Shown here: positions 1-64,000 of the stretch, piece by piece
Layout of the letters: each line of letters starts with the position of its first letter
Numbering within the stretch: position 1 is the stretch's first letter
Origin: Mesostigma viride
Taxonomy: Eukaryota; Streptophyta; Mesostigmatophyceae; Mesostigmatales; Mesostigmataceae
Length of the DNA: 64,000 nt
NCBI GenBank assembly: GCA_009746045.1
Contig: RPFO01000312.1
Coordinates: forward strand, 1,633,639 to 1,697,638
Direction: 5' to 3'
Made by a program: the position numbers and the translations under genes
Notes under the pieces: generated by a model
Told to the model about the DNA's origin: nothing
Seen by the model: only the letters and a program-made list of their open reading frames with translations
Databases searched by the model: none

Positions 1-2
1 TG

Positions 3-785
3 ACCCTTCAAACGTTGAGGCGATATCAATCAGCATGGAAACGTTTCTGTGCGTTTCATCACGCGACACCGGAGTATGCGGAGGGCGAGGAACACCTTTC
101 TACAGTGGGGGCGGTCGAGCAGTATCTGGAAAGCCGAAAAGACACGGAGGCAGATGTATAATGCACTGTGGTTTCTGATCTGTGTGTGTCCGGTCCCGTG
201 TTTCAAAGCACAACCTTACAAGTCTCTGCTGCTGCATCTGGGGCATCGGTCAGGCCGCAATTCACACCCTGTATTTCCCACTTTGTATTTGGATGCTGTC
301 GTACCAATGTTTCACTCGTTGCAGGGGAAGGCCACCCTGGATAAGGTCCTGAACGCGTTGGCATTTTTTCGCACTAGGTGGTACTTCATCCATGCGAAGG
401 GCACAGCCCCCGACCTGGGTGAACATGAGGGAATCAAGATTTACAAGGCATCTGCGTCATCGAGGTCCAAGGAGCGGGCCATTCCCGAGTAAGTGGTGGT
501 GATACTACTCTCTTTGGGCATCTGGTTTGCCATGCTTCTAGGGATGAATTTCTCTCTGGCGTTCATGGTTTGCATTGTATGAACACGGTGTTCATTATTT
601 GTGGCAATGCCCTTGTGTTTTGGTGCCCTATTCAGGAACGCGTAGCAGGATGCAGCAAGGCATATCACCACGTTGAAGTACGGCGACGCAGAGTTCAGGG
701 CTGCTAACCGGCATTTCCTCGAGCTGAGCTGCGAGGGCATGTTCGCGGACAGAGAGAGGCAACAACACCTTGCCAACCAGATGCG
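3..785 (+). CDS. Partial spliced gene, three predicted exons, SAM-like core-binding fold
   Basis: Three exons can be joined in frame with GT-AG introns: 3-155 (donor GTATAA), 325-488 (acceptor TTGCAG, donor GTAAGT) and 660-785 (weaker AAG acceptor, donor GTAAGA). The first begins inside a codon series, so the 5' end lies outside the window. The joined product starts TLRRYQSAWKRFCAFHH, continues GKATLDKVLNALAFFRTRWY and ends LANQMR. Helices of the form T-x-x-x-Y-x-x-x-W-x-x-F followed by T-L-x-x-x-L-x-A-L resemble the SAM-like N-terminal domain of tyrosine recombinases (Crypton or phage-integrase type). No catalytic R-H-R-Y domain was found, so the assignment is tentative. A host gene with similar helices is the alternative. 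Confidence 0.4.
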
Positions 786-2390
786 GTAAGAGTTTTCCCT
801 AGCATGGCTATTACAATACCTTTCTGGCTAGGTTGGTGTCCTTGCATGGTGTCAACAGATATCTCTGAGCCTTCTGCAAGAACTTCAACAGCAATACTTG
901 TAGTGCTTCCATGGTTTCTAATTATAGTGGTACATGGGTTGTGCTGTATCACCAAGTTCATGGCCTTGCAGGCTTTGTCCACAAGTTCAATGTTGGTTGT
1001 GACCTGATCATGGGTATTGTTGCATTTATGCTTGCTTGGGTACAAAGATTTTCGTTATTGCCACGCCCGTCCCGACTTCCCCCCAATGCATACCCACCCA
1101 GAGCCGACTTCCTTGACAACCACCTTACTGCATCGCGCTCCATGGGGACGCGCAAGGCCAACCTGCAACCTGCCATGCGTGTTCGCGCTGCAATACCATA
1201 CTGAGCCTTACGCTGAGACTGCGGTCATGATCTCCATGGTGGATTCTAAACAGCTCCGTGAAGGCGATGGCATGATACAGCATGTCAGGTGGTGGTGGAT
1301 GGTTTGCAATGTCAGCACATGCCCCCGACTTGCAAGAGCTCAACATGCGCAAGGAGTTCAAGGCCATGCACAAGGAGAAGTTCCCGGGCGCATTGGCTGA
1401 GGTTGATGTAGGACGTGTTGGGTCGCTTTTGGAGGTTGGTATCCAGGAGGCATCGACCCTTCGCCGTGCATCTCAAAATGGCCGGCGTGCCTGAACTTGG
1501 TGATTGGGCACTGCTACATCATGCAGATCGTGCGTCTGCCATTGCAATTTCAGTGACCAGTAGCCGGGATTTTACTGCACATGAGTGCAGTTTTTTCATA
1601 TTACAGTTTTTTCATATACAAGAGGCCCAGCAACCCGGCCAGATTGAGATGCAGCATGTGCATGTGGGGTGATGATGTATTGCCTACTGAATAAAGTTAT
1701 ATGATCCATGTCATGCAAGCGTCTGTGTATCTTTTGTAGTGTATTAATTAAATGAGATAACTATATGCTGGTTTATCTCCTTGATATGTATGAGACTTGA
1801 ACCCTTGTTGACAACTAGTCAGGGCTGGACGCATGGTGGTCCAATGTCGTGTGAGAACACGTTAGGGCAGCTGTCTGAGAGGAAAGGCAGTTGCCCTGAG
1901 TGTAGGGCCAAAAGTTCAAACTTGTCAACACATGTTCTTGTTCGTGAGACATGTGACATGAGCTAAGATCTTGTTTGTTGCCCACAAAAGATCGTAGGCA
2001 TATGTGTATAACTCATGGCAGATATAGTTGTCTCACATAATGTATATAAAGTCATTCATGCTACACCGCAACAAGACAGGGCAAGAGACACCCGTCCAAT
2101 TCTCTCACCGTGTCTCTCATGCACTGCCAATCATTAGGAGGCAGACCACAGGTAATATAAAAAGCTACTCACTAGCTAGGAGAGGCCGCGTAAGGCATTC
2201 ACTGTGAGTGCAGTAGTCATAATTAATAAATCCTCAATTTGAACAAAATGTGATGTCCGGCCGTAGGTTGGGAGTATATATTTTCTCATTGATTAATTAA
2301 TTAATTAATAGACACGTGACTGCGTCACGTGAGCATAAGTCCTCAGTGCATGGGAGGGGAACATGGGATGGAATGGATGGTATAAGCTAT
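786..2390. other. Introns/3' part of the edge gene and non-coding DNA
   Basis: After the donor at 786 the continuation of the edge gene is not resolved. An open stretch at 1320-1494 (PDLQELNMRKEFKAMHKEKF) could be a terminal exon, and AATAAA near 1690 a polyadenylation signal. From 1720 to 2390 the DNA is AT-richer, with a TTAA microsatellite at 2291-2309. I see no gene there. Confidence 0.4.
2313..2331. repeat. 19-bp perfect palindrome with 3-nt centre
   Basis: CACGTGACTGCGTCACGTG has 8-bp inverted arms, each with a CACGTG core, around TGC. The same 19-mer in reverse orientation lies at 63902-63920, and the adjoining AT-rich bases (TCTATTAATTAAT versus CTTATTCATTAAT) are also similar, so the two are probably ends or parts of one repeat family. 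Confidence 0.7.
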
Positions 2391-3252
2391 CTAGGTCCTA
2401 GTTACAGGGGTGTGGGCACCACGGCCCGAATCGCTATGAATGCCATACTTGGTCACACGCGGAGCCCCCACAGGCTTGGGGGTGGTCTCCTTCATCACTA
2501 CTTGCCATCTATCCTTGCGCACCATCTGCCTCCATATTACAGACAAACCAGGAGGCTGCCCGGGGGTGAGCCCGTCACGTCTAGTGTAGCACATGTCCAT
2601 GCCGAGGCTATCACGAAAAGTCCACGGGTGGCGGCCCTGCCGCGCGGCCGGGGGCACGCCAGGTGAGGACATATCGCCCAGGCTGGGCGGGCTTGGTGCC
2701 AGCTAGTCTATCTGAGGTATCTACCTGATCTGTGCGGGCCAGGTGCCCGGCTAGGCCCAGGCGCCTGTGCCTAATAATGTGGGAAACATAGGGCAAATCA
2801 GCGTACAAATCCTCATTACTAATGTGCAAACCAAAGGGGATGTTCAGGGCCTTGCGCAGCATCTTGGTGACGGCGCCGTCGAGTCGTTGCTCCAGCTCCT
2901 GCGTCAGTGTCCACGTCTCGGCGCCGTAGGTCAGGATCGTCAGAATGACGACCTTGAAGAGGTCACGCTTGACGATCCGGGGTAGGGCGGGGTTGCTCCA
3001 CCAGCGGCGGTGGTCATGGAGGTGCGCCCACGCCATGCCGATCCGTGTCGTCATGTCGTCCTCGCAGTCGGGAAGCCAACTGCCGAGGCTGCAGCTTGAA
3101 GCGGCCTGACGGAGGGTAGTTGACCTCGGCATGCATCGTCTAAGAGGCGGAGTGTGGGTGGGGGCCCTGCCATGCCGAGGGCCAGGGCCTCCGTTTTGGG
3201 GCTGATTTCTAGACCAACCGCCCGAGCCTCGAGCGCCAGGCAGTCCAGCCAA
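2391..3252 (-). pseudogene. LINE C-terminal region after RT
   Basis: This section follows the RT in a new frame: SWLPDCEDDMTTRIGMAWAH, LTYGAETWTLTQELEQRLDG, YADLPYVSHIIRHRRLGLAG. After about 2640 the frame changes again and KDRWQVVMKETT, the usual LINE end motif, is read to about 2391. The arrangement matches the conserved C-terminal region of RTE/CR1-like elements. It has no enzymatic assignment. Confidence 0.8.
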
Positions 3253-3264
3253 AGTTGGGCAGAC

Positions 3265-3988
3265 TCCGGCTTCTCGATGAGCGTGATGTCGTCGGCATAA
3301 ATGAGGTCAGCTAGTAAATTCTGCTTGTTAGTCGGCCCCCCTTACCCAAGCTCGTTCGTGATCGCTAGGCCAGGGGCGCGGCCTGCAATGCTAGCAGCGA
3401 GCACGTGCCTGGCGCATAACATAATCCACTACAATAATAAACAGGTACGGCGACAGGACGCAACCCTGCCAGACGCCGGTCTGCAGTGGGCATGGCGGGG
3501 TAATGCCGTGTTGAGTGCGCACCAAAGTGGTCGACCCCTCATATACAGCGTGCGGATGACGGTAATCAGGGGAGTGGGGACGCGAGCGCGAGGAAGTACA
3601 GCCCATAGAGCGTCCCATGCAGAGGACAGGATCAAAAGCCTTGATGAAGTCGACGAAGATCAGGATGGTGGGAAACTCAACAGGTTGCAGGAGAGCGATT
3701 TCCTCGAAGAGGCGACGCGCGACGAAGATGGCCATGACGGTGTTGCGCCCAGGACGGAAGCCCATTTGACTTTCCCCAAGGTGACATGCAGTTGAGAGCA
3801 GAACGAAGGCGGTTGAGGATCATGCGCATGAACAACTTGAGTGCGGCGCTCTGGATGCAGACTCCTCTGTAGTTGGCGGGGTCGTCAGGGGAACCTTTGT
3901 TTTTGTACAGCATAATACAGTAGCTGTGCTGCCACTCAGGAATCGGCGGCGCGTCGGCAATAAAGCAGGATCCGGTTGCAGACGTCAA
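3265..3988 (-). pseudogene. LINE reverse transcriptase core, frameshifted
   Basis: RT blocks are spread over at least three frames: WQHSYCIMLYKNKGSPDDPA and NYRGVCIQSAALKLF (3988-3677), GFRPGRNTVMAIF and ILIFVDFIKAFD (3765-3391; the first catalytic Asp is in FVDF), QGCVLSPYLF, and finally ADLIYADDITLIEKP at about 3310-3265. Frame changes between blocks show decay. Known role of the family: copies its own RNA onto nicked target DNA. Confidence 0.85.
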
Positions 3989-5196
3989 GCAGGAACCCCG
4001 TGTGCGCCGTCAGCTTAATCACCGGGGCTGGGAGCTGGTCAGGTCCAACGTCGGCGTAGAAGCGGAGGTGCTTGGCGGCGGTGCTCAGCTCGAGCTCGGT
4101 GAACGGCGGGAGCTCGTTGGGGTCGGCCAGGGGTTCCGTCAGGGCTGGGTACGTTAAGTCCTGCTCAGCGGCGGGCGGCGTGGGCGGCGCAGGGACGTCC
4201 GCAGGCGCTACTGCCAGGCGTGCGGCCGCCAGAGGGCCAAGCGGCGGAGGCGGCGGGGGGGCGCCGAGCAGCCGGGACTGGGAGGAATACCACTGGTCGA
4301 GCTGCTGCTGCGGTGAGCCAGAGAGCGTCCGCGGCGCCGGCTGCGCGCCGCCGGCGGGCCGTTGGGCGTGACGCAGGCGGGTCCAGGCGTACTTGCCGTG
4401 CTGGTCCTTGAGGTGGGCGAAGTACTCGCGGACATGAAGGTCCTCCTGCTCCTTGGTCGCCTGCCGGATGCCCGAGTGGTAATCGGCTTTGAGGCGGGCG
4501 TAGCGGGCGGGGTCGCTGTTGTCGCGCAGGGCTTGCCGGGCCTGGATGACGGCGGGGAGCCGGTGCAGGCTGGTGAAGCGGGGCGGGCGGCGGGGGGGCA
4601 GCAGGGCCCCGGCCGCGGGCAGCTTCTCAGCGAGGTGCCGAAGGGCCGATGCCGGGCCGGCAGCGAACAGCTGGGCGTGGCTGGCCGGGATGTCCAGCGC
4701 GTCGACGAACACCTCTGCCGCTCGCTTGTGGGCGCGTTTTTCAGGGAAGTCCTCCAGAGCGTCGTCAGATTTCTCAAGCAACTGAAGTGTGCGCAAATCA
4801 GGTGGTGCCACGTGCTTACGAAAGGGCGAGGGGAATCGCAGGCGGATGCGGGCGGTGACGATGCGATGATCGGAGCGCACCAGGGGGATCACATGCGAGC
4901 GAGCAGCTAGTACAGATCCTTGATGACGCTTGCGAATGACAACATAGTCAATGCAGCGTTCAGTGCCAGTTGGTGAGGTATGTGTGACCAAAGCATCTGG
5001 ACTATGTGGAAAGCGGGTGTTGGCAGTGACCAAATCGCATGTGGTAAGCAAATCAGCAAAAAGTTCAGTGTTGGCATTGGAGACCGTACCGTTGGGGGCG
5101 TGCTGACATCTGCCAGTACCCGGTGGTAGCGTGGCGTTGGCGTCCAGCAGCAGAGCGAGGTAGTTGCGACCAGGGATGCCGTTCGCCAGGTTCTCG
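3936..5196 (-). pseudogene. LINE ORF2, APE endonuclease C-terminal half and start of RT
   Basis: The frame reads from about 5196 through LALLLDANAT, then TELFADLLTTCDLVTANTRF, ERCIDYVVIRKR and SDHRIVTARIRL. These are the Asn/Asp and SDH motifs of the exonuclease-endonuclease-phosphatase fold used to nick target DNA. A linker of about 200 residues follows, rich in Ala, Pro and Arg, then FTELELSTAAKHLRF and PDQLPAPVIKL, the start of the RT domain. An uninterrupted stretch starts at Met 5051, but that is not the true start because the domain extends upstream to the truncation point. Confidence 0.85.
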
Positions 5197-5201
5197 AGTC
5201 A
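5196..5201. other. Junction of truncated LINE and truncated element A3
   Basis: LINE endonuclease sequence on the minus strand ends and A-family gag sequence on the plus strand begins within a few bases. A3 lacks its 5' LTR, ORF1 and most of gag, and the LINE lacks its 5' end. Both truncated at one point indicates a deletion or rearrangement rather than a simple insertion. Confidence 0.7.
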
Positions 5202-5434
5202 GCAGGGTAAGGGTGGCCAGGGGCAAGGCAAGGGCCAAGCTCAAGGCAACCAGGGCAAGCAGGGTGGGCAGTCTCAGGGAGGCCAGGGAAAGCCTGGCAA
5301 GGGTGGGGCTGCATGGGTCTGGGAAGAAAGGTGGAGCATGCTTTGTGTGTGGCAAGGAAGGTCACTGGCGTCGTGAGTGCCCTGACAGGAAGGCCAAGCC
5401 TGCTGGGGCAGGGGGCCAGTCTGGGCAGCAGTGA
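5199..5434 (+). pseudogene. A3 gag C-terminal fragment with CCHC zinc knuckle
   Basis: A Gly/Gln/Lys-rich stretch leads to CFVCGKEGHWRREC at 5339-5380, a CX2CX4HX4C zinc knuckle that binds RNA in Gag nucleocapsids. The frame ends at TGA 5432-5434 followed by CTAG. The N-terminal part is deleted at 5199. A 1-nt difference from A1 puts the Gln/Gly-rich stretch and the knuckle in different frames. Confidence 0.85.
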
Positions 5435-5435
5435 C

Positions 5436-5980
5436 TAGTTACGCCGATCCCCTGTAAATAGTCAATCACCCCTTGGGGGAAGGTGTGCTGGATGTACATA
5501 AGGATGGGGGACGTGTGCCCCTTGTGCAGCACCAAGGGTGTAAAGATGTTGTTCTTCCACTGGATTGCAACAACAATGCTGCAGCTGAATTCCCTATTCC
5601 TCATGCAGGTGGTGGGTCTCCAGCAGGTGCTGGCCTGGAGGGCCAAAGGACCTTGCTGGAAGGGCCTAGAGCGGTCCAGGGAGCAGGACCTGGCTTGGGG
5701 AGTCAGGATGGCCTGCAGGGAGGCCCTGGAACCTCAGGAGTGGATCATGTGTCCCCACACACGGTTCAGACGTCTCGCCAGGTCAGTACTGAGAGAGTGC
5801 TGAGCTATGCTGAGGCTGGCCATAGGTTGCATCACATGTTTGGGCATTCTGGGCAGGCTGCAATGTTTGCTTGGAAGCTAGGTAGGGAGCCTTTGTGGGA
5901 GGCTTGCCAGGCTGCTGCTGAGAACTGTGGTTGCCAGGAGAATGCTGTTCACCCACCTCAGTCCCATGCTAGGGAGCCTG
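5436..5980 (+). pseudogene. A3 pol N-terminus and integrase zinc-finger region
   Basis: The stretch EGVLDVHKDGG... is followed by a low-complexity linker and then AGHRLHHMFGHSGQAAMFAW and ENCGCQEN. It matches the A1 pol start nearly residue for residue. HHMFGH...CGC corresponds to the HH-CC finger before copia integrases, but with one residue between the cysteines. The frame is cut by the TIR transposon at 5986; the integrase core resumes at 15159. Confidence 0.85.
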
Positions 5981-5985
5981 CTAGG

Positions 5986-6017
5986 AGCTGGTGGCCATGA
6001 GTTTGCTCAGTTGGCCA
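5986..6017 (+). repeat. Left TIR of the DUF7869 transposon
   Basis: 32 bp starting AGCTGGTGGCCATGAG and ending CAGTTGGCCA, the perfect reverse complement of 15122-15153. A direct repeat CTAGG lies immediately outside. The inverted motif GTCAAGTGAGCAAACTC follows at 6023-6039. Confidence 0.95.
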
Positions 6018-6558
6018 TGTCTGTCAAGTGAGCAAACTCAAAGTATGCATATTTTGCGTCCTACGTGTCAATTTATACATGTCTTGGGTTATTTTATGGG
6101 TTGTCATGCATTGTGGCGGAGTTTGGTACCTAGTGGGGGTTGGAAACACACCCCTTGACTATAGAGACCCACTAAAGCCCCATAAATCATGCAATTTGCA
6201 CAGTCACACCATGTGGACATGAAAGTGCATGTTTTATTCTAGTTAGGTTTATCATTAGTTAAGGCTGATATTATGCATAAACACCAAAGATAATCGATAA
6301 ACAACAAATTGTTGAATTTCTTCCCACACTGCAATAACATATTTGACAAAAACAGATCACTTATGCCAACCAAGTGATGCAACCCACAGATGGAACTTAA
6401 ACCGTGACCATTTGGTTCACTAGACTAGTCCACAGACGTATCAGATTCAGATGTGGCACTGTCCTCAGCACTGGGCTCCTCATCCTCAGACTCTTCCCCC
6501 TCACTTGCCTGATCGCTGCCCGGGGAATCGACGGGCGCGCTACGGCGGCACCCCCTAG
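6018..6558. other. Non-coding left end of the TIR transposon
   Basis: AT-rich sequence between the left TIR and the stop codon of the DUF7869 gene, and so its 3' flank. No ORF or repeat of note; it probably holds the 3' UTR of that gene. Confidence 0.5.
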
Positions 6559-9546
6559 TTAGCTGCTGCCTACGCTCAGGGGGGCTGGAGGGGCCACACG
6601 CTCGTCTCTAGCTGTATTACTCAAGAGCTCCTGCCCGGCATTGTGGTCCGTGGCTAGAAGCTCGGGCAGCACAGCACCTGGGCAAGAACAAAGGACTGCT
6701 TGTAGATCATCATACGGAAGCACGTCCTTCTCACCGTCATCCCACAGCACGGCGGCCAAGCGAGAGCCCGCGTCTATTGCTGTTACCCTACCGTGAAATC
6801 TTTTTTTGCCAGCTCCCACAGCATACCATCTACAGATGGGAGTGGACACCATGATACCATCCGCTACCCGCTTCTCCCAAGCCTCGCTGTTCCTAGCCCT
6901 AGCAGCTGCTGCATTCTTGTACTCTGCAAAACAAAGTCTGTCATCCTTCACTACTTGTTGCAGGGCATCTACAGTGGCTGCAGCCAGGCACCCCCCCTTT
7001 GTAAGCTTTACGGTGTTTGGCTTCGCCTTGGTGGGCCCTGGCCACGACGAAAGGAGCACGTCCCCCTTGGGCACCGCATACACATGGACGGGCAATGATG
7101 ATGACACCGGTACGCCGGCAGATGATGGATGCCACCTGAGCCACTTGGCAGCGTAGTGATCAGCATGAAAACATTCTACCAAGACGGTCGTGTCCCCTGG
7201 CGCAGGCGTCTTGTGGACTACACCGTACAGAGCAGGTGTCCACGTAAACTTGGTGTTGCCTTCAGCCAAACAAGGATGGGCTACAATAACTGGGTGCCCC
7301 TCTTCAAGGCCTACAGACGCTTGGGCTGCAGCTATGTCGAAGGCTATGGCCCTATTCGCCTCATCCCACTGCGCCTGCGTAAAGCCCGCATGTCGTACAG
7401 AAGGCACCAACGGCTCTACAGCAGCCGCGATGGCCAAAGCCAGTTCCTCCTCCTCGTATGTTGCTGCTGGCAGAGGCGTCGGCGCACTGCGCGGGGAAGG
7501 GCGGGGCCATTCAGGAGGCCTCCACTCCGCGGGGACAGTGTCAATGCCCTTGGGGACCTTTGGCCAAAATTCTGCCCACCGGATCAACCGGTTCACCTTT
7601 GTCTTCGCGTCGACGAAATACTGAGCCCACACGGTACCATGCAGCCCGCCCACGAATAGCTTGATTCTTGGGATGTTCTCCTGCATGCATGGGCAGAGCA
7701 GTGCGACATGGACAAGGAGTACTTAAGTCGAGCATATCCGAGGCCAAATTTAGATAAGGTTGCACCAATGGACAAAGAATACATCAAATAACCAAGAGGT
7801 ATGACGAGTAATGAAAGCAAACTTGGTAGCAAATGCTTACAGCTTCACCATGATTCAAATTACTCACCTCCAGGTATCGCAGGTTGAGACCAGCCAGCAG
7901 GGGCCCTGCGGTCGCGCAAGGAATGTCCGGATCAAACACGCGAATGCCATACAGGGGACGCCCCTGCTGATCATAGGCGAGAACACGCCCTGAGAGTACA
8001 CCATCTGGCCGCGGCTGCGTGACGATGTAGCACTGGTAGCTCATCCACACCTCTGGGTTGCCTTGCACTTTCCGAAATGAGGTGTGGTGGCAGCGAGCAG
8101 CCTTGCCAGTCCGCGTAGGGAGACCATCTTCAGAGTCAGCGCTTGGAGGCATGTAGTCTAGTGCCATGCTCCAGCCAGCTAAGTTTGGTTCCTTCCGGTG
8201 CAGCAGCCAGGCCGCGACATCATACACGCAGCCTAAAACCTTCACCCGGGTCCCAGCTGGAGTCTTGGCGCTCATGTCTTCAGCTGCCACCACGTCCGCA
8301 TGCTCAAAAGCGCTCAAGATGGCATCAAAGAAGTCGTCAGGCGCACCGTAGACAACCACGTCCTTGCCACGTCCACTCTTGGCCACCGTTGCCCACAAGT
8401 GGCCGAAGCGCTGGTCAGGATCAACGTGAGAATGCCCACGCATCAACCTGTGGATGTGAACCTTGTCGAAGCGGCCATCCTCCACCAACTTGGCTGCCCA
8501 GAGCAATACGGTGTCATTCCTGTTCTCGCTCCCTCCGTCCAGCTGAAAATGGGCTTCCGTTGGACGAGGCTGGCTGGCAGCCTCCCACGACTTGGCCGCC
8601 TCCCAGTCAGCCAACATGCACTCTAGCATCGTGCACGTCACGCTGCCAGACTGCCCATGTACCTCCACCCATGGCCACACGGGAAAAAACGTCGAGGTGC
8701 CACCCAATATGATGCCGCAATACAAACTGAATTCAAGGCATTTAGCCCGATTCTGCTCCCAGCCCTTAGGTGCATTAGCTACCAGGGGTGACAAGGTCTT
8801 GGTGCTGTCAATCTTGTCTAAGCAGAAAAGCAAGATTAGCCCCTTGATCGCCAGGCGGCACAGCCTCGCGTACTCACGTCTTTCGCGGCGGACCAAAGCC
8901 ATGTGCTTCCGGCGCTCCAGGTCATAGCGTTTTCGCCGCTCTCCAGAACCGGCACCTCGGCGCAGCGTCCGCAAAAGAACGCACGTCTGGCAGACACCCA
9001 CATTCCTCGTGTACTCCAGCATGCGAATCTTAGGACTACCTGGCCAATAGTTTCCAAGGGCTACTTGCTTCCAGCATTTCATAAAGGGACTGTAGCTGAG
9101 ACATAGAGACTTGAACAGGGCCTCATCTTCCCCGCATTCTAACCTGAGGTCCTCCTTGTACTCGTGTTCCCAGCATTGCTTCATATTCAAGTCACCCAAG
9201 AGAATCTCGTTGGCCGCTCTCGCAGGGTCGTAGTCCCCACATTCCTTTGCGAAGTCCATCTGCCACGCTGCACACCACTCCTTCGCCGAAGAGCCGCCCG
9301 GATGCTTGGCGACATCGGCCAGGTCCTCCTCAGTGAGCCCATGATAATCCAAGACATCCCCATCCACCGGCATGGAGAAACTGGCCGCCGCCTGTGCAAG
9401 GTAAGTGCGCCAAACCGAATGCTGAATGCCCAACAGCTGCCGCATGGCCCGATGACAGCATTTGACCTCGATGATGTCGTTCCCCACAGGCACGTCCAGA
9501 ATAAGTGGCACGTTGACGTCATAGGATTTTTGGCTCCCCCCGGGAG
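6559..9546 (-). CDS. DUF7869-domain protein, candidate transposase (two exons)
   Basis: Exon 9546-7868 and exon 7680-6559 join in phase 0 across a 187-bp intron (donor GTGAGT, acceptor GCATGCAG). The start of the first exon is placed at a TTTTGCAG acceptor; earlier exons were not found, and Met 9577 in the same frame lies in the putative intron. Numbered from Met 9577: CHRAMRQLLG (41-50), CQTC (196-199), LDKID (253-257), QLDGGSENRN (345-354) and GHSHVDPDQRF (381-391). The last two are the signature of DUF7869. Spaced acidic residues suggest an RNase H-like DDE/D core, an inference. The second exon has a PWWP/Tudor-like segment, FHGRVTAIDAGSRLAAVLWD, near its C-terminus. Both long exons are free of stops, so the gene may be intact. 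Confidence 0.75.
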
Positions 9547-9577
9547 CTGCAAAAGTCCAACCAACAAGCACCCCCAA

Positions 9578-10540
9578 AGCAAAGCGGAAAACATGTTATT
9601 CAACATAACACGTACCGACATGATAGCTTGGCCCCTAGTTAGCTGGCACCCTTACTAGCCATAACAGCATGTGTACTAGTTATTTAGGTCTCTTTTACTT
9701 ACTACTCAGCCGTAACAACGAAACGTCCCAGCAAAACAGAAAATTTCGCCATTACGACGCCTAGAAAAACGTGTAAGGGCTGAAAAAGCCGGATGGCGTT
9801 CGTGCTCGGAGTAGTGGCCTTTCACAGATTGGAAGCATTGCAAAGAAAATCAATGCAAGAACATGCTTGACATACGCAGAAAATGGCGTTCTAATTTACT
9901 GGACACCTGGAACAATGCAAGATTCAAAGCCATAGGATCAGGGTCTTCCATGGCCCAGCTACTAGGGGCGCGGATGTCTATAACTAGGGTACCAGTTTAC
10001 AACATAACGAAAAAAGAACGAACCTGGTTCCTTTATTACGATATGCTGAACCCCTGCCCTTTGAAGCAGCGACGTCACGAAGTCTTGACGCAAGCTCTGG
10101 TTGTGTGCTAGCCAGAATAGTTGCCTAGCCGCAGGCGGAACCGACACTAGTCTAATGGCATGCCGGGGATCTCGCAAGCACCTTGCACTACACTTGCAAT
10201 CTATGGATAGATCTTCATTGATAGATCTTGGGTCAATACGAGATGCGTATGTGACCAATGCTGAGCGCCTTCCGGGCTTTGCAGCACGAAGATTCTGGGC
10301 TGATTCATCCATGATAGTTGCTTATGATGCCTGATGAGGATGCCATTCATTATCGAAATAAATACTGAGCACGCCGCGGTTGCAAGGCGGCAACCGCGGC
10401 GTGCCCTTGCTCATGGTGGCGACGAATCCTTTCTGGCCTGCGCTGGCTGTCTCCTTGATCTGGATCGGCTGTGCCGCATGCAGGCTGCTGAGGCCGGGTT
10501 CCCCGGCTATGAAGGTCGTAGCCAGCCGCCAGGTCGCAGG
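9578..10540. other. Upstream region of the DUF7869 gene
   Basis: Probably holds 5' exons, introns and UTR of the minus-strand DUF7869 gene. Short open stretches exist, but none has recognisable similarity, so no exon is called. Confidence 0.4.
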
Positions 10541-10542
10541 CT

Positions 10543-11067
10543 CGTAGCCCATTCTGTAGCCGGGCTATAGCCAGGCTACCGACCAGGCTATAGCCTGCTC
10601 TTGCCCAAGCCATTTTCCCTGGTTATTGTACGGTGCTGAGCTATGATTGGGCTACGAACGGTTACACTAGAGACCTGAACTTTGTAACCGTTCGTAGCCC
10701 AATCGTAGCTAAGCACCCTTTTTTGTAACCGTTCGTAGCCCAATCATAGCTCAGCACCTCTTTTGTAACCGTTCGTAGCCGGGCTATAGCCAGGCTACCG
10801 ACCAGGCTATAGCCTGCTCTTGCCCAAGCCATTTTCCCTGGTTATTGTACGGTGCTGAGCTATGATTGGGCTACGAACGGTTACAAAAAAGGGTGCTTAG
10901 CTACGATTGGGCTACGAACGGTTACAAAGTTCAGGTCTCTAGTCACTGTAACCGTTCGTAGCCCAATCATAGCTCAGCACCGTACAATAACCAGGGAAAA
11001 TGGCTTGGGCAAGAGCAGGCTATAGCCTGGTCGGTAGCCTGGCTATAGCCCGGCTACAGAATGGGCT
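10543..11067. repeat. Long inverted repeat with about 180-bp arms between divergent genes
   Basis: The arm at about 10543-10725 is repeated in reverse complement at about 10884-11067. The spacer of about 160 bp carries a further direct copy of part of the arm (10777-10884). Recurring modules are the palindrome GGCTATAGCC and GTAACCGTTCGTAGCCCAAT, each present several times in both orientations; degenerate copies continue to about 11215. Placed between the divergent DUF7869 and zinc-finger genes, it could be a shared regulatory region or a transposase-binding array. That role is inferred from position. Confidence 0.8.
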
Positions 11068-11350
11068 GGTCGGTAGCCTGGCTATAGCGCATACCGGTAG
11101 CCTCTCTGTAGCATAGATGATCGACCTGGACTTGGACATTTTGGCGCTAAACAGAAAATGGCTGGGCTACGACCTGGCTATAGCCACGTGCCTGCCAGCC
11201 CTACCGGCCGGCTACCAGGCGAACACAGCCAGAGACGCGCGCGTCATTTAAATTTCGACACGGCTATAGACAGCCATGGGCACTGCGAAGGCGCACACAC
11301 GACAGACATCGCGGACGCACACACGACAGACATCGCGGACGTTAGTTTCC

Positions 11351-11770
11351 ATGGAGGACATTCCCCTGCAATTATGTGGGGGTTGTCCTGAGTTGACAGG
11401 AGCTGCCCATAAGTGCACATGCGGTGTGTGGATGCACGGGATTTGTGGCATCGGCCAGGGAGAAGAGGGGTATGGCCAAGTGAGGATCTGCACGAAATGC
11501 CAGCAGGGGGGCGAGACTAAAAAACAGGACAAGCCACAGCCGGCGGGCCCCACTAAAGCCGCCTGTGATGAGGATAAAGACGATGACAAAGAGGAAGCTG
11601 AGGACATGGCCCTCCTAGCCGGCGAGCAGGCCATACTAGAAGGGGATGGCCTGGACGATGTAGACGCCTACTTGTTAGGCAAGACGGGCAGAACCGGCAA
11701 GCACGTGATGGATGCCACGGGCAAAAAGCAGGTCGGTAAGCGGACGGAATACTGTATGACATGCTCTTGT
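11351..11770 (+). CDS. PHD-like zinc-finger protein, first exon
   Basis: The frame opens at ATG 11351 (an in-frame ATG at 11276 would add a duplicated AHTRQTSRT peptide). It encodes CGGC...CTCGVWMHGICG...CTKC, a Cys/His pattern close to a PHD or zinc-ribbon finger, then an acidic stretch EDKDDDKEEAED and DDVDAYLLGK. Coding character fades after about 11740, where GT donors are available (near 11733). The likely partner exon begins near 12617. Strand and spacing fit a second gene of the TIR transposon, probably nuclear. Confidence 0.55.
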
Positions 11771-11847
11771 TCTTCCCTTCCTCCTTGGGGATGCAAATCA
11801 TCTTATTGCTGCCCTGTTTTGAGAAATCTGTATGAGAAACGCTACAG

Positions 11848-12005
11848 CGCCTGGCAAGCAAAAAAAAAAAAATTTCCCCTCGCGGGGGCGCTGGAAAACG
11901 GCAAAGGCAAAGCGGAGCCCGCCGCCTTTGGGCGGGCTCCGCTTTGCCTTTGCCGTTTTCCAGCGCCCCCCGCGAGGGGAAATTTTTTTTTTTTGCTTGC
12001 CAGGC
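11848..12005. mobile_element. Foldback MITE-like hairpin, 158 bp
   Basis: The two halves are near-perfect reverse complements, from GCCTGGCAAGC through an A-tract, CCCCTCGCGGGG and GGCAAAGGCAAAGCGGAGCC, with a very short loop around 11927. ACAG flanks both sides (11844-11847 and 12006-12009), a possible 4-bp target duplication. It lies in the presumed intron of the zinc-finger gene. Confidence 0.75.
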
Positions 12006-12176
12006 ACAGTTCTTGTCGTTGCATTACTAAAAGGAGTTAGGGTGTCATGGGTTGTCCGGCGTTTGTATAAACCCCCTCAAAATTAGGGTTGGTGGTTTAA
12101 CAACACGTCATGGTATATTTTGCTGCTGCTTCGCGACATGTTTACGCAGGAGGGCGCTGGGGGGGCGCCAGTTGAT

Positions 12177-12605
12177 CGCCATCGCCATGGTTATAGCGAC
12201 GGCGACGGCGATGGCGATGGCGATGGCGATGGCGATGGCGATGGCGATGGCCATGGCGATGGCGATAGCGACACCGACGGCGGGGGCGACGGCGATGGCG
12301 ATGGTGGGGGCGGCGGTGGGCGCGGCAGCGGGGGCAACGGCGTGGGTGACGGCGGGGGAGAGGGCGGGGGCGACGGCGGGGGCGACGGCGGGGGCGACAG
12401 CCGGGGGGGGGCCGCGGCGATGGCGGGGGCGACAGCGGGGGGGGTGCCGCGGCGACGGCGGGGGGACGGCCGGGGCGACGGCGGGGGTGACGGCGGGGGT
12501 GACGGCGGGGGCGAGGGGGGGGCGACGGCGAGGGCGACAGCGGGGGCGATGGCGGGGGGGGCGACGGCGGGGGGCCAGCGGGGGCGACGGTGGCACGGAA
12601 GGCAA
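12177..12605. repeat. GGCGAT / GGCGACGGCGGG simple-repeat block
   Basis: A hexanucleotide GGCGAT array (to about 12310) passes into a G-rich block of GGCGAC, GGCGGG and GGGGGC units. All frames stay open because of composition, so ORFs here on either strand are not evidence of genes. Confidence 0.9.
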
Positions 12606-12616
12606 GGATGGTAGCC

Positions 12617-14665
12617 ACAGCAGTCACGGCAGTGGGATGGGGAATGCACGGCGTCCGGCTAATATCAACCAGCCGCCGCTTCCATCCGGGTCAACGCCGA
12701 CCTTGCAGCCGGGCTGCATCTTTTCAACGAGCAAGCCCCACGCAACCTTCGTGGCAATCTCGGTGATTCCAAGCAAGGGCGCCTTTATGGCAAAAACTGT
12801 CCTTGCCCTTGCCAAGAACATCAGAGTCCGCAGGAGCGATAAGCCTATCATCGATGGCTCTGCTCAGGTAGTGTTTTCCAAATTGCCAATCGGCAAACCA
12901 TTCAACCAACTCATGGAGCCTAATGGTTCCCCGTACACCTTGCGGGGGCCATCCTGGCAGGCCACGATGGCGGTGGCAACGCCACTTTTGGCACCACTGC
13001 AGGTGGATGCCTTCGCCGCGTACCCAGCGACCTACTGCCGGGTGGGATCCGACTTTCTTCCATTTCCTTACGACGAGGAGGAGGACAAGCAACCCAGGCG
13101 CGGGTCGGCGCGCTTCGGGAAGGCCTCGCCCACGGCGAGCTTGTTGCCTGAAAAGATGGCACCGCCCACGCCCACGTCGACCCGGAAGACTGCACAGCTG
13201 GCGGGGCCCTCGCCCACGTCTAGCGGGAAGACTCCCTCCAAGAGATCAACCAGGGCAGCCTTAGCAGACCTCACAAATGTGCCAAAGGATGTGCCAGAAG
13301 TCAAGCCCGCGCCAAAGAAACCCAAACTGGAAGTTCACCCAGTTCAGAGAAATCATGCCAGGCCATGTGAGGACATGGTTACCAGCAAGGTTCTGGACGC
13401 GCTTGAGAATCTATCTGTAGCTTTTAAAGACCAAGCCCAGCAAGTCGCACAGCAAGTTGTGGCGGCACTAGCCTTGAAGAGTGCAAGTGCCTCCAAGGTC
13501 GAGCACATGAACGACAAGGACATGGGCACGGCAGACATGGTTGCCGATGGGATGGGCACCAGCAGTGACACAGACGGCACTGGCAAGGGATGCACCACAG
13601 GCATGGGCGGTGGCATGGGTGGTGCTGGCATGGGTGGCGCTGGCATGGGTGGTGCTGGCATGGGCGGCGCTGGCATGGGTGGCGCTGGCATGGGTGGCGC
13701 GGGCATGGGCGGCGGTGGCATGGGTGGCGCTGGCATGGGTGGTGCTGGCATGGGCGGCGCTGGCATGGGTGGCGCTGGCATGGGTGGCGCTGGCATGGGC
13801 GGCGCTGCCATGGGTGGCGCTGGCATGGGTGGCGCTGGCATGGGCGGCGGTGCCATGGGTGGCGCTGGCATGGGCGGCGGTGCCATGGGTGGCGCGGGCA
13901 CGGGCGGCGTTGGCATGGGCATGGACGGTGGTATGGGCGGCGCTTCCATGGGCGGCACTTGCATGGGCATGGGCGGTGGCATGGGCATGGGCATGGGCGG
14001 TGGCATGGGCATGGGCGGTGGCATGGGCATGGGCATGGGCGGTGCCATGGGCGGTGCCATGGGCATGGGGGGTGCCATGGGCATGGGTGGTGGCATGGGC
14101 ATGGGCGGTGCCATGGGCATGGGCATGGGCATGGGTGGTGGCATGGGCATGGGCATGGGCGGTGCCATGGGCATGGGCATGGGCGGTGGCATGGGCATGG
14201 GCATGGGCGGTGCCATGGGCATGGGTGGTGGCATGGGCATGGCTGGCATGGGTGGCGCTGGCATGGGTGGCGCTGGCATGGGCATGGCTGGCATGGGCGG
14301 CGGTGGGATGGGCATGGGCATGGCTGGCATGGGTGGTGGCATGGGCATGGGCGGTGGTGGCATGGGCATGGGCGGTGGTGGCATGGGCATGGGCGGTGGT
14401 GGCATGGGCATGGGCGGTGGTGGCATGGGCATGGGCGGTGGTGGCATGGGCATGGGCGGTGGTGGCATGGGCATGGGCGGTGGTGGCATGGGCATGGGCG
14501 GTGGTGGCATGGGCATGGGCGGTGGTGGCATGGGCATGGGCGGTGGTGGCATGGGCATGGGCGGTGGTGGCATGGGCATGGGCGGTGGTGGCATGGGCAT
14601 GGGCGGCGGCATGGCATGGCTGGCATGGGTGGTGGCATGGGCATGGGCATGGGCATGGGCATAGG
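12617..14665 (+). CDS. Met/Gly-repeat protein, main exon of the second transposon gene
   Basis: The exon probably starts after one of the CAG acceptors near 12617. The first 290 residues are complex: PSGSTPTLQPGCIFSTSKPH, KTVLALAKNIRVRRSDKPII, PSWQATMAVATPLLAPL, then basic linkers (KKPKLEV) and a helical stretch KVLDALENLSVAFKDQAQQV that may form a coiled coil. From about 13600 the product is almost only Gly, Met and Ala, first MGGAG units, then GMGMGGG units, to the end near 14664. Homologues are not recognised. The leading part resembles a nuclear DNA-binding accessory protein, but no domain can be named. Confidence 0.5.
13600..14665. repeat. ATGGGC/GGTGGC minisatellite encoding Met-Gly repeats
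   Basis: A 15-bp unit (ATGGGTGGCGCTGGC and variants) fills 13609-13915. Mixed 12- and 18-bp units follow, then a 21-bp unit encoding GMGMGGG is repeated about 13 times with almost no variation at 14337-14612. Recent expansion by slippage or unequal exchange is likely. Confidence 0.9.
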
Positions 14666-14949
14666 CGGAATGGGAGGCACAGCCGAGCCTAGCTTGAACC
14701 TTAATCGCCTTGTTGGGCTTCATCTCATGGGCGTTCTTCGTTAGATTGTGACATTGGTATTGTAACGACAAAAAAGTAACGTGGTGGAGCTGCCGTCTTA
14801 TTGAACTTTCATGATTTTTAGTGGAACTGCCGTCTTAACGATTTATAATTATTATGGTGCATGTCATGACTACAATTTGCATCGTTTTTTTGTGGATACT
14901 AAACATGTCAAAGCTTCGTGCACAAGTGGCTAGAAACCATACCTGGCTA

Positions 14950-15020
<71 letters not shown>
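14950..15020. repeat. Uninterrupted run of 71 G residues
   Basis: A homopolymer of G about 100 bp inside the right TIR. It could be real (quadruplex-forming) or of uncertain length through sequencing or assembly error. Confidence 0.85.
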
Positions 15021-15121
15021 CGCGACACTTAACTTTGGGGAACACTTGAGGGGAGGTAGGTGGTATTATTCTATTGATTTCACACAAAGTTGGAATACTG
15101 GCCGTCAAGTGAGCAAACTCT

Positions 15122-15153
15122 TGGCCAACTGAGCAAACTCATGGCCACCAGCT
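15122..15153 (-). repeat. Right TIR of the DUF7869 transposon
   Basis: Perfect reverse complement of 5986-6017, followed by the second CTAGG. The subterminal GTCAAGTGAGCAAACTC lies just inside at about 15104-15120. Confidence 0.95.
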
Positions 15154-16836
15154 CTAGGGAGCGGGGCGACATCCAGATGGATATCCAGCATGCATATCAG
15201 GGGCTTGTATATATTGGTGGGAGTGGACAGGTTCAGTAGATACAGACTGATAGACGTTCTGCCTGGTATGCAGGAGCATCACTTGTTGTTGGGTATGAAG
15301 GCCCTGGTCCCAGGCTTTGGGGTGTGCAAGAGTGTGCAGGCAGACTTGCAGTTTGACCGTGTTTGCTCAAGAATCAGGACCAGCTGCCTTGTAAGCTGGT
15401 AGTAGTCCCCAGAGAGAGTCATGGGCAGCAAGGGGCTGTAGAGAGATCCATACGTGAGGTGAAGACAGTGGTGCTAGCAGCAGAGACAGTGCCACTTGTG
15501 GCATCTGCCTTAGAGAGGGCAGCCTGGTGTAAGGGGATAGAAGAGCAGCTGAACCATGCACAGGGTTAACTATTACTTTGATGGTGTGGCTGTCTCTCCC
15601 CTGGCCCTGCAGTATAGCTTATTGCCTGAAAACGTGGTGCAGGCCAGTCTTAGGAAGGCAGACAGGCTGTTTGCCCAGCTGAGACGTAAGGACAAGAACT
15701 GGAATGTGCTGAGGCCTCAGGTGGGGCTGAAGGTCAGGATGTGGAAGGAACCATCTATTCCAGGCAAGAGGGGGAAGTGGCAGGATGGGGTTGTCACTCG
15801 TGTGGAAGAAGCTAACAGATCTTGCCTGGTGGCTTTGGAAAAGGATCCAAGGCACGTGTACAGGTTGTCCTGGGCTCATGTCAAGGAGAGAAGGCCACAT
15901 GCAATCTGGCCTGCAGACGGGCCAGGCCCTCCCAGCTGGGTTGAGGAGCCAGGCCAGCGCCAGGCAGCAGCAGCTAACAATCCTCTGGTGGTGGATGATG
16001 GTCTGTCCCTGCTGGAGGATGACGAGCAGGAAGAGGCTGCTGAAGCAACTGTCACAAGGCCAGAGGGGACGGGGCAGCCACCTAAGGCCCGGGGGCCTCT
16101 CATGGCGGACGTCATCCGAGCACTCATGCGCAGCAAACATGATCCCAAGGTATCCAAGCTCACGGGGTGGGGGTCGTGCTGGGCAGCTACAATGGAGGTA
16201 GATACCAACTCACAGGTGTCTGTCATCAGGGAAGAGGATGCTGTAGGCTTGCAGATGTCCCATCCCAGCTGCCTTGCTGTGTCTGATTTCTCAGGAAAGG
16301 TGTCCATGAAGATCCTAGGGGAAGTGAGTGTGCCTATCTTAGGGGTGCCCACCACGTTATGTGTGGTAGAGGGCTATCAGGGGCCTGCCATACTGGGTCA
16401 GAACTTCTTGTGCATGCCAGGGGTCACTTTAACCTCTGATGAGTTGGCACTAGAAGGCAGAGGCAGCCTCCCCCTTGAAAGATATCACTATTCCCAGGGT
16501 CTTGCAGTGGCGGTCAAGGTAGCTGTTAAGAGTCAGCATGCTGAGGGTCCCCAAGGTCAGGAGCCCATAGCTGAGGACCTGTTGATCATCCCAACCACCT
16601 TTGATCCACGGCAGTTAGGGGTAAACAGGTACCAGATAGCTGCTCACAGTCCTATTCCCTGGCGCCAGCTAGTCGAGATGATGCAAAGCCCCAAGATGGC
16701 TAAGGCATGGACTCTTGGCTTTGTTGCTTCTGGGCATGAGTGGATAGTTTCCAACTGTGCAGAACCTGTGGATGAACTGCCAGAAGTTCACCAGCTGCTC
16801 AGATTGATGTTTGTCCTCAAGCTCAAGGAGGTAGAT
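15154..16836 (+). pseudogene. A3 integrase core, integrase C-terminus and protease
   Basis: Coding resumes after the TIR transposon: GDIQMDIQHAYQGLVYIGGSGQ..., with small indels, then ESHGQQGAVERSIREVK with the third catalytic acidic residue. From 15556 a 432-residue open frame carries the SH3-like integrase tail (KVRMWKEPSIPGKRGKWQDG), an acidic linker, then the retropepsin-like MEVDTNSQVSVIR and GPAILGQNFL. The order integrase-then-protease is as in A1, B and C. The frame is cut at 16840 by the tandem insertion. Confidence 0.85.
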
Positions 16837-16840
16837 GGTG

Positions 16841-18272
16841 TGTCGCGTCCGTGATCTATCACGTCCGCAATTCAGATTTTAGCGTAATTCTGACGTCCGC
16901 AGCCTTGTGCGGGTTGCTATACCGCGGCCCGGTACTGACGCCGCGGATCTCAGTTGTACTCACGCGCCAAGTCCGCTGAATTTGCTGACGGAACTTTTGG
17001 GCGGACCTGAATTTCACTGACATTCGTCACAAGGGCAGTTTGCCGAATGCTGGTACGCAGCCAGCCGGCGAGGCACTGAGCAGATGTGCAATTTCAGGAT
17101 TTCAACGTGGGACACCAGACACAAATGCAAGGAAGCCCCAGGCGGTGCCTGGCATAGCCGATAGATTTGCCCTTGTATATTTGTGTTCGCTTGACAGATA
17201 AAGCTTGAAGTTTAGCTTGTCGGAAATTAGACAATGTTATGATTGGCTGATGTCTAAAGTGGCGCTATTGGCGCCAGCCGCCAGGCTTGAGCTTTGAGCA
17301 GTATAGAAGGATGAGCAACGAACCATGGTGGTCGTTGTTCGTCCGTTTCTCTCCCTCACAACTGGTTTGTTGTCTTCATGGGGTGAAATAGTTCGAGCAG
17401 CCCGGAGCAGCCCCCGTGAGTGGTTGCATGCAGTCAGTTGCCATGAGGATGGACTGACGGATACGACAATGTATTGGTTTTGTTAAGAATGTGTGTAAGA
17501 CTGAGAACGAGACAAGGGACAGGGCCTTCGGGCACCCTGGTCGTCGTTGGCAAGAATGCCAGTAGGAACTAGGTCGGGAACACACGCGCACTGCCGCCAC
17601 AAGGGGCCTGCAGTGGCGTCAACCAAGGGACCTCACAGCTGCTCTTATAACTACTACAACATTACAACTCGACACTCTTTGTAATTCGTCATGTATCTCA
17701 TTGGAATTGAAAGGTCTTTTGGTTGCTTTGATGATAAAGCATGGTCTCAAGAATCGGCTGGTTGGGCCGGATTGCCTGTCATGAAGGTGGCGGTGCCGTT
17801 AAAGGACCGCACCTTTCATTCTCATTTTAAACGGAAGAACAACCCATGATGGGTTCAGTCCGGCCAGCCTGGATGTTCCTCCTGCTTCACCCAGGGAAGC
17901 ACAAGGAAGAGGTTATTGCTTAGCCTTCAAAAGCATCTGAAGAGGTTAGGCTTTTCCCGGTAAAAAGCCATTGAAGGGGTTATTGCTAAGCCTTTAAAAG
18001 CATGCATGTTAAGGTTGTTGCTGATCCTGGAAAAGCATCTTGGAGCAGCTGGATTTTTTTTTTCCCTTTTTGCTGCTGCCTGGAATGACGCCCTCTTTGG
18101 GCTTCCTTCTTTTGTGTGAGATGCCTTTCTTTCACTTTTTGCTCTCACGTTGTTGTGAGCTAAATAGTGGGGGGGGAGGTGGCATATCTCACACATGATT
18201 ACTGCTGATAGTGGATGCATTCCAAGTAGCGGTAATGACCAGTCCAGGATGATATGGCACGCAAACGCGACA
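16841..18272. mobile_element. Unit 1 of a tandem TGTCGCG...CGCGACA insertion (LTR-like)
   Basis: 1432 bp with 7-bp inverted ends TGTCGCG/CGCGACA, beginning right after GGTG (16837-16840). No coding capacity: open frames under 100 codons match nothing. A TATA-like GTATAGAAGG and TG...CA ends fit an LTR, but a non-autonomous DNA element is possible. It interrupts A3 at the protease-RT boundary. Confidence 0.75.
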
Positions 18273-18274
18273 GC

Positions 18275-19354
18275 TGTCGCGTCCGTGATCTATCACGTCC
18301 GCAATTCAGATTTTAGCGTAATTCTGACGTCCGCAGCCTTGTGCGGGTTGCTATACCGCGGCTTGGTACTGACGCCGCGAATCTCAGTTGTACTCACGCG
18401 CCAAGTCCGCTGAATTTGCTGACGGAACTTTTGGGCGGACCTGAATTTCACTGACATTCGTCACAAGGGCAGTTTGCCGAATGCTGGTACGCAGCAAGCC
18501 GGCGATGAGCAGATGTGCAATTTCAGGATTTCAACGTGGGACACCAGACACAAATGCAAGGAAGCCCCAGGCGGTGCCTGGCATAGTAGCCGATAGATTT
18601 GCCCTTGTATATTTGTGTTCGCTTGACAGATAAAGCTTGAAGTTTAGCTTGTCGGAAATTAGACAATGTTATGATTGGCTGATGTCTAAAGTGGCGCTAT
18701 TGGCGCCAGCCGCCAGGCTTGAGCTTTGAGCAGTATAGAAGGATGAGCAACGAACCATGGTGGTCGTTGTTCGTCCGTTTCTCTCCCTCACAACTGGTTT
18801 GTTGTCTTCATGGGGTGAAATAGTTCGAGCAGCCCGGAGCAGCCCCCGTGAGTGGTTGCATGCAGTCAGTTGCCATGAGGATGGACTGACGGATACGACA
18901 ATGTATTGGTTTTGTTAAGAATGTGTGTAAGACTGAGAACGAGACAAGGGACAGGGCCTTCGGGCACCCTGGTCGTCGTTGGCAAGAATGCCAGTAGGAA
19001 CTAGGTCGGGAACACACGCGCACTGCCGCCACAAGGGGCCTGCAGTGGCGTCAACCAAGGGACCTCACAGCTGCTCTTATAACTACAACATTACAACTCG
19101 ACACTCTTTGTAATTCGTCATGTATCTCATTGGAATTGAAAGGTCTTTTGGTTGCTTTGATGATAAAGCATGGTCTCAAGAATCGGCTGGTTGGGCCGGA
19201 TTGCCTGTCATGAAGGTGGCGGTGCCGTTAAAGGACCGCACCTTTCATTCTCATTTTTAGGTGGCATATCTCACACATGATTACTGCTGATAGTGGATGC
19301 ATTCCAAGTAGCGGTAATGACCAGTCCAGGATGATATGGCACGCAAACGCGACA
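18275..19354. mobile_element. Unit 2 of the tandem insertion, internally deleted
   Basis: A near-identical copy of unit 1, lacking about 350 bp that correspond to about 17825-18175. It is separated from unit 1 by only GC, making the palindrome CGCGACAGCTGTCGCG. The outer end is followed by GGTG (19355-19358), duplicating 16837-16840. Flanking A3 coding (VDGV-QVPHVRP) is continuous once both units are removed. Confidence 0.8.
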
Positions 19355-19892
19355 GGTGTCCAGGTGCCACATGTCAGACCAGTTGTAACCGAGTATCATG
19401 GCACTGGCCAGTTGTTAGATGAGAAGCTCTACTATACTCCAGGGATGCTGCATGACACGTGGAGGATTCTGCTGTGTATATTTCTGTCTTTCCTGGTTAA
19501 GGGTGTGCCCTATAGCTCTGTGCTGATTGATTTCAAGAGGACTTTTCCAGGGTGACCAGGATCAGGCTAGGCAGACTTGGAGAGATATCCCTCCTTTCTT
19601 TGTGACTGTACCTGCATGCTGTGTGGAGAGCAGAGATAAAGGCCAAGTACCTGAGAATTCTAAAAGGGTTGGAAGGTCTCAGGTCCAGTCCCATAATCTG
19701 GAGAAAGAGCCTAGAGAAATTCTTGAAGAATACCTGTGGGTTTTCTGTGTCTCCAGTGGATCCCTGTTTGTTCCAAGGGTCCCACAATGGCCTCCCTGTC
19801 TTTGCCTCACTGCATGGTGATGACCTGCATCTCATAGGTCCACCAGACTGGGTTGAGGCTGTTTTGGCCAAGAATCATCCAGAAGCGGTTTG
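19355..19892 (+). pseudogene. A3 reverse transcriptase, N-terminal part
   Basis: Reads VPHVRPVVTEYHGTGQLLDE, TPGMLHDTWRILLCIFLSFL and SSVLIDFKRTF, the block holding the first catalytic Asp (compare DFKRAFLKGD in A1). A frameshift follows at about 19545. Later blocks SSPIIWRKSLEKFLKNTCGF and FASLHGDD(L) are read in another frame up to 19892, where element B is inserted. Confidence 0.85.
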
Positions 19893-20588
19893 AGTTAACG
19901 CCAAGCGCATTGACGTGTACCTGATTCGGCATATCTCTGCGATTCCAGCGGCACCGGAACGAGTTCATTCCGACAAGTATCAAGAAAGTTATGGCGTTCC
20001 GACTTCCCGGTCGCGCGCGAGCGCGAGCCGGCTGTTCGTCTAAGTCGGACGTGAATATTTGCCGACGACATATGGGGTCGACAGTAATTCCTGGGCTGAC
20101 AGGAATTAGGTGCTGAACCTACGACGGTATTGGATTAATACGTCGTACGCAGGAAATAGGAACCTTAACCTGTGGTATGTTGGTACCGCAGGCTTAGTCC
20201 TGGACTTCTAGGTGCAGATGCAATAGTCACTGTGGACTGTGCTCTGTGGTCACTGTGCCTGTATGGCAGACCTACTGTATAGGAACTGGGCGCTGTACAG
20301 GTAGTTAATACTGTACCGGGAGTGTTATTACTGAGCAGGCCTTCTAGGCTGCTCAGGGCTAGCAAGCACAGTGCACAAGTATATAAAGAATAGGCCAGTG
20401 CCAATTGGGCATCTCTTGCGTGCCCGCCTCACGTGTGTTGCCTTGACTTGGCAAACTCGTGTACAAGCCTCAAGTGTGTGAGCGCTGTAACATTATCCAA
20501 TTTTAACAAAGCTCCGTTTCCAACCATATTCACACATTGCTGCATTGCAACCATATCCTACACATTGCGTTTCATAAAAACGTTAACT
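19893..20588 (+). repeat. 5' LTR of element B
   Basis: 696 bp with inverted ends AGTTAAC...GTTAACT, not TG...CA. TATATAAAG at about 20380 is a good TATA box. It is the source of a short false ORF on the minus strand. Confidence 0.95.
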
Positions 20589-20598
20589 CAAATTACAA
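20589..20598 (+). promoter_or_regulatory. Element B post-LTR site (primer-binding position)
   Basis: The ten bases after the 5' LTR, CAAATTACAA, are the exact reverse complement of TTGTAATTTG at 36183-36192 in the 3' UTR of B. The site occupies the normal primer-binding position but does not begin with TGG, as a site for a tRNA 3' end would. Confidence 0.6.
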
Positions 20599-20681
20599 GC
20601 AGTCTCGACGGAACGGCCAGGAGGGTCGTTGCTGTTTGCTGCGTGCAGCGTTGACGACGCGAGAAGCTCGTCAGGTGTCGA

Positions 20682-21604
20682 ATGGTGCAGGAAGAACAAC
20701 GGCAGCAGAATTTCCGGTTTCGGCAGTCTGCTGGTGGTTCAATTTCGCCTGAATTGCGTCGTGTGGTTCGAGATTTATCTTTATTGCTTGCAGATCGTCC
20801 ACCTGTTAATCGCAACTTCGTGCAATTCGTCGACGACCAGGTCGAGGATTGGGAGCGAATTCTGCAGCACGTCCGAACCATCGTCATTCCGGAGCACCGG
20901 AGCATCGACGACATCGAGCAAGAGCTTCACGGTTTGGTCGGTATCCAGACTGTGATTACAGCATTAGCTGAGCGGGTGCGTGCGGAGTTGGCGGCTATAG
21001 GCGAGGAGAGGCTGCGGAGACAGCTGGTGCAGTGCGACACGAGTTCGTACCGGCAGCAGCGGGTGCGGGTGTACAACGTACGTTCGCAGGCGTAATCGGC
21101 AACGAGGGTGTTGCAGCGGGACCAGTTCGACGTGAGCGACGCGGGGCGGAGCGTTACAGGCGGCTTGCAGAGGTCGAGGCGGCTGCGGAAGCCATCACCG
21201 GAGGACAGCGTGCGGCACGAGTCGGCAGGATTCCGGAGCGAGCAAGGGTTCCTTTTCAGGAACTGCCCCAACCCCTTCGCGTTCGTGTGACGCGTTGGGA
21301 AGAGTTCGCCCCTCTTGGTTACGACAGTGACCTTGAGGTGGGAGCTGCGGGGGTCGCTGGTCTAGGCGACGAGGCGCTTGGCGACCACGAGGTGCCAAGA
21401 TACAATCCGAGGGGTGTTAACGACGGGTTGTCACCTGTCTACTACACTAACGGTGACGACTCTGTCATCGCGGGCCGACAGCGGGTCGACGACGGCGCAG
21501 CGGGTAGCAGGGTGCCAGAGCTGATCGTTGTGAGCGACAGCGACAGTGACAGCGACAAGGAGAACCAGGAAGCGCCTGCGGGTGACCGTGGTGGTCTTGA
21601 CTGA
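20682..21604 (+). pseudogene. Element B ORF1, upstream of gag, unknown function
   Basis: Two overlapping frames (20682-21095 and 21032-21604) were probably one ORF of about 300 residues before a frameshift. The first part is helical (SPELRRVVRDLSLLLADRPP, EDWERILQHVRTIVIPEHRS, IDDIEQELHGLVG); the end is acidic, SDSDSDSDKENQE. It lies where A1 has its 401-residue ORF, and both end just before gag. No domain recognised. The acidic tail and helices suggest a protein-interaction role, an inference. Confidence 0.6.
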
Positions 21605-21710
21605 GTGGTAACACTTGGCATTTTCCTTTCTTGTTCAGTAGCTTATATTGCTTTAATTGCTGCTTGGCCACTTGGCTGGCTGTTACTAGCAGATCTGAAC
21701 AGAGGCCATC

Positions 21711-22898
21711 ATGAGTGAGGGAGCTATTGACCAACGAGGGCGCGGTATGGGCTTTGCGCGGCGCGGCGCTGGGATGGATGGACTCGATGGACGCGATGGA
21801 CGCGATGGACGTGATGGACGCGGTGACGGCCAGGCGCTGGGAGACCAGGCTGCGCTGGCAGATGTTCAGAGCCAAGGATCTCAGGGCGGTCAGAACGCGC
21901 CAGCTGCAGATCAAGCGGCACCTAGGCGGCCGACCGTGGCTGCGGGGTACGCGGTGCTAAGCCAGTTTCAGTCCATCAAGGACAATTGGCAGCCCCGGGA
22001 CGCTGAGAGGATGTTAGAGGACATGAACTTGTACACGGACATCTACACCGGTGACAAGCTTCGCATCCTGGCGTCTAGTGCCTACATAAGGCAGTCGGCG
22101 AGGCGGCTGTTCAAGTTTGTCCGGGAGCGGCACACGGCGGGGGACACCTGGGCGGCGTTTATGACGCGACTCAGGTCTTTCCTGAGTGACAAGAGGACCA
22201 TAGATGGGTCTCACCTGAAGCAAGAGTACCTGGACTACAAGCCCATCAAGGGGCAGCTAGTGGTCCACGCCTTTGAAGACTTTGTCAAGCTGAGGGAGGA
22301 CGCCATGGCCAAAGGGTTCTTCGTTGCAGATCGGATGGCCATGGGCGACTTTCTCAAGTCGCTGCAGCTGGATCCGGTCACGATGGATAATGTGACCATC
22401 CACATGCGACAAGTCCATGGCTGGGCCGCCATGACGGACCAGTTGTATGAGTGTTTCAGCGGCAAGTACGTAGGTGGTAGGCGCCCACGTCAAGGGGACG
22501 AGGAGGCAGCTGAACCTGCGGTTAAGTCCATGAGGGGATCGGGCCACGGGGGCCCAGCGTCCTCGAGAGGGCCTGAGACCTCTTCAAGGGGTCGAGGAAG
22601 GTCCAGGAGGGGGCGTGGCAGAATGGCTGGACGGGGGACACCGCCGAAGTCGGGGCATCCACAGTCCCAGTTTGACTTCAAGAGGGTGGGTGGTCCTCCC
22701 AAGGCTGGGCCCAGCAGTGGGACCTCACGGGACATCAGTCAGGTGGAATGTTATTTCTGCCAAGGGAAGGGTCACTTCAGAAATGAGTGTCCCTCGTACC
22801 TGAGGCAGGAAGGTCAGAGCAAGCCAGCTCAGGGTGGCAGCAAGGAGAAGGCTGGTCCATCCCAGGATAAGGGCAAGGGCAAGGCTGCTGATCATTGA
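21711..22898 (+). CDS. Element B Gag
   Basis: 395 residues. After a Gly/Asp-rich N-terminus with a GRD repeat (about 25-36) comes the capsid-like helical part (QSIKDNWQPRDAERMLEDMN, ILASSAYIRQSARRLFKFVR, TWAAFMTRLRSFLSDKRTID, MAMGDFLKSLQLDPV). Then an Arg/Gly/Ser-rich basic region and the zinc knuckle CYFCQGKGHFRNEC near the C-terminus. It is uninterrupted and ends at TGA 22896-22898; the downstream pol frame is the same, consistent with readthrough. Known role of the family: forms the virus-like particle and packages RNA. Confidence 0.9.
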   Translation: MSEGAIDQRGRGMGFARRGAGMDGLDGRDGRDGRDGRGDGQALGDQAALADVQSQGSQGGQNAPAADQAAPRRPTVAAGYAVLSQFQSIKDNWQPRDAERMLEDMNLYTDIYTGDKLRILASSAYIRQSARRLFKFVRERHTAGDTWAAFMTRLRSFLSDKRTIDGSHLKQEYLDYKPIKGQLVVHAFEDFVKLREDAMAKGFFVADRMAMGDFLKSLQLDPVTMDNVTIHMRQVHGWAAMTDQLYECFSGKYVGGRRPRQGDEEAAEPAVKSMRGSGHGGPASSRGPETSSRGRGRSRRGRGRMAGRGTPPKSGHPQSQFDFKRVGGPPKAGPSSGTSRDISQVECYFCQGKGHFRNECPSYLRQEGQSKPAQGGSKEKAGPSQDKGKGKAADH

Positions 22899-22904
22899 CT
22901 TGAG
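22896..22904 (+). promoter_or_regulatory. Candidate stop-codon readthrough site, gag/pol of B
   Basis: TGA CTT GAG: the gag stop is followed by CTT and the frame stays open into pol. A1 has TGA CTA G and C has TGA CTT A at the same place. Confidence 0.6.
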
Positions 22905-23530
22905 CCTGCACACATCCCTGAACCCTGGAGGGTGCCCCCAGGGGTGTGTAATGTAGCTGCTAGTGACAGCAGTGAGGGGCAGCCCCATGCTCTAGTGACA
23001 GAGCCTATTGGACACGATGGGGCAAGCTTGGTTACCACAGAGAGTATGCCAGCTGTAGCTGCAGTGGTTACTCGCCAACGTGCCCGCCATGGCGGTGCTG
23101 AGCCTGAGGTAGGACCTGGTGATGTGGACCCAGGTGGATCTCAGAAGCATTCTGACCGTGCAGGACTGGCACAGGATGGTCAGGATGAGGATAGGGCTGG
23201 AGACAGTCTGACAGGCACGACCCTGGTGCCTCCTGTACATAAGGGATCTGTACATACCTTGAGTGCTAATAATGACAATAAAAGATTTTCTCTCTTGTTG
23301 GACATTGCCTCAAGGTTGCATACCATGTTTGGCCATGCAGCCCAGTCTTTGCAAGTTGCTAGACGGCTGGGAGGAAGTGAGTTGTACTCCATCTGCCAAC
23401 AGGTTGCTCAAGCTTGCAAGTGCAGGCTAGTTGCTAGAAAGCCCAAGCAGTCTCATGCCAGGTCTCCTATTTTGCAGCCATGCAGGCCATGTGCAGGTAG
23501 ATATTCAGAGAATCAGGGGTTTGAAGCTGC
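22899..23530 (+). pseudogene. Element B pol N-terminus and integrase zinc-finger region
   Basis: In frame with gag past the TGA. A low-complexity linker leads to ASRLHTMFGHAAQSLQVARR and CQQVAQACKCRLVARK, the HxMFGH...CxC finger of this group, then by a frameshift near 23465 to VQVDIQRIRGLKL at 23500-23530. The solo LTR inserted at 23531 splits it from the catalytic core. Confidence 0.8.
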
Positions 23531-24147
23531 AGTTAACGTAAAGGATTTACGTTAGATGGATAGAGATTGTTACGCTCTTTCCAACGGCACCTTGAACGCC
23601 TCATTTGGTTAAGGAACGTAAAAGTTATGACGTTTCCTAGGCTGTGCCGACAGTACCCGGCGCGCCACTGTGGGCGCGTACGGACACAGGATGTACAAGT
23701 GTCACTTTGATAGTCCGCAGGACGTTGACAGGACTTGTACAGGACTTGATGGTCAATTGATAGGTAGGCGTGCTGTAGCGCGCCAGGACGTATGAGACAA
23801 TTGATGCTGACTAGTGTACGGATAGGTCCACAGGACTAGCCGTATGGACAATTGATAGATCTGCGCGCCAAAGGCGTGCCAGAGTCTGTGTAATCAATTG
23901 ATTGACAGTTCAGCTGTGACAGTGCAGCTGAATACTTGGACGCGTCCCTAGCAAGCTATATGAGTGACTTGGTCACACCGGGACGCTAGTTCTTGCGTGC
24001 ACGTTCTCTTGGCACTGCGACCCTGTCGCCTGTGCTGCGTGCAGTCTTGGAAGTGACGTGACTTACGTCTGTGTTTCCTTGTTATTAATAAAGGCAACTT
24101 CCTGCAAGAACCATGGCGGAATTCGTGGCATTCTCACACTCGCAACT
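23531..24147 (+). mobile_element. Solo LTR of a further family (F)
   Basis: 617 bp beginning AGTTAACGTAAAGG and ending CACTCGCAACT, flanked by GCTGC (23526-23530 and 24148-24152). An AATAAA signal lies near 24090. Removing it joins IRGLKL to LVAVDRYTKY, as in the A1 integrase (IRGLYILVGVDRF). No internal region remains, so it is a product of LTR-LTR recombination. Confidence 0.85.
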
Positions 24148-25672
24148 GCTGCTGGTGGCAGTGGACAGATATACCAAGTACAAGACCCTAGAGATCCTGC
24201 CTGACATGGAGAAGCCTACATTAATTGCTGCTCTGAAGTTGACAAGGAGCAGGTACCCTGGGTTGGAGTTGTTGCAGTGTGACATTCAGTTTGAGTGCTG
24301 TGAGAACCTGCCAGAGTTTCCAGAGTTGCTGATTACACCCAGGGAGAGCCACGGCCAGCAAGGGGTGGTGGAGAGAGCCATCCAAGAGATCAAGACTGTG
24401 CTGCTGGTGGAGAGGATTCCAAGGACGTCATCTGCCATTGTGACATCTGCATGGCTACGTTCTGTGGAGGATAGGCTGAACCTCAGGACTCCCATGTTCT
24501 TTGGTGACATTGCCATCAATCCTCTTATGCTGCACACCAGGATGCTGCCAGCTGATGCTGAGCAGGCATGGAAGGAGAAGCTAGAGGCCAAGTTCCTCAA
24601 GCTGAGGCAGAAAGACAAGGGCTGGAGTGTCCTAGAACCTAACGTTGGACAACAGGTTGTTGTGCGGAAGGAGCCAAGCTTTCCAGGGAAACGTGGCAGC
24701 TGGCATGATGGGGTGGTGACCCGAGTAGAAGCCGCTGGCCATAAGTGCTGGGTGGCCATTGATGGCTCCCAAGCAGTGCACCGTCTGTCCTGGTCAAAGA
24801 TCCGTCCCCGGGGAGGTAATCAAGGAGACCTCTTCCAGGTGCCCGTTGGTGTACAAGGCGGGGGTGACGTGGAGCTTCCTGATCAGGGTGCTACAGCTGT
24901 ATCGAGCCCTCAGGGTGACCCTGGCCCGGCCCCTGGGGTACCTTCACATACGGTGGTTGGGCAAGCAGGCGGACAGGCTGCACCTCCGGAACGGCCCGAC
25001 ACCAGGCCTAGGGGTGTGCGTCTATCAGATATTGTACAGGCTTTGCAAAGAGCCAAGAAGGAGCCTAAGGTGTCCAAGCTTGTCCAGTTGGATGAACCTA
25101 AGGTAGCTGCCATGGAGATAGATACCAATGCACAGGTTTCTGTCATGGGACCTCAGCATACAGGAGAACTGCTGGTCGGAGAACCAAGTTGCCCCTGGGT
25201 GTCTGATTTCAGTGGTAGGACGCATCTAAGGGTGTTGGGAGAGGTTACTGCCCCTGTCATGGGTGTGGATGTGACCTTCCTTGTCCTAGAGGACTATGAT
25301 GGCCCTGTGATTTTGGGTCAGAATTTTCTGGGCAATCCTGGGATTTCTATCAGAGCTACAGCTCTGAGAAGAGATGGCTGGGGGATGATTCCCCTAGAAA
25401 ATTTCAGGACAACATTTCCAGTCAGGTGCAGGGCCAAGCCGGTCAAGGGTGTAAAATGGGATGAAGGGGAGGTGCCCCCAGCAGCCAGTTTGGTGATTCC
25501 AGCTGTGTTGCACCCCAGCAGTATTGGCATAACTCACAGGAGCCTTGCTGCACACTCTCCTTTGACATATGACCAGCTAGTCCAAGAGATGAGCTCGCCT
25601 ACTTTGTTTGAGGCTTGGAAGCTCGCCTTCTCCAAGGCATTGGAGGAGTGGTTGCAGTTTGAATGTAGTTAG
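24148..25672 (+). CDS. Element B integrase core, integrase C-terminus and protease
   Basis: An open frame of 519 codons from ATG 24113, whose first 12 codons come from the solo LTR. Numbered from that Met: integrase acids D18 (VAVDRY), D57 (QCDIQF) and E87 (GVVERA); SH3-like tail with RKEPSFPGKRGSWHDG (185-200); linker; retropepsin-like DTN at 337-339 (MEIDTNAQVSVM), then VILGQNFL at about 399-406. The protease is therefore C-terminal to the integrase in one polypeptide. A1's insertion at 25667 ends the frame; FEC-AAPTDR resumes at 34155. Confidence 0.85.
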
Positions 25673-26311
25673 AAAGAGCTCCCAACGTATGTGAGCTCTT
25701 GATCTTTCACAGCGCGTCTTAGCCAATGTTGCAAGGCAGCAACCTTAAATCTGTTCACCAGGCCACGACCACAATGGGCACTTCCACGACCAAGGTGGCA
25801 CCCACGGTTCGTGCTTTCCGAGATATAGCTGGTCATCCCCCATGACCAAGCTATATCCTTGCGTTGTTCCTCGTTCCCATCGGTGTGACGAGGCACGTGC
25901 AGGCGTGCAAGCAAATCCTCAACGTCCACTGGCATCAGTGCAGAGCCAGGACGAACTGGATTTGCCTAGACTCTGCAACCTAGGAAGTACAGGACCTGTC
26001 ACAAGCCTGCAAGGCCTAGTATCCTTGCAGACCTGTGCCAGCTCCAGTATTCCACCAGTCACAGGCTGCTGCTCCTCTGATCTACGTGGACCACAGTCAC
26101 GTGATAATCAGGCTAAGCCTGTGCAGGCACGGCCTGCCACGTGTCCTGTCCACTATGCCAGAGGACTGCACCCTAGTCGGCCACGGATGGCTAGGACTTC
26201 GGGACTTGATATCTTTCTCGTCCCTTGTCTGTTTCAGGCGGTCAGCACGGCGTTGGAAAGGTCTTTCCAAACTGCATCCACTTAGCATATTGGTTGCCCA
26301 AAATGCTAACT
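25667..26311 (-). repeat. 3' LTR of A1
   Basis: 645 bp with ends AGTTAG...CTAACT. In sense direction it is preceded by a purine-rich tract (minus strand of 26312-26329, AAAAGAAGAAAGGGTTGG), the plus-strand primer. Confidence 0.95.
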
Positions 26312-27322
26312 CCAACCCTTTCTTCTTTTGGAGCTGGACCAGCTTGAAACAAGCCTAACCTTGCTTGTGCCCACTCAGCCACAGACCGCTTGGTCCCTTG
26401 GGGTTGATCAGACCTGATAGGGCCCAGGGTCCTGCCTCCTTTTGGGAAACAACATATACGCCCTTGGACCAGGCTAGGTGTACTGGCCAGTGAATCAGAG
26501 GTCACCCCAGGTTATCCCCTGACCCCTTGGTCAGCTCCCAACCTTTCCTTGGGAACTTGGTGTTAGATTAAAGTCAAGGCACATTACCTAGTCCAATGGC
26601 TGGGATTAAAGGATGCCAAGAACGTATTATTGTGAGTTCCTGATCTTTCACAGTTATCACAGGCGCCCGTTCTTATGGCGCCCGCCTTGGCCAGCCTTTC
26701 CCTTTTATGCTCAAAGAGACTCAGGTAGCACCTACACAAATACTGCCTTATTGGGGAGCCCATGTCTTCACTGGGTGTTAAGCCCAGGAATCACTCATGC
26801 CAGGCTGTGGCTCTGCTGGGGAATTGAACCCCACCCCAACCTCCAGGTTTATAGATGACCTGGAACTTCACACAAGAGAAACATTACAACCATGAGAACA
26901 ACATGAGAATGACATGACATGTTATGTTTTATTCAAGCAATATATAACCCAGAATGTGGCTCCCTGGCAACCATGTTCCACATGGTCACACAACCAGGTT
27001 CTTTATTAGCAACAGGTTGGAAACAAGCACTAGAAAACATATATACAGCAACCTGTAAGAACCAGCATTCGGGTTGCCCTTGCATGGCCTAACTGTTTGA
27101 GGCCAAAGGCGTCGACTTAAGTCCTGGCGACTCTTCTGAACCCCATGGGGAGGGCCAGGCATGATTCTCAGCTGGTAGGAGTGACATTCCACACCAACTC
27201 CTGTCCAGGAGGGTGTACCTAACCCTGAAGGACCGGCTGTCAACCAGTAAGCACCAGTCACCACTTGGTACTTTGGTCAAGCAGCCCACTGGGGACACCC
27301 AAGCTGAAGCAAGGCCTGGTCT
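26312..27322 (-). other. A1 3' UTR with T-arm-like hairpin, complement site and PPT
   Basis: In sense direction a hairpin with TGGGGTTCAATTCCCCA (26833-26817) has a 5-bp stem and the 7-base loop of a tRNA T-arm (pol III B-box GGTTCAATTCC). About 200 bases on, GGAACTCA-CAATAATACG (to 26623) carries the complement of the post-LTR site. The polypurine tract at 26329-26312 adjoins the LTR. No ORF. Confidence 0.7.
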
Positions 27323-28939
27323 CTATGGCCGCCCGTGTAAGGGGTCCATGAGCCCACGGAGCAGGGGGTACTGCCTCTCCGCCTTCTCCTCCAGCTTGGT
27401 GAGGGCATCTGCAGGGTTGTCCACACCAGGCACATGTTCAATGTGAGCTAGGTAGGACATCTCCTTGAGCAACAAGTAGTCAAGGTCCCTGCTCCTGGCC
27501 AGCTGCCTGTGCACAAATTGCACCATGCCCATGCTATCAGTCCTCACCAGTGTGTGCAGCTGCAACCTACAGGAAGCCACTTGACATAGCTGGTAGAAGA
27601 GCTCCCTCAAGTAAAGAGCAGTATGCAGCCCTTCACAGATTGCCCTGCACTCAGCAATATCACTGCTGGGTGTAACCCTGTTCTGCAACCGACTGTACCA
27701 GGTAACAAGTGAGGTGTGATCTTGCTCCAGGGTAACTAATGCTGCTGCCCTGCCCCTGACCTCTGTGACCTTCCTATTATCCATAGAACTGTCCACATAG
27801 AGAACCATGTCAAGGGGCTTGTACAAATCCACAGGACCCAGTATGAGAGGGGGAGACATCATGACAGCCTGCACCACACTCTCAGCACCCACCTCAACCA
27901 GCTGGGAATCAGTAAGTCGACTCAGAACCAGCAAGTCAGGGGCACATATACTTGCAAGCCATGCCAGCATGCCCCTGATGGTAGCACACCTAGCCTGCGT
28001 GATGGGCTCCTGCAATGCATCTACAATCTGCTGTGGGTAGTCCTTACCACCCTCCATCCTGATGAACCACGAGCCCTTGGCTTGGAACAACGTAGCCTGC
28101 ATGCCACAGAAGACCATAGGCTCATTCTCCACCATGTGCTGTATCTTACCCAGCTCAAACCGCTTCTGGATCTTAGCCAAGACAGCCTCAACCCAGTCTG
28201 GTGGACCTATGAGATGCAGGTCATCACCATGCAGTGAGGCAAAGACAGGAAGGCCATTGTGGGACCCTTGGAACAAACAGGGATCCACTGGAGACACAGA
28301 AAACCCACAAGTATTCTTCAAGAATTTCTCTAGGCTCTTTCTCCAGATAATGGGACTGGACCTGAGACCTTCCAACCCTTTCAGAATTCTCAGGTACCTG
28401 GCCTTTATCTCTGCTCTCCATACAGCAGGTACAGTCACAAAGAAAGGAGGGATATCTCTCCAAGTCTGCCTAGCCTGATCTTGGTCACCCTTGAGAAAAG
28501 CCCTCTTGAAATCAATCAGCACAGAGCTATAGGGCACACCCTTAACCAGAAAAGACAGAAATATACACAGCAGAATCCTCCACGTGTCATGCAGCATCCC
28601 TGGAGTATAGAGCTCCTCATCTAACAACTGGCCAGTGCCATGATACTCGGTTACAACTGGTCTGACATGTGGCACCTGGACACCATCTACCTCCTTGAGC
28701 TTGAGGACAAACATCAATCTGAGCAGCTGGTGAACTTCTGGCAGCTCATCCACAGGTTCTGCACAGTTGGAAACTATCCACTCATGCCCAGAAGCAACAA
28801 AGCCAAGAGTCCATGCCTTAGCCATCTTGGGGCTCTGCATCATCTCGACTAGCTGGCGCCAGGGAATAGGACTGTGAGCAGCTATCTGGTACCTGTTTAC
28901 CCCTAACTGCCGTGGATCAAAGGTGGTTGGGATTATCAA
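27323..28939 (-). CDS. A1 reverse transcriptase-RNase H
   Basis: 538 codons without a stop. RT blocks: YSSVLIDFKRAFLKGD with D143; ILKGLEGLRSSPIIW (185-199), equal to copia LYGLKQAPRAW; FASLHGDDLHL with HGDD at 237-240 in place of YVDD; then VFCGMQATLFQ. RNase H: LYVDSSMDNRKVTEVRG (D382), SSDIAECRAICEG (E430), RTDSMGMVQFVHRQ (D468) and GVDNPADALTKLEEK. The whole reads like copia RT-RH, supporting a copia affinity despite the shuffled protease. It may be functional on its own, but the upstream frameshifts prevent a full polyprotein. Confidence 0.9.
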   Translation of the reverse strand: MIIPTTFDPRQLGVNRYQIAAHSPIPWRQLVEMMQSPKMAKAWTLGFVASGHEWIVSNCAEPVDELPEVHQLLRLMFVLKLKEVDGVQVPHVRPVVTEYHGTGQLLDEELYTPGMLHDTWRILLCIFLSFLVKGVPYSSVLIDFKRAFLKGDQDQARQTWRDIPPFFVTVPAVWRAEIKARYLRILKGLEGLRSSPIIWRKSLEKFLKNTCGFSVSPVDPCLFQGSHNGLPVFASLHGDDLHLIGPPDWVEAVLAKIQKRFELGKIQHMVENEPMVFCGMQATLFQAKGSWFIRMEGGKDYPQQIVDALQEPITQARCATIRGMLAWLASICAPDLLVLSRLTDSQLVEVGAESVVQAVMMSPPLILGPVDLYKPLDMVLYVDSSMDNRKVTEVRGRAAALVTLEQDHTSLVTWYSRLQNRVTPSSDIAECRAICEGLHTALYLRELFYQLCQVASCRLQLHTLVRTDSMGMVQFVHRQLARSRDLDYLLLKEMSYLAHIEHVPGVDNPADALTKLEEKAERQYPLLRGLMDPLHGRP

Positions 28940-28950
28940 CAGGTCCTCAG

Positions 28951-29775
28951 CTATGGGCTCCTGACCTTGAGGACCCTCAGCTGGCTGACTCCTAACAGCC
29001 TTACCGCCACTGCAAGACCCTGGGAATAGTGATATCTTTCAAGGGGGAGGCTGCCCCTGCCTTCTAGTGCCAACTCATCAGAGGTCAAAGTAACCCCTGG
29101 CATGCACAAGAAGTTCTGACCCAGAATGGCAGGCCCCTGATAGCCCTCTACCACACAGAACGTGGTGGGCACCCCTAAGATAGGCACACTCACTTCCCCA
29201 AGGATCTTCATGGACACCTTTCCTGAGAAATCAGACACAGCAAGGCAACTGGGATGGGACATCTGTAAGCCTACAGCATCCTCTTCCCTGATGACAGACA
29301 CCTGTGAGTTGGTATCTACCTCCATTGTAGCTGCCCAGCACGACCCCCACCCCGTGAGCTTGGATACCTTGGGATCATGTTTGCTGCGCATGAGTGCTCG
29401 GATGACGTCCGCCATGAGAGGCCCCCGGGCCTTAGGTGGCTGCCCCGTCCCCTCTGGCCTTGTGACAGTTGCTTCAGCAGCCTCCTCCTGCTCGTCATCT
29501 TCCAGCAGGGACAGACCATCATCCACCACCAGAGGATTGTTAGCTGCTGCTGCCTGGCTCTGGCCTGGCTCCTCAACCCAGCTGGGAGGGCCTGGCCCGT
29601 CTGCAGGCCAGATTGCATGTGGCCTTCTTTCCTTGACATGAGCCCAGGACAACCTGTACACGTGCCTTGGATCCTTTTCCAAAGCCACCAGGCAAGATCT
29701 GTTAGCTTCTCCACACGAGTGACAACCCCATCCTGCCACTTCCCCCGCTTGCCTGGAATAGATGGTTCCTTCCAC
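28951..29775 (-). CDS. A1 integrase tail and DTN aspartic protease
   Basis: After RSCLVALEKDPRHVYRLSWA, the end of the integrase tail, comes an acidic Pro-rich linker, then MADVIRALMRSKHDPKVSKL. The protease core is MEVDTNSQVSVI (DTN at residues 154-156, about 29316-29308) and GPAILGQNFL (214-223). The LGxxFL motif and spacing are those of retropepsins, whose catalytic loop is usually DTG or DSG; here Asn replaces Gly, and B and C agree. A 4-base deletion at about 29005 relative to A3 shifts the frame before RT. Confidence 0.8.
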   Translation of the reverse strand: MEGTIYSRQAGEVAGWGCHSCGEANRSCLVALEKDPRHVYRLSWAHVKERRPHAIWPADGPGPPSWVEEPGQSQAAAANNPLVVDDGLSLLEDDEQEEAAEATVTRPEGTGQPPKARGPLMADVIRALMRSKHDPKVSKLTGWGSCWAATMEVDTNSQVSVIREEDAVGLQMSHPSCLAVSDFSGKVSMKILGEVSVPILGVPTTFCVVEGYQGPAILGQNFLCMPGVTLTSDELALEGRGSLPLERYHYSQGLAVAVRLLGVSQLRVLKVRSP

Positions 29776-30893
29776 ATCCTGACCTTCAGCCCCACCTGAG
29801 GCCTCAGCACATTCCAGTTCTTGTCCTTACGTCTCAGCTGGGCAAATAACCTATCTGCCTTCCTAAGACTGGCCTGCACCACGTTCTCAGGCAACAAGCT
29901 ATACTGCAGGGCCAGGGGAGAGACAGCCACACCATCAAAGTAATAGTTAACCCTGTGGTTCAGCTGCTCTTCTATCCCCTTACACCAGGCTGCCCTCTCT
30001 AAGGCAGATGCCACAAGTGGCACTGACTCTGCTGCTAGCACCACTGTCTTCACTTCACGTATGGATCTCTCTACAGCCCCTTGCTGCCCATGACTCTCCC
30101 TGGGGACTACTACCAGCTTACAAGGCAGCTGGTCCTGATGCTTGAGCAAACAGTCAAACTGCAAGTCTGCCTGCACACTCTTGCACACCCCAAAGCCTGG
30201 GATCAGGGCCTTCATACCCAACAACAAGTGGTGCTCCTGCATACCAGGCAGAACGTCTATCAGCCTGTATCTGCTGAACCTGTCCACCCCCACCAATATA
30301 TACAAGCCCCTGATATGCTGGATATCCATCTGGATGTCGCCACGCTCCCTAGCAGGCTCCCTAGCATGGGACTGAGGTGGGTGAACAGCATTCTCCTGGC
30401 AACCACAGTTCTCAGCAGCAGCCTGGCAAGCCTCCCACAAAGGCTCCCTACCTAGCTTCCAAGCAAACATTGCTGCCTGCCCAGAATGCCCAAACATATG
30501 ATGCAATCTATGGCCAGCCTCAGCATAGCTCAGCACTCTGTCAGTACTGACCTGGCGAGACGTCTGAACCGTGTGTGGGGACACATGATCCACTCCTGAG
30601 GTTCCAGGGCTTCCCTGCAGGCCGTCCTGACGCCCCAAGTCAGGCCCTGCACCCTGGACCGCTCCAGGCCCTTCCAGCAAGGTCCCTTGGCCCTCCAGGC
30701 CAGCACCTGCTGGAGACCCACCACCTGCATGAGGCATAGGGAATTCAGCTGCAGCATTGTTATTGCAATCCAGTGGAAGAACAACATCTTTACACCCTTG
30801 GTGCTGCACAAGGGGCACACCCCCGTCCTTATGTACATCCAGCACACCTTCCCCAAGGGGTGATTGACTATTTACAGGGGATGATGTAGCTAG
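29700..30893 (-). CDS. A1 integrase (N-terminal part of pol)
   Basis: The frame runs in phase from the gag TGA. Numbered from Met 30845: HHMFGH 115-120 and C147/C149 form the finger, D188 (VGVDRF), D227 (QADLQF) and E259 (GAVERS) the DDE triad with spacings of 38 and 31, and KVRMWKEPSIPGKRGKWQDG the C-terminal tail. At about 29705 a small indel shifts the frame; the true continuation is in the 28951-29775 frame. Role in the family: inserts cDNA into the genome. Spacing matches copia-type integrase, apart from the CxC finger. Confidence 0.85.
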
Positions 30894-30896
30894 TCA
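30888..30896 (-). promoter_or_regulatory. Candidate UGA-CUA readthrough site of A1
   Basis: Gag ends GQQ-TGA-CTA-GCT and the same frame continues into pol to the 29316-30845 ORF. UGA-CUA is an established leaky stop context in several viruses and cellular genes. Confidence 0.65.
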
Positions 30897-32245
30897 CTGC
30901 TGCCCAGACTGGCCTCCTGCCCCAGCAGGCTTGGCCTTCCTGTCAGGACACTCACGACGCCAGTGACCTTCCTTGCCACACACAAAACATGCTCCACCCT
31001 TCTTCCCAGACCCAGCCCCACCCTTGCCAGGCTTCCCCTGGCCTCCCTGAGGCTGCCCACCCTGCTTGCCCTGGTTGCCTTGAGCTTGGCCCTTGCCTTG
31101 CCCTTGGCCACCCTTACCCTGCTGACCACCAGCTTGCTGGCCCCCAACCCCTCCTTGGGGACCTGCACCCTTGCCACCCTGAGCCCCTGCCTCTGGCGCC
31201 TGAAGCGCTTACGCTTGTTGGGCCTTGCCCCATCACGGGCTGGGTACCCGGGGACATCACCTTGGCCCTGCACAGCGGAGGTGGCATTGCTGCCATGGGA
31301 CTGGATAGCCTTGCAGGCAGGTTCTGGCTTCCTTATGCTGAGGATTACAAGCTCCAGAGCACGCAAGGAGCCATCAGTCTGGTTAAGAAACATGCGGGCA
31401 CCGTTCCTCCCATCCACACTCAAACCCATACGGTCCAGGAAATAGTCTGCCAAGGCCCTATCTGTGACCAGGAAGCCATACTTGGCCCCCTTGTCCTGAT
31501 ACGGTTGAGCCTAGCCCATTCCTCTGCCACAGGGCCCACTATCTCAAAGGTGTCATACTGGTGCTTGTAGTAGTTGGTGAGGTTGAGAACCTTGTCAGAG
31601 AACTCTTCCCTCAACCCTTCCAGGAACTGTGCCCAGGTTAGCTTATCCTTGACAGCAGTCCTAGCCTTCTCCCTGACACGCTCTGACGAGTCCCTGTTGC
31701 ACGTGGACGAGTGAAACACTTGCACTAGGTTGACAGTGGGGTCCACGGAGAACACAACAAGCTCCATGTCCTCTAGCCACTTGTCCAAAGCTTCCTGTGC
31801 TAGTGGTGGGTTAAGAGGCTTTTGTCCATTCATAACAGTGACAGCACTCATGTGAGGTCTCGACCCTGGCAGCGCCTTCACTGGCTCCACCACAGCGGGT
31901 GTCACAACAACAGCACCACTTGGTCCAGCAGGCACAGGGGAGAGCACATCCACATGAGGCCTCTTACCATTGCCGTCAGCAGAGGGGTCCCTCTTACGCT
32001 TCTCCACGGCAGGTTGCCCATTCGCCACCGTTATTGCATCAGATGCCCCCAGCGCCCGCGCCTTGCGCGCCTCCTCCACCGAGTCTTCGTGTCGCCTCTT
32101 GCTCCCTGGTCGCTTTCCCCCATCGCCGTCGCTGGCTGGGATCGCCTCTCCCACCAGCGCCTCCTTGCCCTTCCCAGGCTCCTGGCTCTCTCCAGCCGGT
32201 GCCCCCTCCTCGCCCTTGTCGCCGTCGCCCGGTTTGCCACGAGGC
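30894..32245 (-). pseudogene. A1 Gag, frameshifted
   Basis: The probable start is MPRGKPGDGDK at about 32245. A charged N-terminus is followed by VTVMNGQKPLNPPLAQEALD, KWLEDMELVVFSVDPTVNLV, KLTWAQFLEGLREEFSDKVL and YYKHQYDTFEIVGPVAEEWA, the capsid-like part. The frame shifts near 31450-31500 and continues as VDGRNGARMFLNQTDGSLRA. The Gly/Gln-rich tail and CFVCGKEGHWRREC knuckle (about 30988-30947) are in yet another frame. The stop is TGA 30896-30894. Confidence 0.85.
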
Positions 32246-32298
32246 ATTATATACAGTGGGGACACAACAATAAAGGCGAAGGAAAAGGAAGAACTGAC

Positions 32299-33504
32299 TC
32301 AAGCACTGGCGTCGCTGGGGGATGCCGTGGGCACCGTCCCAGCTACTGACTCAGCACCTGCTTGGTTCGCTGCCTCCAGCTCTCGCTCTTGAGCAGTGGC
32401 TGCGATGGGCGTCTCTGGCCGCTCCTCGTCGCTGCCAGCGGCGTCCTCCCCGTCGGCGTAGGGTCCAAACACTCTGCTAACGGGTCGCCCGTCTGCAGAC
32501 TTCTCCACTGGGATCCGGGGCTCGCTCCCACTCGAGCGATCCCACTCAAGGTTCCTCACCCACCGCGTTCCACCACCCCGCTTGTCGTTGCAAGCCCCAC
32601 GACCACCGTAGTCGTGTTCGGGCTCTTGCGGGACGTGCAGCTCAGCACGACGTCGTGCAGCGTACCCTTCTGTGGTACCGTCGCCTTGATCTATCTGCTG
32701 AGATGAACGTTCGATGATCCCCTCTGGCTGATCAACGAATTGGTAATGGAAGTCTTCTGGCGTTACCTCCCGACCCGTGATGACCTCGACCACTGGATCG
32801 TGTGCGTCTGGTTCCGCCGCCCGCGGTGTGTCGAGTGTTGACCAAATCCCAAATGGTCGTGTGGTTATCACCCACCGGTCTGCGTTGCCCCGTGACTCCT
32901 GCAAAAGAATGTTCACGAGGTGTTCGCACGTTTGTGAAACCACCTCTGCCGACGACCAGGGGTTGTCGACTTCGCGCGCCTGCGCTTGCCTGATCACGTC
33001 CGGGACTTCAACTCCCGCGCCCAGCACAGACGTTGCCACCTGATGGTTGAACAGTCGCGCTGCTCCCAGTCCAATGGCCACGATCTGGCCCAGTGCCTCC
33101 CGCGCCAAATCCAGCTGCGACACGGTCACGTGCCCGCCCTGGTGAGCCACCTCCAGACCGTAAATGGTCGAGGACAGCTCGTCCCGTATTGACACAAACT
33201 TTTCGACGGCCTCTCGCGACAATTCGCCGGGAGCTGTCGAAGCCTCAATCTGCATCACAATGGGGTCGCTCGCCGCCGGCCCTGCTGCAGTTCCGCAAAC
33301 TGCTACCCAACCTTTCTTCGCCAGCCCCCTTGCCAGGTACGCCGCCTGGACGAAGGTTGATGCGGTGCTCGGATGAGCGTAGGGATGAAAAGGTCGTGAT
33401 CGCTCCGGGGCTCCTACCCGAAGCTGCGGCTGCGAGCTCTGGCTTTGCGAAGGCTCAATGGCCTGTTCCCTCGGCACGTTGGACATGAAGAAGTAAGGAG
33501 ACAA
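32299..33504 (-). CDS. A1 ORF1, upstream of gag, unknown function
   Basis: 401 residues from a Met 8 bases after the 5' LTR; MSNVPREQAIEPSQ a few codons later is an alternative start. A helical middle (SREAVEKFVSIRDELSSTIY, DLAREALGQIVAIGLGAARL, SSAEVVSQTCEHLVNILLQE) precedes a charged C-terminus with ELHVPQEPEHDYGG and an acidic tail. No known domain. B has a diverged equivalent; C has a short Cys-rich ORF there instead. A separate ORF before gag is unusual for copia-related elements. Confidence 0.65.
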   Translation of the reverse strand: MSPYFFMSNVPREQAIEPSQSQSSQPQLRVGAPERSRPFHPYAHPSTASTFVQAAYLARGLAKKGWVAVCGTAAGPAASDPIVMQIEASTAPGELSREAVEKFVSIRDELSSTIYGLEVAHQGGHVTVSQLDLAREALGQIVAIGLGAARLFNHQVATSVLGAGVEVPDVIRQAQAREVDNPWSSAEVVSQTCEHLVNILLQESRGNADRWVITTRPFGIWSTLDTPRAAEPDAHDPVVEVITGREVTPEDFHYQFVDQPEGIIERSSQQIDQGDGTTEGYAARRRAELHVPQEPEHDYGGRGACNDKRGGGTRWVRNLEWDRSSGSEPRIPVEKSADGRPVSRVFGPYADGEDAAGSDEERPETPIAATAQERELEAANQAGAESVAGTVPTASPSDASA

Positions 33505-33511
33505 TAATACG
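33502..33511 (-). promoter_or_regulatory. A1 post-LTR site (primer-binding position)
   Basis: The sense sequence CGTATTATTG follows the 5' LTR directly. Its exact reverse complement CAATAATACG is in the 3' UTR (minus strand, 26632-26623). C has the same pair. Confidence 0.6.
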
Positions 33512-34154
33512 AGTTAGAAAGAGCTCCCAACGTATGTGAGCTCTTGATCTTTCACAGCGCGTCTTAGCCAATGTTGCAAGGCAGCAACCTTAAATCTGTT
33601 CACCAGGCCACGACCACAATGGGCACTTCCACGACCAAGGTGGCACCCACGGTTCGTGCTTTCCGAGATAGCTGGTCATCCCCCATGACCAAGCTATATC
33701 CTTGCGTTGTTCCTCGTTCCCATCGGTGTGACGAGGCACGTGCAGGCGTGCAAGCAAATCCTCAACGTCCACTGGCATCAGTGCAGAGCCAGGACGAACT
33801 GGATTTGCCTAGACTCTGCAACCTAGGAAGTACAGGACCTGTCACAAGCCTGCAAGGCCTAGTATCCTTGCAGACCTGTGCCAGCTCCAGTATTCCACCA
33901 GTCACAGGCTGCTGCTCCTCTGATCTACGTGGACCACAGTCACGTGATAATCAGGCTAAGCCTGTGCAGGCACGGCCTGCCACGTGTCCTGTCCACTATG
34001 CCAGAGGACTGCACCCTAGTCGGCCACGGATGGCTAGGACTTCGGGACTTGATATCTTTCTCGTCCCTTGTCTGTTTCAGGCGGTCAGCACGGCGTTGGA
34101 AAGGTCTTTCCAAACTGCGTCCACTTAGCATATTGGTTGCCCAAAATGCTAACT
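33512..34154 (-). repeat. 5' LTR of A1
   Basis: 643 bp, nearly identical to 25667-26311. Its U5-side end contains GATCAAGAGCTCACA, a motif that recurs slightly altered in the 3' UTR. Confidence 0.95.
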
Positions 34155-35616
34155 AATGTGCTGCACCAACAGACAGACGTCCCCCAGCATCAAGGAAGCT
34201 TGCTTTGAGATTTGTGCTGAAGAGGAAGGTTGTGGATGAGGTATCAGTGCCCCATGTCAGGCCTGTCCTGAATGAGTATCACGGCACGGGGAGTCTGCCC
34301 GGAGAGGAGCTGTACACGCCAGGGATGCTACACGACACATGGAGAATTTTGCTATGTCTCTACCTGGGGTTGCTGAACAGGGGAGCAGCTATGTCATCAG
34401 TGCTGCTGGACTTCAAGAGGGCATTTTTAAAATCTGATCCAGAAGTGGCCAGGAGGCCGGGTGTGGAAGCAGGATGAGCCTTACTGTGTTGAGGTGCCTG
34501 CCATCTGGAAGCTGGAGCTGCATCAACAATTCCTGGTTATTCTGAAGGGCCTGGAAGGACTCAGGTCGAGCCCAATCATCTGGAGGCTCACGCTGCAGGA
34601 AGCTCTGATCAGTGAGTGTGGCTTGAGAGTGTCTTCAGTTGATCCCTGTTTGCTGCTGGCCCGATGGGAGGGTCTGCCAGTGCATGCTAGTTTGCATGGA
34701 GATGATCTGCATTTGCTAGCCCCCACGACCTGGCTGAAGAAGTTTATTCCTGTCATCAGTGGCAAGTTTTCACTGGGCAAGGAGCTTTGGCAGGAGCCCA
34801 ACAAGCCTGTAGTGTTCTGTGGAATGCAGGCTACCCTGTTCAGGAGGGATGGGGAGTGGAGTATCAGGCTTCAGGCTGGAGGAGATTATAAACAGACCAT
34901 TGTGAAGGCCTTGCCAGAGAGAGAAGATCACCCAGGCTGCAGGACCTGAGTTGAGAGGCATGTGGGCCTGGTTTGCCAGCATCTGTGGTCCGTCTTTGAT
35001 GGTCCATAGCAGAATGCCTGATGAAGTGCTTGAGGATGAGAAGCCTCGAGTCATAGCCCGATTGGTGGAGAGTACCCCTGATCTGATTTTGTCTGGGATT
35101 GACTTTGCCCAGCCTATCACCTTGGAGATCTTTGTTGACAGTTCCATGGATGCTCGCCAGGTTACCAAGGTCAGGGGGAGATCTGCTGCTCTGTTTGCTT
35201 TTTATCAGAGCAGGGCAAGTTTGTTCAGCTGGTACAGCAGACTGCAGAAGAGGGTCTGTATCAGTTCAGATGTGGCAGAATGCAGGGCCATATGCGAGGG
35301 GATCCAGTCCAGCTTGTACATAAAGGAGTTAATGCTGGAGCTGGCTTCAGTTACCCCTTGGACCTTGCAGATGGAGACGGTGTTGCTAACAGACAGCATG
35401 GGTATGGTCCAGTTTGTTCACAAGCAGCTGGCCAGAAGCCGGGACCTGGATTATTTGTTGCTGAAGGAGTTGGCCAGTTTGGTTGACTTGAAGCATATCC
35501 CTGGCAAGGAGAACCCTGCTGATGCATTGACCAAGCTGCCACACAAGGCCCCAGCCCAGTACAATGTACTGAGGAAGCTCATGAATGCTGACTGTCAAGT
35601 CGGTCTATCTGTCTAA
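34155..35616 (+). pseudogene. Element B reverse transcriptase-RNase H
   Basis: Continues B after A1: AAPTDRRPPASRKLALRFVL, VPHVRPVLNEYHGTGSLPGE, MSSVLLDFKRAFLKSD (first RT Asp). A frameshift at about 34450 and another at about 34940 split the rest: LVILKGLEGLRSSPIIWRLT, VHASLHGDDLHLL (HGDD again), then RNase H with EIFVDSSMDARQVTKVRGRS, SSDVAECRAICEG and LTDSMGMVQFVHKQLARSRD, ending near KENPADALTKLPHK. Similarity to A1 is clear but distant, so the HGDD box is conserved across families. Confidence 0.85.
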
Positions 35617-36363
35617 AAGCTGAGAGCTGGGTGCTTAAGTCTCTGGATATCAGGCTGGGAGCTTGATTGTACATAATCCTGAGCACACCTTGAGGGGTGA
35701 GACATGTCTCTGGTTTGGGAATGTCTGACATTGTCTCTGATGGAGAGATGTCTATCTGGGGTTTTCATCTCAGTCTGAGGTTTCCCCAGATCTGTGGTTT
35801 GTGGGCGGGGTTCGATTCCCTGGTGCCGTCTTAAGGCGGAGTTTCACGGACTGGCTGACCCATCCACCATGCTGGTGAGGTGGCGACAGGTCCCCTGATT
35901 TTCCACGGTTGGAATGAGTATAGGAGCTTGTGTTTTGCATGTGCTTCGCGTAGATGTTGTGTCTGGTTCGATAAGGGGCAGCAGACCGGCGCCGACTCCC
36001 GTCTGGGGGTCAGCAATGTTTTCTGATGAGCTGTTGTGGGTGATCTGTGGGGTTTCGCCTAAGGTCCTGAAGGTTGTACATACTTCTCAAGTTCTTAGCT
36101 GAACACCTATGGGCTGCCACAGTTGGCCAACCTCTTGTACATGGGTAACACAACGAGCCTCCCGTGAAGGGATAGGGACTCATTGTAATTTGTTTGTGCT
36201 CCTGAACCAGTATGGGTGCTATGTACATATAATAAGGAATCCAAGCTGACTGTCATGCCCAGCGGGTTGTGACTTGTAGTCGGGGAGGATGTCCAGTACC
36301 CATTGTGTGTGTTTGTATGTAGACTTGTGTGAGCTGCTACAGCTCAAGAAAAGAAAGGATTGG
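35617..36363 (+). other. Element B 3' UTR with T-arm-like hairpin, complement site and PPT
   Basis: CGGGGTTCGATTCCCTG at 35806-35822 is a T-arm/B-box-like hairpin (GGTTCGATTCC). GTGAAGGGATAGGGACTCA followed by TTGTAATTTG (36183-36192) aligns with the equivalent A/C segment GGAACTCA plus its own complement site. The polypurine tract AAGAAAAGAAAGGATTGG is at 36346-36363. Confidence 0.7.
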
Positions 36364-37062
36364 AGTTAACGCCAAGCGCATTGGCGTGTACCTGATTCGG
36401 CATATCTCTGCGATTCCAGCGGCACCGGAACGAGTTCATTCCGACAAGTATCAAGAAAGTTATGGCGTTCCGACTTCCCGGTCGCGCGCGAGCGCGAGCC
36501 GGCTGTTCGTCTACTAAGTCGGACGTGAATATTTGCCGACGACATATGGGGTCGACAGTAATTCCTGGGCTGACAGGAATTAGGTGCTGAACCTACGACG
36601 GTATTGGATTAATACGTCGTACGCAGGAAATAGGAACCTTAACCTGTGGTATGTTGGTACCGCAGGCTTAGTCCTGGACTTCTAGGTGCAGATGCAATAG
36701 TCACTGTGGACTGTGCTCTGTGGTCACTGTGCCTGTATGGCAGACCTACTGTATAGGAACTGGGCGCTGTACAGGTAGTTAATACTGTACCGGGAGTGTT
36801 ATTACTGAGCAGGCCTTCTAGGCTGCTCAGGGCTAGCAAGCACAGTGCACAAGTATATAAAGAATAGGCCAGTGCCAATTGGGCATCTCTTGCGTGCCCG
36901 CCTCACGTGTGTTGCCTTGACTTGGCAAACTCGTGTACAAGCCTCAAGTGTGTGAGCGCTGTAACATTATCCAATTTTAACAAAGCTCCGTTTCCAACCA
37001 TATTCACACATTGCTGCATTGCAACCATATCCTACACATTGCGTTTCATAAAAACGTTAACT
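36364..37062 (+). repeat. 3' LTR of element B
   Basis: 699 bp, near-identical to 19893-20588, followed by the duplicated GTTTG at 37063-37067 and then A3 RT sequence. Confidence 0.95.
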
Positions 37063-37301
37063 GTTTGAGCTGGGTAAGTTACAGCACATGGTGGAAAATG
37101 AGCCTATGGTCTTCTGTGGCATGCAGGCTACGTTGTTCCAAGCCAAGGGCTCGTGGTTCATCAAGATGGAGGGTGGTAAGGACTATCCACAGCAGATTGT
37201 AGATGCATTGCAGGAGCCCATCACGCAGGCTAGGTGTGCTACCATCAGGGGCATGCTGGCATGGCTTGCAAGTATATGTGCCCCTGACTTGCTGGTATTG
37301 A
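37063..37301 (+). pseudogene. A3 reverse transcriptase, middle fragment
   Basis: Resumes directly after B with FELGKLQHMVENEPMVFCGM, then QATLFQAKGSWFIKMEGGKD and ITQARCATIRGMLAWLASIC, matching A1 RT. It is cut at 37301 by element C inside LLVLSRLTD. Only about 80 codons survive here. Confidence 0.9.
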
Positions 37302-37966
37302 ATTTAGCGACCCCGGCCAGGCAGCTGCTGTGAGCTCCTGGTCCTTGTCGCAACTGTTAGGACCTAGGTCGCGTAGCTTGCAACCTTTGCTCCTCGCCCC
37401 AGGTAACGCTCTCGCTGGCTTGCTCACTCCAAGTGACAACCACGGTGCGTCGGCAAAGAACTGCCTTGACCTGCCTTAGGCCATAGCTTTATGTTACCTC
37501 ATTTCCATCGTGCCCTAAGGCATCTCCCGTCGGCCTCGCACAGTGCACCGCTACCTTGCCAGAGCTCAGCTTACCGCTACCTTGCATCCTCGCTGCAGGC
37601 AGCGTTAAGGACCTCTGACATCCCGTGACTAGGTATCACCAGTTCCTGTCACAGCTCTGCACGGATGCGTATCCTTGCAGAGCCCGCGACTGGCCTACTG
37701 GTCTCTACTTAGCCACAGGACCGTTGCGTCCTCAGCCTCCGTGGACCTTAGTCACGTGATGGTCCAGGCTAAGCCTGTGCAGGCCCTGCCTGCCACGTGT
37801 CCTGTCCACGGCGACCTCGGTGTGCACTGCCACCGCCGCCGGTCGGCAGTACTTCGGGACCTGATAACTCTCACGTCCCTTGTCTGTTTCAGGCGGTCAG
37901 TACGGCGTTAGAAAGGTCTCCTCATCCTGCATCCAACTAGCACATTGGCGTCCCAATATGCTAACT
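37302..37966 (-). repeat. 3' LTR of element C
   Basis: 665 bp. In sense direction a purine tract (minus strand of 37967-37984, ending AAGAAAGGGTTGG) precedes it, the same PPT as in A. Confidence 0.95.
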
Positions 37967-38912
37967 CCAACCCTTTCTTGTTTTGGAGGCTGGACCAGCC
38001 TGAGATTCCAATCAGCCATGCTCACTCATGCCACAGACTCCCTGACCTCTCCCAGAGGCCAGGGCTGCCCTTCTTTTGGAACTTGAGGTTTTACCCAAAG
38101 ATTAGTCCAGAGCCAACATTGGTTCCAAGGCCCACCCCTGACCCAGATGTCAGCCCCCAACCCTTTCTTTTGGGAACCTGGTTGAGGAGAAAAGTGAGGT
38201 CTCTACATCCAGGCAGCTGAACTTGGACAGAGGAAGTTATGATACGTATTATTGTGAGTTCCTGGTCCTTTCCAGTTATCACAGGCGCCCGTATCAGAGG
38301 CGCCCGCTCACAACCATTCCCCTTCCTTTTCATTCAACAGACACGGATAGAGCCCAGTTAATGCTTGCCAAGCTGGGGAGCCCATGTCCTCACTGAGGGA
38401 TAAACTCAGGATTCACACATGCCAGGCTGTGGTCAGCTGGGGAATCGAACCCCACCCCATATCCTCCAGGTTTGGAACAGCTCCTGGAACTGTACATTAC
38501 AAACAAACATGAAATGGAGATAACACGATTATGACTTATTAATATAGAGAGAATAACCCATAATGAGGCTCCCTGGCAACCACGTCCAACATGGTCACAC
38601 AACCAGGGATTTTATTAGCATGCAACAGGTTGGTTACAGAGAATATAAACAAATGTACAGCAACCTGTAAGAGCCAACATTTGGGCTGCCCTTTCAGGGT
38701 CCATTCCATGAAGACCCAAGGCCGGTTACAAGGTCCTTAAGACCCTTCTGCAACCCCATGACAGGGCCAGGCGATATTCTCAGCCAGGGGAGTGACTCCA
38801 CCCTGACCCCTGTTCAGCAGGGTGTACGAACCCTGAAGAACCTGCTGTCAGCCATTTCTGGCTACCCAGCCCACCGGGACACATCCCACCTCAGAGCAAG
38901 GCGTTGGTCTCC
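37967..38912 (-). other. Element C 3' UTR with T-arm-like hairpin and complement site
   Basis: TGGGGTTCGATTCCCCA (minus strand, 38454-38438) is a perfect 5-bp stem with loop TTCGATT, that is, a tRNA T-arm and pol III B-box. An upstream hairpin TCCAGG...CCTGGA adds an anticodon-arm-like stem. CAATAATACG (38254-38245) complements the post-LTR site at 55132-55123. Confidence 0.7.
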
Positions 38913-39583
38913 CTAGCACCCCACCATGGGGCCCATGAGCCCACGGAGCAGAGGGTACTGCTGCACGGCCTTCTCCTCAAGCTTGGTGAGAGCATCTGCA
39001 GGGTTATCCAGGCCAGCCACATGTTCAATGTCAGCTAAGCAGGACAGTGCCTTGAGCAACAGATAATCAAGGTCCCTGCTTCTGGCCAGCTGCCTGTGCA
39101 CGAACTGCACCATGCCCAATGATGCTGCCAGTTTTCACCAGTGTGTGCATCTGCAACCGACAGGAAGCTACCTTACATAGCTGGTAGAAAAGCTCCCTCA
39201 AGTAAAGGGCTGTGTGCAGCCCCTCACAGATTGCCCTGCACTCAGCAATGTCACTGCTGGGGTTACCCTATTCTGCAACCGACTGTACCAGCAGACCAGA
39301 GAGGACTGTTCCTGCACCAGGGTGATTAATGCTGCTGCCCGCCCCCTGACCTCTGTGACCTTCCTACTATCCATAGAACTGTCCACATAGAGAACCATGT
39401 CAAAGGGCCTGTACTCATCCAAAGGACCCAAGATGAGAGGTGGAGACATCCTCACAGATTGCATCACACTCTCAACACCCACCTCGACCAGCTGGGATCG
39501 AATCTGTCAACCGACTCAAGACCAGCAGGTCAGGCGCACAAATGCTAGCCAACCATGCCAACATACTGCGTATGGTAGCACCC
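38913..39583 (-). pseudogene. Element C RNase H
   Basis: LASICAPDLLVLSRL is split from the RT remnant by G. LYVDSSMDSRKVTEVRGRAA leads to a frameshift in the SSDIAEC block, then MGMVQFVHRQLARSRDLDYL and GLDNPADALTKLEEK. The layout is as in A1, with at least two indels. The TSD CTTGG of G is at 39584-39588. Confidence 0.85.
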
Positions 39584-39588
39584 CTTGG

Positions 39589-40159
39589 TGTTACGTCGCG
39601 TAACAATTCGTTGTAGTTACGGACGTAAATTAGGTCCTTGGCCTCGGTTGTTCCTAGGTTACGTGCAGTTCTAGTTTGGACATGATTGTCCCCGTAACAG
39701 TACTGTGGTATAGTGGGTGCCTTTGGGCGCCGCGCCGCGTACTATATTAGTGGTCCTTATCCTTTTGTAGAATGTAGTGGACAGGCGTGCATCTGTGCAC
39801 CTGCTTGTGTTTCTGTGTTTCTGCAGGCGAGGGCCAGGTCGGCCCGAGCCTGTTGGACCGTTGGTGACCATTTATGCACGTTCCACTCCTTGTGTGGTCA
39901 CTCGGCGTGTGTTAAATGAATTAACACATATTAGCTTGGGTCACGGCAGTTTAGTTGTGTTTCCTTCCTCTTTTCCTGGAGTAAACGGGTTTGATTAAAT
40001 GGTCTATGGCATATTACAGTAGTACATATGTAAATGCATTGAGATCTGGTTCGTCTCGGTCGTCTTTCGCTAGGGGTGTATATAGAAGCAGCCTCACTAG
40101 TTTAGGTAGTATCAGGACAGGTAGAGGTAGAGGTGGCGGCCGAGGCTTGCGGCGTAACA
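39589..40159 (+). repeat. 5' LTR of G
   Basis: 571 bp, TGTTACGTCGCG...GGCGTAACA. The internal region begins ATGGACTCGGAGG; TGG one base in may start the primer-binding site. Confidence 0.95.
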
Positions 40160-40686
40160 ATGGACTCGGAGGTAGTTTAGATAGAGAGCGAGACGACGAT
40201 CCTTTGCAACATACGTCATTGAATCAACCCTTCCGCGGCTGGGAAAAAGAAGACGACACGTACTTGACAGGTAATGGGCGGGTCGCCGTCAAGCTAGGAG
40301 GATAGTGCTGCCTGATTCAGGACACGCCCTGCCTAGACGTTAGACCTGCTCGAAGCGGAAAATCCTTTCGTATATAGCTCCTGCTCCTCGTCTTGTTTCC
40401 TTAGAAAGATGGTTTACTGCCGTAGACAGTTGCTGGTTTTGGTTCGACGATAGAGAGACGGCTAGCGTCTCGTAGATTACCCTTTTTCTGCATCGTGCCT
40501 GCTTCGTATTTAGACGACCCTTCGCCGGACGCAGAATTCTTGAAACCGGATACTTACGACCACCTGGCGCTGGAAACATCGTCCCTACGTGCGTCGTCAA
40601 TCTGGTTCGGTTTCAGACACCCGAGATAAGTCGCCTTCTCCTCGTTCTCCTCATTTGACTGCTCAAGACCTACCAGGTGCGTTACC
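40160..40686 (+). other. Leader of G
   Basis: Untranslated leader between the LTR and the first ORF. GGAGGTAGTTTAG, CTTGACAGGTAATGGGCGGG and the following bases are shared with the minus-strand leader of G2 (59160-59386), suggesting conserved RNA packaging or priming signals. Confidence 0.6.
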
Positions 40687-41077
40687 ATGAGCCAACGGCG
40701 ATCTTTTACTGCTCCTTCCCATTCTTCTAGCGATAATAGTCTAGCTAAATATTACGTAGTGATTACGCCTCAATGGTCCTCCATTTTCCTTTCTTGGTCC
40801 GACGCTAGGAAGATCGTTCAGAATCGTGTATAACGTAATTAGGTATAAGAAATTTATGTCCTTTGAAGAAGCTCAGCAGTTCCTTATAGATCATAGCCAA
40901 ACAGATTTAGGCCTGCATGTACGCCCTATTCCTCATGGTCGCCCTCCAGTAGAAGCTCTAGTCTTTGCTACCCCTCCTTCTTCTCCCCCTAAACGGGCTG
41001 CATCTGCATCTGCTTCAGATACTCCTCTCACTTTGGAGTTTGGTTCCCTATCCATTACTGTTGTTAAAAAGGATTGA
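40687..41077 (+). CDS. RNase H1 N-terminal (hybrid-binding/viroplasmin-like) ORF upstream of gag in G
   Basis: Frame 40687-40833 gives AKYYVVITPQWSSIFLSWSD and ends NRV-stop. The overlapping frame from 40826 gives NVIRYKKFMSFEEAQQFLID, then a Pro/Ser-rich tail to 41077. Together, YYVV...SW-D-A...YKKF-S-EEA-FL is the pattern of the small RNA:DNA-hybrid-binding domain of eukaryotic RNase H1. A +1 change of frame near 40826-40833 is needed, by recoding, a short intron or a mutation. The domain is rare in Ty3/gypsy elements, and its place before gag suggests a separate accessory protein. Confidence 0.6.
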
Positions 41078-41170
41078 TTTTAATTTTGTTCCTGCTGCAG
41101 ACCTTCAAGGTTTTTCCTTTTTCTTTTGTTGCTTTCTTCTTTTGATTCCTATTCCTTTACGTAATTAAAG

Positions 41171-42922
41171 ATGGATCCAGTGGGTGGAGATATGTCGCCT
41201 ATACCTACCAATAATAATAATAATAATACTACTACTAATAACACTAACAATAACAATACTCGTGGTAACCGACGGGACTCCTTGGAAACGGTACACCATC
41301 TCACTCCTCAAGGTATTCTGCGTACCTCACCTCCTTCTCCTGTTGCTGGTGGTCGCCGTCGTCCCTCAATTACCCCACCTACCTATGAACAACGTATTTC
41401 CCAAGTCAGATTTAGTGAGGAACCTTCTTTCGTTGTGAACCAGGCCCCTGCCCCTTCTGCAACCTTGGCTCACCCCTCCAGCAGGTCCTCACACACTAAC
41501 AATGCTCCTAGGCCTCCTTCCCACCCTGTGCCTTCAATGCCTGCTATTAACACGGGTCGTACCTCGGCCCCTGTCGGCCCTTCTGGGCGCCCTAGTGCAG
41601 TTCCCTTTTACCCACCTGCTTCCTGGTCCTACCCTGAGACGGCCTATGAGGCTGCCCAGGTTCCTACCCGTGTGGCTGATTTAGAAGTTAATAATGATTT
41701 CAGTACCATGCCCCTAGATGATAGGAATTATGATCATTTTGCCTATTCCTCTCTTCGTGAGCAATATACTGTCCCCTTCTCCTATGGGCACCATCCTGAA
41801 ACGGTGGCTCCCTCTAGACCCCTACCCAAGACTTTTCCTATCCCTTCCTTCTATCCCGCTTATGTAGCAGTGGAAGATAGTGGCCCTATGGGAAAAACTG
41901 ATTCTTCTAATCCCCCTAAGCCTCCTGCTCTTCCCCTCTTTGCCAACCTTCCTAAGCTGGATGTCAAGTCTACCCCTCAACAGTTTTTCACCTTCATTAT
42001 GTTGCTCACCCAGAACACAGAGTCCTGGCAGAACCACAATAGGTGGCGCCTCTCTGATGCTGTACTAGTTCCTCATTATCTTACTACCTGCATTACTCCT
42101 GAACTTGCTAACCTCATCCAGTGTGAGTCTCTTGCCTCTCATGCCTACCCAAACTCTGTAGCAGAATTGTTCAAGCGTTTAGAGAACCATTTAGTCCCTC
42201 CCGATGCAGATTGGCAGGATAGATTATCCTTTGGCACCTTGCAGCAGGGTACCAAGTCCTTCAAAGAATATATGAAAGAGTTTGATGCTCAGATGGTACG
42301 AATTAGGGATTTGTCGGGTGCAGAAGTACGTGCTCGCTTCCTTCAGGGCCTCAGTAGACCCTTATTGCGTGAAGTCAAGCGCCAGTTCTCTGCCTACCGT
42401 TTTACTGACCTGCCCCTCAAGCATGTGCGCCAGCATCTTTTACGAGTAGCAGATTTCTTCTCCACACCTTCTCTTCCTACCCGTTCCCGTATTAATAATA
42501 TTAGCCTTACCCCTGAGGAGGAGAACTCCTATGTAGAAGAATTAGATATCTGTGTGACTGACCTTTCAGCTCTGGATGTCTCTCATATTACCTGCTATCA
42601 TTGTAAGGAAGTAGGTCATCTTAAACGTGAGTGCCCCAAGTTCCTTTCGGGTGCTCCCCCTCATCCCGACGCTCGCCCTCCTCGTACCCCTCAGCGTGCT
42701 CCTATTCGTCCCACTTCAGGACGCATTCCTTCAGCTACCCCTAGTAGGCTGAATGCTGTGCAGACAGGATCCCCAGGGTTCCCCTATGATAATCAGGCTC
42801 CCGCACCCTCTTCAATCCCTCGTGACCCTCCAGCAGTGGCTTTTCCGCCAGGGTCTTCTTCGGGGTTCGTTCCTATGGATTTGGGGGGGAGGGGGAACAG
42901 TAGGCCTGTCAGCCGGGGGTAA
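41171..42922 (+). CDS. G Gag
   Basis: 583 residues. An Asn-rich N-terminus and RDSLETVHHLTPQG (shared with G2), then a Pro/Ser-rich section. The capsid-like part includes STPQQFFTFIMLLTQNTESW, NSVAELFKRLENHLVPPDAD and LSFGTLQQGTKSFKEYMKEF, typical retrotransposon Gag. The zinc knuckle is CYHCKEVGHLKREC. The start is the first ATG after the ORF above. The C-terminus overlaps the protease frame by about 170 bases in another phase. Confidence 0.95.
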   Translation: MDPVGGDMSPIPTNNNNNNTTTNNTNNNNTRGNRRDSLETVHHLTPQGILRTSPPSPVAGGRRRPSITPPTYEQRISQVRFSEEPSFVVNQAPAPSATLAHPSSRSSHTNNAPRPPSHPVPSMPAINTGRTSAPVGPSGRPSAVPFYPPASWSYPETAYEAAQVPTRVADLEVNNDFSTMPLDDRNYDHFAYSSLREQYTVPFSYGHHPETVAPSRPLPKTFPIPSFYPAYVAVEDSGPMGKTDSSNPPKPPALPLFANLPKLDVKSTPQQFFTFIMLLTQNTESWQNHNRWRLSDAVLVPHYLTTCITPELANLIQCESLASHAYPNSVAELFKRLENHLVPPDADWQDRLSFGTLQQGTKSFKEYMKEFDAQMVRIRDLSGAEVRARFLQGLSRPLLREVKRQFSAYRFTDLPLKHVRQHLLRVADFFSTPSLPTRSRINNISLTPEEENSYVEELDICVTDLSALDVSHITCYHCKEVGHLKRECPKFLSGAPPHPDARPPRTPQRAPIRPTSGRIPSATPSRLNAVQTGSPGFPYDNQAPAPSSIPRDPPAVAFPPGSSSGFVPMDLGGRGNSRPVSRG

Positions 42923-43511
42923 CCTGGACAGGTCCTTAGATAGTACCCCAGATAATAATTTTTGCTTGCCTGTTTTTATAACCTCTGTAGGAGCTGAATC
43001 ATCCCTACCACTACGTGTGCGTCCTCTTATGTTCTTGAATGGTGGCTTAACCGTCCCTCATACTGTTGTAGACCCCTTCCTGCATGCTGATGAACTCTTG
43101 AATGTCTCTGTGTTAGTGGATAGCGGTGCGGCTAGCTCCTTTGTGAGCGAGGCCCTAGTTAGGCGTTTAGGACTAGTCCCTACCCCTCACACAAAAACTG
43201 TCACTGTCCATTATGCTGACGGTCGCACCAGTCATTCCCCGGGTACGGTGTCCCTTCCCCTGGTCATACAAGGACGTACGGTCAACCTGACGGCCACTAT
43301 AGGCCCTATCACTACAGCTGATGTATTACTAGGATTAGATTGGCATCAGGATAATAAAATCACTATTAATTATGATACTATGGTCATTTGGTTTCCAGAT
43401 AGCTCCTACTGGGTACCAGAACGTCATTATAGATTAGAAAATTTATCCTTGGTAGATATTACTCCTCCTACACCTGTTGATCCTCCTGTAGACCTATACC
43501 TGAAGTATTAA
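42753..43511 (+). CDS. G aspartic protease
   Basis: Retropepsin core VSVLVDSGAASSFVSEALVR with the canonical DSGA, followed by VLLGLDWHQDNKITINYD (LLGxDW flap end). The frame is +1 relative to gag, overlaps its end, and stops at TAA 43509-43511. An ATG overlaps that stop (TAATG), but its frame closes after 22 codons. How pol is then expressed is unclear. Confidence 0.9.
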   Translation: MLCRQDPQGSPMIIRLPHPLQSLVTLQQWLFRQGLLRGSFLWIWGGGGTVGLSAGGNLDRSLDSTPDNNFCLPVFITSVGAESSLPLRVRPLMFLNGGLTVPHTVVDPFLHADELLNVSVLVDSGAASSFVSEALVRRLGLVPTPHTKTVTVHYADGRTSHSPGTVSLPLVIQGRTVNLTATIGPITTADVLLGLDWHQDNKITINYDTMVIWFPDSSYWVPERHYRLENLSLVDITPPTPVDPPVDLYLKY

Positions 43512-43563
43512 TGTCCAATGACGAATTACGTTCTGAACTAAAGAATATGGATACCTATTATGT

Positions 43564-46500
43564 ATGTTCCTTCAGTTAGAAGTACAAGAGATACCTATCA
43601 CTAATAATAGTGTGGATATAGATGTAAATACAGTGGATACAATAGGAGTGGGATTTACTGAAAATGAAATAGTAAGATACATGGCTGTGATAGATTCCTC
43701 AAAAGTATTTGAAGAAAAGACTCCTTCTTATCCTCCTCCTCGTTCTGTTTTACACCGTGTAGTTATCAAGGACGGTGCAGTTCCTACGCACTCTCCGATG
43801 TATAGAATGGGCCCTACAGAATTAAAGGAACTAAAACAGATTTTAGTATCACTATTAGAAGCAGGATTGATAGAGCCTAGTAACTCCCCCTACTCCGCTG
43901 GTGTCCTGTTAGTTCCTAAACCAAATGGCAAGTTTCGCCTAGTTACTGATTATAGGAAGCTAAACGATATTACTGTGAAGTCTAAATACCCTCTACCTCG
44001 TATTGATGATATATTTAATAAGGTTAAAGGTTCTACCTGTTTCACAGTACTAGATTGTGCGGATGGTTTTTGGCAACTACGTATAGCTCCTGAGGATTGC
44101 CACAAAACCGCCTTTGCTACCCCTTTTGGGCATTACCAGTTTAGAGTAGCGGCTATGGGACTCTGTAACTCTCCTGCCTCTTTCCAAATGTTAATGAATG
44201 AAGTGCTTAGACCTGTTATGGGAAATTCCCACCTTCCTCAAGTGTCCTCTGATTTAAAGGATCCTTCCTTCTCCTCTGTTTCTTTATCTGAGCATGACCG
44301 TTCTTGTGCTCAAGCTTACTTAGATGATATCCTTATTTATTCTCCTGATTTTGAAACGCACCTACGTGATTTAAAGAAAGTATTAGAAATCATGGCTGAA
44401 AATTCTTTATGGGCGCGCCGTGCTAAAGTTCGCTCTGGTAGAAGTGTCCCATTCTTAGGGCACGTTCTATCAGATGCCGGGGTCGCTACCGACCCGGATA
44501 AGACTAAGTCAATTCAGGAATGGCCTACCCCTACCGACGTTAAAGGTGTACGTAGTTTTCTAGGAATTGCTTCTTACTATAGGCGTTTTATCCCGCGTTT
44601 CGCAACTATAGCAGCTCCTATTAATCATCTATTAAAGAAGGATATCCCCTTTGTTTGGAGTAGTGAATGTCAGTCGGCTTTTCAGTGTCTAAAATCCCTA
44701 CTCCTCTCCCCTCCTGTACTCATCCTACCGGATACTACTAAACCCTTTGTTGTAGCCACAGATGCTAGCAAGGTAGCTATAGGGGGCGTCCTTCTCCAGG
44801 ATCAGGGTCAGGGCTTACAGCCAATCGAGTATATCTCTAGGACAATGCTTCCTGCGGAGCGTAACTATCCCGTCCACCAGCAAGAACTATTAGCTGTGGT
44901 GTACTGTTGCCACGCGTGGCAGCACTTTCTTAAAGGTGCTCAATTTGATGTTTGTCTGAATGAACCCTGTGAGATTGATCCTTATAGATTAGTTATCCAG
45001 ACAGATCACCGCCCTCTTACCCATCTTCTCTCACAACCCAACCTTACCCCTCGTCAAGCGCGCTGGATGGAGTTTTTAGCACAGTTCTCCCCTTTTAAAC
45101 TTCAGTATGTTAAGGGTGTAGATAACATAGTACCAGATGCACTCTCTCGTCGTGCAGATTACTCCTTTTTCGAGGACCTTGATGTTCTCAATACTACTCT
45201 AGTTCCTACTACTATGGGTGTAACCCCGTATGGTGAACTACCTGATGATGAATCCTATGCCTACCTCTTTCATACAGCTGTTCGCATGCCTGATCTCCTT
45301 TCTCACGTAGGACTCTCTCTCCCGTGTGAGGCCCTTCCTGTGGTCTCGGTGGGGGGGGAGGGGAAAAATAAAATTTCTATACCGCTTAGCCATATAGCGA
45401 CTAGGTCAGGAAAGTCTTATGAACACATAGTCCCTCTAGGACCTCCCCTTCTCTTTGGCAAGGCGGTAGGAGATCTCTTTAAACCTGTTCTGGATACCTC
45501 TGTAGCGATGCCTACCTCTGATCTCGAACGTCTTATTAGTAGATTTACGGCCACTGAGCCGGAAGCATTAGCTGCCATTGCTGCCCATCCCCAACAATTA
45601 GGCAAGCACCCTTGTAAATTTGTAGGTGGATTTTTATATGTGCAGATAGCAGATTCTCCCCCTCAATGGCGCCTGTATGTCCCTCCTATCTGTCGCTCCT
45701 CCTTGCTCTTTGAGTTGCATGACTTAGCTGCTCACCAGGGTGGTAAACGGGTACGGGACCTAGTAGCCCGCTCTTACTACTGGCCTTCCCTTTTAAAGGA
45801 TGTAGATGAGTATGTTAGAACCTGTCAATCTTGCCAGGAGATGAAACCCAACAATGTAGGACAGATAGCAGAGCCTAGGACCTTACCTGATCCCATCATG
45901 CCGTGGGACTCCATTATGATGGATTTTGTAGGACCTTTTAGGAAGAATGATAGAGGTAACGCCCAGATCCTTGTTTTTGTAGATCGTTTTACTCGTATGT
46001 GTCATCTCGTGCCGTGTCCCTTAGAACTCACCGCACGCGATTGCGCACGCCTATACCTTAATAACGTATATAGATATCATGGTTTGAGTAGGCAGTTTAT
46101 TAGTGATAAGGATAAGTTATTCACTTCTGATTTTTGGCAGCAGTTCTTCGCTGCTATCGGTACCAAGGTCACCTTCGGTACTGCCTACCACTCCTCCTCG
46201 TCTCATTTAGTAGAACGTTTGAATAGGGTAGTGGAAGAAGCTCTGCGTCACTATGTGAATGGCTCTGGGAGTGATTGGGAGGATTACCTATGTTTGGTAG
46301 AGTTTTCCCTTAACAATTGCCCTCAGGCTGCGCATGGTTATACGCCCTTCTTCCTAGATACTGGTAGACAACCTCTTACCCCTACCTCTCTTTTAGCTAG
46401 TCCTTTAAGGGACAAGGATGATGTGTCCCGGGATACTGTAGAAGGTGTGCAGGCGTTATTAGATAAGATGAAGAATGCACACGACAACGCTATTGCAGGG

Positions 46501-47034
46501 TACCATAGGGCGCAGGCCAAATACCTTGCTAGGTTGCGTGCCTCATTAGATAGAAGAGCACCTGAGATAGAAATAGGAGATTTAGTCTTAGTAGAAGGCC
46601 CCCGTGTTGGCCGCTTCGCTCATAAGTTCGAAGCTGAACTGAAAGTGAAACTTAGGCCCGCCTTCTTAGGACCTTTCCGTGTGTTGTCTAGAGTAGGTAA
46701 TTTTCTGTATGAGATAGATATTCCTACCTCTTGGCAGACCCACTCTCGCACCTTTCATAGAAGCCAGCTGAAGCTCTATCATCAGAGCACGTTCGCTGGT
46801 AGAGAATTGGCCCCTGCCCCTTTAGAGCATAACCCGGATACTGGTGAGGTAGAGGATGAGGTAGAGGGTATCGTGGCCCATAGAGATATCAAAAAAGGCC
46901 GCGGTACCCAGCGCCAGTATAAGGTGAAGTGGATGTATGCTCGTAGTGAGGTAGATAAGGTCTGGTATACTGAGAGTGAGCTAGATGGGTGTAGTCGCCT
47001 GCTGCAGGAGTATAAAACCCTGCATAAGCTCTAG
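43564..47034 (+). CDS. G Pol: RT, RNase H, integrase, chromodomain
   Basis: 1156 residues, uninterrupted. RT: KPNGKFRLVTDYRKLN (119-134), first Asp D164 (TVLDCADGFW), YLDD 252-255. About 30 residues (roughly 221-250, Ser-rich) separate NEVLRPVMG from the YLDD block and look like an insertion. RNase H: VVATDASKVAIGGVLLQDQG, QQELLAVVY, QTDHRPL. Integrase: H-H-C-C finger (HDLAAHQGG...CQSCQEMKP), FVDRFTRM, ISDKDKLFTS and HLVERLN as DDE. C-terminal chromodomain: GIVAHRDIKKGRGTQRQYKV then KWMYARSEVDKVWYTESEL. The chromodomain places it among chromoviruses and would guide insertion to marked chromatin. Confidence 0.97.
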   Translation: MFLQLEVQEIPITNNSVDIDVNTVDTIGVGFTENEIVRYMAVIDSSKVFEEKTPSYPPPRSVLHRVVIKDGAVPTHSPMYRMGPTELKELKQILVSLLEAGLIEPSNSPYSAGVLLVPKPNGKFRLVTDYRKLNDITVKSKYPLPRIDDIFNKVKGSTCFTVLDCADGFWQLRIAPEDCHKTAFATPFGHYQFRVAAMGLCNSPASFQMLMNEVLRPVMGNSHLPQVSSDLKDPSFSSVSLSEHDRSCAQAYLDDILIYSPDFETHLRDLKKVLEIMAENSLWARRAKVRSGRSVPFLGHVLSDAGVATDPDKTKSIQEWPTPTDVKGVRSFLGIASYYRRFIPRFATIAAPINHLLKKDIPFVWSSECQSAFQCLKSLLLSPPVLILPDTTKPFVVATDASKVAIGGVLLQDQGQGLQPIEYISRTMLPAERNYPVHQQELLAVVYCCHAWQHFLKGAQFDVCLNEPCEIDPYRLVIQTDHRPLTHLLSQPNLTPRQARWMEFLAQFSPFKLQYVKGVDNIVPDALSRRADYSFFEDLDVLNTTLVPTTMGVTPYGELPDDESYAYLFHTAVRMPDLLSHVGLSLPCEALPVVSVGGEGKNKISIPLSHIATRSGKSYEHIVPLGPPLLFGKAVGDLFKPVLDTSVAMPTSDLERLISRFTATEPEALAAIAAHPQQLGKHPCKFVGGFLYVQIADSPPQWRLYVPPICRSSLLFELHDLAAHQGGKRVRDLVARSYYWPSLLKDVDEYVRTCQSCQEMKPNNVGQIAEPRTLPDPIMPWDSIMMDFVGPFRKNDRGNAQILVFVDRFTRMCHLVPCPLELTARDCARLYLNNVYRYHGLSRQFISDKDKLFTSDFWQQFFAAIGTKVTFGTAYHSSSSHLVERLNRVVEEALRHYVNGSGSDWEDYLCLVEFSLNNCPQAAHGYTPFFLDTGRQPLTPTSLLASPLRDKDDVSRDTVEGVQALLDKMKNAHDNAIAGYHRAQAKYLARLRASLDRRAPEIEIGDLVLVEGPRVGRFAHKFEAELKVKLRPAFLGPFRVLSRVGNFLYEIDIPTSWQTHSRTFHRSQLKLYHQSTFAGRELAPAPLEHNPDTGEVEDEVEGIVAHRDIKKGRGTQRQYKVKWMYARSEVDKVWYTESELDGCSRLLQEYKTLHKL

Positions 47035-47229
47035 TTGTAGACCTTCTCCTCTCTTATGTTATGTCTGCTGTCGACGGATGGTTGGTTGTCCCCTCCCCTC
47101 CGCAGCCGTCATGTCAGAGCCTACCCCTCCGGCTGAGAGCTCGCTGCCGTCCCCGCCCCCACCGGACCCTGAGCTGTATTTCGAGGCCCTTCCGGGCCGC
47201 TGGGTGTCGCGATCAGTTACCCGGGTGGC

Positions 47230-48225
47230 GTGGTGCAGCCGGCCCTTCAGGCCCAACATGCGGGCTTAGTCAGGGCGGCCCTCTTCGGGGTCACGTGGTA
47301 TGGTCCTTCCCCTGATGAGCCGCACCAGCTTGTCCTGCACGGGTTCGATGATGCCGGACACTGTTTGTTGGGGTGTGGTTCCAGCTGTCCCGCCTTGGGG
47401 CAGATAGATGCGGTTCTCCGGTGTTGCCGTGTGTTCTCCTACCTCTCCACTCCTGTGGGCCGTACCTGCCTACGGGAGGTGTTCCCGTGGCTTCCAGCTG
47501 AGGGTGATGCTGAGGTAGACGAGAACCCCTGCGACCTTTTACGGGCCGTAGAGTTCATGGAGATAGCTGATCAGTCGGCGGGACTAGCGGTTAGTGGTCC
47601 TACCCCTTCGGGCGCCCCAGCCGAGGTACATTATACTCCAGATTATTCTGCCTCGAGCGCTGCGTCCGCCTCCTCGGCGTCTGTTCCTCCCTCTCCGGTC
47701 CCGTCGTCCCCTCGGTCGACCCGGGATGTCGCAGTGGAGCCTACCCCTTCGGGTTTGCCTGATCCTCTTTCGGCGACGGTCTCGGCTATGCAGGCTCAGA
47801 TCCAGTCTTTGACCACGGCGTTTGGGGCCTTCCTTGCGGCCCAGGCGCAGGTCCCGGCCACGCCGGCTGGATCCGCGCCCCCTACCCCTTCTGTCGCCCC
47901 GGCGACTACGGCTTCGCCCGCGCCCCCGCCTGCGCCCGCGGTCGCTGTGGTTCCGGCGGCTCCTGCGACTCCTGCTGCCTCTGCGCCTGTTACCGCTGTA
48001 CCTGCGCCTACGCGGGAGTCTCCTGCCCCTGTTAGCTCGCCCTCCGTCGCTGCTTCCGAGCCTCCTCCCGCTCAGGCGCAGACGTCGCGGGGCTTCTTTG
48101 GCGATACTAGCGGGCTTCCCAGACTTTGGGAGGGTGGTCCTCCGCAGAGGATTCCGGTTCCTGACTGGGCCTGGATGGTAGTCAATCTTATGCAGGACTG
48201 CCTGTCCCTACGGGCCCCATTTTAA
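47230..48225 (+). CDS. G accessory ORF X after pol, unknown
   Basis: 331 residues between pol and the 3' LTR. The N-terminal 100 residues are complex (FDDAGHCLLGCGSSCPALGQ, LREVFPWLPAEGDAEVDENP). A long Pro/Ala/Ser stretch follows, with a short helical segment SATVSAMQAQIQSLTTAFGA, and a C-terminus RIPVPDWAWMVVNLMQDCLS. The frame is open upstream from about 47050. No signal peptide or membrane anchor as in an envelope protein is evident. The open frame in a young element supports function. Confidence 0.6.
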   Translation: MVQPALQAQHAGLVRAALFGVTWYGPSPDEPHQLVLHGFDDAGHCLLGCGSSCPALGQIDAVLRCCRVFSYLSTPVGRTCLREVFPWLPAEGDAEVDENPCDLLRAVEFMEIADQSAGLAVSGPTPSGAPAEVHYTPDYSASSAASASSASVPPSPVPSSPRSTRDVAVEPTPSGLPDPLSATVSAMQAQIQSLTTAFGAFLAAQAQVPATPAGSAPPTPSVAPATTASPAPPPAPAVAVVPAAPATPAASAPVTAVPAPTRESPAPVSSPSVAASEPPPAQAQTSRGFFGDTSGLPRLWEGGPPQRIPVPDWAWMVVNLMQDCLSLRAPF

Positions 48226-48333
48226 CATGTGGCCTGAGGGTGCACCGGCAACGGAGACCGGCGCGCCTGCGTCGTTGGCGGGTCCGTCACGGCCCCTCTG
48301 GCTTCAGGTCCGGCGCGACCTCCTGTTTTACCA

Positions 48334-49323
48334 GTGCCCCCTGCGTCGGTGTCGGCTCCTGCCCCTGCGTCAGCCCCTGCTCCGGTCCCTCCTCCTTCGG
48401 CCTCGCGGTCTTTGGCCGCGGTTGTTCGGTCCACCGGTCAGGATCCTCGCGCCACCCGCGCTGCCGATTCCCTCAGGGAGTTGTCCCAGGGTGATCGGGA
48501 CAGGGCTCCTTCTGTGGTGCACGCGACGCCGGAGTCGCGTGACACGCCCATTCCGGGGTATGGTATGTCCGCACTCGCCTGCCGACAGTGTGACCTGCCG
48601 CGCGCCTCTGCTGAGCTTGCCATCTCTCCCATGTCCTATGGGTTCTCCCAGGTGTGTCGGGCGCCCCGGGATCGTGGCCTACCCATTGAGACTGATCGGC
48701 CTCCGTTCGACATGGTTATTTTAGCTGATCCGGTGTTCGAGGGTGAGATCCTGGTCCGGCGCGTCCTGTATCGCTGGGCGAGGCGCCACAACGATTTAGA
48801 CACCTACGGTGGGTTTCAGTGGGCTTACCCTCCCCCTCTGGGCATTATGGCTTCGGATGCCCTTACAGTAGAGTTTCCTGCGGTGCCGGGTGCGGCGTAC
48901 ACTACGGTCCTCCAGCCCATCCTTGAGTGGGATGCCCGCCGCCCGGCGCCTATCCCGGGCCAGGGTCTAGACTCCCGCGGTCACCCTCCTCCTCGTGCCA
49001 GCGACTACCTAGAGACATTCGGGTCGCGACAGTGTGTTCGTCGGTGGCGCTCCCGCGAGGTTCGGCACATCCGGTTGTGGCCGTCCAACGTGGAGCCCCT
49101 GGTGGACCTGTTCTTCCCGACGGGTATGCGCCCTCGGATTCGGTATCATCGCCTCCTCCTGCGGGCCCTTTGCCTGATCGCGGTAGAGCCTTTCCTTCGC
49201 CTCTTTGCCTGTGGCTTTCTGGACTGGGCCCGTGGCCAGGTCGTCCTCACGCAGCATAGGTATTACTGGGCCTTCCTGGGCCTCTTTCCTGACGGCGTGT
49301 GGGCCGATGTTTTCCTCACGTAG
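48334..49323 (+). CDS. G accessory ORF Y after pol, unknown
   Basis: 329 residues. A Pro/Ala/Ser start continues the composition of ORF X, so the two could be one protein separated by a frame change near 48225-48334. The rest is globular: ESRDTPIPGYGMSALACRQC, DRPPFDMVILADPVFEGEIL, VRRVLYRWARRHNDLDTYGG, RHIRLWPSNVEPLVDLFFPT, YYWAFLGLFPDGVWADVF. No family recognised. Small hydrophobic stretches (LLLRALCLIAVEPFLRLFAC) could be a buried helix or a membrane segment. Confidence 0.6.
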   Translation: MPPASVSAPAPASAPAPVPPPSASRSLAAVVRSTGQDPRATRAADSLRELSQGDRDRAPSVVHATPESRDTPIPGYGMSALACRQCDLPRASAELAISPMSYGFSQVCRAPRDRGLPIETDRPPFDMVILADPVFEGEILVRRVLYRWARRHNDLDTYGGFQWAYPPPLGIMASDALTVEFPAVPGAAYTTVLQPILEWDARRPAPIPGQGLDSRGHPPPRASDYLETFGSRQCVRRWRSREVRHIRLWPSNVEPLVDLFFPTGMRPRIRYHRLLLRALCLIAVEPFLRLFACGFLDWARGQVVLTQHRYYWAFLGLFPDGVWADVFLT

Positions 49324-49794
49324 ATAGGCATGACAATGTTGAGGATGTGGCTCACTACCAGGCCTACCTGGAGGTCCTGCTGGCCTCTCGTGGCACTTAT
49401 CAGACGGATGGCCACTAGATAGAGGGCCTTAGGCCCGACCTGAGGGTGTTGTCCCTCCGGTATGTAGAGTCGCCCTCATATTCTGGCCAGTTGGTTGGCT
49501 GTTCTTGGTCCTTAGCGCTGATGTGTTTACTCTGTGTGTCCTGCCCAGTGCCGTCCCCCCCGGCCAGGACTCCGTTCCAGGCAGTTAGGGGAACCTACCA
49601 CCAGGCTTGGTGCTGGCTAACCCTACATCACCCGGCGTGGTGGTGGAGACCGTGTGAACTATTGGTGCTTTGTATCTGGGATGGTCTATCGATGGTGTTG
49701 GTATGTGTTGGGTGCGTTAGGATTATTTTCCTACCCCTTTGGTTCCCCCTCTCTGCGTAGGGAGAGGGCTCCCTACCTTTTGTGGGGGGGGAGG
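49324..49794 (+). other. G 3' UTR and PPT
   Basis: No substantial ORF. It ends with GTGGGGGGGGAGG directly before the 3' LTR, the plus-strand primer. Confidence 0.75.
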
Positions 49795-50365
49795 TGTTAC
49801 GTCGCGTAACAATTCGTTGTAGTTACGGACGTAAATTAGGTCCTTGGCCTCGGTTGTTCCTAGGTTACGTGCAGTTCTAGTTTGGACATGATTGTCCCCG
49901 TAACAGTACTGTGGTATAGTGGGTGCCTTTGGGCGCCGCGCCGCGTACTATATTAGTGGTCCTTATCCTTTTGTAGAATGTAGTGGACAGGCGTGCATCT
50001 GTGCACCTGCTTGTGTTTCTGTGTTTCTGCAGGCGAGGGCCAGGTCGGCCCGAGCCTGTTGGACCGTTGGTGACCATTTATGCACGTTCCACTCCTTGTG
50101 TGGTCACTCGGCGTGTGTTAAATGAATTAACACATATTAGCTTGGGTCACGGCAGTTTAGTTGTGTTTCCTTCCTCTTTTCCTGGAGTAAACGGGTTTGA
50201 TTAAATGGTCTATGGCATATTACAGTAGTACATATGTAAATGCATTGAGATCTGGTTCGTCTCGGTCGTCTTTCGCTAGGGGTGTATATAGAAGCAGCCT
50301 CACTAGTTTAGGTAGTATCAGGACAGGTAGAGGTAGAGGTGGCGGCCGAGGCTTGCGGCGTAACA
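49795..50365 (+). repeat. 3' LTR of G
   Basis: 571 bp, apparently identical to the 5' LTR. The polypurine tract GTGGGGGGGGAGG lies immediately before it (about 49782-49794). Confidence 0.95.
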
Positions 50366-51398
50366 CTTGGCCGGGTAATGGGCTCCTGCAGGGACACTTA
50401 ACACAGCAGGCACACTTATCAAAGAAAGGTGGTATTGTTCGCCATGTCTCCCTAGCCTCTTCCTGGTCACCCTTGAGAAAAGCCCCCTTGAAATCTATCA
50501 AAGCAGAGCCATAGGTAATGCCTTTGACCAGGAAGGATAAGAAAACACACAACAACATTCTCCACGTGTCATGCAGCATCCCTGGTGTATAGAGCTCCTC
50601 ATCTGCGATCTGTCTAGTGCCATGGTACTCGGTTGCAATTGGTCTGACATGTGGCACCTTGACACCATCTACCTGTTTGAGCTTGAGGACAAACATCAAC
50701 CTGAGCAGCTGGTGATCCTCTGGGAGGACCTCTACAGGCTCTGCACAGTTGGCAATCATCCACTCATGCCCAGAAGCAACGAAGCCAGGAGTCCATGCCT
50801 TAGCCATCTTGGGGCTTTGCATCATCTCCACTAGCTTGCGCCAAGGTACAGGACTCGTTCCAGGGATCTGGTACCTCTGCACCCCCAACTGGCGTGGGTC
50901 AAACGTAGTAGGGAGGATCAGCAGGTCCTGAGCAATGGGCTCCTTAGAATCAGGCCCCTCCACTGCAACACCCTTCACAGCCCTTACAGCCACACTAAGT
51001 CCCTGGGAGTAGCGATATCTCTGGAGGGGTAAACTACCCTGCCCTTCTAGTGCCAATTCCTCAGAGGTTATCGTCACCCCCGGCTGGCATAAGAAATTCT
51101 GCCCCAGTATGGCTGGACCCTCATAGCCCTCTACCACACAGAACACAGTGGGCACCCCCAGAATAGGCACACTCACCTCCCCCAGAACTTTCATGGACAC
51201 ATTCCTCGAGAAATCAGACACGGCTGGGCAACCGGCTACAGACATCTGCAACCTTGCAGCATCCTCAGCCCTCAGAATGGACACCTGCGAGTTGGTATCC
51301 ACCTCTAATGTTGCTGCCCAGCATGACCCCCACCCCGTGAGCTTAGATACCTTGGGATCACGCTTGCCACTCATCAATGCCCGGATGACGTCCGCCAT
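50366..51398 (-). pseudogene. Element C protease and truncated RT
   Basis: MADVIRALMSGKRDPKVSKL is followed by LEVDTNSQVSIL (DTN), GPAILGQNFLCQPG and the RT start VPHVRPIATEYHGTRQIADE with GSALIDFKGAFLKGD. After IPPFFDKCACC the sequence jumps to the codons for LQEPIT: about 150 residues, including GLRSSPIIW and HGDD, are missing. The junction has short homology (CCTGC). G follows at 50365. Confidence 0.9.
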
Positions 51399-52340
51399 GA
51401 GGAGCCCCTTGGGCTTTGGTCCAGCCCTGGCCCCCTACTGGCCTTGTGACAGTTGATGCAGCAGATTCCAGCTCACCCTCGTCCATCCAGGACAGACCAT
51501 CATCCAAGCATGGAGGGTTAGCATCTACTGCCTGGCTCTCCTCCTGAGCCTCAACCTCCAAGGGAGGCTCAGGGCCGTCTACAGGCCAGATTGCACTTGG
51601 CCTTTTCTCTCGGATATGAGCCCAGGACAACCTGTACACGCGCCTAGGATCCTTGTCCAAGGCTACCAGACAAGAATGGTTGGCCTCATCCAACTGGGTT
51701 ACCAGCCCATCCTGCCACTTTCCACGCTTGCCTGGTATTGATGGCTCCTTCCACATCCTGACCCCCATTCCCACAAGGGGCCTCAGCATTTTCCAGCCCT
51801 TGTCCTTGCGCCTCAGCCGAGCAAACACTCTATCTGCCTTTCTCAGGCAGGCACCCACTACCTCTGGGGACAACAACCCAAACTGCGCTGCTAAGGGAGA
51901 GACTGCCACACCATCATAGTAATAGTTTACCCTGTGGTTAAGCTGTTCCTCAATCCCCTTGCACCAGGCTGCCTTTTCCAAAGCAGATGCTACCACTGGC
52001 ACAGTCTTTGCTGCTAGCACCACTGTCTTTACCTCACGGATAGATCTCTCTACAGCCCCTGCTGCCCATGACTCTCTCTAGGGACCACTACCAGCTTACA
52101 CGGAAGCTGATCAGCATGCTTTCTCAAGCAGTCAAACTGCAAGTCAGCTTGCACCAAGGTGTACACCCCAAAGCATGGCAACAAAGACTGGAGACCCAAC
52201 AACAAGTGATGCTCAATTGCTCATCCATGCCAGGCAGGATGGTCAACAGCCCATACCGGCTGAACCTATCCACCCCCACCAACAGATACAAACCACGCAT
52301 GTGCTGTATATCTACTTGGATATCCCCCGCTCTCTAGCAG
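51358..52340 (-). pseudogene. Element C integrase
   Basis: The core around the first two acids (VGGDRFSRYG) is disrupted by indels and stops near 52050-52330. From Met 52023 an open frame gives VVASALEKAAWCKGIEEQLN and the tail VRMWKEPSIPGKRGKWQDGL with SCLVALDKDPRRVYRLSWAH, then an acidic linker. A frame change near 51400 leads to the protease frame. Confidence 0.85.
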
Positions 52341-52443
52341 GCTCTCTAGCGTGGGACCGTGGTGGGTGAATCTGATTCTCCTGACAGACACAGTTCTCAG
52401 CAGCTGCAGTGCAGGACTCCAACAGAGGCTGCTTACCTAGCTT

Positions 52444-52902
52444 TCAAGCAAACATTTCTGCCTGTTTAGAGTGCCCAAATACATGGTATAGAGTATGCCC
52501 AGCGGCTGCATAGCTCAACCCCCTATCAGTCTCACTGCATAAGGAGGAACTAGGACCTGGCTGTGTGCGCGGGACCGCACGACCCACCTCCTGCTCCTTG
52601 GAACCAGGGACCTCCACAGCTTGACTCCCAGAGCCAACACTGGTTCCCACGGCGCCAGCAGGACTTTCCAGCTGAGCTGCTTGACTCCCAGAGCCAACAC
52701 TCACTGAAGACCCTGTACCTGCCACAGGCCCAGGGAATTGCACTGCTGCAGCAGCGACATTGCAATCATGTGGAAGAACAGACCCATCAGTATTCCCAAC
52801 CCCCTGCTGCTGAACAGGAGGTGCACTCCTATCATCCATATTTACAAGTGCCACCTGCCCCACCTGGGGTGACTGACTATTTACATGGGGCACTGCACTA
52901 AG
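52444..52902 (-). CDS. Element C pol N-terminus and integrase zinc finger
   Basis: In frame with the gag TGA: LSAVPHVNSQSPQVGQVALV, a variable linker containing two copies of SVGSGSQA, then YAAAGHTLYHVFGHSKQAEM, the H...FGH half of the finger. The CxC half is disrupted. Equivalent to A1 residues 1-125. Confidence 0.75.
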   Translation of the reverse strand, partial: LSAVPHVNSQSPQVGQVALVNMDDRSAPPVQQQGVGNTDGSVLPHDCNVAAAAVQFPGPVAGTGSSVSVGSGSQAAQLESPAGAVGTSVGSGSQAVEVPGSKEQEVGRAVPRTQPGPSSSLCSETDRGLSYAAAGHTLYHVFGHSKQAEMFA

Positions 52903-52905
52903 TCA
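52897..52905 (-). promoter_or_regulatory. Candidate readthrough stop of element C
   Basis: Gag ends GGQSRKP-TGA-CTT-AGT and the frame stays open for about 150 codons downstream, matching A1 and B. Confidence 0.55.
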
Positions 52906-54246
52906 CGGCTTCCTGGACTGACCACCTGCTCCTGCAGCATTGGCCAGATCAGGGCAATCACGGTGCCAGTGACCTGTCTTACCACAGCCAAAGCACTTAT
53001 CCTCCTTCCCAGCCTGGGCCTTCCTCTGACCCCCCCTGGTTCTGGGTGCCTGGCTTATTCTGGTTGCCTTGGCCCTGGCTCTTGCCTTGCCCTTGGCTAC
53101 CTCCCCCCCTGCTGCCCCCCTTGGTGACCACCAGCCTGCTTCTGACCCTTGTTCTGAGCCCCTTGCTGCTGGCCCTTGCCACCTTGGTTTCCAACCCCCC
53201 TGCGCCTCCCAGCCCTCTGACGCCTGCTAGGATGAGGACCTCCCTGGGCTGCCTGCCCTGGGGCATCCCCCTGCACCTGGCTAGCGGAGGCTGAAGCACC
53301 TGAGGTCTGAATGGTTTTACAAGCAGGGGCAGATGGGCGAATGCTCAAGACTACCCTCTCTAAGGCAGCCAGCGACCCATCTGTCTGATCTGCAAACAGC
53401 CTAGCTGCATTGCGACCATCCACACTGAGCCCCATACGATCCATGAAATAATCCACCACAGCCCTGATGGGGATCTTGAAGCCCTGGCTAGACCCCTTCT
53501 CCACAATGCGAAGGAGCCTCTGCCATTCCTCAGCTATGGTGCCCCTGATCTCAAACGTATCATAGGCCAGCTTGTAGTGATTAGTGATCGAGGTTGAGGA
53601 CTTTGTCAGAAAACTCCTGACGCAGGCCCAGGAGAAACTGCTCCCAAGAGAGCTTATCCTTCACTGCAGACCTGGCTTTGTCCCTCACACGCTCAGAAGA
53701 ATCCCTATTCACTGAGGAAGCATGGAACACCTGGACGAGATTGACAGCTAGTGGGATCTACGGAGTAGGTGACTAGCTCTATATCCTCTAACCACTTGTC
53801 TAACTCCTCCTGACTCACGGGTGGCTTCAGAGGCTTCTGGCCGTTCATCACGGCTACAGCACTCATGTGGGGTCTAGTTCCTGGCAACGCGCGAGCATGA
53901 CTACCCGCAGCAGAAGCCCCAGCACCCCCAGCCCAAGCGTCTACAGAAACATGAGGAGGAACGACTGCCTCGGCCACACGGGCCGTCTTACCACCGTTGG
54001 CCTGCAGCCCCTCCCCTTGGCCTCCTCCAGTCAGCTCAATGCTGTCCGTTGGCCCTTCTGCGCGCTCCTTCCCCCGAGCTTCCTCCTTTCGCTTCCGGTA
54101 CCGCGTCTTTTGCCCCGCCACGCCCTCCATCGTGGGAATCGTCTCCCCTTCTGGCTGGCCGACTGCTGGCACTGACGCTTTCCGCCTCTCACCCTCCGTC
54201 GCAACCGCCTTGCTCCCGCCGCCGACCCCGTTCTTGCCCTTAAGCA
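52903..54246 (-). pseudogene. Element C Gag, frameshifted
   Basis: Starts MLKGKNGVGGGSKA at about 54246. Charged N-terminus, then HMSAVAVMNGQKPLKPPVSQ and DKWLEDIELVTYSVDPT. A frameshift at about 53745 and another near 53590 precede PIRAVVDYFMDRMGLSVDGR, DQTDGSLAALERVVLSIRPS, a Gln/Gly-rich tail and the knuckle CFGCGKTGHWHRDC (about 52995-52950). Close relative of A1 Gag. Confidence 0.85.
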
Positions 54247-54350
54247 TTATGGACACAGATACAAGGTGGCAGCAATGAAAGCAACGCCCGGACCGAAGAG
54301 ACGTAGGCCGAACTGATCCTGCAAGCAGAGGAACTAGCCCCAACACCGGC

Positions 54351-54800
54351 TTACTGGTCGCCTTTCTTCCAGGCGCTCGACAGTTGACAAAGCCTCAGAA
54401 GGAACTCATACCAAACCACGCACCCTGCATGATCAGTCCCTTCACAGGTCTCAAGCTTCGCCACAATGTCCACCGCTCTCTTTGTAGACCACTGCCGTGA
54501 CGATGCCGCTACCAGTCGCTTGCTGCCACTCTGACAGCTGCAGTTGCTCTTTCCGGTCTCAGTCGTTCTACAAGCCGCAATACACGTCCTTGACGTCCAG
54601 CCCTTGCAGACCACTACCACCTCAAGCGTGGCAGGGGAAACGACAGGCTGCTCCTGGCTCTGACGAATATGCCGACCAAAACGCTCATCCGGAAATGCTG
54701 CCAAGCAACGAGGGCACAGGCTATAAATCCTCAAACCCACACCAGTCCAGGCAAAGCTCAATTCCTCGCCGACTGGACAGATCTGGCTGCCGAAACGCAC
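54351..54800 (-). CDS. Element C Cys-rich ORF upstream of gag, unknown
   Basis: 149 residues at the place of ORF1 in A and B but not visibly related: GLRIYSLCPRCLAAFPDERF, FGRHIRQSQ, VVCKGWTSRTCIAACRTTET, then CEGTDHAGCVVWYEF. The CPRC...H...C pattern could bind zinc. The first Met may not be the true start. C appears to have replaced or lost the helical ORF1. Confidence 0.4.
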   Translation of the reverse strand: MRFGSQICPVGEELSFAWTGVGLRIYSLCPRCLAAFPDERFGRHIRQSQEQPVVSPATLEVVVVCKGWTSRTCIAACRTTETGKSNCSCQSGSKRLVAASSRQWSTKRAVDIVAKLETCEGTDHAGCVVWYEFLLRLCQLSSAWKKGDQ

Positions 54801-55132
54801 GGGTTGTCTCGCTTGCCGCTTTCACTACCGCTAGCGTCACCAAAGCCCCTTCGCCATAGCTTTAACTAGCCACGACGCGAGCAAACACCTGGCGCCACCT
54901 AGCGACATCACAGCAACTTCGCCCAAGAAAGTCCCGAGCACGTAGCAAGACCACCAAACCCGTCAATCTGGCCGTCTCGACATCATATTATAACACTGTC
55001 TCCGCCCTGCCGAGCACCGAGGAAAACAACCGCCTGCAGCCTAGCTCGCCTGGCGTCATTGCTTCTCGTGCCTGTCGCAGAGCAAAACCACTGCTCCCGG
55101 AGCTCTTCACAAAAACCCGGAACAATAATACG
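54801..55132 (-). other. Element C 5' leader
   Basis: Between the 5' LTR and the Cys-rich ORF. No coding evidence beyond short frames. It begins in sense direction with CGTATTATTG, the site complementary to the 3' UTR. Confidence 0.5.
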
Positions 55133-55801
55133 ATTTAGCGACCCCGGCCATGCAGGCAGCTGCTGTGAGCTCCTGGTCCTTGTCGCAACTGTTAGGACCT
55201 AGGTCGCGTAGCTTGCAACCTTTGCTCCTCGCCCCAGGTAACGCTCTCGCTGGCTTGCTCACTCCAAGTGACAACCACGGTGCGTCCGCAAAGAACTGCC
55301 TTGACCTGCCTTAGGCCATAGCTTTATGTTACCTCATTTCCATCGTGCCCTAAGGCATCTCCCGTCGGCCTCGCACAGTGCACCGCTACCTTGCCAGAGC
55401 TCAGCTTACCGCTACCTTGCATCCTCGCTGCAGGCAGCGTTAAGGACCTCTGACATCCCGTGACTAGGTATCACCAGTTCCTGTCACAGCTCTGCACGGA
55501 TGCGTATCCTTGCAGAGCCCGCGACTGGCCTACTGGTCTCTACTTAGCCACAGGACCGTTGCGTCCTCAGCCTCCGTGGACCTTAGTCACGTGATGGTCC
55601 AGGCTAAGCCTGTGCAGGCCCTGCCTGCCACGTGTCCTGTCCACGGCGACCTCGGTGTGCACTGCCACCGCCGCCGGTCGGCAGTACTTCGGGACCTGAT
55701 AACTCTCACATCCCTTGTCTGTTTCAGGCGGTCAGTACGGCGTTAGAAAGGTCTCCTCATCCTGCATCCAACTAGCACATCGGCGTCCCAATATGCTAAC
55801 T
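55133..55801 (-). repeat. 5' LTR of element C
   Basis: 669 bp, about five differences from the 3' LTR. The sense sequence right after it is CGTATTATTG (55132-55123), identical to A1. Confidence 0.95.
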
Positions 55802-56414
55802 ATTGAGTCGACTTACTGATTCCCAGCTAGTTGAAGTGGGTGCTGAGAGTGTGGTGCAGGCTGTCATGATGTCTCCCCCTCTTATACTGGGTCCTGTGGA
55901 TTTGTACAAGCCCCTTGACATGATCCTCTATGTGGACAGTTCTATGGACAATAGATAGGAAGGTCACAGAGGTCAGGGGCAGGGCAGCAGCATTAGTTAC
56001 CCTGGAGCAAGATCACACCTCACTTGTTACCTGGTACAGTCGGTTGCAGAACAGGGTTACACCCAGCAGTGATATTGCTGTCAGAGTGCAGGGCAATCTG
56101 TGAAGGGCTGCATACTGCTCTTTACTTGAGGGAGCTCTTCTACCAGCTATGTCAAGTGGCTTCCTGTAGGTTGCAGCTGCACACACTGGTGAGGACTGAT
56201 AGCAATGGGCATGGTGCAATTTGTGCACAGGCAGCTGGCCAGGAGCAGGGACCTTGACTACTTGTTGCTCAAGGAGATGTCCTACCTAGCTCACATTGAA
56301 CATGTGCCTGGTGTGGATAACCCTGCAGATGCCCTCACCAAGCTGGAGGAGAAGGCGGAGCGGCGGTACCCCCTGCTCCGTGGGCTCATGGACCCCTTAC
56401 ACGGGCGGCCATAG
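55802..56414 (+). pseudogene. A3 RNase H
   Basis: Resumes after C with SRLTDSQLVEVGAESVVQAV and LYVDSSMDN, then small indels through the SSDIAEC block, and finally MGMVQFVHRQLARSRDLDYL and GVDNPADALTKLEEK to the stop at 56414. It completes the A3 coding region begun at 5199. Confidence 0.9.
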
Positions 56415-57428
56415 AGACCAGGCCTTGCTTCAGCTTGGGTGTCCCCAGTGGGCTGTTTGACCATGCAAAGTACCAAGTGGTGACTGGTGCTTACATGGTT
56501 GACAGCCGGTCCTTCAGGGTTAGGTACACCCTCCTGGACAGGAGTTGGTGTGGAATGCACTCCTACCAGCTGAGAATAATGCCTGGCCCTCCCCATGGGG
56601 TTCAGAAGAGTCGCCAGGACTTAAGTCGACGCCTTTGGCCTCAAACAGTTATGTAGGCCATGCAACCCGAATGCTGGTTCTTACAGGTTGCTGTACATAT
56701 GTTTTCTAGTGCTTGTTTCAACCTGTTGCTAATAAAGAACCTGGTTGTGTGACCATGTAGGACATGGTTGCCAGGGAGCCACATTCTGGGTTATATAATG
56801 CTTGAATAAAACATAATCATGTCCTTCTCATGTTGTTCACATGGTTGTGATGTTTGTCTTGTGCAAAGTTCCAGGTCACCTATAAACCTGGAGATTGGGG
56901 TGGGGTTCAATTCCCCAGCAAAGCCACAGCCTGGCATGAGTGATTCCGGTGGGCTTAACCCCCAGTGAAGACATGGGCTCCCCACTAAGGCAGTATTCGC
57001 ATGGGAGCTACCTGAGTCTCTTTGAGCATAAAAGGGAAAGGCTGGCCAAGGCGGGCGCCATAAGAACGGGCGCCTGTGATAACTGTGAAAGATCAGGAAC
57101 TCACAATAGTACGTTCTTGGCATCCTTTAATCCCAGCCCTTGGACTAGGTAATGTGCCTTGACTTTAATCTAGCACCAAGTTCCCAAGGAAAGGTTGGGA
57201 GCTGACCAAGGGGTCAGGGGATAACCTGGGGTGACCTCTGATTCACTGGCCAGTACACCTAGTCTGGTCCAAGGGCATATATGTTGTTACCCAAAAGGAG
57301 GCAGGACCCTGGGCCCTAGCAGGTCTGATCAAACCCAAGGGACCAAGTGATCTGTGGCTGAGTGCATGGGCACAAGCAAGGTTAGGCTTGTTTCAAGCTG
57401 GTCCAGCTCCAAAAGAAGAAAGGGTTGG
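56415..57428 (+). other. A3 3' UTR with T-arm-like hairpin, complement site and PPT
   Basis: TCCAGGT...ACCTGGA hairpin, then TGGGGTTCAATTCCCCA at 56901-56917 (T-arm/B-box-like). GATCAGGAACTCA-CAATAGTACG ends at 57113, one change from the A1 complement site and still pairable by a G-U. PPT AAAAGAAGAAAGGGTTGG at 57411-57428. Confidence 0.7.
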
Positions 57429-58085
57429 AGTTAGCATTTTGGGCAACCAATATGCTAAGTGGATGCAGTTTGGAAAGACCTTTCCAACGCCGTGCTGACC
57501 GCCTGAAACAGACAAGGGACAAGAAAGATATGAAGTCCCGAAGTCCTAGCCATCCGTGGCCGACTAGGGTGCAGTCCTCTGGTATAATGGACAGGACACG
57601 TGGCAGGACGTGCCTGCACAGGCTTAGCCTGTCCATCACGTGACTGTGGTCCACGTAGACCAGGCCGGAGGAGCAGCAGCCTGTGACTGGTGGGGTACTG
57701 GTGCTGGCACAGGGCTGCAAGGATACTAGACCTTGCAGGCTTGTGACAGGTCCTGTACTTCCTAGGTTGCAGAGTCTAGGCAAATCCAGTTCGTCCTGGC
57801 TCTGCACTGATGCCAGTAGACGTTGAGGATTTGCTTGCACGCCTGCACGTGCCTCGTCACGCCGATGGGAACGAGGAACAACACAAAGGATATAGCTTGG
57901 TCATGGGGGATGACCAGCTATCTCAGCAAGCACGAACCGTGGGTGCCACCTTGGTCGTGGAAGTGCCCACCGTGGTCGTGGCCTGGTGCCACCAGGCACA
58001 GATTTAAGGTTGCTGCCTTGCAACATTGGCTAAGCCGTGCTGTGAAAGACCAAGAGCTCACATCCGCTGGGAGCTCTTTCTAACT
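57429..58085 (+). repeat. 3' LTR of A3
   Basis: 657 bp, AGTTAGCATTTTGGGC...CTTTCTAACT, homologous to the A1 LTRs but more diverged. The bases after it, AGTAG (58086-58090), would be its target duplication, but the left partner is deleted. Confidence 0.9.
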
Positions 58086-58273
58086 AGTAGAGGGAGTACT
58101 GTCAGAACGTACACTCTGAGACGGAGGAGTCAAGTGATGGACAGTGTCCAAGGAATCACGTCTATTACCCATAACCAATTGAGGAGTACCAATTGAGGAG
58201 CACCAAGATTAACACCTGAGGAACGTTGGTTAGTGGGAGACATACCCCCGCCAAGAGACGTTTGAGAGGACAT
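58086..58273 (-). pseudogene. G2 Gag N-terminal fragment
   Basis: From ATG 58273: MSSQTSLGGGMSPTNQRSSG, then after a 1-base shift GNRRDSLDTVHHLTPPSQS. G Gag has RGNRRDSLETVHHLTPQG. The fragment stops where A3 begins, showing that A3 inserted into G2. The rest of G2 is absent from this window. Confidence 0.8.
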
Positions 58274-59386
58274 GTTTGATGTGCAAATGAAAGAAATACA
58301 CTGGACGAGGAAAGGTTAAAAATCTGAACAAGGATAAGATAAAAATCTGTTCAAGGATAAAATAAAAATCTGACCAAGGCTAAAATAAAATCAGATCAAG
58401 GATAAAAGAAAATCAGGTCAAGGAGGAAATAAAATCAGATCAAGGATAAAAGAAAATCAGATCAAGGATAAAAGAAAATCAGGTCAAGGAGAAAACAAAA
58501 TCAGATCAAGGAGGCATGACCAAGAAAACAAAGGAAAGTGGCAACCACTTTAGCAAGGAAAAGGAAGGAATGATTTAACATCTAATAGAGGAGAAAATAG
58601 AAAGGAAACAAAGGAAAACACTTTGAGAAAATATGAGAAACACTATGAGAAAATATGCTCATAATTATAATAAAAGGTAGGGCGTGGAGGGGACGGAGGA
58701 GTAACGAAATAGATTATCAACAAGAACCAGCAAGTGCACCGAAATCCCGAGGACGAGCCTGAAACCAGCGCCCGTTGGTAAATACACATCCGGCTCAAGA
58801 TTCTGCACGAGGAAGCATATAAGAAAACACAGCAGCATGCACGGAAAAGAGGTGACAGACAGTAGTCGAAAGAGACGCTAATCGTCCCACTATATCCAGC
58901 CCTATTGAACCGTCAATCCTAGCTAACGTAATCAAACAACATTCCAAGGACACGCGTGTATACACAGGAAGAAAAGGAGCTAGCTTACGGTTCTGCACGA
59001 GAAATCATCTAAAGAAACGCAGCAGCATGCACGGAAAAGAGGTGGAGTCTAACGAGACGCTAATCCTCTCCCTAACCAGCACAATTGAACCGTCTAACCC
59101 ACTATCTAACGTCAAACAGCACTTTTATAAGGAAACACACACACAAGAGGAAAAAGAAGCTAGCTACGTGATGGGCTTATCCGCTGCGGGCAGGTCTAAC
59201 TTCTAGCCCAGGCGTGTCCCGAATCGGGCAGCACTTACCCAGCTAGCTTGCAGGCGACCCGCCCCTTACCTGTCAAGAGGTTGTCTTCTTCGCGGTAGTA
59301 ACCCTGACCGCGGAAGGTCTCTGGCGTATAAGGTGACCGTTGCAAGGGAATATCGTCGCGTCCACCTAAACTATCTCCGCTACCAT
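58274..59386 (-). other. G2 leader with tandem repeats
   Basis: At 58320-58515 an A-rich unit of about 25 bp (AAAATCAGATCAAGGATAAA) is repeated about eight times with variation. At about 58800-58990 and 58991-59165 a segment of about 190 bp is duplicated (both start TTCTGCACGAG). The part next to the LTR (59160-59386) matches the G leader. No ORF; no RNase H1-like ORF seen here. Confidence 0.7.
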
Positions 59387-59976
59387 TGTTACGCCCTGGC
59401 TCCTCTCTATTCCAAACGCCTATCCTGACTTCACCTAAACTAGTGAGGTTACCTAGTGATGAGGAGCTATATTGTGGAAAGACCTGGGACGTGACGACTC
59501 TGTTCTCAATGCATTCTTATATACATTCTAATATAATACGCCATACACCGAATAAAACCAGGGTACTACGAAGGAAACACTACTACTCCATGACCCTAGC
59601 TAATATGTGTTACGAATCCATAACACACGCCGAGTGCAATTCACGAAGGACAACTGCTGCATAAATGATCGCCGACCTTCGTGTATGCTCGGGCCGACAT
59701 CAACCCTAGCCGTTGCCTACAGGACCAACGCATGTCCACAAGGTTCACACGGAGGATAAAAGGACCACTACTAAAGTACGCAGCGCGGCGCGAGTGCACC
59801 GAACCACCATACTGTACAATTGCCACGTCACAAGGCCCGGTACCGACCGGCCAAAAGGTCCTAATTATGTATGTACACGTAAGCCTAGGAAAGTCAGCGA
59901 ACTGTTCCGGAATGGCTGAGGCAACAAAGGACCTAATTTACGTCCGTAACAATAACAAAAGTTACGCGACGTAACA
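59387..59976 (-). repeat. 5' LTR of the older gypsy element G2
   Basis: 590 bp; in sense direction TGTTACGTCGCGTAAC...GGGCGTAACA, clearly related to but diverged from the G LTR. The internal region starts ATGGTAGCGGAGATAG. The 3' LTR is not in the window. Confidence 0.85.
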
Positions 59977-60667
59977 CTGCCTCCCCGAATGTCTGTCTGC
60001 CTCTAGCTGTCTGCCCGGCTTGACCCGCACCCCGCTTTGGGGCGGCTCCGTCTGACATGACTCCGTCATGCCCGGGGTATAGATATGCGCGCGCGGGGCC
60101 GCGGTCGCGCATGCCCGGCAGGGGGGTCCCCGCCAATGGGGGTGCCCGGGCCGTCGCCGTCCCGGCCCCCAAAGCACGTCTTGGCCGTGACCCCGCTCTC
60201 GGGGGGCGGGGCGTCCCGGTCGGGGACCGGCGCCGCGCCCGCGGGAGGGCCCTCCTCGATCGTTGCGGGTGGTGTCGCGGTCTGGGGACTGCCGTCGCGG
60301 TGCGGGGGACGACCATGTGCGTGGCCCACGGCCCCTCACGTGTCCTGGACGACCGATGTGCGTGGGCCACGGGCCCCCCACGTGTCCTGGCGCCTGTCCC
60401 GGGCTGCGTGTGGATCCTGGATCCAGGAACTTGGAGACGCATTAATAAAATATCAAGTAACGTGCGTGTTCGCAACTTGCCCGTTTATTTGTGCAGCTGG
60501 GACGAAGACGGAGATTCTGCACTGGCAGGTGTGTCTGCCGTCGACACGTGTCCAGGCGGTGTAGAGGCAGAAGCCGACAACGCCTCCAGCGCAGGACTTG
60601 GTGCGAAAACAGGTGCAGACTTGAGCAGCGGACTTGGGCTCAGGACTTGGCGCTGGCGCCTCCTCCA
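59977..60667. other. GC-rich region without a supported gene
   Basis: High GC from 59990 to 60420 gives long open frames in several phases on both strands with Arg/Pro/Gly composition, the pattern of biased DNA. AATAAA at 60443 might be a polyadenylation signal. No homology recognised. Confidence 0.5.
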
Positions 60668-60815
60668 GTGCATGGCTAGCCCCCGGCTCACCACTGGCAT
60701 CCCCCGACAAAGCCTCCATGCAGTGGCGAGCCCCCCAGTCACCACTGCATGGCATCCCCCGACGCAACCTCCAGTGGCGAGCCCCCCTCACCACTGGCAT
60801 CCCCTGGCAAAGCAG
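60668..60815. repeat. Imperfect tandem repeat, about 50-bp unit
   Basis: Three diverged copies of a unit containing GGCGAGCCCCC, CACCACTGGCATCCCC and CAAAGCCTCCA. It lies just 3' of the copia relic in its sense direction. Confidence 0.65.
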
Positions 60816-60945
60816 TGTCCCCACTGCTGGCAGCGCCCACAGCAGCGTTCTCACTGCTGGCAGCAGCGCGCCGCGCCGCATGGCTCTAGTCACAGGACCA
60901 GAGGGCGGTAGGGCCAGAGTAGTATCAGGCCCAGGAACAGAATTC

Positions 60946-61760
60946 TCAGTGACCGGTGCATGGCAGCAGAAGCTCGGAAGCCTCCTCCCCCTCCACCAGT
61001 GCCGGCAGCAGCTGAGGTGATGGCAGGGCGTCATTGCGCCAGGCCTCATTGAAGGCCACGTGGCGACGTTGCACCAAAGTGTGAGTGGCGGACTTCCGGA
61101 GAATCAGATAGGCCGGCGAGTCGGGAGCATAACCGACAAAAATGCCAGGCCTGGCCTTGGCCTCCAGCTTGCCACGAATCATGCCCTTCCACACGATGCC
61201 AGGCTGGGCAGCCGAAGATGCGCATGTGCGACAGATTGAGCGTGACGACCTGTCAGCAAAAAGTGTGGCGTGGCATCACCACTGAGGATTCGAGGAGCAC
61301 GGCAGGCGGTTAAGGATATAAATAGCACTGTGCTATTTAGTGCCACTGGAGAGCTAGAGCCCAGTATGCCTTCCCCATGCAGGCCGGCGTGTGTCAACAT
61401 CGCCAGAGTCATGCCCATGGCCAGGCCCCAGAGCCGCTCCGCCACGCCGTTCTGCTCAGGTCAGTAAGGCGCGGAGAACTCCTGGTGGACGCGGTGTTCA
61501 GCACACACCGCCCCGGCTGCACCAGGGTCAAGGCGTCGTCCAGAGTGTAGGAAGTCCTCGCGAGCTTCTTGCGGCATTTAAGAAACAACAGCTTATCCCC
61601 CATGCACGACATCACCTGGACCCCCGCTCGAGCGATCAGCAGCAGCAGCGACGCGACCTGTGGCCGGAATACCTCCGCCACAAGCAGGACCCCCAGAAGC
61701 CCAAGGTGTACGTACTGGAGGGGCGGGGACCTGATGCTTAACCACAAGATGTGGATGCCC
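60946..61760 (-). pseudogene. Canonical Ty1/copia integrase relic
   Basis: In several frames: HQEFSAPY-stop-PEQNGVAERLWGLAM and LAMLTHAGLHGEGI (61540-61385), then KLEAKARPGIFVGYAPDSPA and LVQRRHVAFNEAWR (61194-61050). PEQNGVAER and GIFVGY are typical Ty1/copia integrase motifs, unlike HGQQGAVER of families A-C. In-frame stops and shifts show it is dead. No LTRs found. Confidence 0.75.
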
Positions 61761-62299
61761 CCTGCGGGCTAGAATAGATTGAACAGCCTTAGCTTGTATC
61801 CATTGGTAGTCACTGCCGCCATGGCCGCCATGACTAGAATGTTTGCCTAGCTGTGCCACCACACCTAGTCACGTGCACCGCTAACACACGGTACACAACC
61901 AGCCATAGCCTCAGCTTAGCCCTTGTACAGCCATGCTACGTCCTGGCTATGATCAGTTTACTTGCCCATGCTATTTGTTACTGATGATATGCTCACATGG
62001 GTCTTATTGCACCCACAGCACTTGCCGGATCGTCTGTGGCGTGTCCGATTGCCGCTGTGGCATGCCTCTGGCATGAAGGAGAAAGGGGATCTCTGCCCTT
62101 TCTTCCTGCATGTTGCGCACATGCAGGGATTAAAAGCACTTCGGTGCTCCGTGACTCCCCAACGGGAGCACGAGGTTAATTAATCAATTAATTAATTAAC
62201 CCCCCATGTAGTCAAACGTGAGGAGCACGCGGGATCGAGCCGGGCCAGCCTGGCCCCGCGCGCGGGGAACTAGGCGGACTGTCAGCCGACATCCGCAGC
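61761..62299. other. No gene seen
   Basis: Mixed sequence with a TTAA-rich stretch at 62174-62201 and short frames only. Possibly internal remains of the copia relic. Confidence 0.4.
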
Positions 62300-63097
62300 T
62301 CACCAGTGAGTTCCATGGGGGTGATAAAGAATGTCGCGCTTAAACGCTATGGCAACAGACTCGGAGTCCTCACCTGCCGGCTGGTCGAAGTGCTTGACGA
62401 TGACGTTACATGTATGGCTGCGCTTGCATGATGTCGGCCTCCTCGCGGAGGTCGAGCGTTTGTTGCTTAGGCTGTGCCGCGATGTGGAGGCGGTGGAGGT
62501 GGTGTGGTGCTTCAGCATGTCCGCCCAGGTCTGGGTGGGAGGAGCATCGTCAGCTGGGCCAGCAGCTGGTGCTGGCCGGGCGGCAATGTCCTTCACCGCC
62601 TGGGCGGTGAGGCCTGTGGTGTTTTGCAGGCACTTCAATGTCGTGGAGGCGCTTGTCGATGTCGAGGAGCTGGCCGGGGCGGTGATGGTGGCAGTGGATG
62701 CGGTGGTGGCGGTGGAGGTGGAGGCGAGGAGGGTGGAGGTGGAGGTACGACGTGGCGGTGGTGGAAAGGTGAGGGATCTCAGCAGCCAGCGTGCTGCCCA
62801 TTGCATGCTGCCACAATGATCTGCAGCGAGGGGAGTCACGTGCTGCTCGAGTGCTGCTCGAGGGAGCCGAAGGTGCTGCTCGAGGGAGTGGAAGGTGCTG
62901 CTCGAGGGAGTGGAATGTGGATCGTGTGGAAATGGAAGGAGCCCAGATCTCGCCATCAGAGAGCGTGAGGAGGTGTCTATAGAAGAGTCAGTGAAATAAC
63001 CGCGGTCGGAAATATCCGGTCGAGGACTGCCGGCGCAGGTGCTGGCGCAGGCCTGCGCGTCTTTGAGCATGCAGCCTAGGACGAGACCGAAATTCAC
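62300..63097 (-). CDS. Unassigned open frame, Ser/Thr/Ala-rich
   Basis: 265 codons. The first half is low complexity (STSTATTASTATITA). The last third is more protein-like: TLKCLQNTTGLTAQAVKDIA, PPTQTWADMLKHHTT, SHTCNVIVKHFDQPAGEDSE, SVAIAFKRDILYHPHGTHW. It could be a decayed gag or N-terminal domain of the copia relic that lies downstream on the same strand, but no motif proves it. Confidence 0.3.
   Translation of the reverse strand: MNFGLVLGCMLKDAQACASTCAGSPRPDISDRGYFTDSSIDTSSRSLMARSGLLPFPHDPHSTPSSSTFHSLEQHLRLPRAALEQHVTPLAADHCGSMQWAARWLLRSLTFPPPPRRTSTSTLLASTSTATTASTATITAPASSSTSTSASTTLKCLQNTTGLTAQAVKDIAARPAPAAGPADDAPPTQTWADMLKHHTTSTASTSRHSLSNKRSTSARRPTSCKRSHTCNVIVKHFDQPAGEDSESVAIAFKRDILYHPHGTHW
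62840..62918. repeat. Short tandem repeat CTGCTCGAGGGAGTGGAAGG
   Basis: About four imperfect copies of a 20-24-bp unit with a CTCGAG core. Confidence 0.7.
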
Positions 63098-64000
63098 TGA
63101 CTAGAATGAGACCGAATTCAATTCAATTCAATTCCGACTCACACGCGACCGAAGTGAGCTAAGCTGTAAGCTACTTTAAGTCCGCACAGGCCTCAGTGAA
63201 CGAAAAAAGGTCACTAATGTACTCGACTTCTCGATCCGTCAAATCTCATCGACCGGGTTTTGAAACAACCCACGAACGCCGCAGATGCAGATTCAACGGT
63301 GCGAAGCAACGTCACGACCGATGCGGCGCCAAATCGCCTCGGTTCCTTTGTTACAAGCCATTTTGCGAGGTCGCGCCGCGTCGCGTGCCTGCGCCCTTTT
63401 CATGTAACGTGAGATGCAAAATCCGCTTCCCTGACCGGGATTTCCGTCCAATACCGTCATGCAGTACCACCAATGCACAACCAGTCTAGAAACGTCCAAC
63501 TCCAGCTGGCACTTGTTATCCGACAGAGGCCATGTCGTATTCCCGCCCCCTTATCGGTGGCCTTTCTTGTGTCCCGCGGACCTGCGACCTTCCAATTTGC
63601 TTAGCTTTGCGTGACTTTCTGAACCTTGAAATACAAAGCCATTTTTTCACCGACTAGGTCAAGGTTGCAGGGGACCCGCTGAAGTACATAAAAGGTAAAT
63701 AGTGCATGCAGCGCAAAATATTTTTAAAGCACCTGACTGATTTCTTCCGACGCAATCAGCCGCGACAACCTTTTCACATTCCACCTCCCAGGAAGTATCA
63801 GTGGCCCTGACGATACATCCGCCACAAGACCAGCCCCGACAATCCCCAGGTGTATGGACCTCTATCAGGTGTATGGACCTCCTTTACTCTGTATTGGCAC
63901 CCACGTGACGCAGTCACGTGCTTATTCATTAATGGACCTCTATGTGGGCAGCAAACTGTTGGAAGCCCAGCCCCCGGGATCGATAGAGAAAGCTAGCTGT
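63098..64000. other. Right edge, no gene seen
   Basis: Contains an AATTC microsatellite (about 63116-63136), a duplicated CAGGTGTATGGACCTC (about 63850-63880) and the 19-bp palindrome at 63902-63920. No convincing coding sequence. Confidence 0.5.
63902..63920. repeat. Second copy of the 19-bp palindrome, inverted
   Basis: CACGTGACGCAGTCACGTG, the exact reverse complement of 2313-2331, again next to an AT-rich ATTAAT stretch. Confidence 0.7.

Follow-up and report, generated by a model that had tools for sequence, protein, structure and literature searches.

In three nested copia-like elements of Mesostigma viride, A1, B and C, a ten-base box in the 3' UTR and the ten bases that directly follow the 5' LTR are exact reverse complements of each other. 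The post-LTR site has the position of a primer-binding site (PBS), and the six element families compared from this genome carry four different box/PBS pairs, each with 10 of 10 bases in Watson-Crick pairing. Judged from sequence, there is an even chance that the elements' own 3' UTR supplies the primer for their reverse transcription. We put forward a little more tentatively that they represent a lineage with the primer encoded in a dedicated structured RNA domain of the 3' UTR, consisting of a three-way junction and a T-arm mimic, in which primer and PBS form a family-specific lock and key that could isolate the RNAs of different families.

The window analyzed is a 64-kb stretch of DNA from the alga M. 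viride, an identity also given by protein matches, in which the nested elements have ends proven by target-site duplications (TSDs) of 5 bp each, which define the LTR ends. Element B lies on the forward strand, with a 5' LTR (AGTTAACG...CGTTAACT) at 19893..20588, a 3' LTR at 36364..37062 and the TSD GTTTG at 19888-19892 and 37063-37067. A1 is inserted inside B and runs on the reverse strand, with a 5' LTR (AGTTAGCA...TTCTAACT) at 33512..34154, a 3' LTR at 25667..26311 and the TSD AATGT at 34155-34159 and 25662-25666. C is likewise on the reverse strand, and its 5' LTR (AGTTAGCA...CGCTAAAT, 55133..55801) and 3' LTR (37302..37966) are flanked by ATTGA (55802-55806 and 37297-37301). A further element, A3, has its 3' LTR at 57429..58085 on the forward strand. 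A1 matched Pfam RVT_2 with an E value of 4.1e-5 but at 23.7 bits, under the Pfam cut-off of 31.6, and a relative with 59% identity has PF07727 in its precomputed annotation; no Pfam match to an integrase domain was obtained with seven A1 and B reading frames. Protein searches returned three and seven proteins, all without DNA context, from sources that include Mesostigma and a Prorocentrum lima set, and one scan of viral contigs with P0003 found no relatives.

The post-LTR site of A1, CGTATTATTG (33502..33511, reverse strand), is complementary to the box CAATAATACG (26623..26632, reverse strand), and C has the same site (55123..55132) and the same box (38245..38254), both on the reverse strand. 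The corresponding pair of B is CAAATTACAA (20589..20598) and TTGTAATTTG (36183..36192), both on the forward strand. These letters and coordinates confirm the exact complementarity reported in the first-pass annotation of this DNA, which had also described the preceding sequence as we find it (GGAACTCA in A and C, GGGACTCA in B). Because the TSDs fix the LTR ends, the paired stretch begins at base +1 in all three elements. A copy of the pre-box motif (GATCAAGAGCTCA), without the full complementary box, is present in U5 of A1 (33537..33549, reverse strand). When both strands of the window were searched, the A1, C and B 10-mers had no other occurrence.

Of all Watson-Crick complements to the first 20 post-LTR bases in the element sequence searched, the box match was the longest, with 11 bp in A1, 11 bp in C and 10 bp in B. 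It lost this rank when G-U pairs were allowed: two matches of 12 bp occur elsewhere in A1, others of 11 bp in C and another of 10 bp in B, none of which begins at base +1. The 12-bp pairing of A1 stretches elsewhere with the post-LTR region counts against a primer from the 3' UTR. Equally long Watson-Crick matches to the first 15 bases arose in 0 (A1), 1 (C) and 7 (B) of 2000 dinucleotide-shuffled 3' UTRs, and the exact 10-mer arose in 1 (A), 0 (C), 21 (B), 1 (E) and 3 (F) of 20000 first-order simulated ones. A gypsy element of the window served as control; it has an ordinary TGG site (ATGG, in the post-LTR sequence ATGGACTCGG), and within the element, complements to its first 20 bases reach 8 bp at most, the longest being located away from the TGG.

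In self-priming of the Tf1/sushi type, the mRNA provides the primer as its own 5' end, which is released from the 5' LTR, according to the available text of two sources (PMC4600332, PMC6317226). Elements of this type (Tf1 and Tj1, with predictions for plant Tcn1 and the copia TAR lineages) resemble those of Mesostigma in that the primer is thought to be element-derived and the PBS has no tRNA match. Here, in contrast, the complement precedes the 3' LTR by 171-311 nt, and in A1, C and B the first 20 post-LTR bases have no complement longer than 5-6 bp in the LTR; a Tf1-like primer from the LTR was therefore rejected. The fungal GalEa copia elements, with their Conserved Hairpin Site, also lack a tRNA-type PBS and have post-LTR bases with a conserved, near-exact reverse complement, which in the accessible part of the description is 12-41 bp downstream, in the leader (PMC5445492). 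The partner in the Mesostigma elements is instead kilobases away, in the 3' UTR; for the first 20 bases of A1, C and B, the longest Watson-Crick complement is the one there and not one 12-41 bp downstream.

Covariation was examined across families A, B, C, E, F and G, with copies from the M. viride genome only. A and C have a common box and PBS, as do E and G, and both-side changes were found at 6 of the 10 positions of the pair. Combinations of box and PBS of different kinds (A, C, E, F and B compared) retain 4-9 of 10 pairs, and the duplex energy was weaker in every such swap except one, the E box with the A/C PBS, where G-U pairing leaves it equal. The claim of the first-pass annotation that the two sites change together across families held in E, F and G. 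In family F, the box served to predict the PBS before the 5' end was seen, and 10 of 10 copies subsequently read carry the predicted site directly after the LTR end. Family E has its own box and a matching PBS directly after the LTR end in one copy, the sole E 5' end seen, and six of seven borders found with a G-variant box carry the matching PBS (family G).

Sixteen further copies were tried for A and ten each for C and B, of which 14, 5 and 6, respectively, were located; every located copy has the identical ten letters directly after the LTR end. For C and B together, 20 stretches were tried, all 11 located have the site, and the other nine were dropped. In B, the base following the ten varies between G and C; the ten are invariant. 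The box is identical in 29 of 30 A loci, A1 itself among them, and in 30 of 30 B loci. The families are represented by many scored copies, nearly identical to one another, and the host alga is culturable.

The G-variant box occurs at 165 places in the genome, 20 of which were probed. Seven revealed an LTR/PBS border; the other 13, where no border was shown, are uninformative on the PBS. The six borders assigned to family G combine a non-A LTR end with a compensated PBS, and the seventh has an A-type LTR end and an unchanged PBS. An A-type LTR end with a changed PBS was found at six places. In all, two A-family copies with A-type LTR ends, L031 and L146, carry the G-variant box and an unchanged PBS, and their pair is an exception to Watson-Crick complementarity, held only through G-U. 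In A3, the single box change noted in the first-pass annotation was seen (CAATAGTACG, 57104..57113, forward strand). The G-U partner given there is A1's site, not A3's own; as the 5' end of A3 is outside the window (no match to A1's part), the pair is not demonstrated as its own.

Chance, or common ancestry of two unlinked functionless 10-mers, deserves almost no credence as an explanation. A and C share one box and PBS, and E and G another, so these are not independent pairs; this reading was rejected on the shuffles, the simulations, the both-side changes and the F prediction. Priming by an ordinary host tRNA or half-tRNA, with a coincidental resemblance to the 3' UTR, is highly improbable. 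At the PBS, TGG is absent, and the located copies of all six families start with CGT... or CAA..., in line with the earlier remark that the primer-site position lacks TGG. In half-tRNA priming, as in Osser (an algal group), Bryco and others, the primer ends inside the tRNA, so that there is no TGG, and these elements are likewise of the copia superfamily; the Mesostigma site differs in that its four versions match the 3' UTR of the element itself. The available text of one source (PMC6317226) describes half-tRNA primers for copia groups, these two among them. Since the four PBS versions track the element's own 3' UTR, four tRNA pieces would need to coincide with it. Anticodon loops of tRNAs have U33 and a purine at position 37, and under these rules the B box fits no anticodon-loop end.

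A three-way-junction RNA includes the box as one of its joining strands in families A, C, E and F, and the outer stem of this junction, P1, covaries, with both-side change in 6 of 9 pairs. Over the junction as a whole, 97.4% of cells are paired, which was matched by 0 of 500 shuffles. Folds and pair counts place this module at 26616..26691 in A1, with stems P1, P2 and P3 and the box inside, and at 38236..38313 in C, both on the reverse strand. In the A, A3, C and E folds, six box bases are unpaired inside the structured module. Some features of the folds argue against a primer from the 3' UTR: P1 is missing from the single-sequence fold of F, two of nine P1 pairs are broken in F and one in C, and the B folds engage part of the box, UUGU, in pairing with ACAA. 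The region around the B box (36147..36199, forward strand) comprises a hairpin ending GGGACTCA, which is present in the folds, then the box, and then UUUGUG. Read by eye, UUUGUG could pair with an upstream CACAA in a P1-like manner, a pairing that is in neither fold.

A second structure is a hairpin resembling the T-arm of tRNA, found as GGGGTTCAATTCCC in A1 (26819..26832, reverse strand) and as GGGGTTCGATTCCC in B (35807..35820, forward strand) and C (38440..38453, reverse strand). Its GGGGTTCRATTCCC is conserved in A, A3, C, E and B; in F it is present with a compensatory stem change (TAGGG..CCCTA). Such conservation would fit a separate small RNA, from the 3' UTR or another locus, that carries the box and is the primer, with the hairpin as a promoter part or for recognition by the reverse transcriptase; the B copy also gave a weak mascRNA T-arm score (15.1 bits against a gathering score of 42.5, E 9.6). 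This explanation is nevertheless unlikely. The window has no tRNA gene and no Rfam match at gathering score, on which grounds a tRNA or Rfam RNA within it was rejected, and a relaxed threshold gave weak matches only, at the 3' ends of A1 and B. By eye, a run of four T directly after the box is absent in A and B, and the T-arm-to-box distance is unequal, being 199-202 nt in A1, A3 and C and 376 nt in B.

The six unpaired box bases are also what a kissing site would present, and this brings in a Ty1-like 5'-3' pairing, in which the PBS region and the box ring the RNA or join two RNAs, aiding first-strand transfer or packaging, with something else as the primer, which would displace the box or come after it. 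In Ty1, CYC5 and CYC3 have a 14-nt perfect complementarity between 5' and 3' UTR sites that promotes reverse transcription, as stated in the available part of the source (PMC5454406), and the existence of G-U pairs in the Mesostigma elements also suits such a role. We consider it the main rival, possible but less likely than a primer from the 3' UTR. The Ty1 CYC5 (nt 155-168) is separate from the PBS (nt 95-104), which binds tRNA-iMet (PMC5454406, same part), whereas the paired site of the Mesostigma elements is the PBS position itself, bases +1 to +10. Circularization explains no such register, with pairing from base +1 over 10-11 nt in each family, and a separate primer would have to bind the same ten bases and thus share the box sequence in four versions. 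Of the two mechanisms named in the first-pass annotation, the sequence comparison accordingly appears to favor an element-encoded primer and leaves Ty1-like circularization as a possible one, with the reservation that CYC5 lies apart from the Ty1 PBS.

For a primer from the 3' UTR, we envisage that a 3' UTR RNA copy, in the same molecule or more easily in the particle's second RNA, would pair with the PBS through its box. The RNA would then be cut immediately 3' of the box, where stem P1 has its foot, either by the element RNase H, as happens in Tf1, or by some other nuclease, and extension of the freed 3' end directly into U5 and R would yield minus-strand strong-stop DNA. The primer RNA would end in ...CAAUAAUACG in A and C and in ...UUGUAAUUUG in B, and would be joined to AGTTAG.../AGTTAAC.... 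Pairing in cis would also close the RNA into a ring and aid the first strand transfer. This mechanism would account for the length of 10 nt, for the start at base +1 and for the absence of TGG. Cutting the 3' UTR of the template itself would detach the 3' LTR, so that a second RNA or another source would be needed. Self-priming with a copied PBS predicts a C where L031 and L146 have a G-U pair, which disfavors strict cis-priming with PBS rewriting for these two copies; they could instead be explained by a later mutation, by recombination or by priming in trans.

Priming of LTR elements, as described in the text available to us (PMC6317226), relies on a tRNA, either complete or half, or on a self-primer that the 5' LTR provides. 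Family-specific pairing of the PBS with the 3' UTR of the same element would add a fourth arrangement. The dictyostelid Skipper elements resemble those of Mesostigma in that most lack TGG and no LTR complement was found, according to the portion of their description available; they differ in being Ty3/gypsy elements with a polypyrimidine stretch instead of a PBS, and that portion names no partner. If true, a primer from the 3' UTR would indicate where primers might be sought for other elements that lack a tRNA-type site, such as Skipper and fungal GalEa, and it could explain how the RNAs of different element families are kept separate.

The 64,000-base window (positions 1633639-1697638 of contig RPFO01000312.1, from a 440-Mb assembly; 54.5% G+C) contains a set of nested copia-like LTR elements. 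A1 (minus strand; TSD AATGT) lies inside B (plus strand; GTTTG), and an older A-type element, the 3' end of which is A3 of the first-pass annotation, contains both B and C (minus strand; ATTGA). The LTRs do not have TG...CA ends; their termini read AGTTAG/AGTTAA...CTAACT/TTAACT/CTAAAT. A chromovirus-type gypsy element (39589-50365; TSD CTTGG by eye) with a TGG-type site after its 5' LTR is inserted within C. The reverse transcriptases of A1 and C are 78% identical over 188 aa, and A1 is 55% identical over 395 aa to a B-type relative (P0003). A fragment of the A1 reverse transcriptase was matched at 100% identity, across 64% of its length, by a protein labelled Mesvir1, which makes the unicellular streptophyte alga Mesostigma viride the very probable host. 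Fragments in a data set named for Prorocentrum lima (P0002 and P0010) were 87% and 82% identical to the A1 reverse transcriptase, representing either contamination or a relative carried by a dinoflagellate. The B reverse transcriptase region was found at 99% identity in 103 scored places (of 7194 candidates). None of these has a stop within the match, and many lie in open frames of about 1196 aa, a sign of recent activity. A Mesostigma genome paper (PMC6947507) gives LTR retroelements as the largest class among the repeats (27.9%). Other repeats in the window include two tandem copies of ~1.43 kb beside the older A-type element (16841-19257; blocks 98-100% identical), long tandem arrays with units of 15 and 21 bases within an open reading frame (13531-14672), and an inverted repeat with perfect 121-base arms and 280 bases between them (10546-11067).

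The first-pass annotation had claimed that the ten bases following the 5' LTR (the PBS) are complementary to a ten-base box in the element's own 3' UTR. This was confirmed in A1, B and C and in further copies, and all letters and coordinates for sites and boxes were correct on re-reading of the window. When each element was compared with its own first 20 post-LTR bases, the longest Watson-Crick match was the box (11 bp in A1, 11 in C, 10 in B), always starting at base +1. If G-U pairs were admitted, A1 had two 12-bp matches elsewhere, longer than the box match, and C and B had matches of equal length elsewhere; none of these began at base +1. When the first 15 post-LTR bases were used as target, the observed Watson-Crick length was reached in 0 (A1), 1 (C) and 7 (B) of 2000 dinucleotide-shuffled 3' UTRs. 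The exact 10-mer appeared 1 (A), 0 (C), 21 (B), 1 (E) and 3 (F) times per 20000 first-order simulated 3' UTRs, E and F being two further families. As a control, the gypsy element has the TGG-type post-LTR bases ATGGACTCGG, and internal complements of its first 20 bases reached at most 8 bp, the longest not lying at the TGG.

The A family was sampled at 40 scored places of 857 candidates, from which 30 loci were cut, one being A1. The box CAATAATACG was present in 29 of the 30 3' ends, the remaining locus (L031) having CAATAGTACG. Sixteen stretches were taken at A 5' ends; the site CGTATTATTG was found in all 14 that showed an LTR end, and no LTR end was visible in the other two. The B box TTGTAATTTG was found in 30/30 loci (from the 103 scored of 7194 candidates) and the B site CAAATTACAA in all six 5' ends located among ten copies tried, the following base being G or C. 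Likewise, CGTATTATTG followed the LTR in all five C 5' ends located (ten tried); the 3' boxes of these copies fall in matched stretches shown as 100% identical, four of which had the top score of 526 bits and one 521.

Families E and F were recognised from sequence neighbouring A-family loci. The single E copy (L009, L032) has the box CAATAGTACG and an LTR end GCAAAT, followed by the site CGTACTATTG. From the F box, CTGTAATACG (L011, L034), the F PBS was predicted to be CGTATTACAG before any F 5' end had been seen. A search for F LTR ends (40 scored of 292 candidates) gave 11 LTR pairs ~7.5 kb apart, and in all 10 pairs read at both ends, ...CATCTAAAT was followed directly by CGTATTACAG at the 5' end, together with the box CTGTAATACG. 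The G-variant box occurred in A-like context at 165 places (control 0), and 20 of these were probed 6.9 kb upstream. An LTR/PBS border was seen in seven, six of which had a different LTR end, CTGYTCGCTAACT, with the compensated site CGTACTATTG; we take these copies as a further family, G. The seventh (L146) had an A-type LTR end and unchanged CGTATTATTG, giving a G-U pair, as did L031. A-type LTR ends directly followed by CGTACTATTG were found at six places.

The six families have four different box/PBS pairs: A and C; E and G; F; B. Pairing with the own partner is 10/10 Watson-Crick in A, C, E, F and B, and 4-9/10 between different kinds. Comparison of these five families gave both-side changes at 6/10 positions, a count of positions and not of independent events; F and B have the same letters at PBS positions 8 and 9. 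The proposed co-change across families is borne out by the four matching pairs and by the F prediction, but compensation is incomplete in L031 and L146. At the sequence level, box/PBS covariation is established within one genome.

A1, A3, C and E share a predicted fold around the box, a three-way junction with an outer stem P1 and hairpins P2 and P3. P2 is a hairpin of repeated GGCGCC, whose invariance makes it uninformative on pairing. P3 (UGUGA-UAA-CUG...CAG-GAAC-UCACA) ends with the first two box bases, the next six are unpaired, and the final two belong to P1. In an alignment of A1, A3, C, E and F (B left out), 97.4% of cells were paired. Both-side changes were seen in 7 pairs and 11 cells, levels reached by 2/500 and 0/500 shuffles, respectively. 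Sliding the partner along lowered pairing to 33-46%, although this control is biased towards the structure, which was itself derived from the same sequences. Six of the seven changed pairs belong to P1. The seventh is the P3 pair with box position 2, which is A-U in F and U-A in the other four sequences; as the PBS is also altered, three places have changed together in F. The single-sequence fold of F is without P1. The B box follows a hairpin and a related motif, GTGAAGGGATAGGGACTCA (5 mismatches to the A motif). In the B folds, some of the box is base-paired, and a P1-like pairing was seen by eye only.

In retroviral-type replication, the LTR/PBS border is set by the 3' end of the primer. 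The site from +1 to +10 should therefore correspond to the primer end, unless some other process fixes the end of the LTR. In every family, the only partner found in this analysis for the post-LTR site is the 3' UTR of the element itself. On the simplest reading, the primer would derive from the 3' UTR by cleavage just after the box, and we give a 3' UTR-encoded primer of reverse transcription about even chances. A strictly cis scheme is disfavoured by the two G-U copies and because the template must stay joined to its 3' LTR. Tf1, in which element RNA cut by RNase H yields the primer, is the precedent for such a primer source, but the Tf1 primer is the mRNA 5' end (PMC4600332). Plant elements are described as primed by a tRNA, by a half-tRNA or by a self-primer freed from the 5' LTR (PMC6317226). 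In fungal GalEa elements a hairpin takes the place of the PBS (PMC5445492), and for Skipper a novel self-priming is suspected by the authors (PMC5006619). Priming is not discussed in the examined parts of PMC6947507 and PMC7027972. The open-access literature searched gave no description, by title or start of abstract, of a PBS that pairs with the 3' UTR of its own element, and nothing combining Mesostigma, copia and primer binding site.

The chief rival, a Ty1-like circularisation based on the PBS, accounts for the covariation but offers no explanation for the register, and we consider it possible though rather doubtful. On a third reading, a separate small RNA may be the primer. Upstream, the 3' UTRs of A1, A3, C, E and B contain GGGGTTCRATTCCC (26819-26832 (-), 38440-38453 (-), 56902-56915 (+), 35807-35820 (+)), which we take to be a canonical T-arm by tRNA rules; the F version of the hairpin has a compensatory stem change (TAGGG..CCCTA), and no full tRNA was found. 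The motif preceding the box recurs in U5 of A, C, E and F (GAYCARRARCTCA), without the full PBS complement, about 20-35 nt upstream of the LTR end (33549-33537 (-), 55178-55166 (-), 58048-58060 (+); also L009 and L011). The T-arm-like hairpin and the U5 motif would fit a ribonucleoprotein holding the two RNA ends, and a 3' UTR-encoded primer and PBS-based circularisation may act together.
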